Shown here: positions 1-64,000 of the stretch, piece by piece
Layout of the letters: each line of letters opens with the position of its first letter
How positions within the stretch are numbered: position 1 is the stretch's first letter
NCBI RefSeq assembly: GCF_020055675.1
Contig: NZ_JAIPUS010000004.1
Span: 1-64,000, forward strand
Source of the DNA: Marivita sp.
GTDB taxonomy: Bacteria > Pseudomonadota > Alphaproteobacteria > Rhodobacterales > Rhodobacteraceae
DNA length: 64,000 nt
Reading direction: 5' to 3'
Notes under the pieces: model-generated
Databases searched by the model: none
What the model saw: only the letters and a program-made list of their open reading frames with translations
What the model was told of the DNA's origin: nothing
Made by a program: the position numbers and the translations under genes

Positions 1-141
1 CGACCAGTCCTGAAACGCTGTGGGCAGCGATTTTCCCGGGCGTTGCCCGAGGGCCTCGAGCATTGCCTCAAGCCGCCTGTTCAGCCGGGCATCACCCAGA
101 TCGCATCCGGCAGTTTCCGTTCCCACCCAATTCTGTCCCAT
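1..141 (-). mobile_element. IS4-family Tn5-type transposase, N-terminal fragment cut by window edge
   Basis: Reading the minus strand from the ATG at 141 gives 47 residues that run off the left edge. They begin MGQNWVGTE and contain DLGDARLNRRL, followed by a KSLPTAF stretch. This is the N-terminal DNA-binding region of Tn5-like IS4 transposases, where a conserved Asp-Ala-Arg-Leu motif precedes a Ser-x-Pro segment. The catalytic DDE domain would lie outside the window, so whether the element is complete cannot be judged. It lies next to a catabolic island and could mark its boundary. Confidence 0.75.
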
Positions 142-904
142 GTCCGCACCTCAATCATTTGGTGCCACATGACGAATCATGATCGATTCCTCTCGGACAA
201 GACCAAGACTGATGGGTGAATCAATTCACCGCATCAGACTTGTGGGTAACTGCAAGTCGGACGCGGCCGTCTGATCTTGGTTGCGCTCCGATAGTAAGTC
301 TGACTTCATCCCCTGCTCTTAAATCGAAGTTATGTCCACTGCCAAAGGTGATCTCCACCTGTATTGGTCGGATGGTGACAAACTGCGCAATGTGGAGGAG
401 AGCTTTGGAGAAACGCGCAAAAGTTGTGGATGCCCTGAGGGTGCTCACAAACAGAGCCTTTTGGGAATCCCATGATTCACGTTTCCGCCGAAATGCGTTA
501 GGCTTGATCTGCTGTGCAGTCGCAGTTCGTCCTCAGGCACATGGACAGGATCAGAGCCGATTCGCAATCGTGACTATCGTTCCTGCGTCAGGCTGCTGTC
601 CGCCCGATCAAGGGTGCGCTTATCATGTGTGGCCACGTCAGTCGGACCGCGCGCGGGGCGGTGTAGTCCTGTAGGCTGGCAAATACATGGAAGTCCTGAT
701 TGCCGGCCGAGCCGTCGGCGTCGCGCTGAATATCGATGGGTGGTAAAGGTTTACAAGCGATCAGAAACGAACATCACGGTGCGAGGACCGGTTGGGTCGG
801 GGCAACTGTTTCAAGTGCGCCGGGCACGCTTGCGCGGCGAGAATTGTGGTGGAGGATGGCCTTCGGCATGCAGGCCCATGCACAAGGTCGTTCTGATCGG
901 AGGG
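142..904. other. Non-coding stretch between transposase fragment and hydrolase gene
   Basis: About 760 bases without a gene I can support. Open frames at 216-674 (plus) and 221-448 (minus) show no recognisable domain, no good ribosome-binding site and no neighbour relationship. The only structure seen is the dyad at 209-237. It may be the decayed flank of the insertion element. Confidence 0.5.
209..237. repeat. Near-perfect inverted repeat downstream of nothing obvious
   Basis: CTGATGGGTGAAT and ATTCACCGCATCAG form a dyad of 13 bases per arm with one extra base in the right arm and a 2-base centre. It lies 68 bases upstream of the transposase start. It could be an operator, a stem of the insertion element end, or a terminator for something deleted. 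There is no T-run on either side. Confidence 0.4.
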
Positions 905-932
905 CTGCCGGGCAGAGATGTCCGCCCGGCAG
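905..932 (-). terminator. Hairpin downstream of the FAH-family gene
   Basis: CTGCCGGGC (905-913) pairs perfectly with GCCCGGCAG (924-932) around a 10-base loop. It begins 7 bases past the stop codon of the minus-strand hydrolase. No clear U-tract follows, so the hairpin may act as an mRNA-end stabiliser or a weak terminator. Confidence 0.55.
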
Positions 933-938
933 AGACGT

Positions 939-1622
939 TCAGGTCACCTTGACCGTCATCGACCCCAAGCCTTCGACGCTGATTTCCATCTCGTCGCCCT
1001 TTTGCACCGGGCCGACGCCCGAGGGTGTGCCGGACAGGATCACGTCGCCGGGGGCGAGTTCATAATATTCCGACAGGTAGGCGATCATCTCGGGCACTTT
1101 CCAGATCATCTGGTTCAGGTCGCCTTCCTGTTTGAGGTCGCCATTGACTGTCAATGCGATGCGCCCGTGGTCTAGGTGGCCGATCTTGTCGACGGTATGG
1201 ATCGGGCCAACCGGGGCAGAGGCGTGGAAGGCTTTGCCGATTTCCCAGGGGCGGCCCATCTTCTTGGCGACGCCCTGAAGGTCGCGGCGCGTCATGTCGA
1301 GAGACAGCGCGTAGCCGTAAACGTGATCGAGCGCATCCTCGAGGCTGATATCAGTGCCGCCGGATTTCAAGAAGACCGCCACTTCGGCCTCGTGATGCAC
1401 GTCTTTGCTTTGACGTGGATAGGGGAACGCGCCGCTGGAATTCAGGTCATCGGGGTTCTTTTGAAAAAAGAACGGCGGTTCGCGATCCGGGTCGTGCCCC
1501 ATCTCGACCGCATGGGCGGCGTAATTGCGCCCGATGCAATAGACCCTGCGGACGGGAAACGCCCCGCCACCGGCGACGGGGACCGCGACAGTGGGCGGCA
1601 CGGGGATCACGAAATCGGACAT
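939..1622 (-). CDS. Fumarylacetoacetate hydrolase family protein (fumarylpyruvate hydrolase-like)
   Basis: A 227-residue cytosolic enzyme of the FAH superfamily, which uses Mg or Mn to cleave C-C bonds in beta-diketo acids from aromatic ring cleavage. Visible family marks are IGRNYAAHA near the N-terminus, PFFFQKNPD, the metal-binding HHEAEVAVF, DMTRRDLQ with GRPWEIGKAF, and GTPSGVGPV near the C-terminus. The GRPWEIGKAF form resembles fumarylpyruvate hydrolases (NagK type) of the gentisate route. I chose the ATG at 1622 because AAGGGAG lies just upstream; a longer frame from 1670 has no such site. The gene is divergent from a GntR regulator and probably controlled by it. The exact substrate is inferred; other acylpyruvases have the same fold. 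Confidence 0.88.
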   Translation of the reverse strand: MSDFVIPVPPTVAVPVAGGGAFPVRRVYCIGRNYAAHAVEMGHDPDREPPFFFQKNPDDLNSSGAFPYPRQSKDVHHEAEVAVFLKSGGTDISLEDALDHVYGYALSLDMTRRDLQGVAKKMGRPWEIGKAFHASAPVGPIHTVDKIGHLDHGRIALTVNGDLKQEGDLNQMIWKVPEMIAYLSEYYELAPGDVILSGTPSGVGPVQKGDEMEISVEGLGSMTVKVT

Positions 1623-1699
1623 GGAACACTCCCTTTTGATTTTGTCTGTGCGATCTTTAAAGGTAAACAATTTTCAGATCAATCCATACCAATCTGCAC

Positions 1700-1717
1700 T
1701 GTATACAAAAATATACA
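1700..1717. promoter_or_regulatory. Palindromic operator candidate TGTATA-N6-TATACA
   Basis: Perfect 6-base arms TGTATA and TATACA are separated by CAAAAA. The site lies midway between the divergent hydrolase (start 1622) and regulator (start 1753). FadR-subfamily GntR proteins bind short dyads of this size, so this is a likely autoregulatory operator. AT-rich half-sites could also overlap a -10 element. Confidence 0.5.
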
Positions 1718-1725
1718 TTGATTTA

Positions 1726-1737
1726 CCGATTAATCGG
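1726..1737. promoter_or_regulatory. Second palindrome CCGATTAATCGG
   Basis: A perfect 12-base palindrome 8 bases from the first dyad and 15 bases before the regulator's GTG start. It may be a second operator half or a regulator leader element. Nothing else in the 130-base intergenic region stands out. Confidence 0.4.
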
Positions 1738-1752
1738 GGTAATCATGGGATT

Positions 1753-2481
1753 GTGAACACATTGGATAACCAATATTGGGAAACGGTCCCGGCAGAACGG
1801 TCTGCGAATGCACTCGACACGGTCGAACGTCTGCGCAGCTATATCACCGAAGGTGCCTATGCCCCGGGTGACCGGCTGCCACCGGAACGCAAGCTGATCG
1901 TCGATCTGGGCGTGTCGCGCGGGGCGTTGCGGCGCGGGTTGGATGCGCTGGAACGCGAGGGCACGATCTGGCGGCATGTCGGCAAGGGTACGTTCGTGTC
2001 GCGATTCGAGACGGGCGATACGCTTGATATCGCGGACTGGACCAGCGATGTGGCGCATCAGTTGACCCCGGTCCGGATGGTGCGCGCGCGTCTTTGCATC
2101 GAGCCTGCCATCGCAAGCGAGGCGGCGCTCAACGCCTCGGCCGAGGCAATCACCCGGATGCGGCTAGCGCAGGAACGCAGCCATGCCGCGCAAAGCTGGG
2201 AAGAATACGAGCTTCAGGACGACAGCTTTCACCGCTCGATCGCCGAGGCGGCAGACAACCTGCTTTTGCTGGGGCTGTTCGACCAGCTCAACAAGGTGCG
2301 CCGCGCGGTGGCCTTTGGTGCGGTCACCCGCGCAACGCCACGCCCGTCGCAAGATCATTCAAGCTTTGCGGAACACGAAGCCATCGCCGCCGCCATCGAG
2401 GCGCGGGACCGCGCGAGAGCTCAATCCGCGATGCGCCGACATCTTGATTCGGTGTCCGCCCGACTTTTCGAGGAGGAATAG
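1753..2481 (+). CDS. FadR-subfamily GntR transcriptional regulator (FCD domain)
   Basis: A 242-residue regulator. Residues about 22-85 form a GntR winged helix (RLRSYI, GDRLPPERKL, VSRGALRRGL, and the wing ending GKGTFVSR). Residues about 100-235 form an all-helical FCD ligand domain with histidines in FHRSIAEAA, EHEAIAAAI and MRRHL of the kind that bind a metal and a small carboxylate. The GTG at 1753 is the best start, because upstream in-frame codons run through the divergent promoter; a TTG at 1762 is an alternative. Such regulators commonly repress adjacent catabolic genes until an organic acid binds, so this one probably controls the hydrolase and the transporter operon that begins 78 bases downstream. 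Confidence 0.85.
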   Translation: MNTLDNQYWETVPAERSANALDTVERLRSYITEGAYAPGDRLPPERKLIVDLGVSRGALRRGLDALEREGTIWRHVGKGTFVSRFETGDTLDIADWTSDVAHQLTPVRMVRARLCIEPAIASEAALNASAEAITRMRLAQERSHAAQSWEEYELQDDSFHRSIAEAADNLLLLGLFDQLNKVRRAVAFGAVTRATPRPSQDHSSFAEHEAIAAAIEARDRARAQSAMRRHLDSVSARLFEEE

Positions 2482-2558
2482 ACCAAGATCGCCCGCGACC
2501 AGAGCCAGACAAACCGGCCCGGCGACAGACGAAACGACATGCATCAGGGAGGAGCGAC

Positions 2559-3545
2559 ATGTCACTATCCAGAAGATTGATCCTGAAAGCCACCACCGGC
2601 GCCGCCGCGCTGGCGATGCTGGCCACCGGCGCGCTCGCGCAATCGGACCCGCTGCGCGTGGGCCTGGGCGATATCGCCAGCGTCGAAAGCCTGAACCTGC
2701 TGATCGCGATGGAGCGCACCAAGGAACGCGGCGTCCCGATGGAGATGACCTTTTTCAATTCCGAAGACGTGGCCGTTCAGGCGGCCTTGTCCGACGAGGT
2801 CGAAATTGGCGTCGGCGCACCTTATGCTTTCATGGCCAATTCCAAGGCCCCGATCCGCATGTTCTACCGCATGTCGACGCTACTGTTCTTTCCAGTCGTG
2901 AATTCCGACGTGTATTCCGATTGGACCGATTTGGACGGAGAGGAAGTCACCGTACATTCGCGCGGCTCGGGGACCGAAGCGCTGATGCGCCTGATGGAGC
3001 AGGTGCACGACATCGAATATTCGAACCTGTCCTATGTTCCGGGGTCCGAAGTAAGGGCCGGCGCGATGTTGCAGGGCACGATCAATGCGTCGATCGTGGA
3101 TGCAACCAATTTCCGCCTGTTGCAGGAAAAGGGCGGGGCAAAGTTCATGCGCCTGCCGCTCGACGGTGTAAACGCCACCGACGAGGCGCTGTATGCCAGC
3201 GCCGAAACGCTTGAGGCTCGCGCCGACGATATTCAGATTTTCGTCGAGGAACTGTTGCGCACCTGGCAGGATATCGCCGACGATCCGGCGATCGTGGGTG
3301 AGCTGCGCGCGCAGTATGACCTGCTGCCCGATCTGCCCGAAGACGTGGCGGCCGAAGCGGTGCCCTATTTCGCCGAAGCAGCCGAGAACGGCATCTATCC
3401 GCTCGACGGTGGAGAGCCGCAGGATGCGCGCGACGACATCGCATTTCTTGCCGCCGCAGGACAGGTGACGCTGAACCCTGACGAGGTTGATCCAACGGAG
3501 TTCTGGGATTTCACCGCGCTCGAAGCGGCCAAGGCAGCGCAGTAA
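2559..3545 (+). CDS. ABC transporter substrate-binding protein (NMT1/TauA-like), Tat-type signal
   Basis: A 328-residue periplasmic binding protein of the NMT1/SsuA/TauA fold. The N-terminus SRRLILKA followed by a hydrophobic stretch ending ALAQ is a twin-arginine-like signal peptide. The mature part starts DPLRVGLGDI and has the class pattern EIGVGAPYAF and VHSRGSGTEA. It is the first gene of an importer operon with two permeases and an ATPase. The ligand is unknown; the family covers sulfonates, nitrate, pyrimidine precursors and aromatic acids. The hairpin just after the stop codon probably raises its level over the membrane parts. Confidence 0.85.
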   Translation: MSLSRRLILKATTGAAALAMLATGALAQSDPLRVGLGDIASVESLNLLIAMERTKERGVPMEMTFFNSEDVAVQAALSDEVEIGVGAPYAFMANSKAPIRMFYRMSTLLFFPVVNSDVYSDWTDLDGEEVTVHSRGSGTEALMRLMEQVHDIEYSNLSYVPGSEVRAGAMLQGTINASIVDATNFRLLQEKGGAKFMRLPLDGVNATDEALYASAETLEARADDIQIFVEELLRTWQDIADDPAIVGELRAQYDLLPDLPEDVAAEAVPYFAEAAENGIYPLDGGEPQDARDDIAFLAAAGQVTLNPDEVDPTEFWDFTALEAAKAAQ

Positions 3546-3558
3546 CGCGCCCTTTCAA

Positions 3559-3583
3559 GCCCGCGCCTTCAACGGGCGCGGGC
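3559..3583 (+). terminator. Intercistronic GC hairpin after the binding-protein gene
   Basis: GCCCGCGCC pairs with GGCGCGGGC around TTCAACG, 13 bases after the binding-protein stop and 37 bases before the permease. There is no T-run. Hairpins placed here in importer operons usually protect the upstream mRNA, so that the binding protein is made in excess. Confidence 0.6.
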
Positions 3584-3620
3584 CACTCCTGACCCGACCC
3601 CAACGCTAGGATACACCCCG

Positions 3621-4436
3621 ATGGCGAACACACAAACCGATCCCGGTGTGATCCCCGGCCCGACCAGCCGCGCCTTCGATATGCTGGGCGGCACGCCTCT
3701 GATTTGGCGGATGGCGTCTTTGGCGCTGTTCTTCGCGATCTGGGAAATCGCCGGGCGGACCAATTTCAACTGGGCCTTCCCGACGTTTCTCGAGACCATG
3801 GCAGCGCTATGGGAGATGCTGGCCAACGGGTCGATGTTCTCGGCTTATGGTCGCACGCTGGAGCCTTTGGTGATCGGGTTGGTGATATCGCTTGGCATCG
3901 GTGTCAGCGCCGGCGTGCTGATGGGCCTGCGCCGTGATGTGGAATGGATCACCCTGCCGGTTTTCATCACCATGCAGGCGGCCCCGATGGCGGCGCTCAT
4001 TCCGCTGATCACCTTTGTCTATGGCATCGGCCTGACCTCCAAGGTGCTGGCGGTCTGTATGCTGGCCATGCCGGTCATCGCAATCAACAGCTACAAGGCA
4101 GTGCGCAACGTGCCCCCGTCTCTGGTCGATATGAGCCAGTCCTTCATGGGCAGCCGCCGCCAGCAGGTCTTCAAGATCATCCTGCCCGCCGCCAGCCCGA
4201 TGATGTTCGCGGGAATCCGGCTGGGCGTCGCCGAAGGCTTTTCCGGCGTCGTGTTGGCCGAGCTTCTGATCACTCCCACCGGCATCGGCGACCTGATCAC
4301 TTTCAACCGCTCGGTGGCCAAGTTCGCGCACATGTATGCGGCGATCTTTTCCATCGTGGCCTTCGCGGTAATTGCGGTGTCGTTGCTGCACCGTGTGGAA
4401 ACATCCCTCTTTCGTCCGGAAAAGCGAGGCGCATGA
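3621..4436 (+). CDS. ABC transporter permease (SsuC/TauC-like), first of two
   Basis: A 271-residue inner-membrane protein with about six hydrophobic segments. It carries the binding-protein-dependent permease loop in the form EGFSGVVLAELL, following LPAASPMMFAGIRLGVAE. It ends in an ATGA overlap with the ATPase gene, which indicates translational coupling. A second, clearly different permease follows the ATPase, so the channel is probably a heterodimer rather than the usual homodimer of this family. Confidence 0.9.
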   Translation: MANTQTDPGVIPGPTSRAFDMLGGTPLIWRMASLALFFAIWEIAGRTNFNWAFPTFLETMAALWEMLANGSMFSAYGRTLEPLVIGLVISLGIGVSAGVLMGLRRDVEWITLPVFITMQAAPMAALIPLITFVYGIGLTSKVLAVCMLAMPVIAINSYKAVRNVPPSLVDMSQSFMGSRRQQVFKIILPAASPMMFAGIRLGVAEGFSGVVLAELLITPTGIGDLITFNRSVAKFAHMYAAIFSIVAFAVIAVSLLHRVETSLFRPEKRGA

Positions 4437-5248
4437 TGAACATGCCAAGCACTCTTCACTCTACAGAACGCAGCCCCGTCGCCACAACGCCCGAAGCGGT
4501 GATCGAAGTACGCGGCGTGCACAAGGTCTATGCCGGTAACATCACCGCGCTTCAGAACATCGACCTTGATTTCAACCGCGGCGAGATGACGTCGCTTCTG
4601 GGTCCGTCGGGCTGTGGCAAGACCACGCTGCTCAAGATCATCGCGGGGTTGCTGAAACCAACCAAGGGCGATGTTGCGGTCAACGGCCGTCCGGTTGCCG
4701 GGCCCGGTCCGGAGCGGGCCTTCGTGTTTCAGGATTTCGCGCTGATGCCCTGGGCCTCGGTGCTGCGCAACGCGGCGTTCGGGCTGGAATTGCAGGGCGT
4801 CGGCAAGTCCGAGCGCGAAGACCGCGCGCGCCACTACGTGAACGAGGTCGGCCTTTCCGGGTTCGAGGACAAGTATCCGCATGAGCTGTCCGGCGGGATG
4901 CGCCAGCGTGTCGGTCTGGCCCGCGCCCTGGCGGTGGATGCCGATGTGCTGCTGATGGACGAGCCGTTTTCCGCGGTCGACGAACAGACCCGACGCAAGT
5001 TTCAGGAAGACCTGATCCGCCTGCGCGAGATCGAGAAGAAGACCTTTATCCTCGTCACCCATTCCATCGAGGAAGCGGTTTACCTGTCGGATCGCATCGT
5101 GCTTCTGTCGCCGCGCCCGGGCCGGTTGAACAAGATCGTCACCCCCGAGATCGACCGTTCCGGCGATCCCGATCTGATCCGACGCAATCCCGAATATCTC
5201 GACCTGATCGACGACATCTGGAGCGGCCTTCGGGCCTATGTGGAGTAG
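4433..5248 (+). CDS. ABC transporter ATP-binding protein (SsuB/TauB-like)
   Basis: A 271-residue ATPase. Walker A is GPSGCGKTT at residues 57-65, the Q-loop is FVFQDFALMPW, the signature is LSGGMRQRVGLARAL, Walker B is VLLMDEPFSAVD, and the switch histidine sits in VTHSIEEAV. The start at 4433 overlaps the stop of the permease by 4 bases; a second ATG directly follows it. The protein energises the importer made with the permeases on either side. The LSGGMRQR signature is typical of the nitrate/sulfonate/taurine group. Confidence 0.93.
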   Translation: MMNMPSTLHSTERSPVATTPEAVIEVRGVHKVYAGNITALQNIDLDFNRGEMTSLLGPSGCGKTTLLKIIAGLLKPTKGDVAVNGRPVAGPGPERAFVFQDFALMPWASVLRNAAFGLELQGVGKSEREDRARHYVNEVGLSGFEDKYPHELSGGMRQRVGLARALAVDADVLLMDEPFSAVDEQTRRKFQEDLIRLREIEKKTFILVTHSIEEAVYLSDRIVLLSPRPGRLNKIVTPEIDRSGDPDLIRRNPEYLDLIDDIWSGLRAYVE

Positions 5249-5252
5249 GCGC

Positions 5253-6005
5253 ATGGACCTCTATGGTTTCAAAATTCCCCGCGTTGCCGCGTTGCTCTTT
5301 TGGGCGGCGCTGTGGGAAATCGTCGGACAATTCGAGCTTTTGCTGCTTTTCCCGCCGCTCTCGGAAGTGCTGTTCGCGCTGCCCGACGTGGTCACGACCT
5401 CCAGCTTTGCCGAAGCAGCGCGGATCACCGTCGCCGCATATCTGGGCGGTCTGGCGTTGGCCGTGGTGCTGGGAATCGGCCTCGGAATGCTGATGGGGCT
5501 GGTCAAGGCCGCCGACAACCTGCTGAATATGTGGGTCAACATCTTCCTGTCCGCTCCGCTGTCCGCGCTGGTGCCAGTCATCATGATCCTCTTTGGCATG
5601 GGCATGCCCACGGTGGTCGTGACGGTCTTCATGTTCGCGGTCTGGATCATCGCGCTGGATACACGGGCAGGTGTCTTGCACGTGTCGCCATCGCTGATCG
5701 AGATGTCGCGGTCCTTTGGCGCGTCGCGCTGGGAACGGTTTCGCATCATCCTGCTATCGGCGATGCCGGAGATCCTCGCGGGGGTTCGTCTCGGAGTGAT
5801 CCGCGGCGTCAAGGGTGTGGTCATCGGCCAGCTTCTGGTGTCGATCATCGGGGTCGGCGCATTGTTCAGCCTGTATTCCCAGAACTTTCTGATGGCGCAT
5901 TTCTGGGCGTTGATCCTGATCCTGTTTGCCTTCGCGCTGACGCTGGCCGACGTGATCGCGCGGCTAGAGACACGCATCGAATATTATGCCGGAGCGCGCG
6001 CATGA
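5253..6005 (+). CDS. ABC transporter permease (SsuC/TauC-like), second of two
   Basis: A 250-residue inner-membrane permease with about six hydrophobic segments and the family loop RGVKGVVIGQLL. I placed the start at the ATG at 5253, 4 bases after the ATPase stop, with GGAG at 5242-5245 as ribosome-binding site; the open frame begins earlier but inside the ATPase gene. It ends in an ATGA overlap with the next gene. Its sequence differs from the first permease, which points to an old duplication or a true heterodimer. Confidence 0.88.
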   Translation: MDLYGFKIPRVAALLFWAALWEIVGQFELLLLFPPLSEVLFALPDVVTTSSFAEAARITVAAYLGGLALAVVLGIGLGMLMGLVKAADNLLNMWVNIFLSAPLSALVPVIMILFGMGMPTVVVTVFMFAVWIIALDTRAGVLHVSPSLIEMSRSFGASRWERFRIILLSAMPEILAGVRLGVIRGVKGVVIGQLLVSIIGVGALFSLYSQNFLMAHFWALILILFAFALTLADVIARLETRIEYYAGARA

Positions 6006-6979
6006 AACTGACGCTTGCCACATGGGATCATGACCGGGTCATGCCGCTGCATGGCGGCCAGGTGCCGGTCGAAGGTGTCACCTTCGAAAGCCACATCCTG
6101 CCCACTGGCAAGCTCTTTCCCATCGCGGTGCAGGAGGTGCGGTTCGACATCACGGAACTGTCGGTCTCAAGCTATGTTTTGCAGGTGTCGCGTGGCGAAT
6201 GCGCATATACGGCGATCCCGGCCTTCGTCAGCCGGGCATTCCGCCATAGCGGGTTTTACGCCCGCACCGGGTCCGAGATCGAAACGCTGTCCGATCTGAG
6301 GGGCAAGCGCGTTGGCGTGCCCGAATACCAGATGACCGCCGCGCTCTGGATGCGGGGGCTGCTGGCGGATGAGCATGGCGTGGATCCGGCCGGTATCACC
6401 TGGCGAACTGGCGCGCTGGATGCCGGCGTGCGGCATGAACGACTGAGCCTCGAACTGCCCGACGGCATGGTGGTTGCTCCGATCGCGGATGGCGAGACCT
6501 TGCAGGACCTGCTTCTGGCCGGAGAGATCGACGCGTTGCTGGCCCCGAAACCGCCGCAGGCATTTCTGGACGGAGATCCCCGCCTGCGCCGCATCATCCC
6601 CGATTTCGGCGCGGCAGAGCGGGCGTATCACGCGCGCACCGGGTATTTTCCGATCATGCACCTGATCGCCGTGCGCAAGACGCTGGTGGCGGAACATCCG
6701 TGGTTGCCGGAGGCCCTGATGCAGGGCTTCACCACCGCCCGCGACATGGCGCTGGCGCGGCTTGAGGATGTCTGGCTCGGCTCGGCCAACCGCCTGTCGC
6801 TGCCTTGGCTGAACGAAACCATGGAAACGACCCGCGCCGCGCTGGGGCCGGACCCATGGCCCTACGGCTATGCCGCCAACCTCAAGGAACTTGAAACCAT
6901 CTGTCGTTATTCCTCCGAGCAATACCTCGCCGCGCGCCGCGTTTCGCCCGAGGAACTGTTCCCGGAGCAGGTCAGATGA
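6002..6979 (+). CDS. 4,5-dihydroxyphthalate decarboxylase-like protein (Pht5 family)
   Basis: A 325-residue protein with no signal peptide that begins MKLTLATWDHDR. The middle carries ITELSVSSYVLQ, YTAIPAFVSRAFRH and LRGKRVGVPEYQMTA, followed by WRTGALDAG, the pattern of proteins annotated as 4,5-dihydroxyphthalate decarboxylase. That family has the periplasmic-binding-protein fold, so the gene may either decarboxylate an aromatic acid brought in by the importer or be a cytosolic ligand-binding partner. It overlaps the upstream permease (ATGA) and the downstream TauE gene, so it belongs to the same transcript. Confidence 0.72.
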   Translation: MKLTLATWDHDRVMPLHGGQVPVEGVTFESHILPTGKLFPIAVQEVRFDITELSVSSYVLQVSRGECAYTAIPAFVSRAFRHSGFYARTGSEIETLSDLRGKRVGVPEYQMTAALWMRGLLADEHGVDPAGITWRTGALDAGVRHERLSLELPDGMVVAPIADGETLQDLLLAGEIDALLAPKPPQAFLDGDPRLRRIIPDFGAAERAYHARTGYFPIMHLIAVRKTLVAEHPWLPEALMQGFTTARDMALARLEDVWLGSANRLSLPWLNETMETTRAALGPDPWPYGYAANLKELETICRYSSEQYLAARRVSPEELFPEQVR

Positions 6980-7731
6980 CTGCCGACATGATCCATGCCG
7001 GCCTGGGTTGGCCGGTCGCCGGCTCGCTTGCCGCGCTCAGCTTCATGGCGTCTTTCATGACCGTGGCCCTGGGCATCGGGGGCGGGGCGGTGATGCTTGC
7101 GGTGCTGGCGGTTCTGCTGCCCGCCGCCGCGATCATCCCGGTGCACGGGCTGGTGCAGCTGGGTTCGAATGTGGGGCGATTGTCGATCATGCTGCCTCAT
7201 GTCCACCGCGCGGTGGTGCCGGCCTTCGTGCTGGGCGCGCTGATTGGCGTCACGGTCGGCGGCAGCATGGTGGTGCAACTGCCCGCCGGTGCGATCCAGA
7301 TCGGGGTCGGCTGCTTCATCCTCTGGTCGGTGTTCTTTCGCCCACCGGCCTTCTTGCGCAATTCCAGCCTGATCACCGGCGTGATCTCAAGTTTTCTGAC
7401 CATGTTCTTTGGCGGCACCGGGCCGTTTGTGGCGACCTTCGTCAAGGGTCAGGGGCTTGACCGGCTGACCCATGTCGCCACTCACGCTGCGTTGATGACC
7501 ATTCAACACCTGCTGAAAACACTGGTTTTCGGCCTGCTCGGTTTCGTCTTTTCGCAATGGCTCGGCTTTGTGGCGCTGCTGATCGCCGCCGGGTTTCTGG
7601 GCACGCTTGTCGGTCGGCAGGCGCTGACCCGCATCAACGAGAAAAATTTCCTGTTCGCGCTGAATGCCGTGCTGACGCTGCTAGCGCTGCGCTTGATCTG
7701 GGGAGGCGTGACAAGTTTCACCACATCCTGA
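6976..7731 (+). CDS. TauE/SafE family membrane permease
   Basis: A 251-residue protein with about eight transmembrane segments. It shows the family's glycine-rich opening GGGAVMLAVLA and the repeat-half mark FFGGTGPFVATF. TauE/SafE proteins move anions such as sulfite, sulfoacetate or other organic acids. Here it closes the ABC importer operon with a 4-base overlap, so it may export a by-product of the degraded compound or be a second route for the substrate. The substrate is not visible from sequence. Confidence 0.82.
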   Translation: MTADMIHAGLGWPVAGSLAALSFMASFMTVALGIGGGAVMLAVLAVLLPAAAIIPVHGLVQLGSNVGRLSIMLPHVHRAVVPAFVLGALIGVTVGGSMVVQLPAGAIQIGVGCFILWSVFFRPPAFLRNSSLITGVISSFLTMFFGGTGPFVATFVKGQGLDRLTHVATHAALMTIQHLLKTLVFGLLGFVFSQWLGFVALLIAAGFLGTLVGRQALTRINEKNFLFALNAVLTLLALRLIWGGVTSFTTS

Positions 7732-7758
7732 CGCCACACACCCAAACCGCAAGGCCGC

Positions 7759-7797
7759 GCATCGGGGTCATTGCGGAGCGAAGATCAAAACCGATGC
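7759..7797 (+). repeat. Inverted repeat GCATCGG/CCGATGC between two transporter operons
   Basis: Seven-base perfect arms at 7759-7765 and 7791-7797 with a 25-base loop lie between the TauE stop and the ribosome-binding site GGGAGG of the TctC gene. This could be a regulatory dyad for the tct genes or part of a leader. It is too loose for a typical terminator. Confidence 0.3.
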
Positions 7798-7826
7798 ATT
7801 GATCCGAAATTTTTGGGAGGAAAACC

Positions 7827-8828
7827 ATGAAAACGACCACTAGCATAACCCGCCGCACCCTGCTCGGCACCGGTGCCGCCGCTTCGGCGCTGACGCTTGC
7901 CACGCCATCGCTCTTGCGGGCGCAAAGCTATCCGGATGGAAATATAGAAGTCTATATCCCAACCCGCGAAGGCGGCGGCGCAGACCGCAACTTCCGCGCG
8001 TTCTCGAGCATCTGGAAGGAAAAGCTTGGCACGGATTTCGAACCCGGCTTCTATCCCGGCGCGTCGGGCCGTGTCGGTTACGAGATCTACATGGGCAAGG
8101 CCGAACCCAACGCCTATAGCCTGATCTTCGGAAACATGGGCCCAGAGGTTCTGAACTGGGCTGTGCAGGAACCAAAGTTCGACATCAACGATTACTTCTA
8201 TTTCGGTCGTGTCGACACCGATCCGTGCTGTGTGTTCGTGGGTGCCGAAAGCCCGCTGCAGAGCATTGAACAGATCGTCGAGGAGGGCAAGAAACGCACC
8301 CTCACCGTCGGCACCAGCCGCATGGCGCATCCCGCCTCGATCGGCATCCTGGCCCTGGGCGAGGAAACCGGCGCGAAATTCAACTTGATCCCGCTGTCCG
8401 GCGGCAAGAACACCGTCGCGGGCGCAGTGACCGGAGAAGTCGATTTCTCGGTCCTGACATCGGGATCGGTGATCGCTGCCGGAGACAGCGTCAAGACCGT
8501 TCTGATCTTTGGCGAAAACCGTGTCGGCGAGGCGCTGGATAACGCCGTGAGCATCAATGACGCCTATGGCATGAACCTGCCCGAGATGCTCTCGGCGCGG
8601 GCCTTCGGTATCCACCGGGCCGCCGCCGAGGAGTTTCCCGACCGGCTCGACATCCTGCAAAGCACCTTCGATCAGACCTTCGAGGACCCCGGTTTGATGG
8701 AGGCCTATGTCGCCTCCGGTGGCACGCCGGAATACCTCAACAAGGGGGGCGTCGATGAATGCGCGCAGTTCGTCAAGGACATGCTGGAACTTGGCGCACG
8801 CTACAAGCCGCTGCTGACCGGCGCGTGA
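7827..8828 (+). CDS. tctC: Tripartite tricarboxylate transporter substrate-binding protein (TctC/Bug family)
   Basis: A 333-residue secreted binding protein. TRRTLLGTG followed by a hydrophobic segment ending LLRAQ is a Tat signal peptide. The mature start YPDGNIEVYIPT is the usual first strand of TctC/Bug proteins, with PGASGRVGYEIY and SGGKNTVAGAVTGEVDF later. GGGAGG precedes the ATG. It delivers a carboxylate to the TctA/TctB pair encoded next. Acidic ligands such as dicarboxylates, tricarboxylates or aromatic acids are usual for the family. Confidence 0.9.
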   Translation: MKTTTSITRRTLLGTGAAASALTLATPSLLRAQSYPDGNIEVYIPTREGGGADRNFRAFSSIWKEKLGTDFEPGFYPGASGRVGYEIYMGKAEPNAYSLIFGNMGPEVLNWAVQEPKFDINDYFYFGRVDTDPCCVFVGAESPLQSIEQIVEEGKKRTLTVGTSRMAHPASIGILALGEETGAKFNLIPLSGGKNTVAGAVTGEVDFSVLTSGSVIAAGDSVKTVLIFGENRVGEALDNAVSINDAYGMNLPEMLSARAFGIHRAAAEEFPDRLDILQSTFDQTFEDPGLMEAYVASGGTPEYLNKGGVDECAQFVKDMLELGARYKPLLTGA

Positions 8829-8844
8829 CACGCTGACCCTCTAG

Positions 8845-8869
8845 CCGGCCTTCGCGAACCGAGGGCCGG
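8845..8869 (+). terminator. Intercistronic hairpin after the TctC gene
   Basis: CCGGCC (8845-8850) pairs with GGCCGG (8864-8869) over a 13-base loop, 17 bases after the TctC stop and 39 bases before tctB. It matches the hairpin that follows the ABC binding protein at 3559. Both would favour excess binding protein over membrane subunits. Confidence 0.5.
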
Positions 8870-8907
8870 TCGCCGCATCCTGACCGTCTGACGCCATAGG
8901 AATTCCG

Positions 8908-9420
8908 ATGTCCCTTGATCCGAAAGAACCGCCCCGTCACCTCGGAGGAGAGCTTGTCATCCCCGTGATGGCGGTGATCTTCACGCTTTATTACTTCACG
9001 ACGATCTGGAATTCGCCCTGGACGGCACAGGTCAGCGCCTTTGCAATCGGCGGCATTCTCCTGTTCGTCTGTGCGCTGTTCTTCATCAAGATGGTAGGGT
9101 ACCTGCAGCGAGGTGAGGGGCGGCTGACTTTCGGCAACTTGTTCAGCTATGAGGACATCCGCAGCGGACGGATCGGGCTGCTGATCACCACCGTCGGGTT
9201 CTGCGTGTTGATCGGAGACCTGGGGTTCACGCTCACCACCTTCCTGTTTCTCTGGCTCAGCATGGCGATTCTGGGAAAGTTCAAACGGCTCGGCCTGATC
9301 ACGCTCACTGCGACGCTGATGTCGCTGGGAGGCTGGGCGGTGTTCATCTGGGCCTTCGAGACGCGCTTCCCGCGCGGCTGGTTCGAAAACACGATGCGCA
9401 TGGTGCTGTCCAATGGGTGA
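8908..9420 (+). CDS. tctB: Tripartite tricarboxylate transporter small membrane subunit (TctB)
   Basis: A 170-residue integral membrane protein with four hydrophobic helices (about residues 13-30, 45-65, 85-118 and 130-152), the size and layout of TctB. It overlaps the start of the large subunit by 8 bases. Sequence conservation in TctB is low, so the call rests mainly on topology and position between TctC and TctA. Confidence 0.85.
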   Translation: MSLDPKEPPRHLGGELVIPVMAVIFTLYYFTTIWNSPWTAQVSAFAIGGILLFVCALFFIKMVGYLQRGEGRLTFGNLFSYEDIRSGRIGLLITTVGFCVLIGDLGFTLTTFLFLWLSMAILGKFKRLGLITLTATLMSLGGWAVFIWAFETRFPRGWFENTMRMVLSNG

Positions 9421-10927
9421 CACGTCCACGATCCTGATCGAGGTCTTTCTGGAGACCATCGGCTTCTGGTGGGTCATCGTGCCCACTATCTTCCTTGGCC
9501 TCATTGTCGGCGGCATTCCCGGCTTTTCGGCGGCCAACACCATCATCATTCTGATGCCGCTGACGCTGGCGATGGAATTGCAGACCGGTCTGATCTTCAT
9601 GGTCTCTCTCTATTGCGCGGCGCGGATGGGAGCGGGGATACCGGCCATCCTTGTCAATATTCCCGGCACGGCAGGGGCCGCGGCGACGCCGCTTGACGGC
9701 TATCCCATGACCAAACAGGGGCGCGGTCAGCAGGCGCTGGCAATCTCTTTCGTCGCGTCTTCCCTCGGAGGTCTGCTGACGACGCTCATCGCGCTGGCGG
9801 CAATGCCGCTTCTGGCGCGGGTTGGCTTTTACATGCACTCGGTCGAGATGATCGTGATCATGCTGTTCGGCATCTCTCTGATCGCATCGATCGCGGCGCA
9901 GGACATGGTGAAGGGCCTGATTGCCGGGTTCTTCGGCCTGATGCTGGGGGCCATCGGGGCGGATGTGGTCTATGCCACGCCTCGCGGCACGATGGGGTTT
10001 CTCGAGCTTTACGACGGTGTTCCCCTTATCCCTGCGCTTGTCGGGCTTTTTGCCGTGTCGGAGGCGTTCATCATCATCGAAAAGCGCGTAATCCTGACCG
10101 AAGAAGGCCAGGCGGCAATGGAAAATCCGACTTGGTCCGCGACCTTCGAAGGCGTCCGCGAAACGTTCAAACGCTGGGCGCACATCGTCTGGACGTCTCT
10201 GATCGGTCTGGTCATCGGGGTCATCCCGGGGGCTGGCGCCTCGATCGCCAGCTTTGTCGCTTACCAACAATCGCGCACCTTTTCCAAGACACCCGAGAAA
10301 TACGGCACTGGCCACATCGAAGGGCTGATCGCCCCGGAAGCCGCCAATAACGGCGTCACCTCGGGCACCTTGGTGCCGCTTCTGGTGCTGGGCATTCCGG
10401 GTGGCGCCACGGCGGCGATCATGCTGGTGGTGATGCAGTTCCACGGCGTCAGCTTTGGCCCGTCGCTGTTCCAGCAGGAACCCAAAGTGGGCTACGGCAT
10501 GTTCATGGCGATGGCGGTGGCCTATTTCATCATGATCCTGACGATCCTGCCGCTGTCGCGCTACATGAGCCGTGTGACCACGGTGCCGACGATCTACCTC
10601 GCGCCGATGATCATCTCCTTCACCCTGGTGGGGGCGTTTGTGCCGCGCGAATACATGTTCGACATCTACCTCGCGCTGGCGTTCGGCGTCATCGGCTATA
10701 TCGCGCGCCGGACCGGGTACCATGTCGCGGCGATCCTGATCGGGGTCATCCTCGGCCCGCTGCTGGAAACCTATTTCCTGCGGGCGCTCAAGAAATCCGA
10801 AGGCGATATCTCGGTACTGTTTTCCTCGACGCTGGGCAACATCCTCTGGGTGGCGCTGATCGTGTCTTTGGTGCTGCCGCTGGTGTTCGACCGCAACCGC
10901 AAGAAGAAAGCAATGGTGATCCAATGA
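9413..10927 (+). CDS. tctA: Tripartite tricarboxylate transporter large permease (TctA)
   Basis: A 504-residue permease with about eleven to twelve transmembrane segments. The conserved TctA loop motifs are GGIPGFSAANT near the N-terminus and GVIPGAGASIASFV near residue 260, with GVTSGTLVPLL and GIPGGATAAIM after them. It is a secondary, ion-coupled symporter that works with TctB and the periplasmic TctC. The next gene starts in a 4-base overlap, tying transport to the metabolic genes downstream. Confidence 0.94.
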   Translation: MGDTSTILIEVFLETIGFWWVIVPTIFLGLIVGGIPGFSAANTIIILMPLTLAMELQTGLIFMVSLYCAARMGAGIPAILVNIPGTAGAAATPLDGYPMTKQGRGQQALAISFVASSLGGLLTTLIALAAMPLLARVGFYMHSVEMIVIMLFGISLIASIAAQDMVKGLIAGFFGLMLGAIGADVVYATPRGTMGFLELYDGVPLIPALVGLFAVSEAFIIIEKRVILTEEGQAAMENPTWSATFEGVRETFKRWAHIVWTSLIGLVIGVIPGAGASIASFVAYQQSRTFSKTPEKYGTGHIEGLIAPEAANNGVTSGTLVPLLVLGIPGGATAAIMLVVMQFHGVSFGPSLFQQEPKVGYGMFMAMAVAYFIMILTILPLSRYMSRVTTVPTIYLAPMIISFTLVGAFVPREYMFDIYLALAFGVIGYIARRTGYHVAAILIGVILGPLLETYFLRALKKSEGDISVLFSSTLGNILWVALIVSLVLPLVFDRNRKKKAMVIQ

Positions 10928-12180
10928 AGGTCAACTATGACATCCCGCTGTCCAAGGGCATCAAACATCTGGCCCGGCTCGACATTGCCGGGGGCGGGCA
11001 AGTGGTGGTCCAGGGCGAATACGCCTATATCGGCCACATGAAAGCGCCGCATGGCACGTCGATCCTCGACGTCTCGGACCCGGCCAATCCAACCGTCGTT
11101 GGCCATGTAGAGCCGCCCGAATGGTCACACACTCACAAGGTCCGCGTGGCGGGTGATCTGATGGTCACCAATGTCGAACAGGACCAGCGCCATTTCCTGC
11201 GCAAGGGCGACAAGATCCCGGACCTGCGCAAGGAAGGGCTGGACGATGCGGCCATCGCGGACAGGCTCGGCGTCAAGCCAGACGACATTCCGACCTTGGA
11301 TGCTGCGCGCGAACGCGGTTACGATGGCGGCGGATTTCGCGTCTGGGACATCTCCGACAAGACCGCGCCGCGCCTGCTGTCCTACGTCAAGACGCATGGC
11401 TTCGGCGTGCACCGCTTCGACATGGACGAAAACTACGCCTATATCTCGACCGAGATGGAGGGTTATGTCGGCAATATCCTCGTGATCTATGATCTCGCTG
11501 ATCCGACCAACCCGACCGAGGTGTCGCGCTGGCACATGCCCGGCCAGCACGTCGCAAACGGTGAAACACCCACCGGCGCGGGATACAGCCACCGGCTGCA
11601 CCATGCAATGCGATGCGGCGACGAATTCTGGGCCGCCACATGGCACGCCGGAATGCGCGTTCTGGATGCCAGCGACATCACCAATCCGCGCCAGATCGGC
11701 AGCTATGTCTGGCCCAAGGCGATCCCCGAACCGACGCATACGGTCATGCCGCTTGAGCAACGCATCAATGGCCGCCGCTATGCCGTCGCCATCGACGAGG
11801 AACATGACCACCGGCCCGGCCGCCTGCACGGGTTTCTGTGGGTGATGGATGTGACCGACCTGGACAACATCGAAGCGGTCGCGGCCTGGGACCTGACCGA
11901 ACGCGCCTGTCCCTATGTCGGCGAAGAGGGTGCACGGTTCGGCGCGCACCAATATCGCGAAAAGCTGGACGGCACGCTGGTCTATTGCACCTGGTTCGCC
12001 GGCGGCCTGCGCGTGCTCGATCTTGCCGATCCGCTCAACCCGCAAGAGGTAGCCTGGTTCATGCCCGAGCGCGGCCCCGGCGGCGCGCCGCAATCCAACG
12101 ATGTCGATGTGGACGAGAAGGGCCGCATCTACATGCTCGACCGCGTGAACGGACTGGACATTCTGGAGTTGACCGGATGA
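10924..12180 (+). CDS. LVIVD-repeat beta-propeller protein
   Basis: A 418-residue protein made of repeated blades with the pattern aromatic/Val-x-Asp-(Ile/Val/Leu)-(Ser/Ala)-Asp-x-(Thr/Ala)-x-Pro. Examples are SILDVSDPANPTVV, FRVWDISDKTAPRLL, LVIYDLADPTNPTEV, RVLDASDITNPRQI and RVLDLADPLNP. These are LVIVD repeats, which fold as a beta-propeller. No signal peptide is visible, so it is probably cytosolic, and no catalytic motif can be named. Overlaps of 4 bases with tctA and with the OsmC gene place it in the catabolic operon, where it may be an enzyme or scaffold for the substrate. Confidence 0.75.
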   Translation: MKVNYDIPLSKGIKHLARLDIAGGGQVVVQGEYAYIGHMKAPHGTSILDVSDPANPTVVGHVEPPEWSHTHKVRVAGDLMVTNVEQDQRHFLRKGDKIPDLRKEGLDDAAIADRLGVKPDDIPTLDAARERGYDGGGFRVWDISDKTAPRLLSYVKTHGFGVHRFDMDENYAYISTEMEGYVGNILVIYDLADPTNPTEVSRWHMPGQHVANGETPTGAGYSHRLHHAMRCGDEFWAATWHAGMRVLDASDITNPRQIGSYVWPKAIPEPTHTVMPLEQRINGRRYAVAIDEEHDHRPGRLHGFLWVMDVTDLDNIEAVAAWDLTERACPYVGEEGARFGAHQYREKLDGTLVYCTWFAGGLRVLDLADPLNPQEVAWFMPERGPGGAPQSNDVDVDEKGRIYMLDRVNGLDILELTG

Positions 12181-12665
12181 CCGACCAGTCGCAAGACCTG
12201 TTGCCGCCCAGCGTCGATCCCAAGACCAAGGCGCTTGGCATCCGCCGCGTGTCGATGCGCAATGAAGCCTCGACCCGCAGCGTCATGATGGTGCGCGATC
12301 ACATCGTCATTACCGACGAGAAAGAAAGCGACACCGGCCCGACGCCGCTGGAGATGACGCTGTCGTCGCTCTGCGGCTGCGAAGGGGTCATCATCAACCG
12401 TTGCGCCGAGGCAATGAAGTTAGACTATTCTGCCGTCGATATCGAGGCGGATGGCGAGGTCGATCAACGCGGCAGTCGCGGCGTTCAGGGGGTGCGGCCC
12501 TATTTCAACTGGGTCAAGATGCGTATCCGCATCCACACCGAGGAATCCGACGAACGCCTTGCGCGCTTGCGCCGCAACGTCGAATACCGTTGCCCGGTGA
12601 TGAACCTCTTTTCCTCTGCCGATGTCACGCTCGACGTGACCTGGGAAAAGGTTGCGCCTGCGTGA
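12177..12665 (+). CDS. OsmC family protein
   Basis: A 162-residue OsmC/Ohr-fold protein. The first redox-type cysteine region is SLCGCEGVIINRCAEAM and the second is VEYRCPVMNLF, matching the two conserved positions of OsmC, with the usual GPTPLEMTLSSL before the first. OsmC proteins reduce organic peroxides or bind small metabolites. The start is set by the ATGA overlap with the upstream gene. It lies directly before molybdenum hydroxylase genes, so it may handle peroxide or sulfur chemistry associated with that enzyme. Confidence 0.8.
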   Translation: MTDQSQDLLPPSVDPKTKALGIRRVSMRNEASTRSVMMVRDHIVITDEKESDTGPTPLEMTLSSLCGCEGVIINRCAEAMKLDYSAVDIEADGEVDQRGSRGVQGVRPYFNWVKMRIRIHTEESDERLARLRRNVEYRCPVMNLFSSADVTLDVTWEKVAPA

Positions 12666-13141
12666 TGGATCGGTCTGGGCTGACACTGACGGTCAACGGC
12701 AAGACGCACGAGCTGGAGGCCGATGGCGACATGCCGCTGGCCTACGTGCTGCGGGACTTGCTGGGGCTGAAAGGCACCAAGATCGGTTGCGGGTTGGAAC
12801 AATGCGGCGCGTGTACGGTGTTGGTGGATGGTGCCGCGACGCAAAGCTGCGCCTCGCCGGCTGCCTTGTTCGAAGGGCGCAAGATTGTCACTGTCGAGGC
12901 GCTGTCGGACGATCCAACCGGTCGCCGGGTGCAGGATGCGTTTGTCGCGGCGGGCGCGGCGCAATGCGGCTATTGCACCGCTGGTCTGGTGGTCGCGGTG
13001 ACGGCGCTGGCGCAAACTCCCGACGCGCCGCGCGACCGCGACGCGCTGAAGACCGCGCTGGCCCCGCATCTCTGCCGCTGCGGCACCCATCCCCGGATCC
13101 TCGCTGCGGCGGAGGCGGTGCTTGGACAGGAGGGGACATGA
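12665..13141 (+). CDS. Molybdenum hydroxylase small subunit, two [2Fe-2S] clusters
   Basis: A 158-residue iron-sulfur subunit of the xanthine dehydrogenase family. The plant-ferredoxin-type cluster uses Cys42, 47, 50 and 62 (GCGLEQCGACTV). The second helical-domain cluster uses Cys101, 104, 137 and 139 (QCGYCTAG and HLCRCGTHPRI). It passes electrons from the Mo site to an external acceptor. The absence of a FAD subunit gene nearby matches two-subunit enzymes such as isoquinoline 1-oxidoreductase and nicotinate dehydrogenase. The start overlaps the OsmC stop by one base; GTG at 12662 is an alternative. Confidence 0.92.
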   Translation: MDRSGLTLTVNGKTHELEADGDMPLAYVLRDLLGLKGTKIGCGLEQCGACTVLVDGAATQSCASPAALFEGRKIVTVEALSDDPTGRRVQDAFVAAGAAQCGYCTAGLVVAVTALAQTPDAPRDRDALKTALAPHLCRCGTHPRILAAAEAVLGQEGT

Positions 13142-15243
13142 GCCTGAGAGGTACTTCTCTGGTGCGCGACTGGCTGCGGGTGCGCGACGGGCGGCTGGTG
13201 CTGCGCACCGGCAAGGTCGATCTGGGGCAACGCATCTCGACCGCCATTGTCCGCATCGCGGCGCAGGAACTGTCGCTATCGCCAGACCGGATCGACGTCG
13301 CCCCGGTGCGCACTGGTGACAGCCCGGATGAAGGCATCACATCGGGCAGCAATTCCATCGAGCAGACGGGCTATGCCCAACGCCGTGCCTGCGCCACCGC
13401 CCGCGATGCCGCACTGACGCTTGCGGCGCGGCAAATGGATGTCGAAGGTGACGATCTGGAGCTTGCCGACGGCCTGATCAGTCATCGCGGCAGCAACCGG
13501 ACGTTGGACCTGCTGGATCTGCTGGCAGAGTTGCCGGCTGATCTGGCTGTCGACCCGGAGGCGCCCACCCGCCAGGCCTCTATTCCCGATTGCCCGCCGC
13601 GCGGCCTGCGCGAAATGGTGGAAGGGCGCTTTACATATGTGCACGACCTCGACCGCCCAGGAATGCTGCACGCCCGCATCGTCCGTGCGCCGCTGCTTAG
13701 GGCAAAGCTCATCGCGCTCGATCCGACTACGGAGGCGCGGCTGACCGACGCGGGGCTGACCGTCGTGCGTGACGGCAGTTTCGTCGCCGTCGCCGGCGCG
13801 CGCGAATGGAAGGTCATCCGCGCTGCCGAGACCTTGCAGCGCGCTTGCGAGTGGGACATCGGCACGGGGCTAGAGACCGGGGACGTGTTCGAGATGATGC
13901 ACAGCCACGACGCGCAGCGTTTCGCGATCAGTAGGGGCAAGCCAGATCCGGATGCCGCCGTGCCATCCTGTCCCGACGCGCCCGGCTACGAGGCGACATA
14001 CAAACGCCCCTACACGCTTCACGCAGCCCTTGCCCCATCGGCGGCGATGGCGACGTTCCGGAGCGGCAGGCTCGAAATTCTGACTCATTCGCAGGGCATC
14101 TATTTCCTGCGCGACAGCATCGCAGACAGCCTTGGCATGGCGCTGGAGGATGTCACGCTCGAACATGTCCCCGGATCGGGTTGCTATGGCCATAATGGTG
14201 CCGACGATGCCGCCTTCGACGCCGCTTTGGTGGCGCGCGCGTTACCGGACACGCCGATTTTGCTGAAATACAGCCGCGCTGACGAACATGCGCGCGAACC
14301 CGTGGGCACCGCCATGCAGGTGCGCGTCGCCGCCGATACCGGGGGTGACGGGACAATCGAACGCTGGTGGATGGAGGCGCGCGGCGACACCCATCGCGGG
14401 CGGCCGCGCCCCGGCCCGAACCGCGCCGGTGCCGCGCGGCTGGCCTCGAACACGATGCGCGAGACGGATGTGCCGCGCTTTGTGCCCGAGCCGAACATGA
14501 ACCGTCACGCGGGCCTGCATCGCAACCTGGATCCGGTCTACCGCCTGCCGGAGACCGCGCTGGTCAAGGCGCTGGTGCCTGATCTGCCGCTGCGCCCCTC
14601 GGCGTTGCGCTGTCTTGGTGCGGTTGCCAATGTGCTGGCCATCGAATCCACGATGGACGATCTGGCCAGCGCCGCGGGTATCGCGCCGCTCGATTACCGC
14701 CGCCAGCACCTGGACGATCCGCGCGCTCTGGCCGTGCTTGACCGGCTCGAGGCTGCGCTGCCGCCGTTGCCCGAAAACGCAAGTCGCGGCATCGCCTATG
14801 CGCAATACAAGAACGTCATGACGCGCGTCGCCGTCGCCGTTGATCTGAGTGTCGATGATCGTGGTGCCTCAAATCTGGAACAGATCACCCTGGTCGCCGA
14901 TGCCGGTCGTGTGGTCGATCCCGAGGGCCTGCGTGCCCAGCTCGAAGGCGGGGTGATGCAAGGCGCAAGCTGGGCGCTGTTCGAGGCAGTCACCTGGGGC
15001 CCCGAAGGGCGCGAGTGCCTTGATTGGGACAGCTATCCGGTGCTCCGCTTCGACAATGTCCCCCAAGTCGACATTCACCTTCTGGAGCCACCCGACGCCC
15101 CCTCTGTCGGAGCCGGAGAGGCTAGCCCCGGTCCCACGGTGGCTGCCATCGCAAACGCCCTGCACGAAGCCACCGGACTGCGCTTGCGGCAGATGCCTTT
15201 CGATGCGGACACCATCATCAAAGCCGCGCTTGAAAGCGGTTGA
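13138..15243 (+). CDS. Molybdenum hydroxylase large subunit (xanthine dehydrogenase family, IorB-like layout)
   Basis: A 701-residue molybdopterin-binding subunit. The N-terminal block TGKVDLGQRIS and GITSGSNSIEQTG precedes the hammerhead domain that begins PRGLREMVEG, the rearranged order seen in IorB-type two-subunit hydroxylases. Later marks are GSGCYGHNGADDAAFDA, EGGVMQGASWALFE, and the active-site glutamate in GAGEASPGPTVAA near the C-terminus. No signal peptide is present. AGGAGGGG precedes the ATG, which overlaps the small-subunit stop by 4 bases. The enzyme probably hydroxylates a ring carbon of the compound imported by this cluster; the substrate is inferred only as aromatic or N-heteroaromatic. 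Confidence 0.88.
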   Translation: MSLRGTSLVRDWLRVRDGRLVLRTGKVDLGQRISTAIVRIAAQELSLSPDRIDVAPVRTGDSPDEGITSGSNSIEQTGYAQRRACATARDAALTLAARQMDVEGDDLELADGLISHRGSNRTLDLLDLLAELPADLAVDPEAPTRQASIPDCPPRGLREMVEGRFTYVHDLDRPGMLHARIVRAPLLRAKLIALDPTTEARLTDAGLTVVRDGSFVAVAGAREWKVIRAAETLQRACEWDIGTGLETGDVFEMMHSHDAQRFAISRGKPDPDAAVPSCPDAPGYEATYKRPYTLHAALAPSAAMATFRSGRLEILTHSQGIYFLRDSIADSLGMALEDVTLEHVPGSGCYGHNGADDAAFDAALVARALPDTPILLKYSRADEHAREPVGTAMQVRVAADTGGDGTIERWWMEARGDTHRGRPRPGPNRAGAARLASNTMRETDVPRFVPEPNMNRHAGLHRNLDPVYRLPETALVKALVPDLPLRPSALRCLGAVANVLAIESTMDDLASAAGIAPLDYRRQHLDDPRALAVLDRLEAALPPLPENASRGIAYAQYKNVMTRVAVAVDLSVDDRGASNLEQITLVADAGRVVDPEGLRAQLEGGVMQGASWALFEAVTWGPEGRECLDWDSYPVLRFDNVPQVDIHLLEPPDAPSVGAGEASPGPTVAAIANALHEATGLRLRQMPFDADTIIKAALESG

Positions 15244-15597
15244 TCTGGCCGCAAAAGCCAGCTTCACGCGCAACCTGCGATGCCGGCATCGCCGCATAAG
15301 CCGACACGGACAAGTGCCACGGTGTTGTCCTTCACGCCGGGCAGATGCATGGAAACCCAGAGCGCCAGCCGATCCGGAGCAATGGTGAGTCGGCAACCTC
15401 ACCCCCCCGAAAGTTGGAGTCAGCGGCTTGAAGATCGGGTTCTCGAGGGCGGTCTGCACCTTTAGGAGGAAGATTTTCCGCCCAGATTGCGCCCTCTGTT
15501 GAATTGCGCTGCCGGTTCAGTGTCGCCGATAAAGTAACAGTCTGTTGCACCAAGCCGTAACGACTTTTCTTTATCGCCTTTGCAGCGGAGTGCTGAC
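15244..15597. other. Intergenic region with palindromes before the RTX deacetylase
   Basis: About 350 bases without a credible gene. A perfect 16-base palindrome GCGATGCCGGCATCGC lies at 15277-15292, 34 bases past the end of the Mo-subunit gene, and may end that transcript. Nearer the next gene, CGATAAAG (15527-15534) and CTTTATCG (15569-15576) form a spaced dyad that could be a regulator site or overlap the promoter. The base composition starts to drop here, at the border of the polysaccharide region. Confidence 0.45.
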
Positions 15598-18500
15598 ATG
15601 CCTGTTCAAATTGGATCGCAAACCATTGACGGAACGCTTGCTGACTGGACAGACGACGACCTGCTGTATGTGGATAGCGGACCAAGAAAATACGCGCTCT
15701 ACGGCGCGATAAGTTCGGATGGATTGGTTTTTGCGATTAGTGGGGCAGCACCAATCGGCGAGAATACGACGATCTGGCTGGACACGGATCTGGATCGGTC
15801 GACGGGACATCAGATCTGGGGGTTCGCGGGGGGCGCGGACTACAATATCGAGATCGCCGCCGATGGCACGGCTGCGCTTTACACCGGCGCGGCCGGGGAT
15901 GTGTTCATTGCAGATCTCGAAATTCGCTACAACGACGATGCCACGGTGGCGGAAGTTGCGGTTCCTTTGGCGGCGGCCGGGATCACCGATGCCGTTCGGG
16001 TCTATGCCGACATCAACAACGAGGTCTTTCTGCCCGGCGATTACTCCAATGTTGACCTCATCGTTGGAAATGATGGTCAGACCTTTGCTGACCCAGTTGC
16101 CGTTGGAGCGCTCACGCTTGATGGCGACCTGACGGATTGGGAGGGTACGGCGCCGCTCTTTATCGCCGAGGATGGATCGTCCATCCAAGGTCAGATCAGC
16201 GAAGACAGCGCGGTGTTCGCGCTGACTTCGCCAGTCCCGATCGGGGCAGCCACGACGATCTGGCTGGACACGGACCTGGATCGGTCGACGGGACATCAGA
16301 TCTGGGGGTTCGCGGGGGGCGCGGACTACAATATCGAGATCGCCGCCGATGGCACAGCTGCGCTTTACACCGGCGCGGCCGGGGATGTGTTCGTTGCAGC
16401 TCTCGAAATTCGCTACAACGACGATGCCACGGTGGCGGAAGTTGCGGTTCCTTTGGCGGCGGCCGGGATTACCGATGCCGTTCGGGTCTATGCCGACATC
16501 AACAACGAGGTCTTTCTGCCCGGCGATTACTCCAATGTTGACCTCATCGTTGGAAATGATGGGGCCTCTCCGTCTCCGCAGGACCCCGTCGATTTCGGCC
16601 CCTATACAATTGACGGAGAGTTGACGGAATATGCCGCCGAAACCCTGCTTTATACCGATGGGATCGCTTTTATAAACGGTGACGTCGTGGAGGAGGGGCT
16701 GGTGATCGGCCTGTCCGCAAACGTGCCGATTGGCGGCTCCACGACGATCTGGCTGGATACGGATCTAGACCTTGATACCGGCTACCAGGTTTTCGGCTCA
16801 ACCGCGGGTGCCGACTATAACATCGAGATTTCGGCCGATGGGACCGCCGCACTGTACACAGGTGGGGCAGGAGAGACGTTCGTCGGCGATGTTGATATTC
16901 GCTATTCGGATGATGGGCAGACAGCAGAAATCGCCGTGAACGAATCCCTGGCCGAGTTCGGAGCTCAGGTCAGAATATTTGCGGATATCAACGACTCGGT
17001 TTTTCTGCCCGGTGACTATGCCAGTGGCAACTTGATAGCGGGGACACCAGATCTGCCCCCGGGGTCACCAGACCTGAAGGTTGGCATCGTCTACTCTGAA
17101 ACGTCGGCTGAAAATTACTTCAATCTGACGAATTATGGCCAGCTTGTCATGTCGGCACAGAATCAAGCCATGCAGGCAGGCATTCCCTTTGATTTGCTGG
17201 GCGAAGCAGACCTGACAGACGCTGCGCGGTTGGCCGAATACGATGCCCTTGTTTTCCCTGGTTTCGCCAATGTTCAGACAAGCCAGCTGTCCGAGATCAA
17301 GACGGCGCTGGATATTGCGGTTCAGTCGGGCACCGGCATCGTCGCCGCAGGCAATTTCATGACCAATGACGAAACAGGCGCTGCGTTGCCGGGCAATTCC
17401 TACGCGCAAATGCAATCGTTGCTGGGTGTGACGCTTGACGGGTTTGGCCAAACAGAAGGCGTTGAGGTGTTTGCCCGTGACGGCGGCAATCCCATTCTGG
17501 ACGAATATGATGCGGGTGGCTTGGTCGATTCATATGACACGCTTACGTCTTACGTGAACTTCCGGGACGTAACCGGAACAGGTTCGGTGCTCTTTGATCA
17601 GATCACAACGCTCGATGGTGTCGAAACATCTCACGAGGCTGTCATTGCGACAGAGGTCGCCGGAAACCGCAATGTACACTTTGCCACGGACGCGGTGATC
17701 GGCAATTCGAACATCCTGCACGAAGCGATCGACTGGATCGCGAAGGATGATCCCGGGACCGCAGATGTTGCGCTTCAGATGTCGCGCAATCCATCACTTT
17801 TCTATTCGCGTAACGACATGGATTTGAGCCAAGAGTTCTTTGATGTCGCGATACAGGATCCCGGCATCTATGACAGCCTGAACGCGATTCTGGCGGATTG
17901 GCTCGAAAAATACAATTTCGTGGGCTCCTACTATATCAATGTGGGTGCCAACCCGCCGGATCAGCAGACCGATTGGGCAATCTCGGGTCCGCTCTATCAA
18001 GACCTTCTGGCGATGGGGAACGAGATCGGAACCCATAGCTATACGCATCCTGACGACACCAACCTGTTGGACGGCGATAGTCCTGAGCTTCTGGCACTTC
18101 TGGAGCTTGTTGATCCACGCAATCCGGACTCCATCGACCCTTGGGATTTGACGGCGGCCGAGCAAGACATCCTGCTCAACTCGTATCGCTTCCAGTTCGA
18201 AACGTCGGCTTTCGAGATCGAACAGAAGCTTGGCATCGAGGTGACGGGTGCAGCGGTGCCCGGGGCGCCCGAAACGCTCGATACGTCGCACGAAATAATC
18301 CGTTTCTTTGACTACATGTCCGGCGGATATTCCGGCGAGGGTGCGGGATATCCCGGTGCCTTTGGTTACCTGACGCCAGACCTTCAGGATTCGGTTTACC
18401 TTGCTCCGAACATGTCTTTCGATTTTTCGTTGATCCAGTTCCAGGACAAGACACCAGAAGAAGCGGCTGCGATCTGGGCCGAGGAATTCGCCGATATCAC

Positions 18501-19482
18501 CACCAATGGAGCGACACCGATCATTGCCTTCCCTTGGCATGACTATGGACCAACGGAGTGGCGGTTCGACGGAGAACCATCGAGCTACACGTTCGAAATG
18601 TTCGATAACTTCCTCGCGAGTGCATACGAGGCCGGGACGGAATTTGTAACCGGGCAGGATTTGGCAGACCGCATCGCGACCTTTGAGGACAGCGAATTGA
18701 CCCTGAGCCGAACCGGTGACGTTCTTGCAGCGGACGTTGTTTCAGGCGATGCGGCGGGGCGTTTCGCACTGGACGTAGGCGAACAGATCGCGTCGGTCTC
18801 GGGCTGGTATGCGTGGGACGACAGCCAAGTTTTCCTGCCGCAGAATGGTGGTCAATTCGAGGTGACGCTGGGTGCTGTGGCAGAAGACGTCACGCGCCTG
18901 ACCGCGTTGCCAGACCGCGCGGACCTGGTGTCAGTGACCGGTGATGGCCGCGCCTTGCAGGCGGTGATCGACGGAGGCGGTGTTGCGTCGCTCAACCTTG
19001 GTCCGGAGTGGGACAATGATGCGGTCATCATACGCGGGGCTGACGGCGCAACCAATTGGACCGGCAGCGGGCTTGATCTTGTGCTGGACGGCGGCGTGAA
19101 CGAATTGCTCGTCGACTATGTCGATCAAGGAACCGGCGGCACCATGGAGAGCGAAATCATCCTTGGTGGATCCGCCAAGGATGTCATCGACGGCAGCGGT
19201 GGCGCAGACTGGCTGCTGGGCGGCGCCGGAAAAGACAGTTTCGTTCTTGGGTCAACTTCGGCGGGATCGGTGGTGCTGGATTTCCAGCCAAGCGAGGACA
19301 CCCTGGTTTTCGCATCGGACATCGTTTCCGATCTGTTCCAATGGTCAGATGAAGTAGATGCCCTGAACGATTTTGTGAATCATGACGGTGATGTTCGTTT
19401 GATGGATGGAGATACTGTGTTCCTGACCCTTGTCGGGGTCTCGAAGAGTGAGCTCGAGGCCTGTGATGTTACCTTTGCGTAA
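15598..19482 (+). CDS. Secreted RTX-type polysaccharide deacetylase with sugar-binding-like repeats (Agd3-like layout)
   Basis: A 1294-residue protein without an N-terminal signal. Residues about 1-490 hold three tandem beta-rich units of roughly 160 residues, each with a TTIWLDTDLD and GADYNIEI core, resembling DOMON/CBM9-like carbohydrate-binding modules. Residues about 500-725 look like a Rossmann or amidotransferase-like domain that begins LKVGIVYSE. Residues about 730-1010 form a NodB-type deacetylase with Asp740/Asp742 in SRNDMD, the metal-binding HSYTH at 813-817, and FPWHDY around His981. RTX nonapeptides (GGAGKD) lie at about 1190-1225, followed by a C-terminal tail, as in type I secretion substrates. 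The start at 15598 has GGAG upstream. The order sugar-binding, Rossmann-like, deacetylase recalls fungal Agd3, which deacetylates galactosaminogalactan. Its neighbour is a Pel-like locus. Confidence 0.8.
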   Translation: MPVQIGSQTIDGTLADWTDDDLLYVDSGPRKYALYGAISSDGLVFAISGAAPIGENTTIWLDTDLDRSTGHQIWGFAGGADYNIEIAADGTAALYTGAAGDVFIADLEIRYNDDATVAEVAVPLAAAGITDAVRVYADINNEVFLPGDYSNVDLIVGNDGQTFADPVAVGALTLDGDLTDWEGTAPLFIAEDGSSIQGQISEDSAVFALTSPVPIGAATTIWLDTDLDRSTGHQIWGFAGGADYNIEIAADGTAALYTGAAGDVFVAALEIRYNDDATVAEVAVPLAAAGITDAVRVYADINNEVFLPGDYSNVDLIVGNDGASPSPQDPVDFGPYTIDGELTEYAAETLLYTDGIAFINGDVVEEGLVIGLSANVPIGGSTTIWLDTDLDLDTGYQVFGSTAGADYNIEISADGTAALYTGGAGETFVGDVDIRYSDDGQTAEIAVNESLAEFGAQVRIFADINDSVFLPGDYASGNLIAGTPDLPPGSPDLKVGIVYSETSAENYFNLTNYGQLVMSAQNQAMQAGIPFDLLGEADLTDAARLAEYDALVFPGFANVQTSQLSEIKTALDIAVQSGTGIVAAGNFMTNDETGAALPGNSYAQMQSLLGVTLDGFGQTEGVEVFARDGGNPILDEYDAGGLVDSYDTLTSYVNFRDVTGTGSVLFDQITTLDGVETSHEAVIATEVAGNRNVHFATDAVIGNSNILHEAIDWIAKDDPGTADVALQMSRNPSLFYSRNDMDLSQEFFDVAIQDPGIYDSLNAILADWLEKYNFVGSYYINVGANPPDQQTDWAISGPLYQDLLAMGNEIGTHSYTHPDDTNLLDGDSPELLALLELVDPRNPDSIDPWDLTAAEQDILLNSYRFQFETSAFEIEQKLGIEVTGAAVPGAPETLDTSHEIIRFFDYMSGGYSGEGAGYPGAFGYLTPDLQDSVYLAPNMSFDFSLIQFQDKTPEEAAAIWAEEFADITTNGATPIIAFPWHDYGPTEWRFDGEPSSYTFEMFDNFLASAYEAGTEFVTGQDLADRIATFEDSELTLSRTGDVLAADVVSGDAAGRFALDVGEQIASVSGWYAWDDSQVFLPQNGGQFEVTLGAVAEDVTRLTALPDRADLVSVTGDGRALQAVIDGGGVASLNLGPEWDNDAVIIRGADGATNWTGSGLDLVLDGGVNELLVDYVDQGTGGTMESEIILGGSAKDVIDGSGGADWLLGGAGKDSFVLGSTSAGSVVLDFQPSEDTLVFASDIVSDLFQWSDEVDALNDFVNHDGDVRLMDGDTVFLTLVGVSKSELEACDVTFA
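15766..16076 (+). repeat. Long direct repeat, copy 1 (311 bp)
   Basis: This stretch inside the deacetylase gene recurs 486 bases later at 16252-16562 with only a handful of substitutions that I can count. It codes for residues 57-160. The near-identity at DNA level shows a recent in-frame duplication of one binding module. Confidence 0.9.
16252..16562 (+). repeat. Long direct repeat, copy 2 (311 bp)
   Basis: Second copy of the 311-base repeat, exactly 162 codons after the first, coding for residues 219-322. A third unit starts at 16741 with the same TTIWLDTDLD core but is strongly diverged, so it is the older module. Confidence 0.9.
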
Positions 19483-19530
19483 GAGTAAATATTCATTCGC
19501 GAAAGCCACGGCAAACCGACGGAGACGGCA

Positions 19531-20661
19531 ATGACGAAATGCATACTTGCGACCGGAGGTGCTGGGTATATCGGATCTCACACGACGGTAGAGCTTTTGC
19601 GTGCCGGCCATTCCGTGGTCATACTTGATAATTTCGAGAATTCAGCCCGTGATGCTTTGGCAAGCATTCCGAAAATCGCCGGTGGCGGGAAAATTTGGCT
19701 TGCCGAGGGGGATGTTCGTAACGCCCGCCTCGTCGCTGATGTGATTCAGCGTCATTCAGTCGATGCAGTGATTCATTTTGCCGGCAAAAAGGCCGTTGGC
19801 GAGTCTGTCGCTGATCCTTTGCTTTATTATCACGATAACATCACCGGTGCATTGTCGGTTTTGTCTGCGATGCGAGGGACGGGGTGCAAACGGCTGGTCT
19901 TTTCTTCATCGGCCACTGTTTACGGGGACGTCAAGATGCTGCCGATCCCGGAAACCGCGCCAACATGCAGTTCGAACCCATACGGGCGCACCAAGCTGAT
20001 GATCGAAGAAATCATCGACGATTTTGTTGCGTCCACGGATGATTTTGGTGCTTTGTCACTGCGTTACTTCAATCCGGTTGGGGCGCATCCTTCGGGGTTT
20101 ATAGGGGAAAGTCCAATCGGAACGCCAAACAACCTCTTTCCCTTTATTGCTCAGACCGCAGCAGGCATGCGCGACATGGTTCAAATATTCGGAAACGACT
20201 ACGAAACGCGCGATGGCACGGGCAGTCGTGATTACATTCACGTGGTTGATCTCGCCCGAGGTCACGTTGCGGCCGTAGAGCACTTGCTTTCGCAGACGAC
20301 CAACATCTTGCCACATCGAAAAGTGAATCTTGGCACTGGGAAGGGCCATACCGTGCTCGAGGTGCTGAATACTTTTTCAAAAGTGTGCGGATTCCAGATA
20401 CCTCATCGGATCGTTCCACGCAGGCCTGGAGATGTCGGATTGTCCCTCGCCGATCCGTCGCTCGCGTTTGGGTTGTTCAACTGGAGGGCTGAACTTGGGC
20501 TTGATGAAATGTGCCGTGACCACTGGCGTTTCCAGGCGGCTACGAATGAGCCGCGGGGAAGACGGCGGACTCGTCTGGGAGCAGAGGCTCGCTGGGCAAA
20601 TCGTGTCTGGGAAGACTTTGAAAGCCTTGGCATAGCCGAAGGCAGAAACGCTCTGGCGTGA
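19531..20661 (+). CDS. galE: UDP-glucose 4-epimerase (GalE family)
   Basis: A 376-residue NAD-dependent epimerase of the extended SDR type. The nucleotide site is GGAGYIGSH at residues 8-16, the active site has SSSATVYGD and Tyr-x-x-x-Lys in YGRTK, and RYFNPVGAHPSG follows as in GalE. It interconverts UDP-Glc/UDP-Gal and, in many enzymes, UDP-GlcNAc/UDP-GalNAc. In this setting it would supply the galactose-type sugar nucleotide for the adjacent polysaccharide machinery. It is about 40 residues longer than usual at the C-terminus, with a basic tail. Its stop overlaps the next gene's GTG start by 4 bases, so the two are coupled. Confidence 0.92.
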   Translation: MTKCILATGGAGYIGSHTTVELLRAGHSVVILDNFENSARDALASIPKIAGGGKIWLAEGDVRNARLVADVIQRHSVDAVIHFAGKKAVGESVADPLLYYHDNITGALSVLSAMRGTGCKRLVFSSSATVYGDVKMLPIPETAPTCSSNPYGRTKLMIEEIIDDFVASTDDFGALSLRYFNPVGAHPSGFIGESPIGTPNNLFPFIAQTAAGMRDMVQIFGNDYETRDGTGSRDYIHVVDLARGHVAAVEHLLSQTTNILPHRKVNLGTGKGHTVLEVLNTFSKVCGFQIPHRIVPRRPGDVGLSLADPSLAFGLFNWRAELGLDEMCRDHWRFQAATNEPRGRRRTRLGAEARWANRVWEDFESLGIAEGRNALA

Positions 20662-21614
20662 CACTACTGGGACGCGCATTGCTTCCAATGTATCTTTTGG
20701 CTTCGCCAGTGACCGGCATGGCATGCGGGGTGTCGCAGATTGACCGCTCTGCGAGGTTGGAGGACGCGCTCCAAAACGGGTACGGGGTGCAATACTGGGG
20801 GCCGGATTTCAACGCCGACACGCTGAACCAGGCTTCGCACGGTCTCCTCATCTTGGAGGCTGCGAAAGTCGGAGCCTTGGACACACCTGATGGAAAAGAG
20901 CGTTTTTTCACGCCGGCCGAAATTCAGACTATTGGTCAAGACGGCACAAGACCGGTTCTGGTCTATCTGAATTTGACCGAGGTAGAGCCTTGGCGCGATT
21001 ATTGGCCGTCCGACAAGACCGTCCCGAACTGGGTGGGTCCGGTCACAGCCCAAGGTGATAAACTTGCTGCATTCTGGCGCTCCGAATGGCGCGACATACT
21101 GCATGACCGGGTGGCCCGTCTGTTGGCGACCGGAGCAGATGGTCTCTTTCTTGATGACGCGCTGAACTACTTTGTCTTGGGTTCAATGGCTTCAGATTCT
21201 TCAGGCAAACCGACGAGCATTGAGAGGTCGGCCGGGGTCATGTTGAACCTCGTCAGGGAGATCGCGTCGACGGCGCGAGAGATCCGCTGCGATGCTCTGA
21301 TCGTTGTCAACAACGGCGTCTTTATCGGTCGGGATGCTCCTGCGTCGGCGCGTGATGACTTCGACGCTTACCGTGATGCGATTGACGGCATCATGATCGA
21401 AGACGGGTTTGGAGCGGCGGACCATCCCGATCTGCATGCCGCTCTGAAACAGGATTATCTGGACCGCGATGTGTCCGTTTTATCTCTGGATTTTGCTTCT
21501 GACGTTGAAGCGAAGCCTCTCGCGCAAAAGGCCCGAGACAAGGGATATGCGCCATATATCGTACCAGATGGCAGCTTTTCATACCTTGCACCGCCCGCCT
21601 CACGTTCTCGGTGA
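20658..21614 (+). CDS. GH114/GH166-type endo-polygalactosaminidase-like hydrolase
   Basis: A 318-residue protein with a short N-terminal hydrophobic signal (ALLPMYLLASPVTGMAC) and a TIM-barrel hydrolase that starts NGYGVQYWGPDF. Conserved acids are Asp166/Asp167 in GLFLDDALNYF and Glu248 in IMIEDGFG, the positions expected for GH114 and the related PelA hydrolase domain. These enzymes cut alpha-1,4-linked galactosamine or GalNAc polymers. The GTG start overlaps galE in GTGA. In Pseudomonas this domain is fused into PelA; here it is a separate small protein, probably periplasmic, that trims or clears the polymer during export. Confidence 0.75.
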   Translation: MTLLGRALLPMYLLASPVTGMACGVSQIDRSARLEDALQNGYGVQYWGPDFNADTLNQASHGLLILEAAKVGALDTPDGKERFFTPAEIQTIGQDGTRPVLVYLNLTEVEPWRDYWPSDKTVPNWVGPVTAQGDKLAAFWRSEWRDILHDRVARLLATGADGLFLDDALNYFVLGSMASDSSGKPTSIERSAGVMLNLVREIASTAREIRCDALIVVNNGVFIGRDAPASARDDFDAYRDAIDGIMIEDGFGAADHPDLHAALKQDYLDRDVSVLSLDFASDVEAKPLAQKARDKGYAPYIVPDGSFSYLAPPASRSR

Positions 21615-21656
21615 TCCCGAATCCTGACGGACGATGGCCCCAGGCCAAACAAGGTG

Positions 21657-22913
21657 TCATCGACCAAACATTGCTGCGATATTGGCGTCGGTCTGAGACA
21701 GGGCTTGCAGCCGCTCCAGATATCCGGTGCCTTCGAGATCGCTTGCAATGCGACGCCAGAGCGCTGGATCGGTTTCTTGTTTCGCCGCCTGACGCAAAGC
21801 GGCAAAGGAAGCATCTGGAAACTGCTTCCAGATCGCCCATGCCGCATCGATGAGCGGTGCCTCCGCAAGACGATCATCTGAAAGCCAATGGCGATATGGC
21901 AAAAGTGCCTGCCCGCCTCCGTACCGGACCAGCGGTAAAAGGTATTTGAGGGGCAGGTCGTCTGGAACATCTGGATGCCGTAAGGTTGTTTCCAGCAGAC
22001 CAATATCAGCACTCCAATCGGCATAAAGCGCAAGCGTATTCCAACTTTCACGGTCTGGCGGACCGGTGACGGCCCAGGGCTGTGCCAACATACGGGCAGC
22101 ACCAAAAAGCTCGACCCGGGAGAGCGTGGAGACCAGCAAAGGGCGAGTTTCGGGGGCACTGGCAACCATTTGGGACGCTATGGCGCGTGACTGCTGCGGG
22201 ACTGCCGTCAAAACTGTTGCGATGGGCAAAGCGAGACCTTCGGCGTTGGGACCGCCAAGCCAGTTAGCCATTGTCTTCACGAATTCGCCGGGGTCTTCCG
22301 AAGAAAGTGCAAGTGCCGTGAAGCGTTCTGCTTGCTCTGGCGCATCGGCACCGCCCATCTGGACGGCAGTTTCAGCCAATGCACGCGCCTCCGACGTGGC
22401 GCCCTGGTCCGCAACCAGATCAACAAGTCGCAGTCTTTCGGACCCGGTCAGGTCGGCAAAATTGACAGCCTTCAGTAAAGCCCGTTCGTTTTCGGTGTCT
22501 CCCAACCGATGATAGAGACGTCCCAATCGTTGCCTTTGAAGCTGATCCGATGCAGGGGAATGCGCCTCTTGCAGATGCTCAACCGCCAAAACCAAGTTGT
22601 TCGATCGCAACGCAAGGTCGGCGCGGGCGGTGGCGATTGCGTTGGTATTGCCGCTGCGCTTGGCGAGTGAGGCCAGCAAGGCATCGGCCGTCTTTGCATC
22701 GCCTGACGCCGCGATCAGTTCGGCATGACGAAATGCCAGTTGTGGCGTAAGTTGCTCGTCCATGGCGTCCAGTCTCGCGAGTGACTCCGAAGGCGGCAGC
22801 GAGGCAAGTTCCGCCTCTTGGCCCAATTCTCCTTTGGGCAGCAGGATCAGTGCCGCCGCGGCACCCAGCCCTGCCAATATTATAAGTTTAAGAAGAGGGT
22901 CGCGCCGGTGCAT
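21657..22913 (-). CDS. TPR protein resembling the periplasmic part of PelB
   Basis: A 418-residue protein with one N-terminal transmembrane helix (LLKLIILAGLGAAAALILL) followed by helical repeats in the TPR style, for example LARLDAMDEQLTPQLAFRHA and LGRLYHRLGDTENERALL. No beta-barrel follows, whereas PelB of Pseudomonas continues into an outer-membrane barrel. I placed the start at 22913, where the ATG overlaps the stop of the PelA-like gene; a longer frame starts at 22979. It probably scaffolds polymer and modifying enzymes in the periplasm. The PelB link is inferred from location and repeat type. Confidence 0.55.
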   Translation of the reverse strand: MHRRDPLLKLIILAGLGAAAALILLPKGELGQEAELASLPPSESLARLDAMDEQLTPQLAFRHAELIAASGDAKTADALLASLAKRSGNTNAIATARADLALRSNNLVLAVEHLQEAHSPASDQLQRQRLGRLYHRLGDTENERALLKAVNFADLTGSERLRLVDLVADQGATSEARALAETAVQMGGADAPEQAERFTALALSSEDPGEFVKTMANWLGGPNAEGLALPIATVLTAVPQQSRAIASQMVASAPETRPLLVSTLSRVELFGAARMLAQPWAVTGPPDRESWNTLALYADWSADIGLLETTLRHPDVPDDLPLKYLLPLVRYGGGQALLPYRHWLSDDRLAEAPLIDAAWAIWKQFPDASFAALRQAAKQETDPALWRRIASDLEGTGYLERLQALSQTDANIAAMFGR

Positions 22914-24757
22914 CAATCGCACCCGACCGCGAATGATACGGTCCTTGATGATTTGGCGTTCGGCAGGAACACGCGCCATTTGCCGTTTTCGACAAGTGTG
23001 ACGTCAAGCGGTGTGCCATCGGCCGACACGTCAGGTCGGTGCGTGGCGCGGAATGCAATGGGTCCATGACCATCCGCAGTGATCTGCGTCCGGCATCCAG
23101 CAGCGCGCATGTTGGAAAGCGTGGGCCGTGCTTCGACAATGCCAACCATCTGCCCGGCCAATTCCATATCGGTCTCATGTCGAGGGGTCAGCGCCAGAAG
23201 CGGTGCGTCATGCTCGGGATCCAAAGTCACGAACAGGGCATCTCCGATGCGCCGCGCACCGAGGACGCCTTCGCTTTTTGGTAAATCCAAGGCCCATTTC
23301 TCGGCCCGGTCGACGCGCATTGTATCCAAATTGCCCCGATCACGGACGTCCCATGTTGTCGATGTTCTCGGAACAAGCCGCGTTGACGCGGCGCCGTCCA
23401 GCCATGCCGCGTAGCGCGGGACATCCATTGCATTGCGCGTCGATGATGAGTGCACCTGCTGTGCCTCCTTGATGGCCTCGCGGGCGGAAAAGTCGAGCAG
23501 GTCGTCAGCACGCATGAGCAACGTATCAGGTCCAGAAGGCCAAGGAATATTGCTTTGCGCAACGGCAGCATTGCGTGTGTGCAACCCTGACCCATCGCCA
23601 AAACCCGGCTCTCCCTCCAAGATGGGCAGGGTTGGAGGAATTATCCGAGGCGTCGCATTGGCGGTCCCATCCTCAGAACGCGACAGGCGTAGCGGAAAAG
23701 ATGCCTGAAAGTTGATGGCATTTGCGCTGATACTGATGGGAACCGGGCTGACATGCGGCTTGCCGGCAAATGCGACACCCGCCGCGAATGCCGCCCTATC
23801 TTCAAGCTCGGGCTGGATTTTCGGATCTGGCCAGCCGAATGTCATGACTGCTCCGTCGGACCCAAGGATCTCCTTGGCGAATTCGTATGCTGGTGTTCCC
23901 AAGGAGGACTGCACGGAGGCTGCGGTGCGCTGGCCCCACCCATCTGCGAGCAAAATGGTCAATGCGATCCGTCGGCCCTGAAATACGGACAGATCGGGCA
24001 CCGGTCGCGGTCCATGGCCGGTAAAGGCTTCAACGATGCGGTCCGGATTTGCCAACCAGCGCCAGGACTCACCGGGGTCTTGTACGACTGCCGCCCTGTC
24101 AGAAAGCCACGTTCGGTTCTCGATCTGGAAGCCGAGGGCGCGGCGCGTCCCATCTGTCCCGTCCAATACCGCGAGAGGCGCTGCGTAATCCGGTACCATT
24201 GGCGCGATGAGCCGACCCGGTGGGACAGTGATACGTTCCTTTGATTGGAACCATTCCGGCGCGGTTTCAAGTCGTGCCCTGGTTCCATCATGCAGGATTG
24301 CGACGTCGGTTTCATGCGTGTCAAGTCTGGCCCAAAGCGCGTCACCACCCGGATTTCCGATCATCACCTCGGGCAGGGTGCTGCCACATCTGTCGGATTG
24401 GGTATTCAACCAGACACTCAAACCGGGTTGGTTCGGCACCATGCCATCGAACCAACTCAACACCCCGGCAACATTGGCCAAGGGGAGCGCGTCGGGAAGT
24501 GGCCGGGACACGTCAATATAGATCGGCAATAACCCATGCCTGGCAAGTGCCGCGTCCAGATACCGGGCGATGCGGCCATTTTCCTGATCGGGTTCTTTGC
24601 GCCCATCAATCAGCGCGATCACGTATTTCGGCAAGGATTCGGAGCCGAGACAAGCAGCGGACAGAATCGAGGGTATTACCCAGAAATACACGCAAGACAT
24701 AAGCCCCAGCCAAAAGTTGGTTGAGGCTCCGTCTTTGGGATGAGGTTGGCTCGACAT
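22913..24757 (-). CDS. PelA-like protein with Rossmann-like domain and degenerate deacetylase domain
   Basis: A 614-residue secreted protein with a hydrophobic signal in residues about 13-37. Residues about 45-150 (YVIALIDGRKE to GVLSWFDGMVP) resemble the flavodoxin-like domain of PelA. The following region keeps the PelA-type order, GRRIALTILLADGWG where active enzymes have an HxDGDG-like motif, but the metal-binding HSxxH is absent. The C-terminal segment LDTMRV to SEGVLGARRIGDALFVTL resembles the PelA tail. I infer a catalytically dead PelA core that binds polymer or partners. The ATG at 24757 is preferred because the longer frame would need a TTG. It is divergent from the export operon and coupled to the TPR gene. 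Confidence 0.55.
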   Translation of the reverse strand: MSSQPHPKDGASTNFWLGLMSCVYFWVIPSILSAACLGSESLPKYVIALIDGRKEPDQENGRIARYLDAALARHGLLPIYIDVSRPLPDALPLANVAGVLSWFDGMVPNQPGLSVWLNTQSDRCGSTLPEVMIGNPGGDALWARLDTHETDVAILHDGTRARLETAPEWFQSKERITVPPGRLIAPMVPDYAAPLAVLDGTDGTRRALGFQIENRTWLSDRAAVVQDPGESWRWLANPDRIVEAFTGHGPRPVPDLSVFQGRRIALTILLADGWGQRTAASVQSSLGTPAYEFAKEILGSDGAVMTFGWPDPKIQPELEDRAAFAAGVAFAGKPHVSPVPISISANAINFQASFPLRLSRSEDGTANATPRIIPPTLPILEGEPGFGDGSGLHTRNAAVAQSNIPWPSGPDTLLMRADDLLDFSAREAIKEAQQVHSSSTRNAMDVPRYAAWLDGAASTRLVPRTSTTWDVRDRGNLDTMRVDRAEKWALDLPKSEGVLGARRIGDALFVTLDPEHDAPLLALTPRHETDMELAGQMVGIVEARPTLSNMRAAGCRTQITADGHGPIAFRATHRPDVSADGTPLDVTLVENGKWRVFLPNAKSSRTVSFAVGCD

Positions 24758-24866
24758 AAGATGTAGAATCCAAACTAACGGAGAATTGTGGAAACTTCTT
24801 GGCAAGAATACGGTGCTGTCAACATCAAGTTAAGGCAGAGAGTGTGTTGGGAAAGAAAGGTCTGGA
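24758..24866. promoter_or_regulatory. Divergent promoter region of the polysaccharide genes
   Basis: This 109-base AT-leaning spacer separates the minus-strand PelA-like/TPR pair from the plus-strand export-pelDEFG operon. It must carry promoters for both. I see no perfect dyad. AAAGG lies just ahead of the ATG at 24867 as ribosome-binding site. Confidence 0.5.
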
Positions 24867-26309
24867 ATGTTGAGCACGATGCTCTCGAAGGCTGGGATTG
24901 GTCTTGCCGCATTGATGGTTTTTGGCGGGATCGAAACTTTGCCGTCATTGTTCGGAGTTGAAGGCGCAACGTCACTGGCCACGGGGAGGGTGGCCCCCGA
25001 AGACCCTACCGTCCATCAGGCTCGGCATGAAACCGAGTCCTCTGACAACATGGTTTCGCTGGCGATGTTCAAGGACACGGAACCCAAAAGCCCAAGCCTG
25101 CTCGATCGCATCTTGTCTGGCATCGGTTGCGAAAGCGGCAGCGATGCTGCGGATCGAACAGTTGTTGGCGACCAACTGACATTGCGTGTTTTTGAACATT
25201 CCGAGAGTGATTTTGGACGATTTGAACGACGCGACCTTTCGGGCACGTTTGCCGTCAGCTCCACGGGAGAAATCGCTGTTCCCGGTATTGGACGGGTGAA
25301 GGCTTTTGGAACGCCATTGACCTGTCTTGAAAACGCCGTAAGGGCGGCTCTATCATCGGAAATGAACCTTTCCACAACAGTGACGGCCTCTTTTGCCAAG
25401 CGCCCGCCTGTTCTTGTAAAAGGAGAGGTTATTGCACCCGGCAGTTATGAGTACGTTCCCGGATTGACGGTAGATACGCTCCTTGCAAAGTCGGGGTACG
25501 GCAGCAGCAGTTCGGATGCCGCTCTTCGGCGCAGCTTGGATGCGCGTCGTGACGAATTGCGCACATTGCGCGCGGGGCTTTTGCTTCGGCACAAGCGCCT
25601 GTCGGCCCAGCGTGCAACCGAAGAAACATTTACAATGACGGATGGTACGGCTGCCGTTGTGAACCGCCAAATCGAAGAGGATCGGATCAATAGCGAAGTC
25701 GCCGTGCTGGAAGCCGCGTCAAGCGAGCGCGCAATCCGCGACGCACGGGACACAGCAAGACGTGCAGAGCTTCAAAGTGCGCTCCATCTGGCACTTTCGC
25801 GGCGTCAGATGGTGGCGGCACGCCACGAAGACCTGAAGCGCAAACGCGATGCGCTGGATCTGGAAGTTGCAAAGGAATGTCGCGGCCGATGCAGCTCAAG
25901 CAGGCAATTCGCCCAGTTGCGGCTCGACAGCTTGAATGATCGCGTCGCCGACTTGGATCTGGTCTTGCAAGATGCCGAGACACGCGTGATCGAAGCGCGC
26001 CACGCGCTGAACCGCCATGACAGAACCATCGAGCTAGAGCGCGCTGAAAGCAGCAAGACGCTGGCTCTCGATATTGTCGAGACCCTTGTGAAGCGAAACG
26101 CGATAGATGCTGAATTGGCATCCGTAGAGGGACAGCTGAGGGCGCTGGGCGATCTGGTGGGCCGTGTCGTGACGGTGAAACGTCAGAATGGAAAGGACAT
26201 TCGCATCCTGGAATCCGATGAGACCATGCGCTTGCTGCCGGGTGATATAGTAACGGTCGGCGCTGTTGATGATGCGGCTCTCGCGTCAGCCGAGAGGGTC
26301 TTCAAGTGA
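24867..26309 (+). CDS. Polysaccharide export protein (OPX, ExoF/Wza-type) with long coiled coil
   Basis: A 480-residue envelope protein. It has an N-terminal hydrophobic segment, then a polysaccharide-export domain from about residue 95 (VVGDQLTLRVFE, GEIAVPGIGRVKAFG) and an SLBB unit (VLVKGEVIAPGSYEYVPGLTVDTLLAKSGY). A charged coiled coil covers about residues 210-440, and a short second SLBB-like end follows. No lipobox and no C-terminal amphipathic barrel helix are evident, which is closer to ExoF than to Wza. It probably replaces the PelB barrel and PelC lipoprotein, neither of which is seen here. It is the first gene of a five-gene operon and ends in a GTGA overlap with pelD. Confidence 0.8.
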   Translation: MLSTMLSKAGIGLAALMVFGGIETLPSLFGVEGATSLATGRVAPEDPTVHQARHETESSDNMVSLAMFKDTEPKSPSLLDRILSGIGCESGSDAADRTVVGDQLTLRVFEHSESDFGRFERRDLSGTFAVSSTGEIAVPGIGRVKAFGTPLTCLENAVRAALSSEMNLSTTVTASFAKRPPVLVKGEVIAPGSYEYVPGLTVDTLLAKSGYGSSSSDAALRRSLDARRDELRTLRAGLLLRHKRLSAQRATEETFTMTDGTAAVVNRQIEEDRINSEVAVLEAASSERAIRDARDTARRAELQSALHLALSRRQMVAARHEDLKRKRDALDLEVAKECRGRCSSSRQFAQLRLDSLNDRVADLDLVLQDAETRVIEARHALNRHDRTIELERAESSKTLALDIVETLVKRNAIDAELASVEGQLRALGDLVGRVVTVKRQNGKDIRILESDETMRLLPGDIVTVGAVDDAALASAERVFK

Positions 26310-27349
26310 GAGCTTTGATCGACAATCTATTGGCAGACGAAACCTCAGGCCAAATCTCGGGCCAAACCTCACGCAGCGGTTACGAGGATGCCTTGCGCGG
26401 GATTATTGGAGCAGCGGTCCTGTTGGTGCTGATCGCCGGTGCAGAACCGCTTTTGTTCGGCGCCGGATTTTATGAGACTTTGAAATTACATCCCTTTTGG
26501 ATCGTGATCCTGATCGCGTCTTTACAGCATGGCCCAGGTGTCGGCATCGCAAGTGTGGCCTTGGCGACGTTCCTCATGGGGTGGCCAGACCGCTTTGTCG
26601 GCGAAGACGCTGCTGTCTATGCTGCTCGCGTCGCGGTGCTGCCTCTTCAGTGGCTTGTCGTGGCTCTCATCGTGGGACTGTATAGCCAGCGGAAAATTCT
26701 TGAAACCGAAGGTCTGCGGGCAGAAGTCACGAGGCTCGAGGATGTATCCGACACCCTTGCCGCTGAAATCGAGAGAATGGACAGCCTCGTCTTGGACTTG
26801 GAGCGTGCGTCTGCCGCCAAGTCCGGCGCGACAACGACACAGATCATACCCGATGCGTCGGAGACTTACACCGTTCTTGCACGGGCCTTGCCTGATCTTG
26901 CCGCGCTTGCAGTCGCCCGCGCAAGTGAACTTCCCGCGACCTTCGAGGCCGCGTCTGCAGCCCTCTTCGATGGTCCCGTCGCACTGATCGCAGCGGCACC
27001 AGGAGAAGACCCCTTATTTATCGGGAGTGCGCCTGAATTGGGTTGCAGCCCTGAAGTCATGTCTGCGTCCCTGGGTGCCTTACTCGGACATCAAGATTGT
27101 GACACAGTCAAATTGCAGGATGCTGGTCTCGATGCCGATGGCGCTGCCCGGATCGTTCGGAAATGTGCGCATGTAGAGAACGGATTGACTGCAACGGTTA
27201 TTTTCTTTGCCGAGACTCCCGCGGAAGCTGACGCTGGTGCGCAGCGTCTCGATCTCATAGCCGAGATGGCCCGCATCGCGATTGACAGGGTCAGCCTTGA
27301 CCTCGGCCTCGACAAGAGAGCGAAGAAGCTCTCTCAGAAACGTGGCTGA
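26306..27349 (+). CDS. pelD: PelD-like membrane protein lacking the GGDEF domain
   Basis: A 347-residue inner-membrane protein with four predicted helices in residues about 30-135 (GAAVLLVLIAGAEPLLFGAG, FWIVILIASLQHGPGVG and others). A short coiled coil covers about 135-172 and a GAF-like domain about 180-325. The order matches PelD of Pseudomonas, where an additional GGDEF domain with an RxxD site binds c-di-GMP. Here the protein ends right after the GAF domain (LGLDKRAKKLS), and the stop is followed directly by pelE. The GTG start overlaps the export gene. It probably organises the synthase complex with PelE, PelF and PelG, but c-di-GMP control through this subunit looks absent. Confidence 0.78.
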   Translation: MRALIDNLLADETSGQISGQTSRSGYEDALRGIIGAAVLLVLIAGAEPLLFGAGFYETLKLHPFWIVILIASLQHGPGVGIASVALATFLMGWPDRFVGEDAAVYAARVAVLPLQWLVVALIVGLYSQRKILETEGLRAEVTRLEDVSDTLAAEIERMDSLVLDLERASAAKSGATTTQIIPDASETYTVLARALPDLAALAVARASELPATFEAASAALFDGPVALIAAAPGEDPLFIGSAPELGCSPEVMSASLGALLGHQDCDTVKLQDAGLDADGAARIVRKCAHVENGLTATVIFFAETPAEADAGAQRLDLIAEMARIAIDRVSLDLGLDKRAKKLSQKRG

Positions 27350-28088
27350 CATATCGTTGCTGCGCAGAACTGCCGCGTTTTGTTTGACGCTGGCAGCGGT
27401 TTCAGCCTTTGTGATAGCGATTTACATTGGTTTTTGGTTCGCACTGATATTTTATTGCGCGATTTCTGTCGTGCTGTGTGTCGCGCTCACGCTTTTCGAT
27501 CGGCATGATGCAGGATTTTTTGCCATTGCCGTGTTAACGCTTGGCCCATTTGCCGGCCCGGTCATCATGATCGCAACCATGGGTGCAAAACGCAGGCAAC
27601 CCCAAATATCATTCGAAGCCCATCGAGACATCCCGAGCGACACGCGTGCCGACCTTTTATTCCAGGAAATCGCAGAAGACCGCCGGCCACGTGGCCGGGA
27701 CGCGTTGGAACCTCCTTTGGAAGACGTATTCCTGTCCGGAACGCTCACGGATCAGCAAACGGCTTTGGCCGCGATCGTCAAACATTACACCGCTGATCTG
27801 CGCCCTGTATTAGAGCGCGCGCTTGCCTCTGAAATTCCTGCAGTGCGTGTTCAGGCAGCTTCTGTCTTTGCACATCTGAGGGATACATTTGCAGCGCGCG
27901 CCCGAAGGCTATTGCAGGGTGAGCATGCGTTGTCCGGTGAGGCGCTCGATGCTGAAATTTCAGCGGTATCGGGGTCCGGCTTTGTAGACCCTGCGGAGCT
28001 TGAAGCTGTGCCGCGCCCGGCGCCAACACCTGACTCGGGATCAGTCTTGGAAAATCCGAAGCTCAGAAATGAATTGATTTCGACATGA
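27342..28088 (+). CDS. pelE: PelE-like inner-membrane protein
   Basis: A 248-residue protein with two adjacent hydrophobic helices (about residues 8-28 and 29-75, LTLAAVSAFVIAIYIGFWFALIF region in parts) and a cytosolic helical domain rich in Ala/Glu/Arg that could hold TPR- or HEAT-like repeats (AVRVQAASVFAHLRD). PelE of Pseudomonas has two membrane helices plus TPRs, and the gene sits between pelD and pelF as there. The GTG at 27342 overlaps pelD by 8 bases; the open frame starts earlier but inside pelD. The assignment is mainly by topology and gene order. Confidence 0.65.
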   Translation: MADISLLRRTAAFCLTLAAVSAFVIAIYIGFWFALIFYCAISVVLCVALTLFDRHDAGFFAIAVLTLGPFAGPVIMIATMGAKRRQPQISFEAHRDIPSDTRADLLFQEIAEDRRPRGRDALEPPLEDVFLSGTLTDQQTALAAIVKHYTADLRPVLERALASEIPAVRVQAASVFAHLRDTFAARARRLLQGEHALSGEALDAEISAVSGSGFVDPAELEAVPRPAPTPDSGSVLENPKLRNELIST

Positions 28089-29593
28089 CCGATACACGCT
28101 GTGCAGATGTCTGTTTGGTAGTTGAAGGATGTTATCCTTTTGTCACTGGGGGGGTGTCATCCTGGTTGGATTGGCTCATCCGGGAGCAGAAAGATAAAAG
28201 TTTTTCCGTGCTCGCAATTACCGCAGACGACAGCGTGCAGGACGTGAAATACTCCCTGCCAGACAATGTGTTGAACCTTGAAGTCCTGCCGCTTAGCACC
28301 ACGCAAAAACGTATGCGACTGGGAGACCCGAAAATCGACGCTTCGGTGTTTGGCGATGCGCTGGTGCGGCTATGGGAAAATGGCGACGCAGATGCGTTTG
28401 ATGTGCTGTGCGACCTTGCCATGACACCGGCGCGCCGGGGGTTCCCGTCTGTGCCAGGTCGGGCGGTTCGGCCCGATCACGCCGACCTGATTTCTTCAAC
28501 ACCAGCTTGGGACGCTATCGAAAACTGCGCGAACAATCTTGCGCCGGAGGCCGCCTTTTCGGATTTTTTCTGGGCGTGGCGCACGCTGGTTGGCGGGATG
28601 GTCTCTGTCCTGACATCGCCCGTGCCCCCGGCGCGCATTTATCATGCAATTTCCACAGGATATGCCGGGCTTTTTGCGGTGAGGGCCGCGCGGGAAACCG
28701 GTGCGCGGATCGCACTCACCGAGCATGGCATCTACACCAATGAACGACGTATTGACATGGTGATGGCCGACTGGCTGGGAGACCGCGTTCGAAAAGGCTT
28801 TACGCTCAAGGATCCGCGGCGTGATACCCGTGACCTTTGGATCGCAATGTTCGAGAGTTTTGCCAAGGTCGCCTATGCGAGGGCTGATCGGATCACAACG
28901 CTTTACAGCGCCAACCAGGGATTCCAGCGCGCGCTGGGCGCCCCCGAAAATCGTCTTTCTGTCATTCCAAACGGCATCGCGTTGGAGAGGTTTGATGACC
29001 TGAAACGCCCCTCAAACAAGGCACGACCAGTTGTCGGTTTGATCGGACGTGTGGTTCCGATCAAGGATATCGAAGCATGCATCCGTGCAGCCGCAGTGAT
29101 CCGGGAGACTGTGCCTGACGTCGAAGTGTTGATAATCGGACCGACCGATGAAAACCCGGAATATTATGAAGCCTGCAAAAAACGGGTGTCCGAACTGAAC
29201 CTCGATACAACCGTCCGTTTCATGGGGCGCATGAATATTTTCGAAATTCTGACATCGCTTGACGTCTTGCTTCTGACGTCGATCAGTGAGGCGCAACCCC
29301 TTGTCCTGCTCGAAGCCGGTGCCGCGCGGATTCCCTGCGTCGCGACCGATGTCGGTTCGTGCCGGGAAATCATAGAAGGTTCAGAAACGGAGTCCCCGGC
29401 GCTTGGGCGCGGTGGGTTCGTCGTGCCGCCAATGGACCCGGATGCGCTCGCCGCAGCGGTGATCTGTCTTTTGTCGGATGAAACGCTCCGCCTTGAATGT
29501 GGTGAGGCCTTGCGCGCCAGGGTCGAACAAAGCTTCACCTCGCGATCCTCTTCGGCCGCTTACGCCGCGCTCTACGAGGAACTCGTGGCATGA
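28085..29593 (+). CDS. pelF: Pel-type GT4 glycosyltransferase
   Basis: A 502-residue cytosolic glycosyltransferase. The N-terminus VVEGCYPFVTGGVSSW is characteristic of PelF, and GYAGLFAVRAARETGARIALTEHGIYTNERRI follows in parts. The GT-B second half has VIPNGIALERF, GLIGRVVPIKD and the EX7E element in SEAQPLVLLEAGA. PelF polymerises a UDP-activated hexosamine or hexose at the inner membrane. The ATGA overlaps at both ends couple it to pelE and pelG, which form the membrane part of the synthase. It is the clearest marker of a Pel-type locus in this window. Confidence 0.92.
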   Translation: MTDTRCADVCLVVEGCYPFVTGGVSSWLDWLIREQKDKSFSVLAITADDSVQDVKYSLPDNVLNLEVLPLSTTQKRMRLGDPKIDASVFGDALVRLWENGDADAFDVLCDLAMTPARRGFPSVPGRAVRPDHADLISSTPAWDAIENCANNLAPEAAFSDFFWAWRTLVGGMVSVLTSPVPPARIYHAISTGYAGLFAVRAARETGARIALTEHGIYTNERRIDMVMADWLGDRVRKGFTLKDPRRDTRDLWIAMFESFAKVAYARADRITTLYSANQGFQRALGAPENRLSVIPNGIALERFDDLKRPSNKARPVVGLIGRVVPIKDIEACIRAAAVIRETVPDVEVLIIGPTDENPEYYEACKKRVSELNLDTTVRFMGRMNIFEILTSLDVLLLTSISEAQPLVLLEAGAARIPCVATDVGSCREIIEGSETESPALGRGGFVVPPMDPDALAAAVICLLSDETLRLECGEALRARVEQSFTSRSSSAAYAALYEELVA

Positions 29594-31008
29594 GCTCAAG
29601 CCCTTACTCCCAGCTAAAACTGCGCGCTGTCCTGAGGCAGGCCGATTGGTGGCTGGACGGACCCATCCTGAAACCGCTTCACAATCTTCTCGCCGCCTTG
29701 GTTCTGGCGGCTGGTCCTTGGCTCCTCGTGATCGTTACTTTGATCTTGATCTCCTGGACAGCTGACAACCGTTTCACAGACGAGGCCCTGGAGGACATGC
29801 GTCTCGCAGTTGTCTATGCCTTCATGCTCGCACCCATTGTGGCGGCACCATTGGGTATTATTGCAGCTCGAACGATCGCCGATACGGAAGTGCCACCCGA
29901 CGCGTCGGCCGTTGGTGCGCTGCTGTTGGTGGTGTGTGGTGTGGCCGGGACCGCTGCAGAAGTCTTGGTTATCATCGTCGTGCTGGTTCTCGGGGTGTCG
30001 AATCCTGCCTTGACACTCGCGTTTGCCTTGCTCACGTCTGCCTCCGCAATGATGTGGGTGGCATTCGCAGTTCTGGCTGCATGCAAAGCGCGTCGACATC
30101 TGATCCTATCTTTTGCCACAGGCTTGTTCATTGCCGTTTTGCTGAGCGTTGGTGTCGCAGATCGTGCAGGCAGCGGAAGTGCTTTGGTGTGGTGTTTCAC
30201 GTCCGGGATCGTCTTTTGTCTTGCCCTTTGTCTTTCACCATTTCTGAACATCAGACATCAGCTTGCCGAATTGCGCCATGCTGCTGGACAGCTACGCCTG
30301 TGTGCCAAAAAAACATGGCCGCTCGCTGTGGGGGCTTCCTTGGCGATCATGGGGATTTGGGCTGACAAATGGATTGTCTGGTTCGGTCCTGGCGGTCAGA
30401 GCTCTGTCGCCGGTTTCCGTCACATGCCCACGTACGACAGTGCACTGTTCCTTGCCCAGCTATCCACGCTGCCCGGTCTTGCAAGCCTGGCCATCTATTT
30501 CGAAGAACCTGTGCGCCGTGCGATGGATCGGTTTCGGGCGAAGCTGGCCAACGGGGCGACGTTGCGCGCTGCAAATTTGTCGGGAATGGCGGTATCAGAA
30601 ATGATCTGGACTGGTATACTTCGTATCATGATGACGCAGTTCGCGGTTTCTGCCGCGCTGTTGTTGTTGGCCCCTGTGATTGCATCAGCAATGGGCCTGA
30701 GGCTTGACCAGTTCTTGGTCCTTCGTATGGGAATTGTTGGAACGTTGCTGCACGCATTGTTTCTCGCTGCTTCTGGCGTCCTGGTGTTATGCAATGCCAA
30801 AATGGCCTTTCTGATCCTGCAAGCCGCGTTTCTGACTGCAAATCTTTCTCTCAGTGCAGTTTTGACACCTGTGTTTGGTGTGAACGCGCTTGGATTCGCG
30901 CTCGCTTCGGGACTGACCAGCATTTTTGCATGTGTGGTCGCATTCGAAACAACGAAAAAGTTAATTGCTTATTTATTCATTTTTGGAAACGATACTGTAT
31001 TAAATTAA
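29590..31008 (+). CDS. pelG: PelG-type inner-membrane polysaccharide transporter
   Basis: A 472-residue polytopic protein with about twelve hydrophobic helices in the MOP/flippase style. The opening RQADWWLDGPILKPLHNLLAALV region, the WADKWIVWFGPGG loop and the TYDSALFLAQLSTLPGL segment match PelG. It forms the translocation channel for the chain made by PelF. The ATG overlaps pelF. It is the last gene of the operon; an AT-rich 313-base spacer follows with no clear terminator hairpin. Confidence 0.88.
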   Translation: MSSSPYSQLKLRAVLRQADWWLDGPILKPLHNLLAALVLAAGPWLLVIVTLILISWTADNRFTDEALEDMRLAVVYAFMLAPIVAAPLGIIAARTIADTEVPPDASAVGALLLVVCGVAGTAAEVLVIIVVLVLGVSNPALTLAFALLTSASAMMWVAFAVLAACKARRHLILSFATGLFIAVLLSVGVADRAGSGSALVWCFTSGIVFCLALCLSPFLNIRHQLAELRHAAGQLRLCAKKTWPLAVGASLAIMGIWADKWIVWFGPGGQSSVAGFRHMPTYDSALFLAQLSTLPGLASLAIYFEEPVRRAMDRFRAKLANGATLRAANLSGMAVSEMIWTGILRIMMTQFAVSAALLLLAPVIASAMGLRLDQFLVLRMGIVGTLLHALFLAASGVLVLCNAKMAFLILQAAFLTANLSLSAVLTPVFGVNALGFALASGLTSIFACVVAFETTKKLIAYLFIFGNDTVLN

Positions 31009-31321
31009 ATTTGAGACCTGACATTGCTACCAAGGTTTCGGGAGAAAAGACATATAAAATTTCTTTTGTGTAACAATCGGTTAAATATCATTCACACGAA
31101 GCAATTTCGCTAAAAAGTTGCATGGTCAAAATGCACTCGGCTACTGGATGAAGAAAGCTGATTTTTTGTGCTTAAGCCGCAAAGCCTTTGGCAGTAAATA
31201 AAGGACCTGAGCCATTTGCGACATCATCCCTGATGATTCGTGGCAAGGTTCATGTCAAAAGATTTATTGTGTCCAGTAAGTGGTGCCGTTGGTGAGCGTA
31301 TAACTGACAGGACTATTTCAC
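31009..31321. promoter_or_regulatory. AT-rich intergenic region upstream of the LuxR-type gene
   Basis: About 310 bases, clearly richer in A and T than the surroundings, between pelG and the regulator. No gene is supported. The low GC and length suggest the promoter and control region of the regulator. The near-dyad TAAC-N5-GTTAA at about 31071-31085 has the wrong spacing for a Crp/Fnr box. Confidence 0.4.
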
Positions 31322-32050
31322 ATGCCGGATGACGGAAGACATAGATCGAACACCGCATATGTCATCTTGATTATAGATGATTGCCCCTTGCGCCGCGCAG
31401 CTTATTTGGCACTTTTTGAACTTTATGGGTCCAGCACTGCCGTTTTAAACCATCGGGATGGTGAAATTCCTGTTGGATCACCCACCCTCAAAGAAGGCGC
31501 TCTCACTTTGGTGGTGTTTGGTGGCTTGCTCATAAGTAGTGCCGATGGCCGTGCTAAGCTCGAGGCTGTATTGCAAAACCGCACGGGCCGCGTGGTTGCC
31601 CTGGTTGAGAACCATACCTCAGATTGTGTCTCTTGTGCGCTCGACATGGAGTTGGGCGGCGTTATACCGGCATCCGAGGAACCGTCAGTAGTTTTTGCCG
31701 CCCTCGATTTCATTGCTGCGGGCGGTTGCTATATCCCGCATGCTTCTACGGCAATCGAGGGATTACAGGACGTGTCACTTCTGCAAGAAAAGGTGGCAGG
31801 CGGGGATAGTCACGAACGGAATGAGACAAACACTGAAGACCTGAGCAAGGCCATAACCGACAGGCCAGTTTTCACCCGCCGTCAAAACGATGTTCTGATT
31901 GACCTTGCGCATGGAAAATCAAACAAGGCGATCGCGGCAAGTTTGGGTATTTCCGAGGCGACAGTGAAAAGTCATATCCGGCAAGTCATGCTCAAGCTGA
32001 ATGCGAAAAATCGAACCCAAGCGGCATTATTAGCGCGGGATCTTGTTTAG
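31322..32050 (+). CDS. LuxR-family regulator with degenerate receiver domain
   Basis: A 242-residue DNA-binding protein. Residues about 12-125 resemble a response-regulator receiver: the acidic pair Asp19/Asp20 is kept in LIIDDCP, but the strand that should end in the phospho-accepting Asp reads VVFGGLLIS, so phosphorylation is unlikely. Residues about 178-240 are a LuxR helix-turn-helix with FTRRQNDVLIDLAHGKSNKAIA and ISEATVKSHIRQVMLKL. Regulators of this layout, such as VpsT or CsgD, often control biofilm matrix genes. Position between pelG and the RTX hydrolase suggests it controls this locus; that is inference. Confidence 0.8.
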   Translation: MPDDGRHRSNTAYVILIIDDCPLRRAAYLALFELYGSSTAVLNHRDGEIPVGSPTLKEGALTLVVFGGLLISSADGRAKLEAVLQNRTGRVVALVENHTSDCVSCALDMELGGVIPASEEPSVVFAALDFIAAGGCYIPHASTAIEGLQDVSLLQEKVAGGDSHERNETNTEDLSKAITDRPVFTRRQNDVLIDLAHGKSNKAIAASLGISEATVKSHIRQVMLKLNAKNRTQAALLARDLV

Positions 32051-32052
32051 CA

Positions 32053-32165
32053 TCATAACCCATTGAGTTTCAAAGCCAGCAGACGCCGGCTCTCAGCCAG
32101 AGCGATGGCAGAGAGCAAGAGCGTCGGATTGCGGTCGTATCGCATTGCCAAAACGCCGCCAATTC
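32053..32165 (-). pseudogene. IS5-type transposase C-terminal remnant
   Basis: Minus-strand reading from about 32165 to the TGA at 32053 gives LAMRYDRNPTLLLSAIALAE followed by about 16 residues. RYD-x-x-(x)n-FLSAIALA is the usual end of IS5/IS1182-like transposases. Only about 37 residues remain and both element ends are missing. The remnant abuts the stop codon of the RTX hydrolase gene, whose C-terminus appears cut short at this junction. Confidence 0.6.
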
Positions 32166-32171
32166 TTGAGT

Positions 32172-33590
32172 TCAGGTTAACGTCCAGAAATCGAATCTGT
32201 CCGGTGCGTCACCTCCCGAAAGGTTGTCGTTGCCGGCGCCACCCATCAACATATCGTTTCCTGCCCCTCCAAAAACCGTGTCATGGCCGGCCATGCCCTC
32301 CAACTGATCGTGGCCTTCGTTGCCGAACAGCATGTCATGGCCCCCGCCGCCGATGATGGTGTCGTTGCCTCCCAACCCAAAAACGATATCGTTCCCGCCA
32401 AGCGCGTAAATAAGATCGTCGCCGGAGGTTCCGAAAACGAGATCATCCCCATCACTTCCAGTTATCGTTGCACCGTATCCGGAGCCGATAAAGATGGCAT
32501 GTGTTTGAGGAATGTCAGTCGACGTGAAGACATCATCCGGAAGCTGGCCCTGGATCGGTGCGTAGTCAGCGGTTTGCGGGTTATGCGCAGCGGTCGGGGT
32601 CCCGACCGTTGTTGAGAGCGCATCTAGAAGCGCCAGCCAAGTGCCAGACAGGGCTTCGGGCAACGTGTCGCCCCATTCGATCGACAAAAGTTGTGTGTTT
32701 GTTCCTGACAGATTCCTGGCAACCTCGACGAGGAAGTGCGGATTTTGCAGAAAGTTGTTCTCCATTACGAGAAAATCAATGTTGGCCAGAAAGGCTTCGA
32801 CTTGCGAGCTGTCTTGCGCATATCCCGCGTCCCACCGCAAATAACCGCCACCATTCAGTGCAATCGACGTGTCGTCGTCGGCCCCGTCCAGCGCATCGAG
32901 ATGTGCTGCAACGGCGTTCACCAAGTCCATCATGTCGGCAGCAGTGGCCGTCACGCCATCTGCCGCATAATAGCGACCGACATCGTCAAGAAAAAAATCT
33001 CTGTATCCGGCTGCGAAAAGCGTTTCGACCTGGTCCAGGACGATATCCCACCACGAACCTTCTGGTGCTATGACAGGTTGACCTGCATTGGGTAAAGGCA
33101 CGGCACCATCGCTGAAATCCACAATGGGGCCATAGACCGTTTCTTCCGTCGAACCTCCTTCCGGAGGGCCGGTTGCAACACCAAGTGCGTTTTCAAGCCA
33201 CGAAGGCACATCCGCGTCCGGATTCAACGGCATCACGTCTTGATTGATATCAGGTTCAAAAGACGTAAAAGCGGAGCCGGTTTGGTCCAAAGTCCAGCTA
33301 TCCTGCCAATACGTCCTGTAATGGTCCGTAATGCCAAGGTTGACATACCCAAAGACGTGGCGTGTTCCATCTCCATCCGTGTCAGCACTCCGGATTTCGA
33401 GCATCTGGTCGGGCGTAAAAAACGTCACTCCGGGGGTGCCGGTCGCGCGCGACGTCAGGCCCGTCTCAAGGAATATAAGGTCCGTCTCCGAGACCAAAAG
33501 TTGTTCGAAAACCGGGCCATATGCGCGCCCGCCATCTGGTTGCCGCGCTCCGGTGAGTAAAAAAACAAAATTATCTGCAACGGGTGGCAT
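32172..33590 (-). CDS. RTX-repeat GH114-like polysaccharide hydrolase, apparently C-terminally truncated
   Basis: A 472-residue protein without signal peptide. Residues about 5-365 form a TIM-barrel of the GH114/GH166 sort, with Asp202/Asp203 in FFLDDVGRYY and Glu277 in FLVMENNF, matching the acids of the neighbour at 20658. Residues 379-461 are about nine RTX nonapeptides (GGNDIVFGL, GGAGNDMLM), which bind calcium and mark type I secretion. Only eleven residues (APDRFDFWTLT) follow, whereas RTX exoproteins usually continue 50 or more residues with the secretion signal. A transposase remnant begins directly after the stop. ATG 33590 has AAGG upstream. It is probably an extracellular Pel-like polymer hydrolase, secretion possibly impaired. 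Confidence 0.78.
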   Translation of the reverse strand: MPPVADNFVFLLTGARQPDGGRAYGPVFEQLLVSETDLIFLETGLTSRATGTPGVTFFTPDQMLEIRSADTDGDGTRHVFGYVNLGITDHYRTYWQDSWTLDQTGSAFTSFEPDINQDVMPLNPDADVPSWLENALGVATGPPEGGSTEETVYGPIVDFSDGAVPLPNAGQPVIAPEGSWWDIVLDQVETLFAAGYRDFFLDDVGRYYAADGVTATAADMMDLVNAVAAHLDALDGADDDTSIALNGGGYLRWDAGYAQDSSQVEAFLANIDFLVMENNFLQNPHFLVEVARNLSGTNTQLLSIEWGDTLPEALSGTWLALLDALSTTVGTPTAAHNPQTADYAPIQGQLPDDVFTSTDIPQTHAIFIGSGYGATITGSDGDDLVFGTSGDDLIYALGGNDIVFGLGGNDTIIGGGGHDMLFGNEGHDQLEGMAGHDTVFGGAGNDMLMGGAGNDNLSGGDAPDRFDFWTLT

Positions 33591-33637
33591 ATCTTACCTT
33601 CACTTTCGCAAGATGAATCCAAAGTTTTTCGAGACAC

Positions 33638-33859
33638 TTAACTCAGCTGTCCCATCCCAGAAGGTGGTATGGCCGTTTTCTTGACCAACTCGAGTTTGAG
33701 TGTGTGCCAGTCTTTCGTTTCCTGCAAGGGCGTCTTGCTGTTCAAGGTTGATTGCGAAAGCTGCTGGTCATAAAGCAGCACGTCGTGGTCCAGTGTTGCC
33801 TCCAAATCCTCGCCGGATTGGAGGTTGTGGCTTTGAAGCATTTTTTTTCGGACAAGCGA
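33638..33859 (-). pseudogene. Integrase-core (IS481-like) transposase C-terminal remnant
   Basis: The frame contains LQSGEDLEATLDHDVLLYDQQ, split here as a pattern only, then STLNSKTPLQETKDWHTLK. This matches the end of rve-type transposases, in which a QSGEELE helix and a TPLQAMKDWHK segment close the protein. Everything upstream, including the DDE core, is missing. It lies 47 bases from the RTX hydrolase start and belongs to the scrap region between 32.0 and 35.0 kb. Confidence 0.6.
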
Positions 33860-33965
33860 GTTTTGGTAGCCATCGATATTTCCGAAGCCTGTCCGAAAGC
33901 GCACAACATCTGAATGCTATTCCTTTGTTTGCGAAAACGGCCCCGCTGGGGCCTTTTCTGACCCC

Positions 33966-34199
33966 TCAATTTTCTGGCACTGCGTTGCATAAATGCGCAT
34001 CGTCTTCTGCGCCAAGACCAGGAAGCAACGTGATTTCCGGCGTTATGAGCTTGGAAAAGCTGTGCGCCTTGTCCAAGGCAACGGCGGAAATGCTCTCACC
34101 GTCATAAAGAAACTCTTCCATGATCCGCAGCTTGTCCGCCGCAGACCAGCGCAGACGGCGACCGCCATCGGTGATGATTTCTATCTCAGACACAAGCAC
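33966..34199 (-). pseudogene. IS66/IS3-type transposase orfA N-terminal remnant
   Basis: The 77-residue frame begins MLVSEIEIITDGGRRLRWSA and continues DKLRIMEEFLYDGESISAVA, which is the helix-turn-helix start of TnpA/OrfA proteins of IS66 and IS3 elements. After that point the sequence no longer resembles the family, so the gene is broken there. No matching partner orf or element ends are seen nearby. Confidence 0.55.
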
Positions 34200-34267
34200 A
34201 TGCTTAAGGCTATCCTCAAGCCTCCTTGGTCAGCCCCAAGGTGTCCGGCCGAAACAGGGGCCAGTTC

Positions 34268-34871
34268 AGTGATCACTACGCTTTCCACCTGATTGTCACG
34301 GACCCGAATCCTCAGGTTCTGGGGTAAGAGCTTCCGGCGTTGATCCGCGTGGGCTATACCTCGTTCAAGCTCTACACGACATATGAAGATCTTAAGTTGA
34401 ACGACCGTGAAATCATAGAGGTCCTGACGCTGGCCAAGCGCGAGGGGGCGCTTACAATGATCCACGCGGAGAATTCAGACGCGATTGCCTGGCTGACCGA
34501 GGCGCTTGAAAAGGTCGGGCAAACCGCGCCGCGCCATCATGCCGATGCCCGTCCCGCCATCGCCGAGTGCGAGGCGACCCATCGCGCTGGCCGAGATCGT
34601 GGACGTGCCGATGCTGGTCGTTCATGTGTCGGGCGGAGAGGCAATGGAGCAGATCGCACATGCGCGTTCCAAGGGTCTCAAGGTCTTTGCCGAAACCTGT
34701 CCACAGTACATTCTGCTGACAGCAGACGATCTTGCTCTCGCCGGGTTCGAGGGTGCGAAGCAGATCTGCTCTCCGCCGCCGCGCGACAGCGCTTCGCAGC
34801 ACTCTGTCTGGCGCGCCCGATACGAATATGTGACGATTGGAGGTGCGGCAGGGCAGCTGTCTTGGCGCCAT
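34268..34871 (+). pseudogene. Dihydropyrimidinase/hydantoinase pseudogene
   Basis: Pieces of one enzyme appear in order across two frames: SDHYAFHLIVTDPNPQVLG, an in-frame TAA at about 34325, then YTSFKLYTTYEDLKLND and ALTMIHAENSDAIAWL. A frame change near 34555 is followed by LAEIVDVPMLVVHVSGGEA, KVFAETCPQYILLTADDL and KQICSPPPRDSASQ. These are well-known dihydropyrimidinase segments. The N-terminal metal site and the C-terminal third are missing. The gene is dead through a nonsense codon, at least one frameshift and end deletions, probably linked to the neighbouring transposase debris. Confidence 0.82.
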
Positions 34872-35351
34872 GACCCGCCAAAGACAAGTCCTCGCGCCCC
34901 GCCATGGATGCGGCCCATATCGAAAACCTACAGAACAGGGGACGACTGTCAGCTCTGACCGCGTGCTGTCTTTTCAAAGAGTTCAGGTCCGATCCCGAGG
35001 CTGCTCGAAACCTTGAGGCCAATTCGCGTTCCGGTTGGCGACCAAGGTCAAGGTGCCGGGATAGGCACCATGAAAACTTGTTCCAAAGTGAAAGTGACGA
35101 TGTCACCGTTCCGAGTCGACCCGTGATGCAATACTCGCATCACGTATTGAGGGTGATCATATGCCATGCACCTTGAGTTGTTCAGCCGTGGTCTGCGCAC
35201 GCGCCCGCGTCTTCACTTGCGGCAATGCTGGAGACCCTTATGGCTTGCAGGCCGGGGCGTTGCAGCCACCGGCCGCGTTTGCCGGTTGCACCGCTGCCGC
35301 CGTTGAAGATTCTCTTGCCACAGGCGAGGTTTCGAAAGCAGGACCGGTCCG
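34872..35351. other. Non-coding stretch with one strong hairpin
   Basis: About 480 bases with no supported gene, joining the pseudogene to the Crp-family gene. The one clear structure is CGTGATGC-N7-GCATCACG at 35122-35144, an 8-base perfect stem with a 7-base loop, which could be a terminator or an operator for the downstream regulator. The rest shows no recognisable domain in any frame. Confidence 0.45.
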
Positions 35352-36062
35352 TTGAAGAGCCAACCCGAGACAGGTGTTCTTGTCGAAGAAGTGCGCGCGG
35401 CCGGAGGACAGTTGCGAACCGGCCGCGCTGGCGAGGTCGCGTTCCAATGGAATGGTCCGCCCCGATACTTCGTTCTTTTGACCCGCGGCAGCATCCGGGT
35501 CCATTTTCGCACGAAGGACCGACCGGTGCCCTGGGCCGAATGCCGCGCGCTTGGCGGCCAGGATTGCATGCCGGTCACCTCGGCCATCCTGGCCCGATCG
35601 GAAATCGCTATGCGCGCAGTCTACCTGACACCGAGCAGATGGCTGGTGTTGCCGCCCGAAAAGTTGCAAGACTTGGTCGCGGAGAACATCGTTTTCCGCC
35701 GCGCACTCTTCCGGCAACATGCGTCCCGTTTGCCCACGTTCTTTGCCCGTACCTCTGGCCGGGATAACCCGAGCGCCGAGCAGAGATTGGCAGAGTGGCT
35801 GCTGGGCAATTCCGATGGAGGGCGGATCGATGTCACCCACCAGCAAATTGCCAGCGATCTTCTGACCGCTCGGGAAGTCGTCTCGCGCGGCCTGAAACAC
35901 TTTGTCGACGCGGGATGGATCGAACAGGGCCGTGGGTGGATCAGGGTGATGCGTCCCAAGGTGTTGTCGAAACTGGCGCATGTATCGCCGCCATCTGCGG
36001 GCTGTGGCAAGGGCCTTTCATGTTCACTCAGGTCGGCAAACCGGCGTCCTGAGCGGGGATGA
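35352..36062 (+). CDS. Crp/Fnr-family transcriptional regulator
   Basis: A 236-residue regulator. An N-terminal cyclic-nucleotide-binding-like barrel (residues about 12-120, GGQLRTGRAGE, YFVLLTRGSIRVHF) is joined by a helix to a Crp-type winged helix at about 155-215 (VTHQQIASDLLTAREVVSRGLKHF in parts). The recognition helix keeps the Arg-Glu-x-x-Ser-Arg pattern. There is no N-terminal cysteine cluster of the FNR type, so a [4Fe-4S] oxygen sensor is unlikely. The TTG at 35352 with AGGA 8 bases upstream is the best start I find. The gene precedes the sulfide oxidation module and may control it. Confidence 0.75.
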   Translation: MKSQPETGVLVEEVRAAGGQLRTGRAGEVAFQWNGPPRYFVLLTRGSIRVHFRTKDRPVPWAECRALGGQDCMPVTSAILARSEIAMRAVYLTPSRWLVLPPEKLQDLVAENIVFRRALFRQHASRLPTFFARTSGRDNPSAEQRLAEWLLGNSDGGRIDVTHQQIASDLLTAREVVSRGLKHFVDAGWIEQGRGWIRVMRPKVLSKLAHVSPPSAGCGKGLSCSLRSANRRPERG

Positions 36063-36068
36063 TACGAA

Positions 36069-36299
36069 ATGCCGGACGCCGACAGCCCGAGCCAGCCTGC
36101 CAAGGATCGGATCATCGCGCCCGTTACGCGGGACCTGCACGTGCGGGCGAGCCGGGAAATTTCGACCCTGCTGTGGTCCAAGCCCGGCCTGCCGCTTGTT
36201 GCGATCCGTGCTGTCGTGAACGCCATATGGCTGGAGTTGCAGCGCGATCGGGTTTGGGTGGAAGAACACGACACGGAGCGTCCCGCCAATGACCGGTAA
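36069..36299 (+). CDS. Small hypothetical protein
   Basis: A 76-residue frame that starts 6 bases after the Crp-family gene and begins MPDADSPSQPAKDRI. It has a central hydrophobic-amphipathic part (LPLVAIRAVVNAIWLEL) and no recognised motif. A GGGGA sequence lies about 10 bases upstream of the ATG. The close spacing supports co-transcription with the regulator, but the frame could be spurious. Confidence 0.35.
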   Translation: MPDADSPSQPAKDRIIAPVTRDLHVRASREISTLLWSKPGLPLVAIRAVVNAIWLELQRDRVWVEEHDTERPANDR

Positions 36300-36339
36300 T
36301 GCTTGTAGATGGCCTTCGATTTCTTCGGCGATCTTCATT

Positions 36340-36368
36340 TCCACGGGTGGAATGTGACCAAGTCACAA
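36340..36368. promoter_or_regulatory. Two adjacent dyads upstream of the sulfide:quinone reductase gene
   Basis: TTCCAC-GG-GTGGAA (36340-36353) is directly followed by TGTGAC-CAA-GTCACA (36354-36368), both perfect. They end 103 bases before the ATG at 36472. The first resembles ArsR-type sulfide-sensor operators in flanking AT pattern, the second a Crp-like half-site pair with one base less spacing. They are good operator candidates for the sulfide module. Confidence 0.5.
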
Positions 36369-36471
36369 AGCGTCGGGCCGATTGTCGGGTAGAATGAAGC
36401 ATACCGACACGCAACTCGCGTCATTGGGGCGCGGTGCGCAGCGCAACTTTGGTATCAGGAGGAGAAACGAG

Positions 36472-37773
36472 ATGAAACGCAGAGATTTCCTGAGCCTGGC
36501 CGCGCTCAGCAGCGCTGCTGCCGCCGTGCCGCTGACAGCGGCGCAACCGGCGCGGGCGGAGGTTGCGACCTCGGCCCATATCGTCATCGTCGGCGCCGGG
36601 GCCGCAGGCACCGCGCTGGCCAACCGCCTGACCCAGCGGCTGGACGGTGCGCGGATCACCATCATCGATCCGCGCACCACGCACCTTTACCAACCGGGAC
36701 TGACGCTGGTGGCGACGGGCCTGAAACCGGCCAACTACGTCACCTCGGACGCAAGCCACTGGCTGCCCGGCGGTATCGAATGGATTGCCGAAAAGGTCGC
36801 CGCAGTGGATGCTGAGACAAAAACCGTCTCGACCGAGGGCGGGCAGACCATCAACTACGATTGGCTGGTGCTCGCCCCCGGTCTGGTGCTGGACCATGGC
36901 GCCATCGAAGGGTTTTCGACCGACATGATTGGTGAAAACGGCATCGGCGCGCTTTACGGCGGGCCAGAGCACGCGGCGCGCACATGGGCCGCCGCGCAAA
37001 AGTTCACCGAGGACGGCGGCACCGGGATTTTCACCCGCCCTATAACCGAGATGAAATGCGCCGGCGCGCCGCTGAAACACACTTTCCTGGTCGACGACAT
37101 CGCCCGCCGGGCGGGAAATGCCGGCAAGATGAACATGGTCTACGCCGCGCCGCAGACCGCGCTCTTCGGCGTGCCAATCGTGGCCGAAAAGGTGCGGATG
37201 CTCTTCGAGGATCGCGGCGTCGACACGAGGATGAGCCGCACGCTGACCGCCATCGATGCCGGCAACAAGCGGGCGACCTTTGCCACCGACAGCGGGACCG
37301 AAGAGATGGAGTATGACTATCTCCATGTCATCCCGCCGCAGCGCGCGCCGGAGTTTATCCGTCAATCGGGCCTGTCATGGGCCGACAAATGGACCGATCA
37401 GGGCTGGGTCGAGGTCGACATGAAGACCCTGCGTCACCTGCGGCATCCTGAAATATTCGCGCTCGGAGACGTGGCCGGCGTGCCCAAGGGCAAGACAGCG
37501 GCCAGCGTGAAATGGCAGGTGCCCGTGGTCGAGGATCACCTCGTCGCCGCCATCGACGGGCGCGAGGGAGCCGAAACCTACGACGGCTATACCTCTTGCC
37601 CGCTCATCACCAGGATCGGCCGCGCCATGCTGGTCGAATTCGACTATCACAATAACCTTGTTCCCTCCTTCCCGGGCATAATCGCCCCGCTGGAGGAACT
37701 CTGGATCAGCTGGCTGATGAAGGAGGTCGCGCTGAAGGCCACCTACAATGCCATGCTGCGCGGCGACGCCTGA
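36472..37773 (+). CDS. sqr: Sulfide:quinone oxidoreductase-like flavoprotein with Tat signal
   Basis: A 433-residue FAD enzyme. MKRRDFLSLAAL with a hydrophobic stretch ending ARAEV is a Tat signal, so the protein is exported folded with FAD. The FAD site is IVIVGAGAAGTALANRL, and the SQR pattern LYQPGLTLVATG follows. Two cysteines fit the redox pair, Cys196 in MKCAGAPLKH and Cys376 in YTSCPLIT. The C-terminal amphipathic helices (PLEELWISWLMKEV) would dock on the membrane. It oxidises sulfide to polysulfide and passes electrons to quinone; flavocytochrome-c-type sulfide dehydrogenase is the alternative. AGGAGG precedes the ATG. Confidence 0.85.
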   Translation: MKRRDFLSLAALSSAAAAVPLTAAQPARAEVATSAHIVIVGAGAAGTALANRLTQRLDGARITIIDPRTTHLYQPGLTLVATGLKPANYVTSDASHWLPGGIEWIAEKVAAVDAETKTVSTEGGQTINYDWLVLAPGLVLDHGAIEGFSTDMIGENGIGALYGGPEHAARTWAAAQKFTEDGGTGIFTRPITEMKCAGAPLKHTFLVDDIARRAGNAGKMNMVYAAPQTALFGVPIVAEKVRMLFEDRGVDTRMSRTLTAIDAGNKRATFATDSGTEEMEYDYLHVIPPQRAPEFIRQSGLSWADKWTDQGWVEVDMKTLRHLRHPEIFALGDVAGVPKGKTAASVKWQVPVVEDHLVAAIDGREGAETYDGYTSCPLITRIGRAMLVEFDYHNNLVPSFPGIIAPLEELWISWLMKEVALKATYNAMLRGDA

Positions 37774-37785
37774 GGAGGACCCGAT

Positions 37786-38151
37786 ATGAAAGACCTGACA
37801 TTTGGCACCCTGATCGCCGTCTTCGAGGAAATCTTTGGTCGCGGGCTCTTCTGGGCTATGGTGGCCGCCGCAGTTGTCGTGACGCTGGGGTATCTCTATG
37901 TCCTGATCCGGGATCGTTCGGTCAGTTGGAAGAAATTCCTGCTTGCGCAACTTTCCATGCCCGTGGGCGCCGTCGCGGCCGTCTGGTTCGTGATGATCAT
38001 GACCCATTCGCAGCTGTCTGACATCGGGGGTCCGGTCGACATCATCGTCCTGCTGGGTGTGGCTGCTGCCGGGGCCATCGGGATGGCGATCCTTGTCTAC
38101 ACCGTCGAGGCGCTGATCGGCAGCGATCGGACCAAGGGCGAGCACGAGTGA
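37786..38151 (+). CDS. DUF5368 family membrane protein
   Basis: A 121-residue protein with three hydrophobic helices (about residues 20-43, 56-76 and 88-108). I recognise it as the DUF5368 family commonly found next to sulfide:quinone reductase in Rhodobacteraceae. It starts 12 bases after the reductase with GAGGA upstream. A membrane anchor or quinone-site partner for the reductase is a fair guess, but no function is established. Confidence 0.7.
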   Translation: MKDLTFGTLIAVFEEIFGRGLFWAMVAAAVVVTLGYLYVLIRDRSVSWKKFLLAQLSMPVGAVAAVWFVMIMTHSQLSDIGGPVDIIVLLGVAAAGAIGMAILVYTVEALIGSDRTKGEHE

Positions 38152-38205
38152 TGCCAACGCAAGGCCGGGTCTGAAAATCCGGTCCTGAAGGAAAAGGAAA
38201 CATCC

Positions 38206-38685
38206 ATGTCCAACGAAAAGATCATCGAATACCTGCAACGCGCCGTGAAAATGGAAATGACCGCAGCGCATCAATACCAGTTGCACGCCCACACGCTGGA
38301 CGACTGGGGGCTGACCAGGCTCGCCGACCAGATGCGCGAGGAAATGTCCGAGGAGCTGGGCCATTCCGATCTGTTCATGCAGCGTCTGATGTTCCTCAAG
38401 GCCAAGCCCGAACTGGGTTTCGACAAGGCCCCCGCCGCAGCCGAGACGCTGCAAGACATGTTCAAGAGCGATCTCGTGGACGAGGAGGAGGCAATCTCCT
38501 ACTATACCAAGGCTGCCATGCACGCTGCCGAACTGGGCGACATCGGCACTCGCACACTCTTCGAGAAGATCGTGCTGGACGAGGAAGGCCACAAGGGCTG
38601 GCTGGAACTGCAACTCGACCTGATCGAGCGGCTTGGCGAGGCCACCTACAGTGCCAAGCTGATTTCTTTCGGCGACGAAGGCTGA
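38206..38685 (+). CDS. Bacterioferritin-like ferritin without the haem-ligand methionine
   Basis: A 159-residue four-helix protein. The diiron ligands of bacterioferritin are all present: Glu17, Glu50, His53, Glu93, Glu126 and His129 (EMTAAHQY, SEELGHSD, DEEGH). The residue that binds haem in bacterioferritin, the Met following the second Glu, is Leu51 here, so a haem-free ferritin or a ferroxidase-type stress protein is likely. It follows the DUF5368 gene by 54 bases and precedes the channel gene by 12. It may store iron or detoxify peroxide formed during sulfide oxidation. Confidence 0.85.
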   Translation: MSNEKIIEYLQRAVKMEMTAAHQYQLHAHTLDDWGLTRLADQMREEMSEELGHSDLFMQRLMFLKAKPELGFDKAPAAAETLQDMFKSDLVDEEEAISYYTKAAMHAAELGDIGTRTLFEKIVLDEEGHKGWLELQLDLIERLGEATYSAKLISFGDEG

Positions 38686-38697
38686 CGGAGGCACGAG

Positions 38698-39663
38698 ATG
38701 AGCGCACAGACCGAAGAGGCGTCTTTGCCGACACGGCTTGAACACTTTCCGATCAGCGTTTTCGGGATAACCATGGGACTGTTTGGCCTGGCGCTGGCGC
38801 TTCGGTCGGGTGGGTTTTATCTGCCGGGGACCGTGGCGGGATATGCCGGGCTGTTCGTGCTGGCAGCCCTGGGGGGGATCTTCGCGCTCAAGGCGGTCCG
38901 GCACCCGGCCTCCGTCGCCGCGGAATGGGCGCACCCGGTGCGCCTGGCTTTCTTTCCGGCAGTCTCGATTTCGCTTCTGCTGCTGGCGACGTTCCTGAGA
39001 GAGGGCAGCCCCGGCATTGCCGGCCCGCTATGGATCATCGGCGCCGGAGCGCAGGCGATCCTGACACTGGCGGTGATCAACGCATGGATCTCGCACCGCG
39101 CCTTCGGGCCGGGACAGCTGTCGCCTGCCTGGTTCATCCCGGCGGTGGGCAACGTGATCGTGCCGCTGGCGGGTGTCCCGCTTGGTTACGTGGAACTCAG
39201 CTGGTATTTCTTCGCCGTGGGTCTGCTGTTCTGGATCGTCCTGCTGACGCTGATCTTCAACCGGCTGATCTTTCACGACCCCTTGCCCGGCAAGCTGCGT
39301 CCCACGCTGGTGATCCTCGTTGCCCCGCCCTCAGTCGCCTACCTGTCCTGGATGGTGCTGAACGGTGGCGAGGTCGATGCCGCCGCGCGCGTCCTGTTGA
39401 ACATCGGTTACTTCTTCGCCGCTCTCGTGGCGCTCCAGGTGCCGGCGCTGGTCAGGCTTCCCTTCGCCTTGTCATTCTGGGCGCTGTCTTTTCCGCTCGC
39501 GGCCCTCACCACTGCCAGTTTTCACCATGCCACGCTGACCGGGTCCGGTTTTTACCACGGGCTCGGCCTGGCGCTGCTGGGAGTTCTTATCCTGACCATA
39601 GCGGGCCTGATCGTCCGGACCATCCGTGCCGCGATGGCACAGGAAATCTGTCAACCCGAATAA
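38698..39663 (+). CDS. SLAC1/TehA-type anion channel family protein
   Basis: A 321-residue membrane protein with ten hydrophobic helices. The first reads FPISVFGITMGLFGLALAL, the SLAC1/TDT family start, and WFIPAVGNVIVPLAG and SFWALSFPLAALTTAS are further marks. Family members conduct small anions such as chloride, nitrate or sulfite, or export tellurite and dicarboxylates. As the last gene of the sulfide module it could release an oxidised sulfur anion. Spacing of 12 bases from the ferritin gene supports one transcript. Confidence 0.82.
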   Translation: MSAQTEEASLPTRLEHFPISVFGITMGLFGLALALRSGGFYLPGTVAGYAGLFVLAALGGIFALKAVRHPASVAAEWAHPVRLAFFPAVSISLLLLATFLREGSPGIAGPLWIIGAGAQAILTLAVINAWISHRAFGPGQLSPAWFIPAVGNVIVPLAGVPLGYVELSWYFFAVGLLFWIVLLTLIFNRLIFHDPLPGKLRPTLVILVAPPSVAYLSWMVLNGGEVDAAARVLLNIGYFFAALVALQVPALVRLPFALSFWALSFPLAALTTASFHHATLTGSGFYHGLGLALLGVLILTIAGLIVRTIRAAMAQEICQPE

Positions 39664-39862
39664 CCCTGAAAGGGTCCTGGACATGACGACCCGGATCCGC
39701 GCCTCCAAGCCTGGCGGCTGGGTCACGAGGCTGCTCGATTCACAGACCGTGCCCAGCTTCCGAAGCAGCCTGGCCGCATGGTGCCCGTGTTCAGGGTCAT
39801 TCGGTTCGGGTCATCCCTCGTCGCGGCTGTGCGTCCAGAATGCCGGTCAATGTCTCGTTCGA

Positions 39863-39876
39863 TTAACCAGCGTTAA
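39863..39876. promoter_or_regulatory. Crp/Fnr-type box TTAAC-N4-GTTAA upstream of the fused kinase
   Basis: TTAACCAGCGTTAA is a perfect dyad whose centre lies 74 bases before the ATG at 39944. That fits activation from the -41.5 position with a transcript start near 39911. It shares the same half-sites with three other intergenic sites at 46449, 47859 and 54896. Confidence 0.7.
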
Positions 39877-39943
39877 GGAATGCTGTCAGCAATAGGATAA
39901 ACTTTGCGACATCGTCGTGGCAGGAAACATCGCGGGAACAACA

Positions 39944-41491
39944 ATGCGTGAAGACGAACAGGAAACGGCACATGCGTTCATGTCTGATCCCGATACCTAC
40001 GGGACGACAGACACCGTCGAGCGGATCGACACCCACATCTCGCACCTGTTTCTGGCGGGCAATCGGGTGTTCAAGCTAAAGCGTTCCGTGCGTCTTCCCT
40101 ATCTCGATTTCTCCAGCCCGGCGCGGCGGCTTGCCGCCTGCGAGACAGAGCTGCACCTCAATCGCCGCACCGCGCCGGAGCTTTATCTCGGGGTGCGCCG
40201 GATCACTGCCGGCACGAATGGGCCGGAATTCGATGGGTCAGGTGAACTGCTCGATGCGGTGGTCGAGATGCGCCGATTCGATCAGGACACGCTGTTTGAT
40301 TCGATGGCGCAACGCGGCGCGCTGAGATCCTCGCATCTGGATGCACTGGCGCATGAGATCACGGCGCTGCATGCGAAGGCCCCGGTCGACGACGACGCCG
40401 ACGGGGTCGAAAATATCGCATCGGTCCTGCGCGTCAACGCGGAGGCCTTTCGGCAAAGCAGCGTCTTTTCCGAAGCAGACATCGCCCGGCTCGTTGCGGC
40501 CTTCGAAAGCGCCCTCGAAACACATGCCGCGCGGCTGGATGCGCGCGCACGCGCCGGCCAGGTCAGGCGCGGCCATGGGGATTTGCACCTTCGCAATATC
40601 TGTCTCTACGAAGGGCATGTGCGGCTGTTCGATTGTCTCGAGTTCAACGAGGCGCTTGCGACCGTGGATGTGCTTTACGATCTGGCGTTTCTGGCCATGG
40701 ACCTTTGGCATCGCGACTTGCGGCGCGAGGCGTCGCAGGTTGTGAACCGCTATTGCGATGCATTCGGTCAGGAAGACGGGTATGTGCTGATGCCGTTTTT
40801 CATGGCCCTGCGCGCCGCAGTGCGGGCGCATGTCACTGCGACACAATGCGAAACAGCGGAACTGGAGCGTGACAAGCTGTCGAAAGAGGCGCGCGCCTAT
40901 TTCGATCTGGCCGAACATCTGCTTGTCCCAGAACCCGCGCATTTGTTGGCCTTGGGGGGGCTGAGTGGATCGGGAAAATCGACGCTTGCCGCGGCGCTGG
41001 CGCCGGATCTGGGCCGTGCGCCGGGGGCGCGGGTGATCGGCAGCGACCGCACGCGAAAGGCAATGTTCGACACAGCGCCGGATCATTCGCTGCCGCCCGA
41101 GGCCTACAGCGCCGAGGTCTCCGCGCGGGTCTATTCGGCGATTGCCGCCCGGTCGGAGCGGCTTCTTGAAGATGGGGTCACCGTGATTGCCGACGCGGTA
41201 CACGACCGCGCCGATGACCGCGCCCGGATCGAGGCCGTGGCCGCAGTAGTCGGCGTGCCGTTTGACGGGGTCTGGTTGCAGGCCGATCCCGAGGCCCTGC
41301 GTGGGCGTTTGAAGACACGTGATCCCGGCGCGTCGGATGCCGACGCCAATGTCCTGGCCGACCAACTCGCCCGTGCACCGAAATCGATCGACTGGCAGAC
41401 CGTTCCAACGGGTGCGACTGTCTCGGACAGCGTGACCGCGATCCTGGCGACAGTGACCGGGGGCAGGAACCAGCCGTCCCGACGTCAGTGA
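39944..41491 (+). CDS. Fused aminoglycoside-phosphotransferase-like and P-loop kinase protein
   Basis: A 515-residue two-domain protein. The N-terminal part is a kinase-like fold with the Brenner motif HGDLHLRN starting at His211 and FDCLEFNEAL for metal binding. The C-terminal part has a Walker A GLSGSGKST at about residue 339 and GSDRTRKAMF, in the manner of zeta-toxin/gluconate-kinase P-loop proteins. Such proteins are common in stress and anaerobic clusters of proteobacteria, with unknown substrate. The ATG at 39944 is preferred; a GTG at 39917 is possible. The box at 39863 points to Crp/Fnr control. Confidence 0.75.
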   Translation: MREDEQETAHAFMSDPDTYGTTDTVERIDTHISHLFLAGNRVFKLKRSVRLPYLDFSSPARRLAACETELHLNRRTAPELYLGVRRITAGTNGPEFDGSGELLDAVVEMRRFDQDTLFDSMAQRGALRSSHLDALAHEITALHAKAPVDDDADGVENIASVLRVNAEAFRQSSVFSEADIARLVAAFESALETHAARLDARARAGQVRRGHGDLHLRNICLYEGHVRLFDCLEFNEALATVDVLYDLAFLAMDLWHRDLRREASQVVNRYCDAFGQEDGYVLMPFFMALRAAVRAHVTATQCETAELERDKLSKEARAYFDLAEHLLVPEPAHLLALGGLSGSGKSTLAAALAPDLGRAPGARVIGSDRTRKAMFDTAPDHSLPPEAYSAEVSARVYSAIAARSERLLEDGVTVIADAVHDRADDRARIEAVAAVVGVPFDGVWLQADPEALRGRLKTRDPGASDADANVLADQLARAPKSIDWQTVPTGATVSDSVTAILATVTGGRNQPSRRQ

Positions 41492-41550
41492 TACACACCC
41501 GCCCACGCGATGGTCGTGACGCGGTCTGGCTACCCGACAGGAGAATGACA

Positions 41551-42402
41551 ATGGCTGAAGACGACACCGGACTCCGCACCCTGAAAGAGGCGCTGCGCCA
41601 GCCTTGCAAGTTTCGCGACATGACACTCGCGATGGAACCGATGCCGAATTACAGCAGCACGCCGGATGGACCCAACGAAACCCCGATCGCGTTCTGGGCG
41701 TCCTGGGATCTGCCGGACCGTCCGCGCCGGATCGCCCTGCTTCTTGATGATTGCCAGGAAGAATACCGCGCCTATGCCGGAGGCATCCTGCCCAACATGG
41801 TCAGCCTGGTCGATGCGTTCCGGGCGGCACGGACCCGGAGTGACGGGGTCTGCATTGCCTGGAGCGCCTGGAGCCGCCGCTTCGATGATGGAATATCGAA
41901 TGCCATGGATCGCTGGTACGGCCCCAGAGGCCTGCGCCCCGAAAAGCCGGAAAACGCGGCCTACGTCTTTACCGGGGGTCCCGGACTGGAGCCGCTGGCC
42001 GAGATCGCTCCAACGGGAGACGAGATCGCAGATGGCTGGTTCTATCATGGAAGGCATCTCGACATGTTCTGGACGTTCGACGCGGACGGCGCGTCTTATC
42101 TCGACCAGATGCTCAAGGCGCATGATATCGATACGATCGTCATCGTCGGTCTGTGGACGGATGAATGCGTTCTGAGCACGGCTTATGCCGGCAATTCCCG
42201 TGGGTATGACGTGGTTGTGGTGGGCGATGCCGTAGCGACGGCGACGGCCAACCAGGAGGCAGCGCTTACGATCGCCAACAGCACGGTCGCCAAGGTCCTC
42301 TCGACCGAGGACGTTGTCCAATACATGCAAAATGACTTTGTCACGGGAAAACCGGGGGCCGTGAAGGGGACACAGTTTCCCGATGGTCGAAAGGAAAGTT
42401 GA
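41551..42402 (+). CDS. Isochorismatase-family cysteine hydrolase
   Basis: A 283-residue hydrolase. The conserved acid is in ALLLDDCQEEYRAYAG (Asp66/Asp67) and the nucleophile is Cys206 in GLWTDECVLSTAYAG, followed by GYDVVVVGDAVATAT. These are the hallmarks of isochorismatase-like amidases and hydrolases. The substrate is not evident. I chose the ATG at 41551 for its GGAG 7 bases upstream; 41545 is too close to that site. It follows the kinase gene by 59 bases. Confidence 0.82.
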   Translation: MAEDDTGLRTLKEALRQPCKFRDMTLAMEPMPNYSSTPDGPNETPIAFWASWDLPDRPRRIALLLDDCQEEYRAYAGGILPNMVSLVDAFRAARTRSDGVCIAWSAWSRRFDDGISNAMDRWYGPRGLRPEKPENAAYVFTGGPGLEPLAEIAPTGDEIADGWFYHGRHLDMFWTFDADGASYLDQMLKAHDIDTIVIVGLWTDECVLSTAYAGNSRGYDVVVVGDAVATATANQEAALTIANSTVAKVLSTEDVVQYMQNDFVTGKPGAVKGTQFPDGRKES

Positions 42403-42785
42403 CATGGACGACTGGCGTGCCTGCTGGTTGGCAACCGGGGCCTTCGACCGGTTGCCAGTTTAACCGGCAGGTCACCTGCCCGAATACGCCAGGCTTGCTG
42501 CGCCGCCTGATGCACCTTTTGCACATGACGCATTCACTAATTTCGCCCAAGCTGTTCCACAGGCGGAAGCCGGAGTTTCCCAGGTCTGGAAAGGACTTGC
42601 GCGCGATAGCCTGCCTTGGCGCGGTCTTTGTGGATTTTGCGCTCAGCCGTTTCGGCAAGACAAGGGGTGCGGCACGAGGAAAAGATCCGGTGTGTTGAAG
42701 CCGATGGCACGAAAGCGCACCCTCCAAACCGCAATGCCGATGTGGCACGCAACAGCAGGCCTCCGACACGAACAGGACATATAGC
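42403..42785. other. Intergenic region before the P-type ATPase gene
   Basis: About 380 bases. No frame has a recognised domain or a good start. I searched for a Crp/Fnr box and saw only TTTAACCGGCAGGTCAC, whose half-sites are separated by six rather than four bases. The promoter of the ATPase gene is presumably here. Confidence 0.4.
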
Positions 42786-45473
42786 ATGACGCCAATTCAG
42801 TCCCGCAAAGTCGAGAAAGTGCTAGAGGATTTCTCTGTCCAACCAGACAGCGGCCTTGATGAAGACGAGGTGCAGCAGCGACGAAAGGAACATGGCCGCA
42901 ACCGCTTGACAGAGGCCAAAACTGCAAGTCCGTGGAAGATACTGGCGGACCAGTTCAAGAGCCTGGTGATTGCTATTCTTGCCGGCGCCGCGATCGTATC
43001 GTTTGCGATGAACGAGATCGTGCAGATGCTCGCGATCCTTGCGGCGATCCTGCTCAATGCCATCATCGGGTTTTTTACCGAATGGAAGGCCGTTCGCTCG
43101 ATGGAGGCGTTGCGCAGTCTGGGGACGGTGCAAACACGGGTCCGGCGCGGCGGGCAGAGCACGACAGTCGATGCCGAGACCCTTGTTCCCGGTGACATCG
43201 TGTTGCTTGACGCGGGCGACGTGGTGACGGCGGATCTGCGGCTGATCGAATCCAACGGGCTGACCTGTGACGAGGCGGCGCTGACGGGCGAATCTGTTCC
43301 GGTGACCAAAACATCCGACGCGGTGGAGGAGGACGCACCGCTCGCGGAACGTGCTTCGATGGCTTTCAAGGGGACGGCGGTCACGGATGGCAGCGGCACA
43401 GGCGTTGTGGTCGAGATCGGAATGGATACCGAATTGGGCAGCATTGCCCAAATGACCACCGAGGCCGAGCAGGAGGTCAGCCCGCTCGAAAAGCGGTTGG
43501 ACCGGCTGGGGCGCAACCTGGTGGTGCTGACGCTGCTTGTGGCAGCAGTCGTGGCCGTCCTGGGCGTGCTGGGGGGCCGCGATATCGTGCCGATGCTGGA
43601 AACGGCGGTGGCGCTTGCCGTGGCCGCCGTTCCCGAGGGTCTGCCGATCGTGGCCACGGTGGCCCTGGCGCGCGGCATGTGGCGGATGGCGCAACGCAAT
43701 GCGCTGGTGGAACGGCTGGCGGCGGTCGAGACACTCGGATCGACCAGCGTGATCTTTGCCGACAAGACCGGAACGTTGACGCAGAACAGGATGCGGGTGG
43801 CGCGGCTGGTATTGCCGGGTGACGACGAGGATATTCCTTGGGAAAAAGACGAGCGGCCAGATGACCCGTCGACACTGGCCTGTCGGCTGCTCGAAGTGGC
43901 GGCCCTGTGCACCAACGCCGAGTTGGACAAGGACACCGACGGCGATGAGGCCGGTGCAGAGCCTGACGACAGCAACTCAGAGGATCAGCCGAAAGGCACC
44001 GGCGACCCGATGGAAATCGCCCTGCTGCACGCGGCCGCCGCGGTGGATATCCGGCGTGACCAGCTTCTCGAAGAGCGCCCCGAGGAGCGTGAGGAGAGCT
44101 TTGACGCCGACACCAAGATGATGGCGACCTTTCACAAGGCAGAAAGCGGTTACCACGTCGCCGTCAAGGGCGCTCCCGAGGCCGTTCTGGAGGTTGCGAC
44201 ACATGTTGCCACTCGCAACGGCGACTCCGAGACACTGTCGGACCGGGGCCGGGACGACTGGGCAGACCGCGTCGAGGCGCTGGCAGGGCAGGGGTATCGG
44301 GTGCTTGCCTTCGCCGAACGGCAGGTGGACAGCCCTGACACCGATCCCTATGACGACCTGACCCTGTTGGGACTTGTCGGTTTGGCCGACCCCCCGCGCA
44401 GCGACGTGGCAGAGGCTATAGACCAATGTCACAGGGCCGGGATCGAGGTCATCATGGTCACCGGAGATCAGCCTGTCACCGCGTCTGCGATCGCGCAGGA
44501 TGTGGGGCTGTCGGATGACCCACGGGCAATGGTGGGCAATGACCTGCCGCAGGCGGACGGGGATCAGGACAATGACGCGCAAGACCGTCTGACCGAGTAT
44601 CAGGTCTTTGCCCGCGTTTCGCCGGAGCAAAAGCTGGACTTGATCCGGCACTGGCAGGACTCGGGGGCTGTCGTGGCGATGACGGGGGATGGCGTGAACG
44701 ACGCGCCGGCGCTCAAGAAGGCTGATGTTGGCATTGCCATGGGGCAGCGCGGCACCGATGTCGCCCGCGAGGCGGCCGATATCGTGCTCAAGGATGATGC
44801 CTTTCCCACGATCATCGTGGCAATCGAACAGGGCCGGACGATCTTCGAGAACATTCGCCGCTTTATCGTCTATCTGCTGTCGGGCAATCTGGGCGAGGTC
44901 CTGGCGGTTGGCCTGTGCGCCGTGATCGGCGTTCCGCTCCCGCTCTTGCCGCTTCAGATCCTGTTCATCAATCTCGTGCTCGATGTCTTCCCGGCGCTGG
45001 CCCTCGGTGTCGGCGAGAGCCCCTCCGACATCATGGACCGTCCCCCGCGGGATGCGAAGGAACCGGTTCTGACACGGCAGCACTGGATCGCCACGGCCCT
45101 TTGGGGGGCGCTGATCGCAGGCTCGGTCCTGTTGGTGTTCTCTGTCGCCCTTTGGCAGGACCTGGGCGAGGACGCGGCGGTGACGATCGGATTTCTGACA
45201 TTCGCGCTGGCACGGCTCTGGCACGTATTCAACATGCGCGACGCGGGCACCGGCCTGATCCACAACTCCGTCGTGCAGAACCGATGGGTCTGGTACGCGA
45301 TTGCCCTGTCGGCGGTCCTGGTGGCAGCCGCCGCTTGGCTGCCAGGGCTTACCACGGTTCTGGGTGTGGTGCCGCTGGATATGGCGGGATGGATGCTGGT
45401 TCTGGGCGGCAGCCTTGTGCCGCTGGTGGTTGGGCAGGCTGTTCTTAGCATCATGTCGCGCGCGCAACTCTGA
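42786..45473 (+). CDS. P-type cation-transporting ATPase (P2A, Ca/Mn-type)
   Basis: An 895-residue membrane pump. The phosphorylated Asp326 is in DKTGTLTQN. The actuator has TGESVPVTK, the hinge has TGDGVNDAPALKKADVGIAMG, transmembrane helix 4 has the PEGLP motif of calcium and SPCA pumps, and helix 6 has NLVLDVFPALALG with the ligand Asp. An N-terminal cation-ATPase domain is present and no heavy-metal-binding domain, which argues against a copper or zinc pump. It sits in a bioenergetic cluster with an N-type ATPase, so ion homeostasis under low-energy conditions is a reasonable role. Na or K pumping cannot be excluded. Confidence 0.92.
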   Translation: MTPIQSRKVEKVLEDFSVQPDSGLDEDEVQQRRKEHGRNRLTEAKTASPWKILADQFKSLVIAILAGAAIVSFAMNEIVQMLAILAAILLNAIIGFFTEWKAVRSMEALRSLGTVQTRVRRGGQSTTVDAETLVPGDIVLLDAGDVVTADLRLIESNGLTCDEAALTGESVPVTKTSDAVEEDAPLAERASMAFKGTAVTDGSGTGVVVEIGMDTELGSIAQMTTEAEQEVSPLEKRLDRLGRNLVVLTLLVAAVVAVLGVLGGRDIVPMLETAVALAVAAVPEGLPIVATVALARGMWRMAQRNALVERLAAVETLGSTSVIFADKTGTLTQNRMRVARLVLPGDDEDIPWEKDERPDDPSTLACRLLEVAALCTNAELDKDTDGDEAGAEPDDSNSEDQPKGTGDPMEIALLHAAAAVDIRRDQLLEERPEEREESFDADTKMMATFHKAESGYHVAVKGAPEAVLEVATHVATRNGDSETLSDRGRDDWADRVEALAGQGYRVLAFAERQVDSPDTDPYDDLTLLGLVGLADPPRSDVAEAIDQCHRAGIEVIMVTGDQPVTASAIAQDVGLSDDPRAMVGNDLPQADGDQDNDAQDRLTEYQVFARVSPEQKLDLIRHWQDSGAVVAMTGDGVNDAPALKKADVGIAMGQRGTDVAREAADIVLKDDAFPTIIVAIEQGRTIFENIRRFIVYLLSGNLGEVLAVGLCAVIGVPLPLLPLQILFINLVLDVFPALALGVGESPSDIMDRPPRDAKEPVLTRQHWIATALWGALIAGSVLLVFSVALWQDLGEDAAVTIGFLTFALARLWHVFNMRDAGTGLIHNSVVQNRWVWYAIALSAVLVAAAAWLPGLTTVLGVVPLDMAGWMLVLGGSLVPLVVGQAVLSIMSRAQL

Positions 45474-45486
45474 CCCGAACGAACGC

Positions 45487-45508
45487 CGCCCCGGTGTACG
45501 CCGGGGCG
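45487..45508 (+). terminator. Hairpin after the P-type ATPase gene
   Basis: CGCCCCGG and CCGGGGCG form a perfect 8-base stem around TGTACG, 13 bases past the ATPase stop. There is no run of T. It probably ends or protects that transcript. Confidence 0.6.
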
Positions 45509-45897
45509 GGTCAGACGCGCAGACGTGACGCCAGGACCCGGACCTTGGGTTACCCGGTTTCCTGACCGTCGAGAAGGAAAGTGATCTTGGAGTTCGCCCG
45601 GTCGCAGATGATTCGGCCATTCTCGACGGCGGGCTTCATTTCACTGAGACAATGGACGTGGCGGCGTTGCGCACTGCCTGCGATGCCGGTGCCACCGGAT
45701 TTTGCCCTGCATCCTCGTGTCCCTTGTCGGAGACCGCGAAGACGTCGAACATCTTGGGCATGGATAGCTTGTCCCCGGCTTCTGACCTCGTTTCCGTACC
45801 GGCGCCGCCGCTGCGCTGGATGTCCCGCCGCGGGCCCAATGGTGTTTCACGGCATGAGCCAGCGCCGGGACCTGAGGTGTGTCAGGGCTGCGGCCAA
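45509..45897. other. Intergenic region between ATPase and phasin genes (convergent)
   Basis: About 390 bases between two convergent genes. No domain is recognisable in the short open frames here and none has a convincing ribosome-binding site. I see no repeat beyond the hairpin at its left edge. Confidence 0.4.
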
Positions 45898-46371
45898 TCA
45901 CACCGGTGTCGCGTGTTCCGATTTGGAGCGCGACGCCGCCGCCCGGCCCTTGGACTTGGTCGCGGCCTTGTCCTCAGCGGTGTCATCTGACGCCGCGTCG
46001 TCTTGTTCGGTCTCGTCTTGCGGGGTTGCAGCCAGCTGCGTGGCCTGCATGCACAATGTCATCCATTCCCTGTAGTCCTCGGTCAGACGCTCCAACGACC
46101 CGCGTTGCCATTCAGCAATTGCCTGCATGGCTGCCATCGGGTCTGGCTTGCCTGAGGAATTCATCTCGTTCAGGGTTTCGACGGCGGTTTCGACCGCTTT
46201 CTGACGGCGCTCGACCCAGTGCCGGGTAAAGGTTTCTGCCTGTTCAAGCATGCCTTCCTGCACCTTCATGACCTGCTCGAGCTGGGGCGCTGCCACCCCG
46301 TTCAGGTCGAACAGCGCCTGTGTCTGGCGTGACAGATCGCCAATGTCTGTCTTAGGTTGATCCTTTGCCAC
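45898..46371 (-). CDS. Phasin-family PHA granule protein
   Basis: A 157-residue, mostly helical amphipathic protein with the phasin pattern QTQALFDLNGVAAPQLEQVM, then VQEGMLEQAETFTRHWVERR, and an Ala/Lys-rich disordered tail. Phasins coat polyhydroxyalkanoate granules. The start is GTG at 46371 with AAGGGAG 8 bases upstream. The PHA synthase operon lies 4.4 kb away on the same strand. The dyad at 46449 is 78 bases upstream, placing it near -41 of a plausible promoter, so low-oxygen or redox control is likely. Confidence 0.75.
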   Translation of the reverse strand: MAKDQPKTDIGDLSRQTQALFDLNGVAAPQLEQVMKVQEGMLEQAETFTRHWVERRQKAVETAVETLNEMNSSGKPDPMAAMQAIAEWQRGSLERLTEDYREWMTLCMQATQLAATPQDETEQDDAASDDTAEDKAATKSKGRAAASRSKSEHATPV

Positions 46372-46448
46372 GGAGTAACTCCCTTATCGATACGATCACG
46401 GTCGTGTGAATTGCTCGTAAATTGAACACCGGCTGTCCGCTGTCGGCA

Positions 46449-46462
46449 TTAACCCACGTCAA
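46449..46462. promoter_or_regulatory. Crp/Fnr-type box TTAAC-N4-GTCAA between phasin and regulator
   Basis: TTAACCCACGTCAA matches the site at 39863 with one half-site base changed. It lies 78 bases from the phasin start and 174 bases from the regulator start. The distance to phasin fits activation on the minus strand, and it could also serve autoregulation. Confidence 0.65.
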
Positions 46463-46635
46463 TTCATCGAGGGCGAGCCCTTGGCTATCAAAATTTCGGG
46501 TCAAATGGTAAAAAAGATAGTTGGAGGCATACAGATTCGGATCTTTTGGCGTTTTTCGGTGTTGAGGTTACGCAGCGTTCAGCCCGTGAAACGGTTGAAC
46601 ATCGATTTGCAAAGTTCGATCAAGGAGGCTTTCCG

Positions 46636-47322
46636 GTGCTGAAGACGTATTCAATGTTCGACGACATCCTGCAGCGCGATCAACACGCTGTGGCCAAGGG
46701 AACGATACTCAAGAGCGAGGGCGAAGAATCGCATTCGCGTATGTATGTGGCAGGGGGGTGGCTGGCCGCCTCCAAATCTCTGGAGGATGGGGAACAACAG
46801 ATTATCGAATTCATTCTGCCCGGCGAGACCTATGATCCCACCGCCACCGACGGAAAGACCAGCTTCCTGCAAATCGAGGCGCTGTGCGATGCGGTGATCG
46901 TCTCCATCGACAAGACGTCATGGGCGCAATTGCTCCGGCAGGATCCAGAACTGCGAAAGTCTGAACGGCAGCGCGAGATCGCGGCGCAGGCCCGGCAATC
47001 GGAACGCATGCTGCGCCTTGGGCGGGCGAGCGCAGAAACCCGCATCGCTTACGTCCTGATCGAGTTGTGCATTCGCGTGTCCAGACAAGGCACCGGGTTC
47101 GACAGTGAATTTCATGTGCCGTTCGGCCAGCAGCAACTTGGCGATTTCACGGGGCTGTCATCGGTCCATGTTTGCAGAACCTTGAGACGTCTGAACCGGG
47201 CCGGCGTGATCAGGACCGGCGATCACATGGACATCCTGATCAAGGATCAGCATGCGCTGGCAGAGCTCGCACAGGTCGATATTGCTGCGCTGCGCGACGA
47301 GATAACAACCGATGCCGCGTGA
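46636..47322 (+). CDS. Crp/Fnr-family transcriptional regulator of the stress/PHA cluster
   Basis: A 228-residue protein. The effector barrel covers residues about 10-115 (GTILKSEGEE, MYVAGGWLAASK, IEFILPGETYDP). A long dimer helix follows, then a winged helix at about 165-215 (FGQQQLGDFTGLSSVHVCRTLRRLNRAGVI in parts). There are no clustered N-terminal cysteines, so it is not an FNR-type Fe-S sensor and could instead sense NO through haem, or another signal. The GTG at 46636 is preceded by AAGGAGG at 7 bases, which is stronger than any upstream start. It is the obvious candidate to bind the four TTAAC-N4-GTYAA boxes nearby. Confidence 0.88.
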   Translation: MLKTYSMFDDILQRDQHAVAKGTILKSEGEESHSRMYVAGGWLAASKSLEDGEQQIIEFILPGETYDPTATDGKTSFLQIEALCDAVIVSIDKTSWAQLLRQDPELRKSERQREIAAQARQSERMLRLGRASAETRIAYVLIELCIRVSRQGTGFDSEFHVPFGQQQLGDFTGLSSVHVCRTLRRLNRAGVIRTGDHMDILIKDQHALAELAQVDIAALRDEITTDAA

Positions 47323-47331
47323 CATCCCGGG

Positions 47332-47772
47332 TCAGTTGGGTATGTCGCCGGCACGGGCTTCGCTGATTTCGCCCAGGGCCTGCCCGGCGAGTTCCTCGGA
47401 CACATGTTCGGCAATGTCGCCGATCGACAACATGCCGACAGCCGCCCCTGACCTGTCGATCACCAATAGTCGCCGGATCCTGATCTCACCCATCAGAGTC
47501 GCAGCTTCGGAGGCATCCTGATCGCCGAAACAGGTGATTACATTGGGCGTGATGATGTCTTCGATCCTGGTATCGGGTCCAAGGGCGAAGCCCCGGGCCG
47601 CCAGCGCGTGTATCACGATATCGCGGTCGGTGACGATGCCAATTGGCCTGTAGTCCTGAAGCACGGGCAATGCGCCCACGCCATTTGCGCGCATCTTCTC
47701 TGCCGCGCCGCGAATCGTGGTTTCGGCTGTTGCCGTGATTACCGGTGAGGACATGACATTCCTGACCAGCAT
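47332..47772 (-). CDS. Tandem CBS-domain protein
   Basis: A 146-residue protein made of two CBS motifs: residues about 5-60 (VMSSPVITATAETTIRGAA, GIVTDRDI) and 72-130 (ITPNVITCF, VGMLSIGDIAEH). CBS pairs bind adenine nucleotides and report energy charge; free-standing ones often regulate a partner enzyme or channel. It is divergent from the small 71-residue gene with a Crp/Fnr-type box between them, and ends 10 bases from the convergent regulator gene. Confidence 0.88.
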   Translation of the reverse strand: MLVRNVMSSPVITATAETTIRGAAEKMRANGVGALPVLQDYRPIGIVTDRDIVIHALAARGFALGPDTRIEDIITPNVITCFGDQDASEAATLMGEIRIRRLLVIDRSGAAVGMLSIGDIAEHVSEELAGQALGEISEARAGDIPN

Positions 47773-47858
47773 GATTGAATTCCTTTCCGCCCGTTTGATT
47801 TGACACGCTCATGTCGCGCCTACGGCGCCAAGAGTGGACCAGCGGGGTACAGATATCA

Positions 47859-47872
47859 TTAATCCGGGTCAA
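47859..47872. promoter_or_regulatory. Crp/Fnr-type box TTAAT-N4-GTCAA between divergent genes
   Basis: TTAATCCGGGTCAA is one base off the pattern at 39863 and 54896. Its centre lies 93 bases from the CBS gene start and 58 bases from the start of the 71-residue gene, so it could activate either or both. Confidence 0.55.
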
Positions 47873-47923
47873 TGCGCCGGTCATGATTGTTGTCCAGACT
47901 CGAGGCATGACTTGGAGGAGGTC

Positions 47924-48139
47924 ATGAAAGATCGTTCACTATTCAAGAACCGGCTGCCTGCGTTGGTGATGGACGACGCTGATCGTATCCTTGAGATGCT
48001 CGGCCCGATGCCTGCGGACGTGCTTGCCGCCATGGTCGATTACGGGCTGAGCGATACCGAAATCGGTCGCTATTATGACCTTCCGCATGACATGATAACA
48101 ACCTTGCGAGACTATTGGGGGATCGTTGGCAATCCCTGA
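47924..48139 (+). CDS. Small conserved-looking hypothetical protein
   Basis: A 71-residue protein (MKDRSLFKNRLPALVMDDAD at the start) with a likely helix-turn-helix-like tail, LSDTEIGRYYDLPHDMITTL. GGAGGAG lies 6 bases before the ATG, a very good site, and a Crp/Fnr-type box lies upstream. It may be a small DNA-binding or adaptor protein. I do not recognise a named family. Confidence 0.65.
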   Translation: MKDRSLFKNRLPALVMDDADRILEMLGPMPADVLAAMVDYGLSDTEIGRYYDLPHDMITTLRDYWGIVGNP

Positions 48140-48145
48140 CCGGGG

Positions 48146-49354
48146 TCAACCAATCGAGCCATCATCGTTCAGCAGAAGCGCGTGAGCACCGCGGGCGAGC
48201 ACCTGTTCCTCATCCGTGGGAAGCATGTAGACTTTGACCTTTCCGGCCTCGGGCGAAATCCGGGACGCGCCCTGGTCATTGGCCTCATCGTCAATCTGGA
48301 CTCCTAGCCAGCCAAGCTCCGCACAGATTCCTTGCCGTATAGCGGGGGCATGTTCGCCGATCCCGCCGGTGAAAACCAGCGCGTCCAGCCCGCCAAGCGC
48401 GGCCACAAGCGAACCGATCTCGCGCCGGCACCGGTAGATGAAGAACGCCACCGCCGCCTTGGCATCGGGTGCGTCGCTGTCCAGCAAAGCAACCATGTCG
48501 CTGCTGACATCTGACAGCCCAACAAGACCGGAGCGCTTATAGAGCATCTCGCGGACCTCCGTCGGTGCCATGCCTCGTTCCTCGATCAGGTAGAGCACGA
48601 CACCGGGGTCAAGCGCGCCGCAGCGCTGCCCCATCGGCAGACCGTCCAGTGCCGTCATGCCCATCGTCGTGGCCACCGATTTGCCGCCATTCAGGGCGCA
48701 CATGCTCGCGCCGTGCCCCAGATGCGCGATCACAACGCGGTCTTGCGCAATCTTGGGCGCAATGTCCTGAAGGGCCGAGGCCACGTAATCATAAGATAGG
48801 CCATGAAAGCCGTAGCGCCGGATTCCCTCCTCGGCCAATTCCTTCGGCAGGGCGAAAACCTGGTCATCCCGGGGCAAATCCTTATGAAACGCGGTGTCGA
48901 AACAGGCGATCTGCGGGATATCCGGAAAGCGTTCGGCAAGGTTGCGAATGGCGGCAAGGTTATGCGGCTGGTGGCTGGGTGCCATCGGTGAAAGCGTGGC
49001 AAGATGCTTTATCACCTCGGCGTCCACATGCACCGGCGCGGTAAATTCCTGCCCGCCATGCACCACCCGGTGCGAGAACGCAGCGATTCGCGCGGGGTCG
49101 ATCTCGGCCAGCAGGCGCTCGGTCATTTTGGCCAATGCGGTCTCTTGCGCCGTGTCCGGGGAATCTGGCGGGTCAAGCTGTTCCTCTTCGGTCTCCCCGG
49201 TGCTGGTATCCTCACGCTGCCAGATCATCGCGTCCGGCAACCCCCGAAGACCAAGCCGCAACCGCACGTCCAGACCATCGCCGCCGCGCTCGAAAATGGC
49301 ACAGCGCAGGCTGGATGATCCCGCGTTCAGCGTGACAATCACATCCGGTTCCAT
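48146..49354 (-). CDS. ackA: Acetate kinase
   Basis: A 402-residue kinase of the acetate/sugar kinase superfamily. VTLNAGSSSLRCAIF at the N-terminus, HRVVHGGQEFT, HLGHGASMCAL and FTGGIGEHAPAIR are its conserved segments. It converts acetyl phosphate and ADP to acetate and ATP. The start at 49354 is where homology begins; the frame extends 24 codons further without a motif. It follows the MaoC-Pta gene by 7 bases on the same strand and forms with it an acetyl-CoA to acetate overflow route giving ATP without respiration. Confidence 0.95.
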   Translation of the reverse strand: MEPDVIVTLNAGSSSLRCAIFERGGDGLDVRLRLGLRGLPDAMIWQREDTSTGETEEEQLDPPDSPDTAQETALAKMTERLLAEIDPARIAAFSHRVVHGGQEFTAPVHVDAEVIKHLATLSPMAPSHQPHNLAAIRNLAERFPDIPQIACFDTAFHKDLPRDDQVFALPKELAEEGIRRYGFHGLSYDYVASALQDIAPKIAQDRVVIAHLGHGASMCALNGGKSVATTMGMTALDGLPMGQRCGALDPGVVLYLIEERGMAPTEVREMLYKRSGLVGLSDVSSDMVALLDSDAPDAKAAVAFFIYRCRREIGSLVAALGGLDALVFTGGIGEHAPAIRQGICAELGWLGVQIDDEANDQGASRISPEAGKVKVYMLPTDEEQVLARGAHALLLNDDGSIG

Positions 49355-49361
49355 ATCCTTT

Positions 49362-50759
49362 TCACTCTCTTCGTCTGTTCTGCGCTGCGACCAGAACGGC
49401 AAGCGCTGCCGAGGCGCGACGTTCACGCGCGCTGTCGGCCCGACTGGTCAGCGCGATCGGGACACGCGCACCAAGGGCAATTCCCGCAGCCTCTGCCCCG
49501 GCCAGATAGTCGAGGCTCTTGGCCAGGATGTTGCCCGCTTCCAGATCCGGCGCGATAAGGACATCGGCCTGCCCGGCGACCGGAGACGTGATGCCCTTGA
49601 TCTGCGCCGCGCCCTCGAAGACCGCGTTGTCCATGGCAAACGGCCCGTCCACGTCCGCCCCGGTAATCTCGCCGCGGTCCGCCATGTCGCGGATTTTCTC
49701 TGCTGCAACCGTTGAGGGGATATCCTCGGTCACCGTCTCGACCGCAGAAAGCAGGGCGACCTTGGGCCGCGCGATGCCAATGGCATGGGCAAGGTCGATC
49801 GCGCTCTGCACGATATCGCGCAACGTATTCAGATCGGGGCGAATGTTGACAGCGGCATCCGACACGAGCAGCAAGCGCGGATAGCCCGGCACGTCCTCGA
49901 CAAAGACATGGCTCATGCGGCGGTCGGTGCGCAGGTCCCTGATATCGATCACCGACCTGAGCAAGGTATCGGTATGAAGGCTGCCCTTCATCAGGGCCTC
50001 GCATCCGCCTTCGGCGGCAAGTTGCGCCGCCGCGCGCGCCGCGTGTTCGGCATCGGGCGCATCACGGACCTCGACGCCGGAAAGGTCCACCCGCGCCACT
50101 TCGGCGGCGGCGCGTATCTTTTCCTCCGATCCGAAAAGAACCGGCTCGATCAGGCCCGCATGTGCGCTGTTTATTGCACCTTCGATGGAGGGCTGATCGA
50201 CCGGATTGACCACGGCCATGCGGATTTTGCCCATCTCTCTGGCCATATCCTCGATATGCTCGAACCTGTCGGGCGGCTGACCCTGCTCCAGCGCCACTGG
50301 ACGATCGAACGGGCGCGACACCTGTTTGTCGGGCGCGATCACGCCGATCCGGCCCTTCAGGATGACCGCCCCGTCGTCGCGGTGGCAGTGGCAGTCAAGC
50401 TGCACCTTGTGCGATGCGGCATCGAGCGAGGCAACCGTGACCTCTGCAACCGCCAGATCGCCCTGCTTGAGCACGCCGGGAAAATCGAGCGACAGAGCAT
50501 CAAGCCGCGTGCCCGGACCCGGAAACCGGGCGATGATCAACGTGACCAGCAAGGTCACGGCAACCCCGCCCTGCGCAAGGGCTGCGCGAAAATCCGGGTC
50601 TGAGGCCAGCGCACGGTCGATGCCGTGCTCGGCTATGTCGGCGGCATGGGTCGTGAACCCGCGCATGTCGCCAATCGAGATGCGGCGTTCGATCTTTGCC
50701 CCGTCACCCGGCTTCAGGCTGTCGAAAGGACGGTTGGCGATGGTGTCGGACGGACTCAT
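49362..50759 (-). CDS. MaoC hydratase-phosphate acyltransferase fusion (Pta-like)
   Basis: A 465-residue fusion. Residues about 1-145 are a MaoC/hot-dog type region (FDSLKPGDGAKIERRIS, AVAEVTVASLDAASHKVQLDC in parts) like (R)-enoyl-CoA hydratases. Residues about 160-465 are a phosphotransacetylase/phosphotransbutyrylase domain (VNPVDQPSIEGAINSAHAGL, EALMKGSLHTDTLLRSV, VSDAAVNIRP). Such fusions occur beside acetate kinase and PHA genes and convert acyl-CoA to acyl phosphate. The start at 50759 overlaps the stop of the PHA synthase gene (ATGA). Confidence 0.87.
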   Translation of the reverse strand: MSPSDTIANRPFDSLKPGDGAKIERRISIGDMRGFTTHAADIAEHGIDRALASDPDFRAALAQGGVAVTLLVTLIIARFPGPGTRLDALSLDFPGVLKQGDLAVAEVTVASLDAASHKVQLDCHCHRDDGAVILKGRIGVIAPDKQVSRPFDRPVALEQGQPPDRFEHIEDMAREMGKIRMAVVNPVDQPSIEGAINSAHAGLIEPVLFGSEEKIRAAAEVARVDLSGVEVRDAPDAEHAARAAAQLAAEGGCEALMKGSLHTDTLLRSVIDIRDLRTDRRMSHVFVEDVPGYPRLLLVSDAAVNIRPDLNTLRDIVQSAIDLAHAIGIARPKVALLSAVETVTEDIPSTVAAEKIRDMADRGEITGADVDGPFAMDNAVFEGAAQIKGITSPVAGQADVLIAPDLEAGNILAKSLDYLAGAEAAGIALGARVPIALTSRADSARERRASAALAVLVAAQNRRRE

Positions 50760-52678
50760 TTCTGGAACACATATGTGCCGGGCGCATCTTCCAGCGGCTG
50801 GTATTTTCCCTTGCCGGTGCCCATCTTCGGCGGCGCCGTCTTGCCACTTGATCGTTCGTTCAACCAATCAACAAGCGCGGGCCACCACGAGCCCTCGCGC
50901 GGCTTGGCCACGGTTTCCCATGTCTCGGGCGGGATATAGGGGTCGTCCTCTTCTGTAGTGTGAATGTGGAACGACCGCCCCTTGTGCCCCGGTTCGCTGA
51001 CGATCCCGGCATTGTGGCCGCCGCTGGTCAGCACGAAGGTGAGCGATGGCTCGGTCAGCAGGTGCAGCTTGTAGACGGATTGCCAAGGCGCGATGTGATC
51101 CGAGGTGGTCGAGACGCAGAAGAGCGGCACGTCGATCGCGTCGAGTGTCACTGGCTGCTCGTCGATATGGTATTGCCCCTGCGCCAATTCGTTCCCCAGA
51201 TAGAGCTTGCGCAGGTATTCGCTGTGCATGCGGTAGGGCAGGCGCGTCGCGTCATCGTTCCATGCCATGAGGTCGAACATGTCCTGGCGTTCTCCCATCA
51301 GGTAATCATGGGTGTAGCGCGACCAGATCAGGTCGGCGGAGCGCAGCAATTGGAACGCACCCGCCATCTGCTTGGTGTCCAGGTACCCTTGATCCCACAT
51401 CATGTTTTCCAGAAACGTGACCTCGCTTTCGCTGATGAAAAGCTGCAACTCGCCGGGTTCGGTGAAATCGACCTGCGTGGCCAAAAGGGTGAGCGAGGCC
51501 AGCTTGTCCTGTCCGTCGCGCGCCATCTGGGCGGCCTTGGCTGACATCAGCGTGCCGCCCAGGCAATAGCCCATGCCATGCACCTTTTGATCGGGCACGA
51601 TCGCTCCGACCGCGTCGAAAGCCTCTTCGACCGCATCGATATAGTCGGCCATCCCCATGTCGCGATCTTCTGCCGTGGGGTTGCGCCAGGATACCATGAA
51701 CACCGTGTAACCTTGTTCGACCAGGTGCCCGACCAGAGAGTTGTGAGGGCTGAGATCTAGGATGTAGTATTTCATGATCCAGGCGGGAATGATCAGGATC
51801 GGCTCGGCGTGCACACTGTCTGTCTGCGGCGCGTATTGGATCAGTTCCAGCAAATGCGTGCGAAACACCACTTTGCCCGGTGTCGTTGCCACATCCCGGC
51901 CGGGCACGAACTCTTCCGCGCCAACGGCCGGTTTGCCCGAGATGGCGCGTTCCCAATCTTCCAGAAAGTTCTGCATCCCGCGCATCAGGTTGCCGCCGCC
52001 CTCGTTGAGAGTTGCGCTCGCAACCTCGGGATTGGTGGCGATGAAGTTCGAGGGCGATGCCATATCGAGCATCTGGCGGGTCACGAAGGACACGACATGT
52101 TCGTCACGCTCGGTCACCCCGTCGATGTCGCAGGCGGCGTTGTACCACCATTGCTGGGTCAGCAGAAAGCTCTGGTGGATCAGGTTGTAAGGCCACTGCT
52201 GCCAGCTCTCGTGATCGAACCGGTGGTCATGCGGCAGCGGTTCGATGCAGCCCGGTGTGTTCGGGTCGCGGGTGAGCTGATTCGTGTAAACGCCAAAGCG
52301 CATTGCCTTGCGCGCGGCCTTCTCGGCCAGTTGCGCCTGTTTGCCCGGGGCGCCCATCAGGTGCGCTCCCCAGGTAAAGAACGTGGACGCCATCCCGTAG
52401 GGTGTCACACCCAGAGTAAAGCGCGCCAGATGTGCATTGGCCGCACGGTCAATGCTCTTGGTGCTGTAGCGATCCGGCATCTCGAGAGGGGAATGGTGGA
52501 CAATTTCAGGCGGCTCCGGCGCGAGATCACCGCAGGCTTCGGCTTTCTCTTCGGGGGTTTCCTGTTCATCCGGTGTTTCCTGCTTCTCTGGTGTAGCCTT
52601 CGAGTCCGTTTCAGCGCTGTCTGCGCTCTTGCTGTTTTCCTCGGTCTTCGGTCGGGTCTGCGTCCGTGTGTCGGGCAT
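50756..52678 (-). CDS. phaC: Poly(3-hydroxyalkanoate) synthase, class I
   Basis: A 640-residue synthase. The lipase-like box is GMGYCLGG with nucleophile Cys372, and the triad is completed by Asp527 (TTSDHIAPW) and His555 (SGGHNAGIV). The conserved WRNPTAEDRDMG follows the alpha/beta-hydrolase core. The first 50 residues form an unusual acidic Glu/Thr/Pro-rich extension (TPEKQETPDEQETPEEK), longer than in Cupriavidus PhaC. GAGAGG precedes the ATG. It polymerises hydroxybutyryl-CoA from the downstream reductase and thiolase products and is translationally coupled to the MaoC-Pta gene. Confidence 0.95.
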   Translation of the reverse strand: MPDTRTQTRPKTEENSKSADSAETDSKATPEKQETPDEQETPEEKAEACGDLAPEPPEIVHHSPLEMPDRYSTKSIDRAANAHLARFTLGVTPYGMASTFFTWGAHLMGAPGKQAQLAEKAARKAMRFGVYTNQLTRDPNTPGCIEPLPHDHRFDHESWQQWPYNLIHQSFLLTQQWWYNAACDIDGVTERDEHVVSFVTRQMLDMASPSNFIATNPEVASATLNEGGGNLMRGMQNFLEDWERAISGKPAVGAEEFVPGRDVATTPGKVVFRTHLLELIQYAPQTDSVHAEPILIIPAWIMKYYILDLSPHNSLVGHLVEQGYTVFMVSWRNPTAEDRDMGMADYIDAVEEAFDAVGAIVPDQKVHGMGYCLGGTLMSAKAAQMARDGQDKLASLTLLATQVDFTEPGELQLFISESEVTFLENMMWDQGYLDTKQMAGAFQLLRSADLIWSRYTHDYLMGERQDMFDLMAWNDDATRLPYRMHSEYLRKLYLGNELAQGQYHIDEQPVTLDAIDVPLFCVSTTSDHIAPWQSVYKLHLLTEPSLTFVLTSGGHNAGIVSEPGHKGRSFHIHTTEEDDPYIPPETWETVAKPREGSWWPALVDWLNERSSGKTAPPKMGTGKGKYQPLEDAPGTYVFQK

Positions 52679-52722
52679 CGGAACCTCTCATCTGTCTTGA
52701 AAAGGGTGGCGTCAGTGTGTGG

Positions 52723-53454
52723 TCAGCCCATGCGCATGCCGCCATTCACAGGCAATGTGGCCCCGGTGACAAAGCCCGCATCTTCTGCGGCCAGAAAACG
52801 CACCCAACGTCCGATCTCATCCGGCTCGGCGAGGCGCGACATCGGCACCATCTTGAGGATTTTCTCGATCATCTCGTCGGGCACCGCCTCGACCATCGAC
52901 GTGTCGGCATATCCGGGCGCGATCGCGTTGACGGTGATGCCCTTGGATGCCGATTCGCGGGCCAGAGCGCGGGTAAAGCCCTCGACACCGGCCTTTGCCG
53001 CACAATAATTGGTCTGGCCCATCTGGCCGCGCGCGGCATTGACCGAGGAAATGTTGATGATGCGTCCAAAGCCGCGCTCGCGCATGCCGCCGATGACATG
53101 CCGGGTGACATTGAACATCGAGCCCAGATCGACTCCGATCACCGCATCCCAATCTTCGCGGTCCATCTTGTGGAACATGCCGTCCTTGTTGACGCCGGCG
53201 TTATTGACCAGGATGTCGAGCGGCCCGATGGCGTCTTCCACATCCCGGACGCCCTTTGCACAGGCGTCGAAATCGCTCACATCCCATTCGAATACCGGGA
53301 TGCCGGTCTCATCGAAAAATGCCTTGGCCCGGTCGCCCGCGCCAAGGTGGGTTGCGGCCACGGTCGCGCCGGCGTCGGCAAGGGCTTTCGCCGCCGCTGC
53401 GCCAAGGCCCTGAACGCCGCCGGTCACAAGCGCGGTTCTGGTCTGGTCGGTCAT
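52723..53454 (-). CDS. phaB: Acetoacetyl-CoA reductase
   Basis: A 243-residue SDR reductase. The NADPH site is VTGGVQGLGAAAAKAL, the core has NNAGVNKDGMFHKM, and the catalytic Ser and Tyr-x-x-x-Lys are in INISSVNAARGQMGQTNY with CAAKAG. QTNYCAAK is the usual PhaB form. It makes (R)-3-hydroxybutyryl-CoA. ATG 53454 is chosen for spacing from AAGGAC; 53460 is also possible. It lies between thiolase and synthase on one strand, so phaABC-pta-ack is probably one transcript. Confidence 0.92.
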   Translation of the reverse strand: MTDQTRTALVTGGVQGLGAAAAKALADAGATVAATHLGAGDRAKAFFDETGIPVFEWDVSDFDACAKGVRDVEDAIGPLDILVNNAGVNKDGMFHKMDREDWDAVIGVDLGSMFNVTRHVIGGMRERGFGRIINISSVNAARGQMGQTNYCAAKAGVEGFTRALARESASKGITVNAIAPGYADTSMVEAVPDEMIEKILKMVPMSRLAEPDEIGRWVRFLAAEDAGFVTGATLPVNGGMRMG

Positions 53455-53497
53455 TCGCATTGTCCTTTCTGTATTGATCCATTGCGTCTCGGGGAGA

Positions 53498-54685
53498 TCA
53501 GGCGTCGCGCTCCAGCAGCAGGGCAATGCCCTGGCCGCCACCGATGCAAAGCGTGACCAAGCCGCGCCGGATGTCGTCGCGCGCCATGGAATGCAGCAAT
53601 CGGGTGGTCAGCACCGCCCCGGTCGCCCCGATCGGATGGCCATGCGCGATGGCGCCCCCTTCGACATTGACGATGTCCTCGGACAGGTCCAACTCGTTCG
53701 TTACTGCAATGGCGATGGCCGCAAACGCCTCGTTGATCTCGGCGCGCTCCACATCGCCTGCCGACCATCCGGCGCGGTCGAGCGCCTGATGGACCGCAGG
53801 CACCGGCCCAAGGCCGAACATGCCCGGTGCGACCGCGCCCACACCGGTGGCCACCAGCCTGGCGGCAACGTCCAGGCCGTGTTCGGAGGCAAAGCGCGCG
53901 GTTGTGACAATCATGGCAGAGGCGGCAGAGTTGAGCCCCGGCGCGTTGCCGGCGGTGATGGTGCCGTCCTCGCGGAAGGCGGGGCGCAGCTTGGCGAGTC
54001 CCTCGGCGGTGGCGTCCGGGCGGTTTGACTCGTCCTCCTTGAAGTCCGATTTGCCCGATTTCGACGTGACCTCGATGGGCAGGATTTCACCCGCGAAATG
54101 GCCGGCCTCCTCGGCCTTGGAAAACCGCTGATGTGACCGCGCGGCCCAAGTGTCCTGCGCCTCGCGAGAAATATCGGGTTCGGCGACCAGGTCTTCCGTG
54201 TGCCAGCCGGAATGTTTGCCGGAAAAGGCGTCGTTCAGCCCGTCGCGCAGCATCGCATCCTCGATTTTGCCTGGTCCCATCCGGTAACCCCAGCGGGCGC
54301 GGTCCAGCAGGTAGGGGCCTTGGTCCATGTTCTCCATGCCGCCGGCGATGACGCAGTCGGCCTCGCCCAGCCGCAGACTGCGGGCAGCAGAGGCAATCGC
54401 CTCGGCTCCGGAGCCGCAAACCCGGTTGATGGTCATCGCCGGGACACCCTCGGGAAGACCCCCGTTCAGCGTGGCCTGTCGCGCCGGGTTCATGCCGGTG
54501 CCTGCCTGGATCACGTTTCCAAAGACCACAGAAGACACCTTGTCCGGCGCAACGCCGCTGCGCCGCAGCACTTCGCCCACGACCTGTGCGCCCAGATCAG
54601 GCGCAGCGATTGTCTTGAGGCTGCCACCGAATTTTCCGATCGCTGTGCGAACGGGATGACAAAGGACAATATCGGTGTCTTTCAT
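53498..54685 (-). CDS. phaA: Acetyl-CoA acetyltransferase (thiolase)
   Basis: A 395-residue biosynthetic thiolase. The acyl-carrying Cys90 is in INRVCGSGAEAI, then GGMENMDQGPY, and the second-half residues are GHPIGATGA (His) and TLCIGGGQG (Cys380). It condenses two acetyl-CoA to acetoacetyl-CoA. The start at 54685 is the ATG before MKDTDIVLCHPVRTAIG; earlier in-frame codons carry no thiolase sequence. The Crp/Fnr-type box at 54896 lies about 210 bases upstream on the minus-strand side. Confidence 0.94.
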   Translation of the reverse strand: MKDTDIVLCHPVRTAIGKFGGSLKTIAAPDLGAQVVGEVLRRSGVAPDKVSSVVFGNVIQAGTGMNPARQATLNGGLPEGVPAMTINRVCGSGAEAIASAARSLRLGEADCVIAGGMENMDQGPYLLDRARWGYRMGPGKIEDAMLRDGLNDAFSGKHSGWHTEDLVAEPDISREAQDTWAARSHQRFSKAEEAGHFAGEILPIEVTSKSGKSDFKEDESNRPDATAEGLAKLRPAFREDGTITAGNAPGLNSAASAMIVTTARFASEHGLDVAARLVATGVGAVAPGMFGLGPVPAVHQALDRAGWSAGDVERAEINEAFAAIAIAVTNELDLSEDIVNVEGGAIAHGHPIGATGAVLTTRLLHSMARDDIRRGLVTLCIGGGQGIALLLERDA

Positions 54686-55107
54686 GATGCGCCGCCTTTC
54701 GCTCCTGCTGTTCGATCGGGGTTCTTGAAAAGCCCGAAAGAGGTGAGGCAGACCTGACCGACGGGTCGTGGATCCTCTGCGTCGGTCGGGGCTGCACACA
54801 CATGATTTTCACAACCCCCGGCACGATGGCATCAATGCAGAGCCGGCCGCCGCAGGGCTTGCTGGACACACTGAGGTGATTTCGGCCCGGTCTCATTAAC
54901 CCGCGTTAATGTTGGCATGACTAGAGAACGGTAATTTCAAGGGTGAAATCGATCTGCAGTCGGCGTGTCCGACAGACGACTGTCAAGGATCCGTGCGCGG
55001 CCAACGGCTTGCGATTGCGTGAGGCGAACATACCTCGCCCGGCTTTCGACCGGCGGCATGTCCGGTGGCAAGCGGCACCGAAGGCTCGTGATGGAGGTTA
55101 TGGAATC
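54686..55107. promoter_or_regulatory. Divergent control region of thiolase operon and 55108 operon
   Basis: About 420 bases with one dominant signal, the box at 54896-54909. Downstream of it, TAATTT at about 54932 would be a fair -10 for a rightward transcript starting near 54944. Frames crossing this region have no domain. The long leader to 55108 is unexplained. Confidence 0.5.
54896..54909. promoter_or_regulatory. Crp/Fnr-type box TTAAC-N4-GTTAA, perfect dyad
   Basis: TTAACCCGCGTTAA has the same half-sites as the box at 39863. It lies between the phaA operon (minus) and the gene at 55108 (plus). The spacing to a possible -10 at 54932 fits activation to the right from about -41.5. Confidence 0.7.
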
Positions 55108-55797
55108 ATGGTTACGAAAAGTTTCGTGCTTCTCGGAGACGACGCCCCTGCACGACCGGGTACGGGGCTGACGGGACAGGAAAGCGCGACGGGGCGATAT
55201 GAATTTCGGGTATGGCCGCATGACGTGCCGCAGGCGGCGGCGCTGCTTCAGAAATCCTGGCCGCTTGTCGGCGCTGAGCGGCGAACAGACCTCTATCTGC
55301 TGACACAGAACAGCCCATCGAGATTGGTGAAATTGCGCGCCGGAAATCGGCTCGAAGTGAAACGCCGAGGTCAGGACCTTGGCCCGCTACAGCATTGGAC
55401 CAACCATGCCTATCCGCTGTTTCCGCTCCCTCTCAGAGCCTTGCGGGCCTTGGCACAGACGTTGGGCCTGACAGGGCTGGCGCCTGATGCGGGGCGATCT
55501 CCGGGTCATCTCGTGGCGCGGTTGGGCAATACGAGCCCGGCAATCCTGCCGATGGGGGTCAGCAAGTCGCGGCTCCTGTTCCGCAAGGGCAGCAGCCGCG
55601 CCGAGATATGCCGTGTCACCGTTTCTGGCTGGAGCCGGTTGACCCTGGCTCTCGAGGATCCTGATCCCGACAGCGCACGCGCGACGATCGATGCCCTGCG
55701 CCTGGGGCACATGCCGAATCGCTCTTACGGCGATGTTCTTTGCCGGCGGCGGCTTGCCGCTGCACAGGCGCCCCTAAGCTCACATCTGGTAAACTGA
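55108..55797 (+). CDS. Hypothetical protein, possibly CYTH/VTC-like
   Basis: A 229-residue protein with no signal peptide. The first half alternates strands with charged residues (RYEFRVWPHDV, TDLYLLTQNSPSRLVKLRAG, RLEVKRRGQDLG), which recalls the tunnel-fold CYTH/VTC enzymes that bind triphosphates. A second half, SKSRLLFRKGSSRAEICRVTV and DPDPDSARATIDALRLG, repeats that pattern. The ExExK motif of CYTH is not clean, so this is a suggestion only. GGAGG lies about 12 bases before the ATG. It is followed 12 bases later by an SDR gene. Confidence 0.5.
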   Translation: MVTKSFVLLGDDAPARPGTGLTGQESATGRYEFRVWPHDVPQAAALLQKSWPLVGAERRTDLYLLTQNSPSRLVKLRAGNRLEVKRRGQDLGPLQHWTNHAYPLFPLPLRALRALAQTLGLTGLAPDAGRSPGHLVARLGNTSPAILPMGVSKSRLLFRKGSSRAEICRVTVSGWSRLTLALEDPDPDSARATIDALRLGHMPNRSYGDVLCRRRLAAAQAPLSSHLVN

Positions 55798-55809
55798 AAG
55801 GATCAGTCC

Positions 55810-56580
55810 ATGAAACGTCTCGACGGGAAAACCTGCCTTGTCACGGGTGGTGGCAATGGCATTGGCAAGGCCGCCTGCCTGCGGCTGGCTCGCGAGGGTG
55901 CGCATGTCGCCGTCACCGACATCAATCACGGTGATGCGAAATCAGTCCGCGAGGAGATCACGGCCCAGGGTGGCAGCGCCGACGCCTGGTCGCTGGACGT
56001 GGCCGATGCCGACGCGGTGCACCAGGTTTTCGATGCGGTCGCCGACAAGTTCGGCCAGATCGATGTCGTTGTGAACAATGCCGGCATTTCCGGTGTCGAC
56101 ACGCCAACCCACGAGATCAGTGAGGAAGAGTGGCGCAAGGTGATCGATATCAACGTGAACGGCGTATTTTACTGCACCAAGGCAGCTATACCGCACCTGA
56201 AAAAGGCGAGCGGCGGCAGCATCGTCAACCTGTCGTCGATCTATGGACTTGTCGGCGCGCCGGATCTCCCACCGTACCACGCCTCCAAGGGGGCCGTACG
56301 GCTCATGACCAAGACCGACGCGCTGCTGTACGCCAAGGAAGGGATCCGCGTGAACTCGGTTCATCCCGGTTTTATCTGGACACCGCTTGTCGAGGGGCTG
56401 GCAAAAAGCTCTGAAGAAGGGGTCGAGGCGTTCCGCAAGGGACTCGATGATCTGCACCCGATCGGCCATGTCGGCGAGCCCGAGGATATCGCGGCGGGCA
56501 TTGCTTATCTTGCCTCCGACGATGCGAAATTCGTGACCGGATCAGAGCTCGTGATCGATGGTGGCTACACCGCGCGCTAA
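55810..56580 (+). CDS. SDR-family NAD(P)-dependent oxidoreductase
   Basis: A 256-residue classical short-chain dehydrogenase. VTGGGNGIGKAACLRL is the dinucleotide site, VVNNAGISG the NNAG motif, and the active-site Ser and Tyr-x-x-x-Lys are in VNLSSIYGLVG and PPYHASKGAV, with HPGFIWTPLV after them. Asp in VAVTDINHG after the second strand suggests NAD preference. The substrate is not predictable; 3-hydroxyacyl or secondary-alcohol oxidation would fit the PHA setting. Confidence 0.9.
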   Translation: MKRLDGKTCLVTGGGNGIGKAACLRLAREGAHVAVTDINHGDAKSVREEITAQGGSADAWSLDVADADAVHQVFDAVADKFGQIDVVVNNAGISGVDTPTHEISEEEWRKVIDINVNGVFYCTKAAIPHLKKASGGSIVNLSSIYGLVGAPDLPPYHASKGAVRLMTKTDALLYAKEGIRVNSVHPGFIWTPLVEGLAKSSEEGVEAFRKGLDDLHPIGHVGEPEDIAAGIAYLASDDAKFVTGSELVIDGGYTAR

Positions 56581-56645
56581 GCCCGCCGGCTCGGCACGCG
56601 CCAGCCCTCCAAAGGGCACTCGAAAAGTGCAGAGGATATATCCAG

Positions 56646-57140
56646 ATGACCACGATGATGACACCGATCACCCGCACATTGACCGCGAGCATGCTCGCGG
56701 TCATCCTCGCGTCGCCGCTCGCGGCGCAGGAGGCGTCCGAAGAGACGCAGGACACCGAGCGTGTCACTGCCGAAGAAATCCAAGCCGAATTCGATGAGGC
56801 GTTCGAGACGATCCGCGCCTATTCCGAGGACCAGCGCGATGAGGCTGTGGATGCGATACGCGAGACGCTTTCGCAAATCGATGCGGAGATCGCCACGCTT
56901 GAACAGCGGGCGCGTGAGAATTGGGCCGATATGTCGGAGGCCAGTCAAGAGCAGACACGCGAGACACTGGAAGCGCTGCGCGACCGCAGGAATGAGCTGA
57001 GCGAAGCATTCGGCGCCATGCAAGAAGGCAGCGTTTCGGCCTGGGACGAGCTTCAGGACGGCGTGGCCGATGCCTGGTCCGAGGTGAAAGACGCATGGAG
57101 CGCGGTCTTTGGCACCTCTGACAATGACGTGGAAGATTAA
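56646..57140 (+). CDS. Secreted coiled-coil protein of unknown function
   Basis: A 164-residue protein with a signal peptide (TLTASMLAVILASPLAAQ). It is followed by an almost entirely helical, Glu/Ala-rich chain (ETIRAYSEDQRDEAVDAI, ATLEQRARENWADMSE) with heptad spacing, and an acidic end. It looks like a periplasmic coiled coil. It lies ahead of HdeD and may be part of the envelope stress function. ATGs at 56655 or 56658 are alternatives. Confidence 0.6.
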   Translation: MTTMMTPITRTLTASMLAVILASPLAAQEASEETQDTERVTAEEIQAEFDEAFETIRAYSEDQRDEAVDAIRETLSQIDAEIATLEQRARENWADMSEASQEQTRETLEALRDRRNELSEAFGAMQEGSVSAWDELQDGVADAWSEVKDAWSAVFGTSDNDVED

Positions 57141-57170
57141 TAGCTCTCGTCCGAGCAGGAAGGAAAGCAG

Positions 57171-57719
57171 ATGACAGATCAGGATATGATCCAAGCCACC
57201 ACACCGCGCGGGCTTAGGACTTGGCTTTGGATCGCGGGTATCGTCTCGATTGTCATGGGGGTGCTTGCAGTGCTCTTTCCCTTTGCCGCGACTCTCGCCA
57301 CGGAGCTTGTGATCGGCGCACTCCTTGCTGTCTCGGGGGTATTGGAACTGGTTCGGGCCTTTGCGATGCGGCGCAACGGCAGCCTGACCTGGAACGTGCT
57401 TTTCGGTCTCGTGGCCTTGGTGGCGGGGGCTGTTCTACTGGGCTGGCCATTGCAGGGAATGGTGACGCTGACAATCGTCCTGAGCATCTTCTTTCTGCTT
57501 GGCGGCGCGCTCAAGCTGGTCGCGGGTTTCGATCTGCGGCCGTTCCCCGGCTGGGGCTGGATCGGGTTTTCCGGTGCGCTGTCGCTACTGTTGGGAGGGC
57601 TCCTGTTGTTTGGTCTGCCCGATACCGCGATGTGGGCCGTCGGGCTGCTGGTCGGCATCGATCTGATTTTTCTCGGTGTTGCCGAGATCGCCATGGCCTC
57701 TGCCATCCAGCGAGATTGA
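57171..57719 (+). CDS. HdeD-family acid-resistance membrane protein
   Basis: A 182-residue protein with six hydrophobic helices in pairs and the DUF308 pattern GIVSIVMGVLAVLFPFAA, LLAVSGVLELVRAF and FLLGGALKLVAGFDLRP. HdeD proteins are linked to acid and general stress in enterobacteria; the mechanism is unknown. It has AGGAAGGA before the ATG and precedes the SpoIIAA-like gene by 12 bases. Confidence 0.85.
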   Translation: MTDQDMIQATTPRGLRTWLWIAGIVSIVMGVLAVLFPFAATLATELVIGALLAVSGVLELVRAFAMRRNGSLTWNVLFGLVALVAGAVLLGWPLQGMVTLTIVLSIFFLLGGALKLVAGFDLRPFPGWGWIGFSGALSLLLGGLLLFGLPDTAMWAVGLLVGIDLIFLGVAEIAMASAIQRD

Positions 57720-57731
57720 GGAACAAAGCTG

Positions 57732-58112
57732 ATGATCGAGATCGAGCATAGCCGGCAAGACGACAGCATCGTGATCCGCGTGACAGGAACGGTCAGCCGC
57801 CGGGACGTTGATTTGGCCGTTCCGGAAATCGAGCAGGCCCTGGAACTGGCCGACGACCCGCTGAAGGTAATGATCCGGCTCGAGGATTGCGAAGGTTGGG
57901 AAATTGGCGGTCTTTGGGAAGAAATGACTTTCAGCATGCAGCGGCAGGACGCGTTTGGCCGCATTGCCGTGATCGGCGAGAGCACGCTGGAAAAATGGGG
58001 CGCCATGCTGGCTGTCCCCTTCACCGGGGCCGAAATGCGGTTCTTTTTGCACGAGAACGAGGACGCGGCGAGGGAATGGCTCGGTATGGCGCCTGAAAAA
58101 GGACCCCTGTGA
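57732..58112 (+). CDS. SpoIIAA-like (STAS-fold) protein
   Basis: A 126-residue protein of the SpoIIAA-like group. IVIRVTGTVSRRDVDLAVPEIEQ forms the first half in parts, VMIRLEDCEGWEIGGLWEEM the core, and GRIAVIGESTLEKWGAML the third block with FFLHENEDAAREWL at the end. These proteins have a CRAL-TRIO/STAS-like fold and may bind lipids. It belongs to the short stress operon from 56646 to 58726. Confidence 0.82.
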   Translation: MIEIEHSRQDDSIVIRVTGTVSRRDVDLAVPEIEQALELADDPLKVMIRLEDCEGWEIGGLWEEMTFSMQRQDAFGRIAVIGESTLEKWGAMLAVPFTGAEMRFFLHENEDAAREWLGMAPEKGPL

Positions 58113-58237
58113 CGGCATGACCTTGGAAGACCTGCAAGGCATCGCCGCGACCGCGTACAAGTAAAGGCCCGAGACAGTCGCGGGCGATGATCGCTCCGAC
58201 CAAATTGACACCAGAGCCGAATAGGACCGCCGATCCC

Positions 58238-58726
58238 ATGACAACGCTTGTCGCCAGTTATTCGCTTACCGGACACACGGCCACTGTCGCGACCTCTATC
58301 GCCGACCGCTTGGGGACCAAGGCTGAACCCATCGTGGAACAAGGCGCTCGCGGCGGTCTGCTTGGCACTGCCGCAGGCGCGGTGAGCGCGCTTTTGGGCA
58401 GCAAGAGCGCCATCGCCGCACCGCTGCATGACCCGTCGACGGTTGACCTGGTCATCCTTGGCACACCGGTCTGGGCCGGAGCCCCGGCACCTGCTGTGAA
58501 TGCGTATATCGACAGGCATCGCGACGCCCTCGATCGCGTGGCGTTTTTTTGCACCCAGGGCAAGGTTGGAGCGGCCGGCGCCCTGTCACGGATGGAGCGC
58601 CGGCTGGGACATCCGCCGCTGGCCACGCTTGTGGTCAATGAAGACGAGATCGGAGACAGCGGCGCACTGGATGACAGGATCGAGGCGTTCCTGTCCAAGC
58701 TTCGGGATGCCGGGGATCACACCTGA
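58238..58726 (+). CDS. Flavodoxin-family protein
   Basis: A 162-residue flavodoxin-like protein. The phosphate loop is SYSLTGHTATVA (positions about 7-18), then LVILGTPVWAGAPAPAV and FFCTQGKVGAAGAL, which line the FMN site. I chose the ATG at 58238; a longer frame from 58187 lacks the fold. It would carry low-potential electrons under stress. It ends 15 bases from the convergent N-ATPase gamma gene. Confidence 0.82.
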   Translation: MTTLVASYSLTGHTATVATSIADRLGTKAEPIVEQGARGGLLGTAAGAVSALLGSKSAIAAPLHDPSTVDLVILGTPVWAGAPAPAVNAYIDRHRDALDRVAFFCTQGKVGAAGALSRMERRLGHPPLATLVVNEDEIGDSGALDDRIEAFLSKLRDAGDHT

Positions 58727-58741
58727 TCGCTCGGCACGGTC

Positions 58742-59626
58742 TTATTCCTCGACCGTGCTCACGGCTTCGAATCCCGAGACGACATCCATCAATTCGCGGG
58801 TGATCGTCTCTTGCCGCTTGACGCGGTAATCCTGCATCAGGTCCTCGCGTCGTTCCTCGATATTGCGCTCCGCCCCCTGCATCGCCGCCAGACGTGTTGC
58901 GTGTTCGCTGGCCAGTGCCTCGGCCAGGGCGCGGTAGAGCACGACAAAGAGCCGTTGTTGCACCAGCCATGACAAAAGCGCGGGCGGGGACATTCGGAAG
59001 AAGGGCAGCCCCGGTCCCGGCCACGGCGCATTTAGCAGCGATTCCAGATAAGCATCCGGCAGCGGCAACAACTGCCGATCGACCGGTTTTGACAGGATGC
59101 GCCCCTCGCGCCGGTTGTGCACGACCCGAATGCGGCCAATACCCTCCTCGCGCTGCCACTTGTCGCTCTGAACGATCACGGACTGCACCAGATCGGACAG
59201 GCCCGCCGCCGTGCCGGGGAGGGTAAAGAGAATGTCGACGTGATGGCCAGCCGATTCCAGCTGGGCAGCGGCGCGCAGGCCGATCACGGCCAGCAGGGTG
59301 TCGCGACCGTTGATCTGTTTCAGAGCATGGTTCGCGACGGTTTCGTTATAGCGCCCGCACAGACCCCGCTCGGAGCCGATGACGATAAGTGCCGTGCGAG
59401 AAGACCCCTCTGCGCCAGTGCGTGGCAAGGGCAGGCCGCGCGCGTGGCGATCCTGCAGCAGCGCCGTCAGGCCCAGATCAACCGTGCGCGCGTAATCGCC
59501 CAAGGCCTCCTCGGCCTGCTCGAATTGCCGGATACTGGCGGCTGACAGCGCCTTCATGGTGCGCACGATCGAGTGTATGTCCCCGGCCGTGTCCAGAGCA
59601 TCGGAGAGGGATTCAAGCGTCTGCAT
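58742..59626 (-). CDS. atpG: N-type ATPase gamma subunit
   Basis: A 294-residue central-stalk subunit. [21 protein letters not shown] at the N-terminus and the C-terminal [34 protein letters not shown] (in parts) are typical of gamma. It is the last gene of the operon, as in N-ATPases where the order is atpDCQRBEFAG. The start is uncertain: 59626 has GAGG at a good distance, while 59635 lies directly against it. It overlaps the alpha stop. Confidence 0.88.
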
Positions 59627-61151
59627 CAGCGCCATCCTCTTCGGTGTCCTCCAATGCCGCGCGCATCGTTTCCAGCAGGGCTGCGCGGTAATCGTCGGTC
59701 AGCTTTTCACCCGCTTCGATCGCCTCGCAGATGTCGGGGCATTGGTCGCGCACGGCGTGTTGAACACGCTCTTCGGCGGCGGACACATTCTCTGGATCAA
59801 TCTCGTCAAACAACCCCTCGGTCGCGGCCAGCAGTGCGGCGATCTGTTCGGGCACGGCAAGGTGATGCTGTTCGCGCTGTTTGAGCACTTCTCGCACCCG
59901 CAGACCGCGCGTCAGTTTGCGCCGCGTTTCGTCATCCATTTGCGTGCCGAAGCGCGCAAAGGTCTCCAGTTCTTCGAATTGCGAATACATCAGCCGCAGA
60001 TTGCCTGCGACCGCCCGGAACGCCGGAAGCTGTACTTTGCCGCCAACGCGACTGACCGAAGACCCGACATCCACAGCTGGCAACTGGCCCTTCTCGAACA
60101 GATCCGGCGACAGGTAAATCTGGCCATCGGTGATCGAGATAAGGTTCGTCGGGATATAGGCCGAAATATTCTGTGCCTGCGTTTCGATCACCGGCAGCGC
60201 GGTCAGTGAGCCGCCGCCTTGTTCCTTGCGCAGGTGGGTGGCACGTTCCAGCAGCCGCGAATGGATATAGAAAATGTCGCCGGGATAGGCTTCGCGCCCC
60301 GGCGGACGGCGCAGCAGCAGCGACAGTTGCCGATAGGCCCGCGCGTGGCGCGTAAGATCGTCATATACGATCAGCACATCGCGCCCCTGTGCCATGAATT
60401 GCTCGGCCATGGTGGTGGCCGCATAGGGGGCCACGAATTGCAGCCCCGGCGCGTCCTGACTGCTGGCAACGACGACGATGGTGCGGTCCATTGCGCCGTG
60501 ATCACGCAGGCTGCGCAGGACGCGCGCCACCGCCGAAGCGCGTTGCCCGATGGCGCAGTAGATCGAGATCACGTCGGTGTCCGTCTGGTTGAGAATGGCA
60601 TCTACGGCGATGGCGGTCTTGCCGGTCTGGCGGTCCCCCAGGATCAGTTCACGCTGGCCGCGTCCGATGGGAATGGCGGCATCCACGGCCTTGATCCCTG
60701 TCTGCAACGGCACGTTCACGGGATCGCGGTGCATGATCGGCGGGGCGTTCCGCTCGACCGGCATCCGCACATCACTTTCGACGGACCCGGCATCGTCCAG
60801 TGAACGCCCCAGCGGGTCGAGCACCCGGCCCAGCAGCGCCTCACCCACCGGCACATCCACCACCCGTTCCGTGCGACGCAGCCGGTCGCCAGGGCGCAGA
60901 TCACCTGTATCGCCCAGAACGATCACGCCGACACGGTCCTCGCGCAGGTTTGATGCGATGCCCATCAGCCCGCCCTCGAACTCTACCAGTTCGTTGGCAT
61001 GAAGATCGGTAAAACCTGCCACCTGCGCCACGCCGTTCCCGACCGAAACGACATGCGCAACCTCGGTCACCTCCAGACGCGGCTTGATGTTTTCAAGCGC
61101 CGTGTCCAGTGGATTGAACAGATTTTCCCCCAGAGTTTTGAGCATTTTCAC
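59613..61151 (-). CDS. atpA: N-type ATPase alpha subunit
   Basis: A 512-residue non-catalytic alpha subunit. The P-loop is GDRQTGKTA at 172-180, with QREL before it. [26 protein letters not shown] and the sequence [19 protein letters not shown] (split here) are alpha hallmarks. There is no delta subunit between b and alpha, a feature of N-ATPases. It couples ATP hydrolysis to rotation and ion pumping at the membrane. Confidence 0.95.
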
Positions 61152-61163
61152 GCTACCTTACAG

Positions 61164-61952
61164 CTAATCTGTCGCCTCTTTGCGTTTGGCCGGGCCGGCA
61201 GACTCCAGAAGCGTGTCAAGTTCACGGTTCAGGCGCTTGAGGTGCCGGGCGGCGGACCATTCCACGGTCTGTTCGCCAATGCTCAGGCGCACCCCGAGCA
61301 GCATCTCTTCGTCTTCCCAATACTCCACCTCGATGTCGGTCTCGAACTCTTCGTGCAGCGTGCGGGTGATCTTCTGGCGGGCCGCGGTATCCAGCTTGGT
61401 CGCGCTTTCCACCAGTGCGGGGCTGTCGGCGTTGTTGGCGGCACGAGTCATCTTCTTGCACGTCTCTGGGTCCAGATCCGTTAGCTTTGCAACAAACCCG
61501 TCTGCAACTTGGTCATCAATCGCGCCAGAGGTGAATTCGGCCATCAGCCGACCCGCGATGTCCAGCACCTTGTGCCCGGCCTTGCGCTGCATGTTCTGCA
61601 TGAAATCGGCGCGCTGATCCTCCAGCGTCTCTTGCCAGTTCTTGCGCTTTTGCTCGACCTCGTCGCGCACGTCCTGCTCTAGCTGCTGCTTGAGCTCATT
61701 GGCCTCTGTGCGGGCCTCCTCAAGCATGTCCTGTTCCGCCTCCTCAAGCTCCTCGCGTTTCTTGCGCAGCTTCTCGGCCTCCTCCTCGGCGTCTTTGCGC
61801 TGGGATTTGGCATCCGAAAGCCGCTCTTCGATGCGCGTCTCGCGCTGGGCCATGGCGTTGGTTATGGGACGGTAGAGAAACCGTTGCAGCAGCCAGATAA
61901 GAACAAGAAAGTTGACGATCTGGGCGGCAACGGTCAGCCAGTCAATCTGCAT
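61164..61952 (-). CDS. atpF: N-type ATPase b subunit
   Basis: A 262-residue stalk protein, about 100 residues longer than a classical F-type b. One N-terminal helix (VAAQIVNFLVLIWLLQRFLY) is followed by a long charged coiled coil (RKDAEEEAEKLRKKREELEE). The C-terminal domain reads like the fused delta-type part, which explains the absence of a separate delta gene. This extended b is characteristic of N-ATPases. Confidence 0.88.
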   Translation of the reverse strand: MQIDWLTVAAQIVNFLVLIWLLQRFLYRPITNAMAQRETRIEERLSDAKSQRKDAEEEAEKLRKKREELEEAEQDMLEEARTEANELKQQLEQDVRDEVEQKRKNWQETLEDQRADFMQNMQRKAGHKVLDIAGRLMAEFTSGAIDDQVADGFVAKLTDLDPETCKKMTRAANNADSPALVESATKLDTAARQKITRTLHEEFETDIEVEYWEDEEMLLGVRLSIGEQTVEWSAARHLKRLNRELDTLLESAGPAKRKEATD

Positions 61953-61955
61953 GGA

Positions 61956-62234
61956 TCAGCCTCCACCGCCCAAGGCGGTCGCATCGACGAACGGGTTCGC
62001 AAAGAGCAGGATCATCGACACGACAAAGCAGTAGATCGCCGTGGATTCGATCATCGCAAGGCTGACGAACAGCGTGCGCGTGATGGTGTCCGAGGCGTCG
62101 GGTTGTTGCGCCACGGCCTGCAAAGCGCGCGAGGCCGCGCGCCCTTCGGCCAGCGCCGGCCCGATCGAGCCGATGGCGATGGTCAGACCGGCCGTGACGA
62201 TCGAGATTGCGGCGATTATTGTTGCGGGGTCCAT
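61956..62234 (-). CDS. atpE: N-type ATPase c subunit (rotor ring)
   Basis: A 92-residue hairpin of two membrane helices. The ion site on helix 2 is IESTAIY with Glu63, Ser64 and Thr65. Helix 1 has Glu30 (ALAEGRAA) at the position where sodium F-type rings have Gln, so the site has two carboxylates. The polar loop RALQAVAQQPD is intact. Start at 62234 with AAGGAGA upstream; the frame's 62240 start is a TTG. It overlaps none of its neighbours. Confidence 0.93.
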   Translation of the reverse strand: MDPATIIAAISIVTAGLTIAIGSIGPALAEGRAASRALQAVAQQPDASDTITRTLFVSLAMIESTAIYCFVVSMILLFANPFVDATALGGGG

Positions 62235-62236
62235 GG

Positions 62237-62959
62237 TCAATCTCCTTCTCGCGATGTGCGGGGGGTTTCGGTATCTGCCGCCGGATCGGTCTTGCGTTGG
62301 GCCCGGCTTGCCGAGGCGATATAGACCATCGCCAGAACGGCAAAGATATAGGCCTGGATCAGGCCGGTCAGCAGGCCAAGCAACTGCATCAGGATCGGGA
62401 AAAAGAACGGGGCCACGCTGATCAGGATGCCGACAATCACCGTGCCGCTCATGACGTTGCCATACAGCCTGACCGCCAGCGCAATGGTGCGCGACAGTTC
62501 GCTGATCAGATTGAACGGAAGCATGAACGGGCTGGGTTGAAGATAGGATTTCAGGTAGCCGCCCAAACCGCGCCGGGTGATCGAAAACAGCGGCACCGCG
62601 ATCAACACGCAGATCGCCAGCGCCGCCGTGGTCGAGAGCGACCCGGTCGGCGGCTGGTATCCTGGCAGGATGGTCAGCAGGTTGGCGGTGGCGATGAACA
62701 GGAATAACGTGCCGATGAAGGGCAGGTAGCGTGCCGGGTCCGCCGCGCCGACCTCGTCAATCTGGTCACGGATTGTGGTGACGACGACCTCCAGCATGAC
62801 CTGCCAACGCGACACGGTTTCGCCCTCGCTCAGCCGCGCGGTGATGATCCATGACACGAGCACCAGAAGCGCCATGACGCCCCACGTGAACACGATGGTC
62901 GCATTGAGCCTCAGCCCCTGCCATTCGTAGAGAACCCAGGCGTCGGGACTTATTTCCAT
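62237..62959 (-). CDS. atpB: N-type ATPase a subunit
   Basis: A 240-residue membrane stator with about five to six helices. The essential arginine is Arg164 in LAVRLYGNV. GLGGYLKSYLQPSPFML and LNLISELSR-type sequences precede it, as in the N-type group. It forms the ion path against the c ring. It overlaps atpR by 10 bases. Confidence 0.9.
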   Translation of the reverse strand: MEISPDAWVLYEWQGLRLNATIVFTWGVMALLVLVSWIITARLSEGETVSRWQVMLEVVVTTIRDQIDEVGAADPARYLPFIGTLFLFIATANLLTILPGYQPPTGSLSTTAALAICVLIAVPLFSITRRGLGGYLKSYLQPSPFMLPFNLISELSRTIALAVRLYGNVMSGTVIVGILISVAPFFFPILMQLLGLLTGLIQAYIFAVLAMVYIASASRAQRKTDPAADTETPRTSREGD

Positions 62960-63234
62960 GAGGCGCCCCCCGCCTGTGCAGGTTTGACAAACCGTGTGGC
63001 GAATAGCCGAACTGCGATGAAGCCCAGCGTACCAAAGGCAATATCAACCGCTGTTGCGCCGCTCCATATGGCCAGCCAAAGCGCGCTCACAAGCAGACCC
63101 GCCCGGAGAAGGCCCAGGGCTGCAAAGAGCCACACGCTCTGTCCCGATGTCAGAATGCGCACGGCGGCCCACAAAACCCCCATGTAAAGCAGGCCAAAGG
63201 CACCACCGATGCATATTGCGAAGCTTTCTGTCAT
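62950..63234 (-). CDS. atpR: N-type ATPase accessory subunit AtpR
   Basis: A 94-residue protein with three hydrophobic helices (LYMGVLWAAVRIL, LFAALGLLRAGLLVSALWLAI and TLGFIAVRLFATRF regions). It lies directly upstream of atpB, the position of AtpR in N-ATPase operons. Its conserved arginine in LLRAGLL and RLFATRF are thought to face the c-ring acids. The start at 63234 overlaps the antiporter stop (ATGA); a longer frame from 63438 is not supported. Confidence 0.8.
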   Translation of the reverse strand: MTESFAICIGGAFGLLYMGVLWAAVRILTSGQSVWLFAALGLLRAGLLVSALWLAIWSGATAVDIAFGTLGFIAVRLFATRFVKPAQAGGASWK

Positions 63235-64000
63235 GTTGCTTTCCCAGCTTTCGGGTGAAGCATCATCCCGACAATGACCGGGCCGATGATGCAGGTTGCG
63301 ATGCTGGTCAGCACAGCGGCATTGTAGAGCGCCTGTGGCACGGCCCAAGCCCCGAGCGTCAACCCGAAGAGCATGACCAGCAGAAAAATCTCGGCGCGCG
63401 GCACCATGCTGAACCCGATCAGGGCGCCCGGCCGCCATCCAAGCATGACCGCGGCAGGAACGCCCGCGCCCAATAGCTTGCCAACCACGGCCATAAGGGC
63501 GAGTGCGGCAGAAAGCCCGATAGCGCCGTCCAGAGCGGTCATGTCGACCGAAAGACCTATGGCCACAAAAAAGAACGGTCCGAACACAGCCAGCAGAAAG
63601 CCAAATGCCTCATCGATATTCCGTTCTGCGGGATCGCGGCTGAAAGCCAGCCCCGCGAAAAGCGCGCCAATGGCCATTGAAAGCCCCATGAATTCGGCCG
63701 TGGACGCGATGATAAAGGCCGCGCCGGTCGCAAAGACAATCGGTCCGTATGTGGACGACAGCTTGGCGAAACCGTCCGAGAGCGGTTTTTCCAGCCAGCG
63801 CGAAAACAGGTAGCAGGCAATGCTGAACAGAGCCGTCAGCAAAAGCTGTATCGCCCCGGCTTTCAGCGCCGGCGCAAGGATCGCCGTCCCTTCGGGCTGT
63901 TTCAGCAGCGGCCCCACCGCGAACAACACGCTAAGCAATACCACGGCAGAGATATCGTCAAGTTCCGCGGTATCCAGCAGCAGGGCGCCCGTGTCGCTGT
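63231..64000 (-). CDS. CPA2-family cation:proton antiporter, N-terminal part outside the window
   Basis: The frame is open from the window end to the stop at 63231, at least 256 residues. It shows TDTGALLLDTAELDDISAVV in parts, including the Asp-Asp pair of CPA2 antiporters (NapA/KefB type), then GPIVFATGAAFIIASTAE, GALFAGLAFSRD and GFSMVPRAEIFL. It exchanges Na or K for protons across the inner membrane. It occupies the place where atpQ is expected ahead of atpR and overlaps atpR by 4 bases, so it appears built into the ATPase operon. The catalytic beta and epsilon genes must lie further right. Confidence 0.85.
   Translation of the reverse strand, partial: SDTGALLLDTAELDDISAVVLLSVLFAVGPLLKQPEGTAILAPALKAGAIQLLLTALFSIACYLFSRWLEKPLSDGFAKLSSTYGPIVFATGAAFIIASTAEFMGLSMAIGALFAGLAFSRDPAERNIDEAFGFLLAVFGPFFFVAIGLSVDMTALDGAIGLSAALALMAVVGKLLGAGVPAAVMLGWRPGALIGFSMVPRAEIFLLVMLFGLTLGAWAVPQALYNAAVLTSIATCIIGPVIVGMMLHPKAGKAT

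What the first reader, a model, noticed from the sequence alone, without database searches (positions are those of the whole stretch)
15598..33590. A Pel-like locus equipped with two RTX-repeat modifying enzymes, matching the fungal galactosaminogalactan toolkit
Seen: galE, a GH114/GH166-like hydrolase, PelA-like, PelD/E/F/G-like proteins and an OPX export protein are flanked by a NodB-type deacetylase and a second GH114-like hydrolase, both without signal peptide and both with RTX repeats. Known: the Aspergillus galactosaminogalactan set comprises an epimerase (Uge3), a GT4 synthase (Gtb3), Ega3 (GH114) and Agd3 (deacetylase with binding and Rossmann-like domains), and Pel is a related GalNAc-rich polymer. 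Inference: this bacterium makes a partly deacetylated galactosamine-type polymer whose final trimming and deacetylation happen outside the cell through type I secreted enzymes. I do not know of a described Pel locus with this arrangement.
Basis: partly seen in the sequence, partly recalled or inferred. Interest (0 to 1): 0.85.

Follow-up and report, generated by a model that had tools for sequence, protein, structure and literature searches.

The report
Pel locus with a secreted deacetylase
In this bacterium and several relatives, the genes for a sticky sugar polymer called Pel go with a broken or missing copy of the enzyme that normally trims the polymer inside the cell envelope, and next to them sits a differently built enzyme of the same shape that appears to be sent outside the cell to do that job.

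The parts
15598..19482 (+). Deacetylase-like protein (1294 aa), probably secreted: three ~155-aa N-terminal repeats, alpha/beta domain, NodB-fold deacetylase, beta-rich domain, short RTX-type tail
15604..17049 (+). Three N-terminal repeats (15604-16074, 16096-16560, 16588-17049) without a convincing Pfam or PDB match; relatives have 1-4 copies
17008..19029 (+). Core modelled (pLDDT 90.3); same domain layout as PelA without its hydrolase
19531..20661 (+). galE, UDP-hexose 4-epimerase
20658..21614 (+). GH191-type hydrolase; N-terminus reads like a signal peptide (periplasmic, inferred)
21657..22979 (-). TPR-like protein, possible short counterpart of the PelB TPR part (profile and gene order only)
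22913..24805 (-). PelA remnant: catalytic base of motif 1 replaced, motif 2 deleted, motif-5 histidine lost
24867..26309 (+). OPX outer-membrane polysaccharide export protein
26306..27349 (+). PelD-like protein without the GGDEF part
27282..28088 (+). PelE-like protein
28085..29593 (+). PelF, GT4 glycosyltransferase
29590..31008 (+). PelG, inner-membrane exporter
31322..32050 (+). LuxR-type regulator, kept beside the locus in several relatives
32172..33590 (-). GH191-type hydrolase with RTX repeats; catalytic Asp/Glu kept (D202, E277); short C-terminus

Best explanation
This is a Pel-type exopolysaccharide locus in which polymer modification has moved out of the periplasmic PelA protein. PelF and PelG, with PelD/E, make a GalNAc-rich chain and pass it over the inner membrane (known for Pel, inferred here). 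A periplasmic GH191 enzyme stands in for PelA's hydrolase domain. The PelA remnant, whose deacetylase part is largely deleted in the window, is kept at most as a scaffold. The chain leaves through OPX plus a short TPR protein while still acetylated (inferred). A distant PelA-like deacetylase, exported by type I secretion, then makes it cationic outside the cell, and an RTX-tagged GH191 trims it there. Shown: the genes, the loss of PelA catalytic residues, the conserved catalytic motifs and PelA-like predicted fold of the other enzyme, its linkage to pel genes, and a type I system in the genome. Inferred: secretion, activity, substrate, and the order of export and deacetylation.
Against: Three genomes have both the deacetylase and an intact PelA (G472, G785, G788), so the two can coexist. 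Some 'inactive' PelAs have lost little more than motif 2: L020 keeps both motif-1 Asp and the motif-5 histidine, L022 has E for both motif-1 D and keeps motif 5, G006 (L032) keeps both motif-1 D; inactivity is inferred from the mutants above, not measured. Even the window's PelA keeps an Asp at the D530 place. PelA inactivation may be one event on the PelA tree (SH-aLRT 94), and only 4 well-supported independent pairs exist on the PelF tree, on average 2.5 for, 0.1 against, 1.4 neutral: too few for significance. Of 26 alphaproteobacterial forms of the deacetylase 18 have a strict RTX repeat, 11 have three or more and 8 have none (2 of these 8 are cut by contig ends), and three gammaproteobacterial forms read as having a Sec signal and have none, so type I export is not shown for all. 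The RTX hydrolase of the window lacks the usual tail. No sequence homology of the deacetylase to PelA is detectable (hhalign probability 1.5). One other PF01522 deacetylase lies elsewhere in the genome. glmS also stands beside pel in Paraburkholderia, where no match of the deacetylase was found on the plasmid, so it marks the polymer, not the enzyme.
Confidence: 0.6

Rival explanations
1. The secreted deacetylase adds a second, outer round of deacetylation. PelA loss is a side effect of the switch to OPX export, not of replacement.
For: Three genomes keep an intact PelA with the deacetylase. OPX follows dead or truncated PelA closely.
Against: PelA was also not found in Roseomonas-type and Devosia genomes, whose fetched loci show no OPX but have the deacetylase.
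Confidence: 0.2
2. The bacterium makes a fully acetylated or different polymer; the RTX enzymes act on foreign polymers, such as those of competitors or algae.
For: G217 and two MAGs have the deacetylase without a PelF match.
Against: 20 of 23 searched genomes with it have PelF; gene order is shared with pel over genera; glmS/galE lie beside it in many.
Confidence: 0.08
3. The locus is decaying and makes nothing.
For: PelA is truncated, PelD lacks GGDEF, the RTX hydrolase tail is short, and one Cereibacter PelA is split.
Against: PelF, PelG, OPX, the deacetylase motifs and the gene order are kept across genera.
Confidence: 0.05
4. The deacetylase is a bacterial Agd3 (CE18) member, and the system is a bacterial counterpart of the fungal one.
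For: Agd3 also has alpha/beta, esterase and beta-rich domains, and bacterial homologs lie near Pel-type genes (PMC7229062).
Against: Motif 1 is DxD instead of DD and motif spacing is 71 instead of 132; PelA is the best structural match; Agd3 is not matched in the profile search of PDB sequences.
Confidence: 0.07

Closest known systems
Pel system of Pseudomonas aeruginosa (PelA CE21/GH166)
   Same: PelF, PelG, PelD/E-like proteins and a PelA homolog; the deacetylase-like protein has PelA's domain layout
   Different: PelA has no hydrolase domain and no complete deacetylase active site; OPX plus short TPR protein where PelB/PelC would be; GGDEF part of PelD missing; deacetylase apparently exported
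Agd3 (CE18/CBM87) of Aspergillus and bacterial homologs
   Same: Extracellular deacetylase of a GalNAc polymer, multi-domain, linked with GH114-type genes (PMC7229062)
   Different: Motif 1 and motif spacing differ; best fold match is PelA; no sequence match found
Bacillus cereus PelADA (CE26)
   Same: Separate deacetylase outside the membrane in a pel operon (PMC13254593, abstract and passages)
   Different: Membrane-anchored, proposed to bind PelG, in a Gram-positive; here RTX-type export in a Gram-negative
GH191 (TM1410, Env-GH191)
   Same: Hydrolase profile matches with the catalytic pair kept
   Different: One of the two carries RTX repeats

Membership tests
Pel biosynthetic locus | PelF glycosyltransferase and PelG transporter | tested here: met
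   NF038011 405 bits, cut-off 100; PF16933 198 bits, cut-off 29
Pel biosynthetic locus | PelA with active CE21 deacetylase | tested here: not met
   Catalytic base replaced, motif 2 deleted, motif-5 His lost
Pel biosynthetic locus | PelD with GAF and GGDEF parts for c-di-GMP | tested here: not met
   GGDEF part absent from the alignment, GAF part reduced
Pel biosynthetic locus | PelB TPR-barrel and PelC at the outer membrane | tested here: inconclusive
   Short TPR-like protein and OPX found; no profile of PelB barrel or PelC was run
Pel biosynthetic locus | Partly deacetylated alpha-1,4-GalNAc product | not testable with these tools
   Needs sugar analysis
CE21 (PelA deacetylase), for the 15598 product | Fold and domain layout of PelA | tested here: met
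CE21 (PelA deacetylase), for the 15598 product | Sequence homology and His in motif 1 (H526) | tested here: not met
   hhalign probability 1.5 against 9 PelAs, 7 of them inactive ones; Arg at the place I align with H526 in 23 of 23
CE18 (Agd3) | Adjacent DD in CM1 and over 120 residues between CM1 and CM2 | tested here: not met
   DxD and 71 residues (Agd3 numbers from PMC7229062)
CE18 (Agd3) | Structural match to Agd3 | tested here: inconclusive
   Not among the 50 rows shown
CE4/NodB fold | NodB fold with HxxxH metal motif | tested here: met
GH191 | Profile match to TM1410/9ep5 and Asp/Glu pair | tested here: met
   4.6e-49 and 8.8e-48; D202/E277 invariant
Type I secreted RTX protein | RTX repeats and a type I transporter in the genome | tested here: met
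   Clear in 32172, weak and below Pfam cut-off in 15598; LssB+HlyD
Type I secreted RTX protein | Export by the type I system | not testable with these tools
   Needs a secretion assay

The most novel reading that the evidence does not exclude
A Gram-negative Pel pathway with both PelA activities externalised. The polymer is exported acetylated through OPX. It is then deacetylated and cut outside by two type I secreted enzymes. One of these is a distant PelA look-alike that has taken over from a dead PelA. This would break the rule, drawn from P. aeruginosa, that Pel must be deacetylated before export.
Probability: 0.45. Interest if true: 0.8.

Novelty: new variant of a known kind. Interest (0 to 1): 0.7.

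Why it matters
In P. aeruginosa a single change of the PelA catalytic base leaves no Pel detected outside the cell, and deacetylation is held to be needed for export (PMC10269871, abstract and passages). PelA active sites have been described as conserved across many phyla (PMC12022489, abstract and passages). Here is a set of pel loci, including named strains such as Cereibacter sphaeroides EBL0706 and Sulfitobacter indolifex DSM 14862, in which that active site is incomplete and a PelA-shaped enzyme with export features sits beside it. That makes two open questions testable: whether Pel can cross the outer membrane acetylated, and whether matrix charge can be set from outside the cell.

Tried and rejected
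Agd3/CE18 membership was considered and not accepted (motif spacing; no Agd3 in the profile search of PDB sequences; not in the 50 rows, which does not exclude it). Sequence kinship of the deacetylase with PelA: hhalign found none. Identity of the N-terminal repeats: no convincing PDB or Pfam family (best E 0.12 and 0.027). A frame continuation of the short 32172 C-terminus: none seen. Phylogenetic significance: the sign test cannot reach 0.05 with the pairs available. Literature, open-licence PubMed Central only, listings seen: 20 of 30 listed; 1 of 1; 8 of 8; 2 of 2; 20 of 23; 14 of 14; 10 of 16; 10 of 45. In these listings I saw no description of this locus; the only listed paper with both PelF and OPX letters is an unrelated eye-health survey. 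A second structure job and a Foldseek job could not be placed.

Rows dropped before the 26/20 count: genomes with the deacetylase but no PelF match (G217, G787, G789); L018 (genome not held; part of PelF seen); L024 (another contig of the strain of L004). L077 was left out of the pair test as a copy of L126. L002, L003 and L008 were judged on their loci, not on whole genomes; L008 is counted although its stretch ends before PelF (galE, hydrolase, TPR and PelA genes seen). Absence of the deacetylase in the 20 was judged with one query at E 1e-30. 'Intact' means both motif-1 D, both motif-2 H and the motif-5 H; G407 counts as intact though it has Q for the motif-1 His. Of the three 'not found' without the deacetylase, G456 is 68% complete and G629 shows only part of PelF. 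Completeness of genomes reached through loci is not told, so some of the 12 'not found' may be gaps. On plasmids 6 of 7 with and 8 of 16 without the deacetylase were fetched; the Cupriavidus campinensis PelA lies in two frames with motifs kept.

Full report
What is there. The window belongs to a 3.60-Mb genome in 82 contigs. Within 15598-33590 lie, in order: a 1294-aa protein, galE, a GH191-type hydrolase, a TPR-like protein and a PelA-like protein on the other strand, an OPX protein, PelD-, PelE-, PelF- and PelG-like proteins, a LuxR-type regulator, and an RTX hydrolase on the other strand. As far as the fetched stretches reach, the order deacetylase, galE, hydrolase, TPR, PelA, OPX, PelD-G recurs in Roseivivax marinus, four Sulfitobacter, three Paracoccus and three Cereibacter records and in G006; S. 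indolifex has a toxin-antitoxin pair inserted. In two Paracoccus, L008 and G006 glmM and glmS, and in Cereibacter glmS, stand between the deacetylase gene and galE; GlmM and GlmS of L006 pass their curated cut-offs. GlmS relatives are seen beside the locus in ten relatives in all. That fits a supply line to UDP-GalNAc; Paraburkholderia has glmS beside pel without the deacetylase.

PelA has lost its deacetylase. The 630-aa PelA of the window matches PelA of P. thermotolerans only in two stretches. In an alignment of PelA homologs, motif 1 reads ILLADGW where intact ones read HIDGDGW, so the base (D528 of P. aeruginosa PelA) is L while an Asp remains at the D530 place; motif 2 (H600, H604) is deleted and the motif-5 histidine (H761) is replaced (residues from PMC12022489, passages). 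L002, L003 and L004 have the same truncation. Seven others are full length without both motif-2 histidines; of these the two Methylobacterium PelAs keep the motif-5 histidine, L020 also both motif-1 Asp, and G006 both motif-1 Asp. In P. thermotolerans PelA, Ala at either motif-2 histidine left no detectable esterase activity, so I read these as inactive.

Association. Genomes or loci with the deacetylase in a pel context (26): PelA truncated 4, without motif-2 histidines 7, not found 12, intact 3. PelF-bearing genomes without it (20): intact 17, not found 3, degenerate 0. Fisher p is 5.8e-7, but rows are related. On the PelF tree the 'not found' state with the deacetylase needs 4 changes (some long branches); on the PelA tree, a quick one, the inactive PelAs can be one branch side; the paired test is underpowered. 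The plasmid collection is a partly separate check: 7 records hold the deacetylase, all 7 among the 23 with PelF. Of those fetched, 0 of 6 with it and 8 of 8 without it have intact PelA motifs. A PelA profile built finds beta- and gammaproteobacterial PelA, so the absence in the three gammaproteobacterial MAGs is not likely plain insensitivity, though incomplete genomes may add to it.

The hydrolases. The profile of both window hydrolases and 13 relatives matches TM1410 (4.6e-49) and Env-GH191 (8.8e-48), then the PelA hydrolase (1.6e-19), then Ega3 (7.6e-7). The GH191 catalytic pair (Asp156/Glu225 of TmGH191, PMC12054363, passages; chain offset 26 worked out by me) falls on the invariant D202 and E277 of the 32172 product. 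An RTX form is also found in Cereibacter (right after the regulator) and in G021. The window copy ends early.

Export. The genome has a LssB-type ABC protein (697.5, cut-off 693.1) followed by HlyD (322.7, cut-off 208.65), and a second HlyD after a partial ABC protein at a contig end. TolC-family and ABC-transporter genes lie upstream of the deacetylase on two Sulfitobacter plasmids. OPX stands in the dead or truncated PelA loci whose stretch reaches it, in Microvirga and beside the Blastochloris deacetylase, but not in the fetched Devosia and Roseomonas-type loci; it is in 1 of 17 loci without the deacetylase, 13 of which have a TPR protein of 747-1095 residues instead. In P. aeruginosa the PelA D528A change leaves no extracellular Pel, and PelC is proposed as an electronegative funnel (PMC10269871, passages). 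An OPX route would remove that need; this is inference.

Known and new. PMC7229062 (section 13 and passages) reports bacterial Agd3 homologs in or near exopolysaccharide operons, some with Pel-type genes and GH114 genes. PMC13254593 (abstract and passages) reports a separate Pel deacetylase in B. cereus. PMC12022489 (passages) states that PelA active sites are conserved. PMC7112194 (passages) describes pel operon rearrangements and losses. I saw no account of a dead or missing PelA with an RTX-type PelA-like deacetylase in the listings. I therefore rate it a new variant of a known kind.

Noticed in passing
window 26306-27349 (+): The PelD-like protein lacks the GGDEF part of other PelDs, and in L007 and L032 PelD is about 200 residues of membrane segment and coil; control by c-di-GMP is doubtful, while a LuxR-type regulator gene sits beside the locus in several relatives.
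   Followed up: partly
window 34340-34958 (+): Pieces of a dihydropyrimidinase-like frame in two overlapping frames, read by eye as a decayed gene.
   Followed up: no
L036 (G217), L025, L026: Relatives of the deacetylase in genomes without a PelF match, one as a 2652-aa protein.
   Followed up: no
L134, 22900-23951: A RES/Xre-type toxin-antitoxin pair is annotated inside the pel locus of Sulfitobacter indolifex between the hydrolase gene and the TPR and PelA genes.
   Followed up: no
L134-L138, L147, L148: In two Sulfitobacter, one Paracoccus and three Cereibacter records the locus lies on plasmids of 243-314 kb, typed as non-mobilizable.
   Followed up: partly
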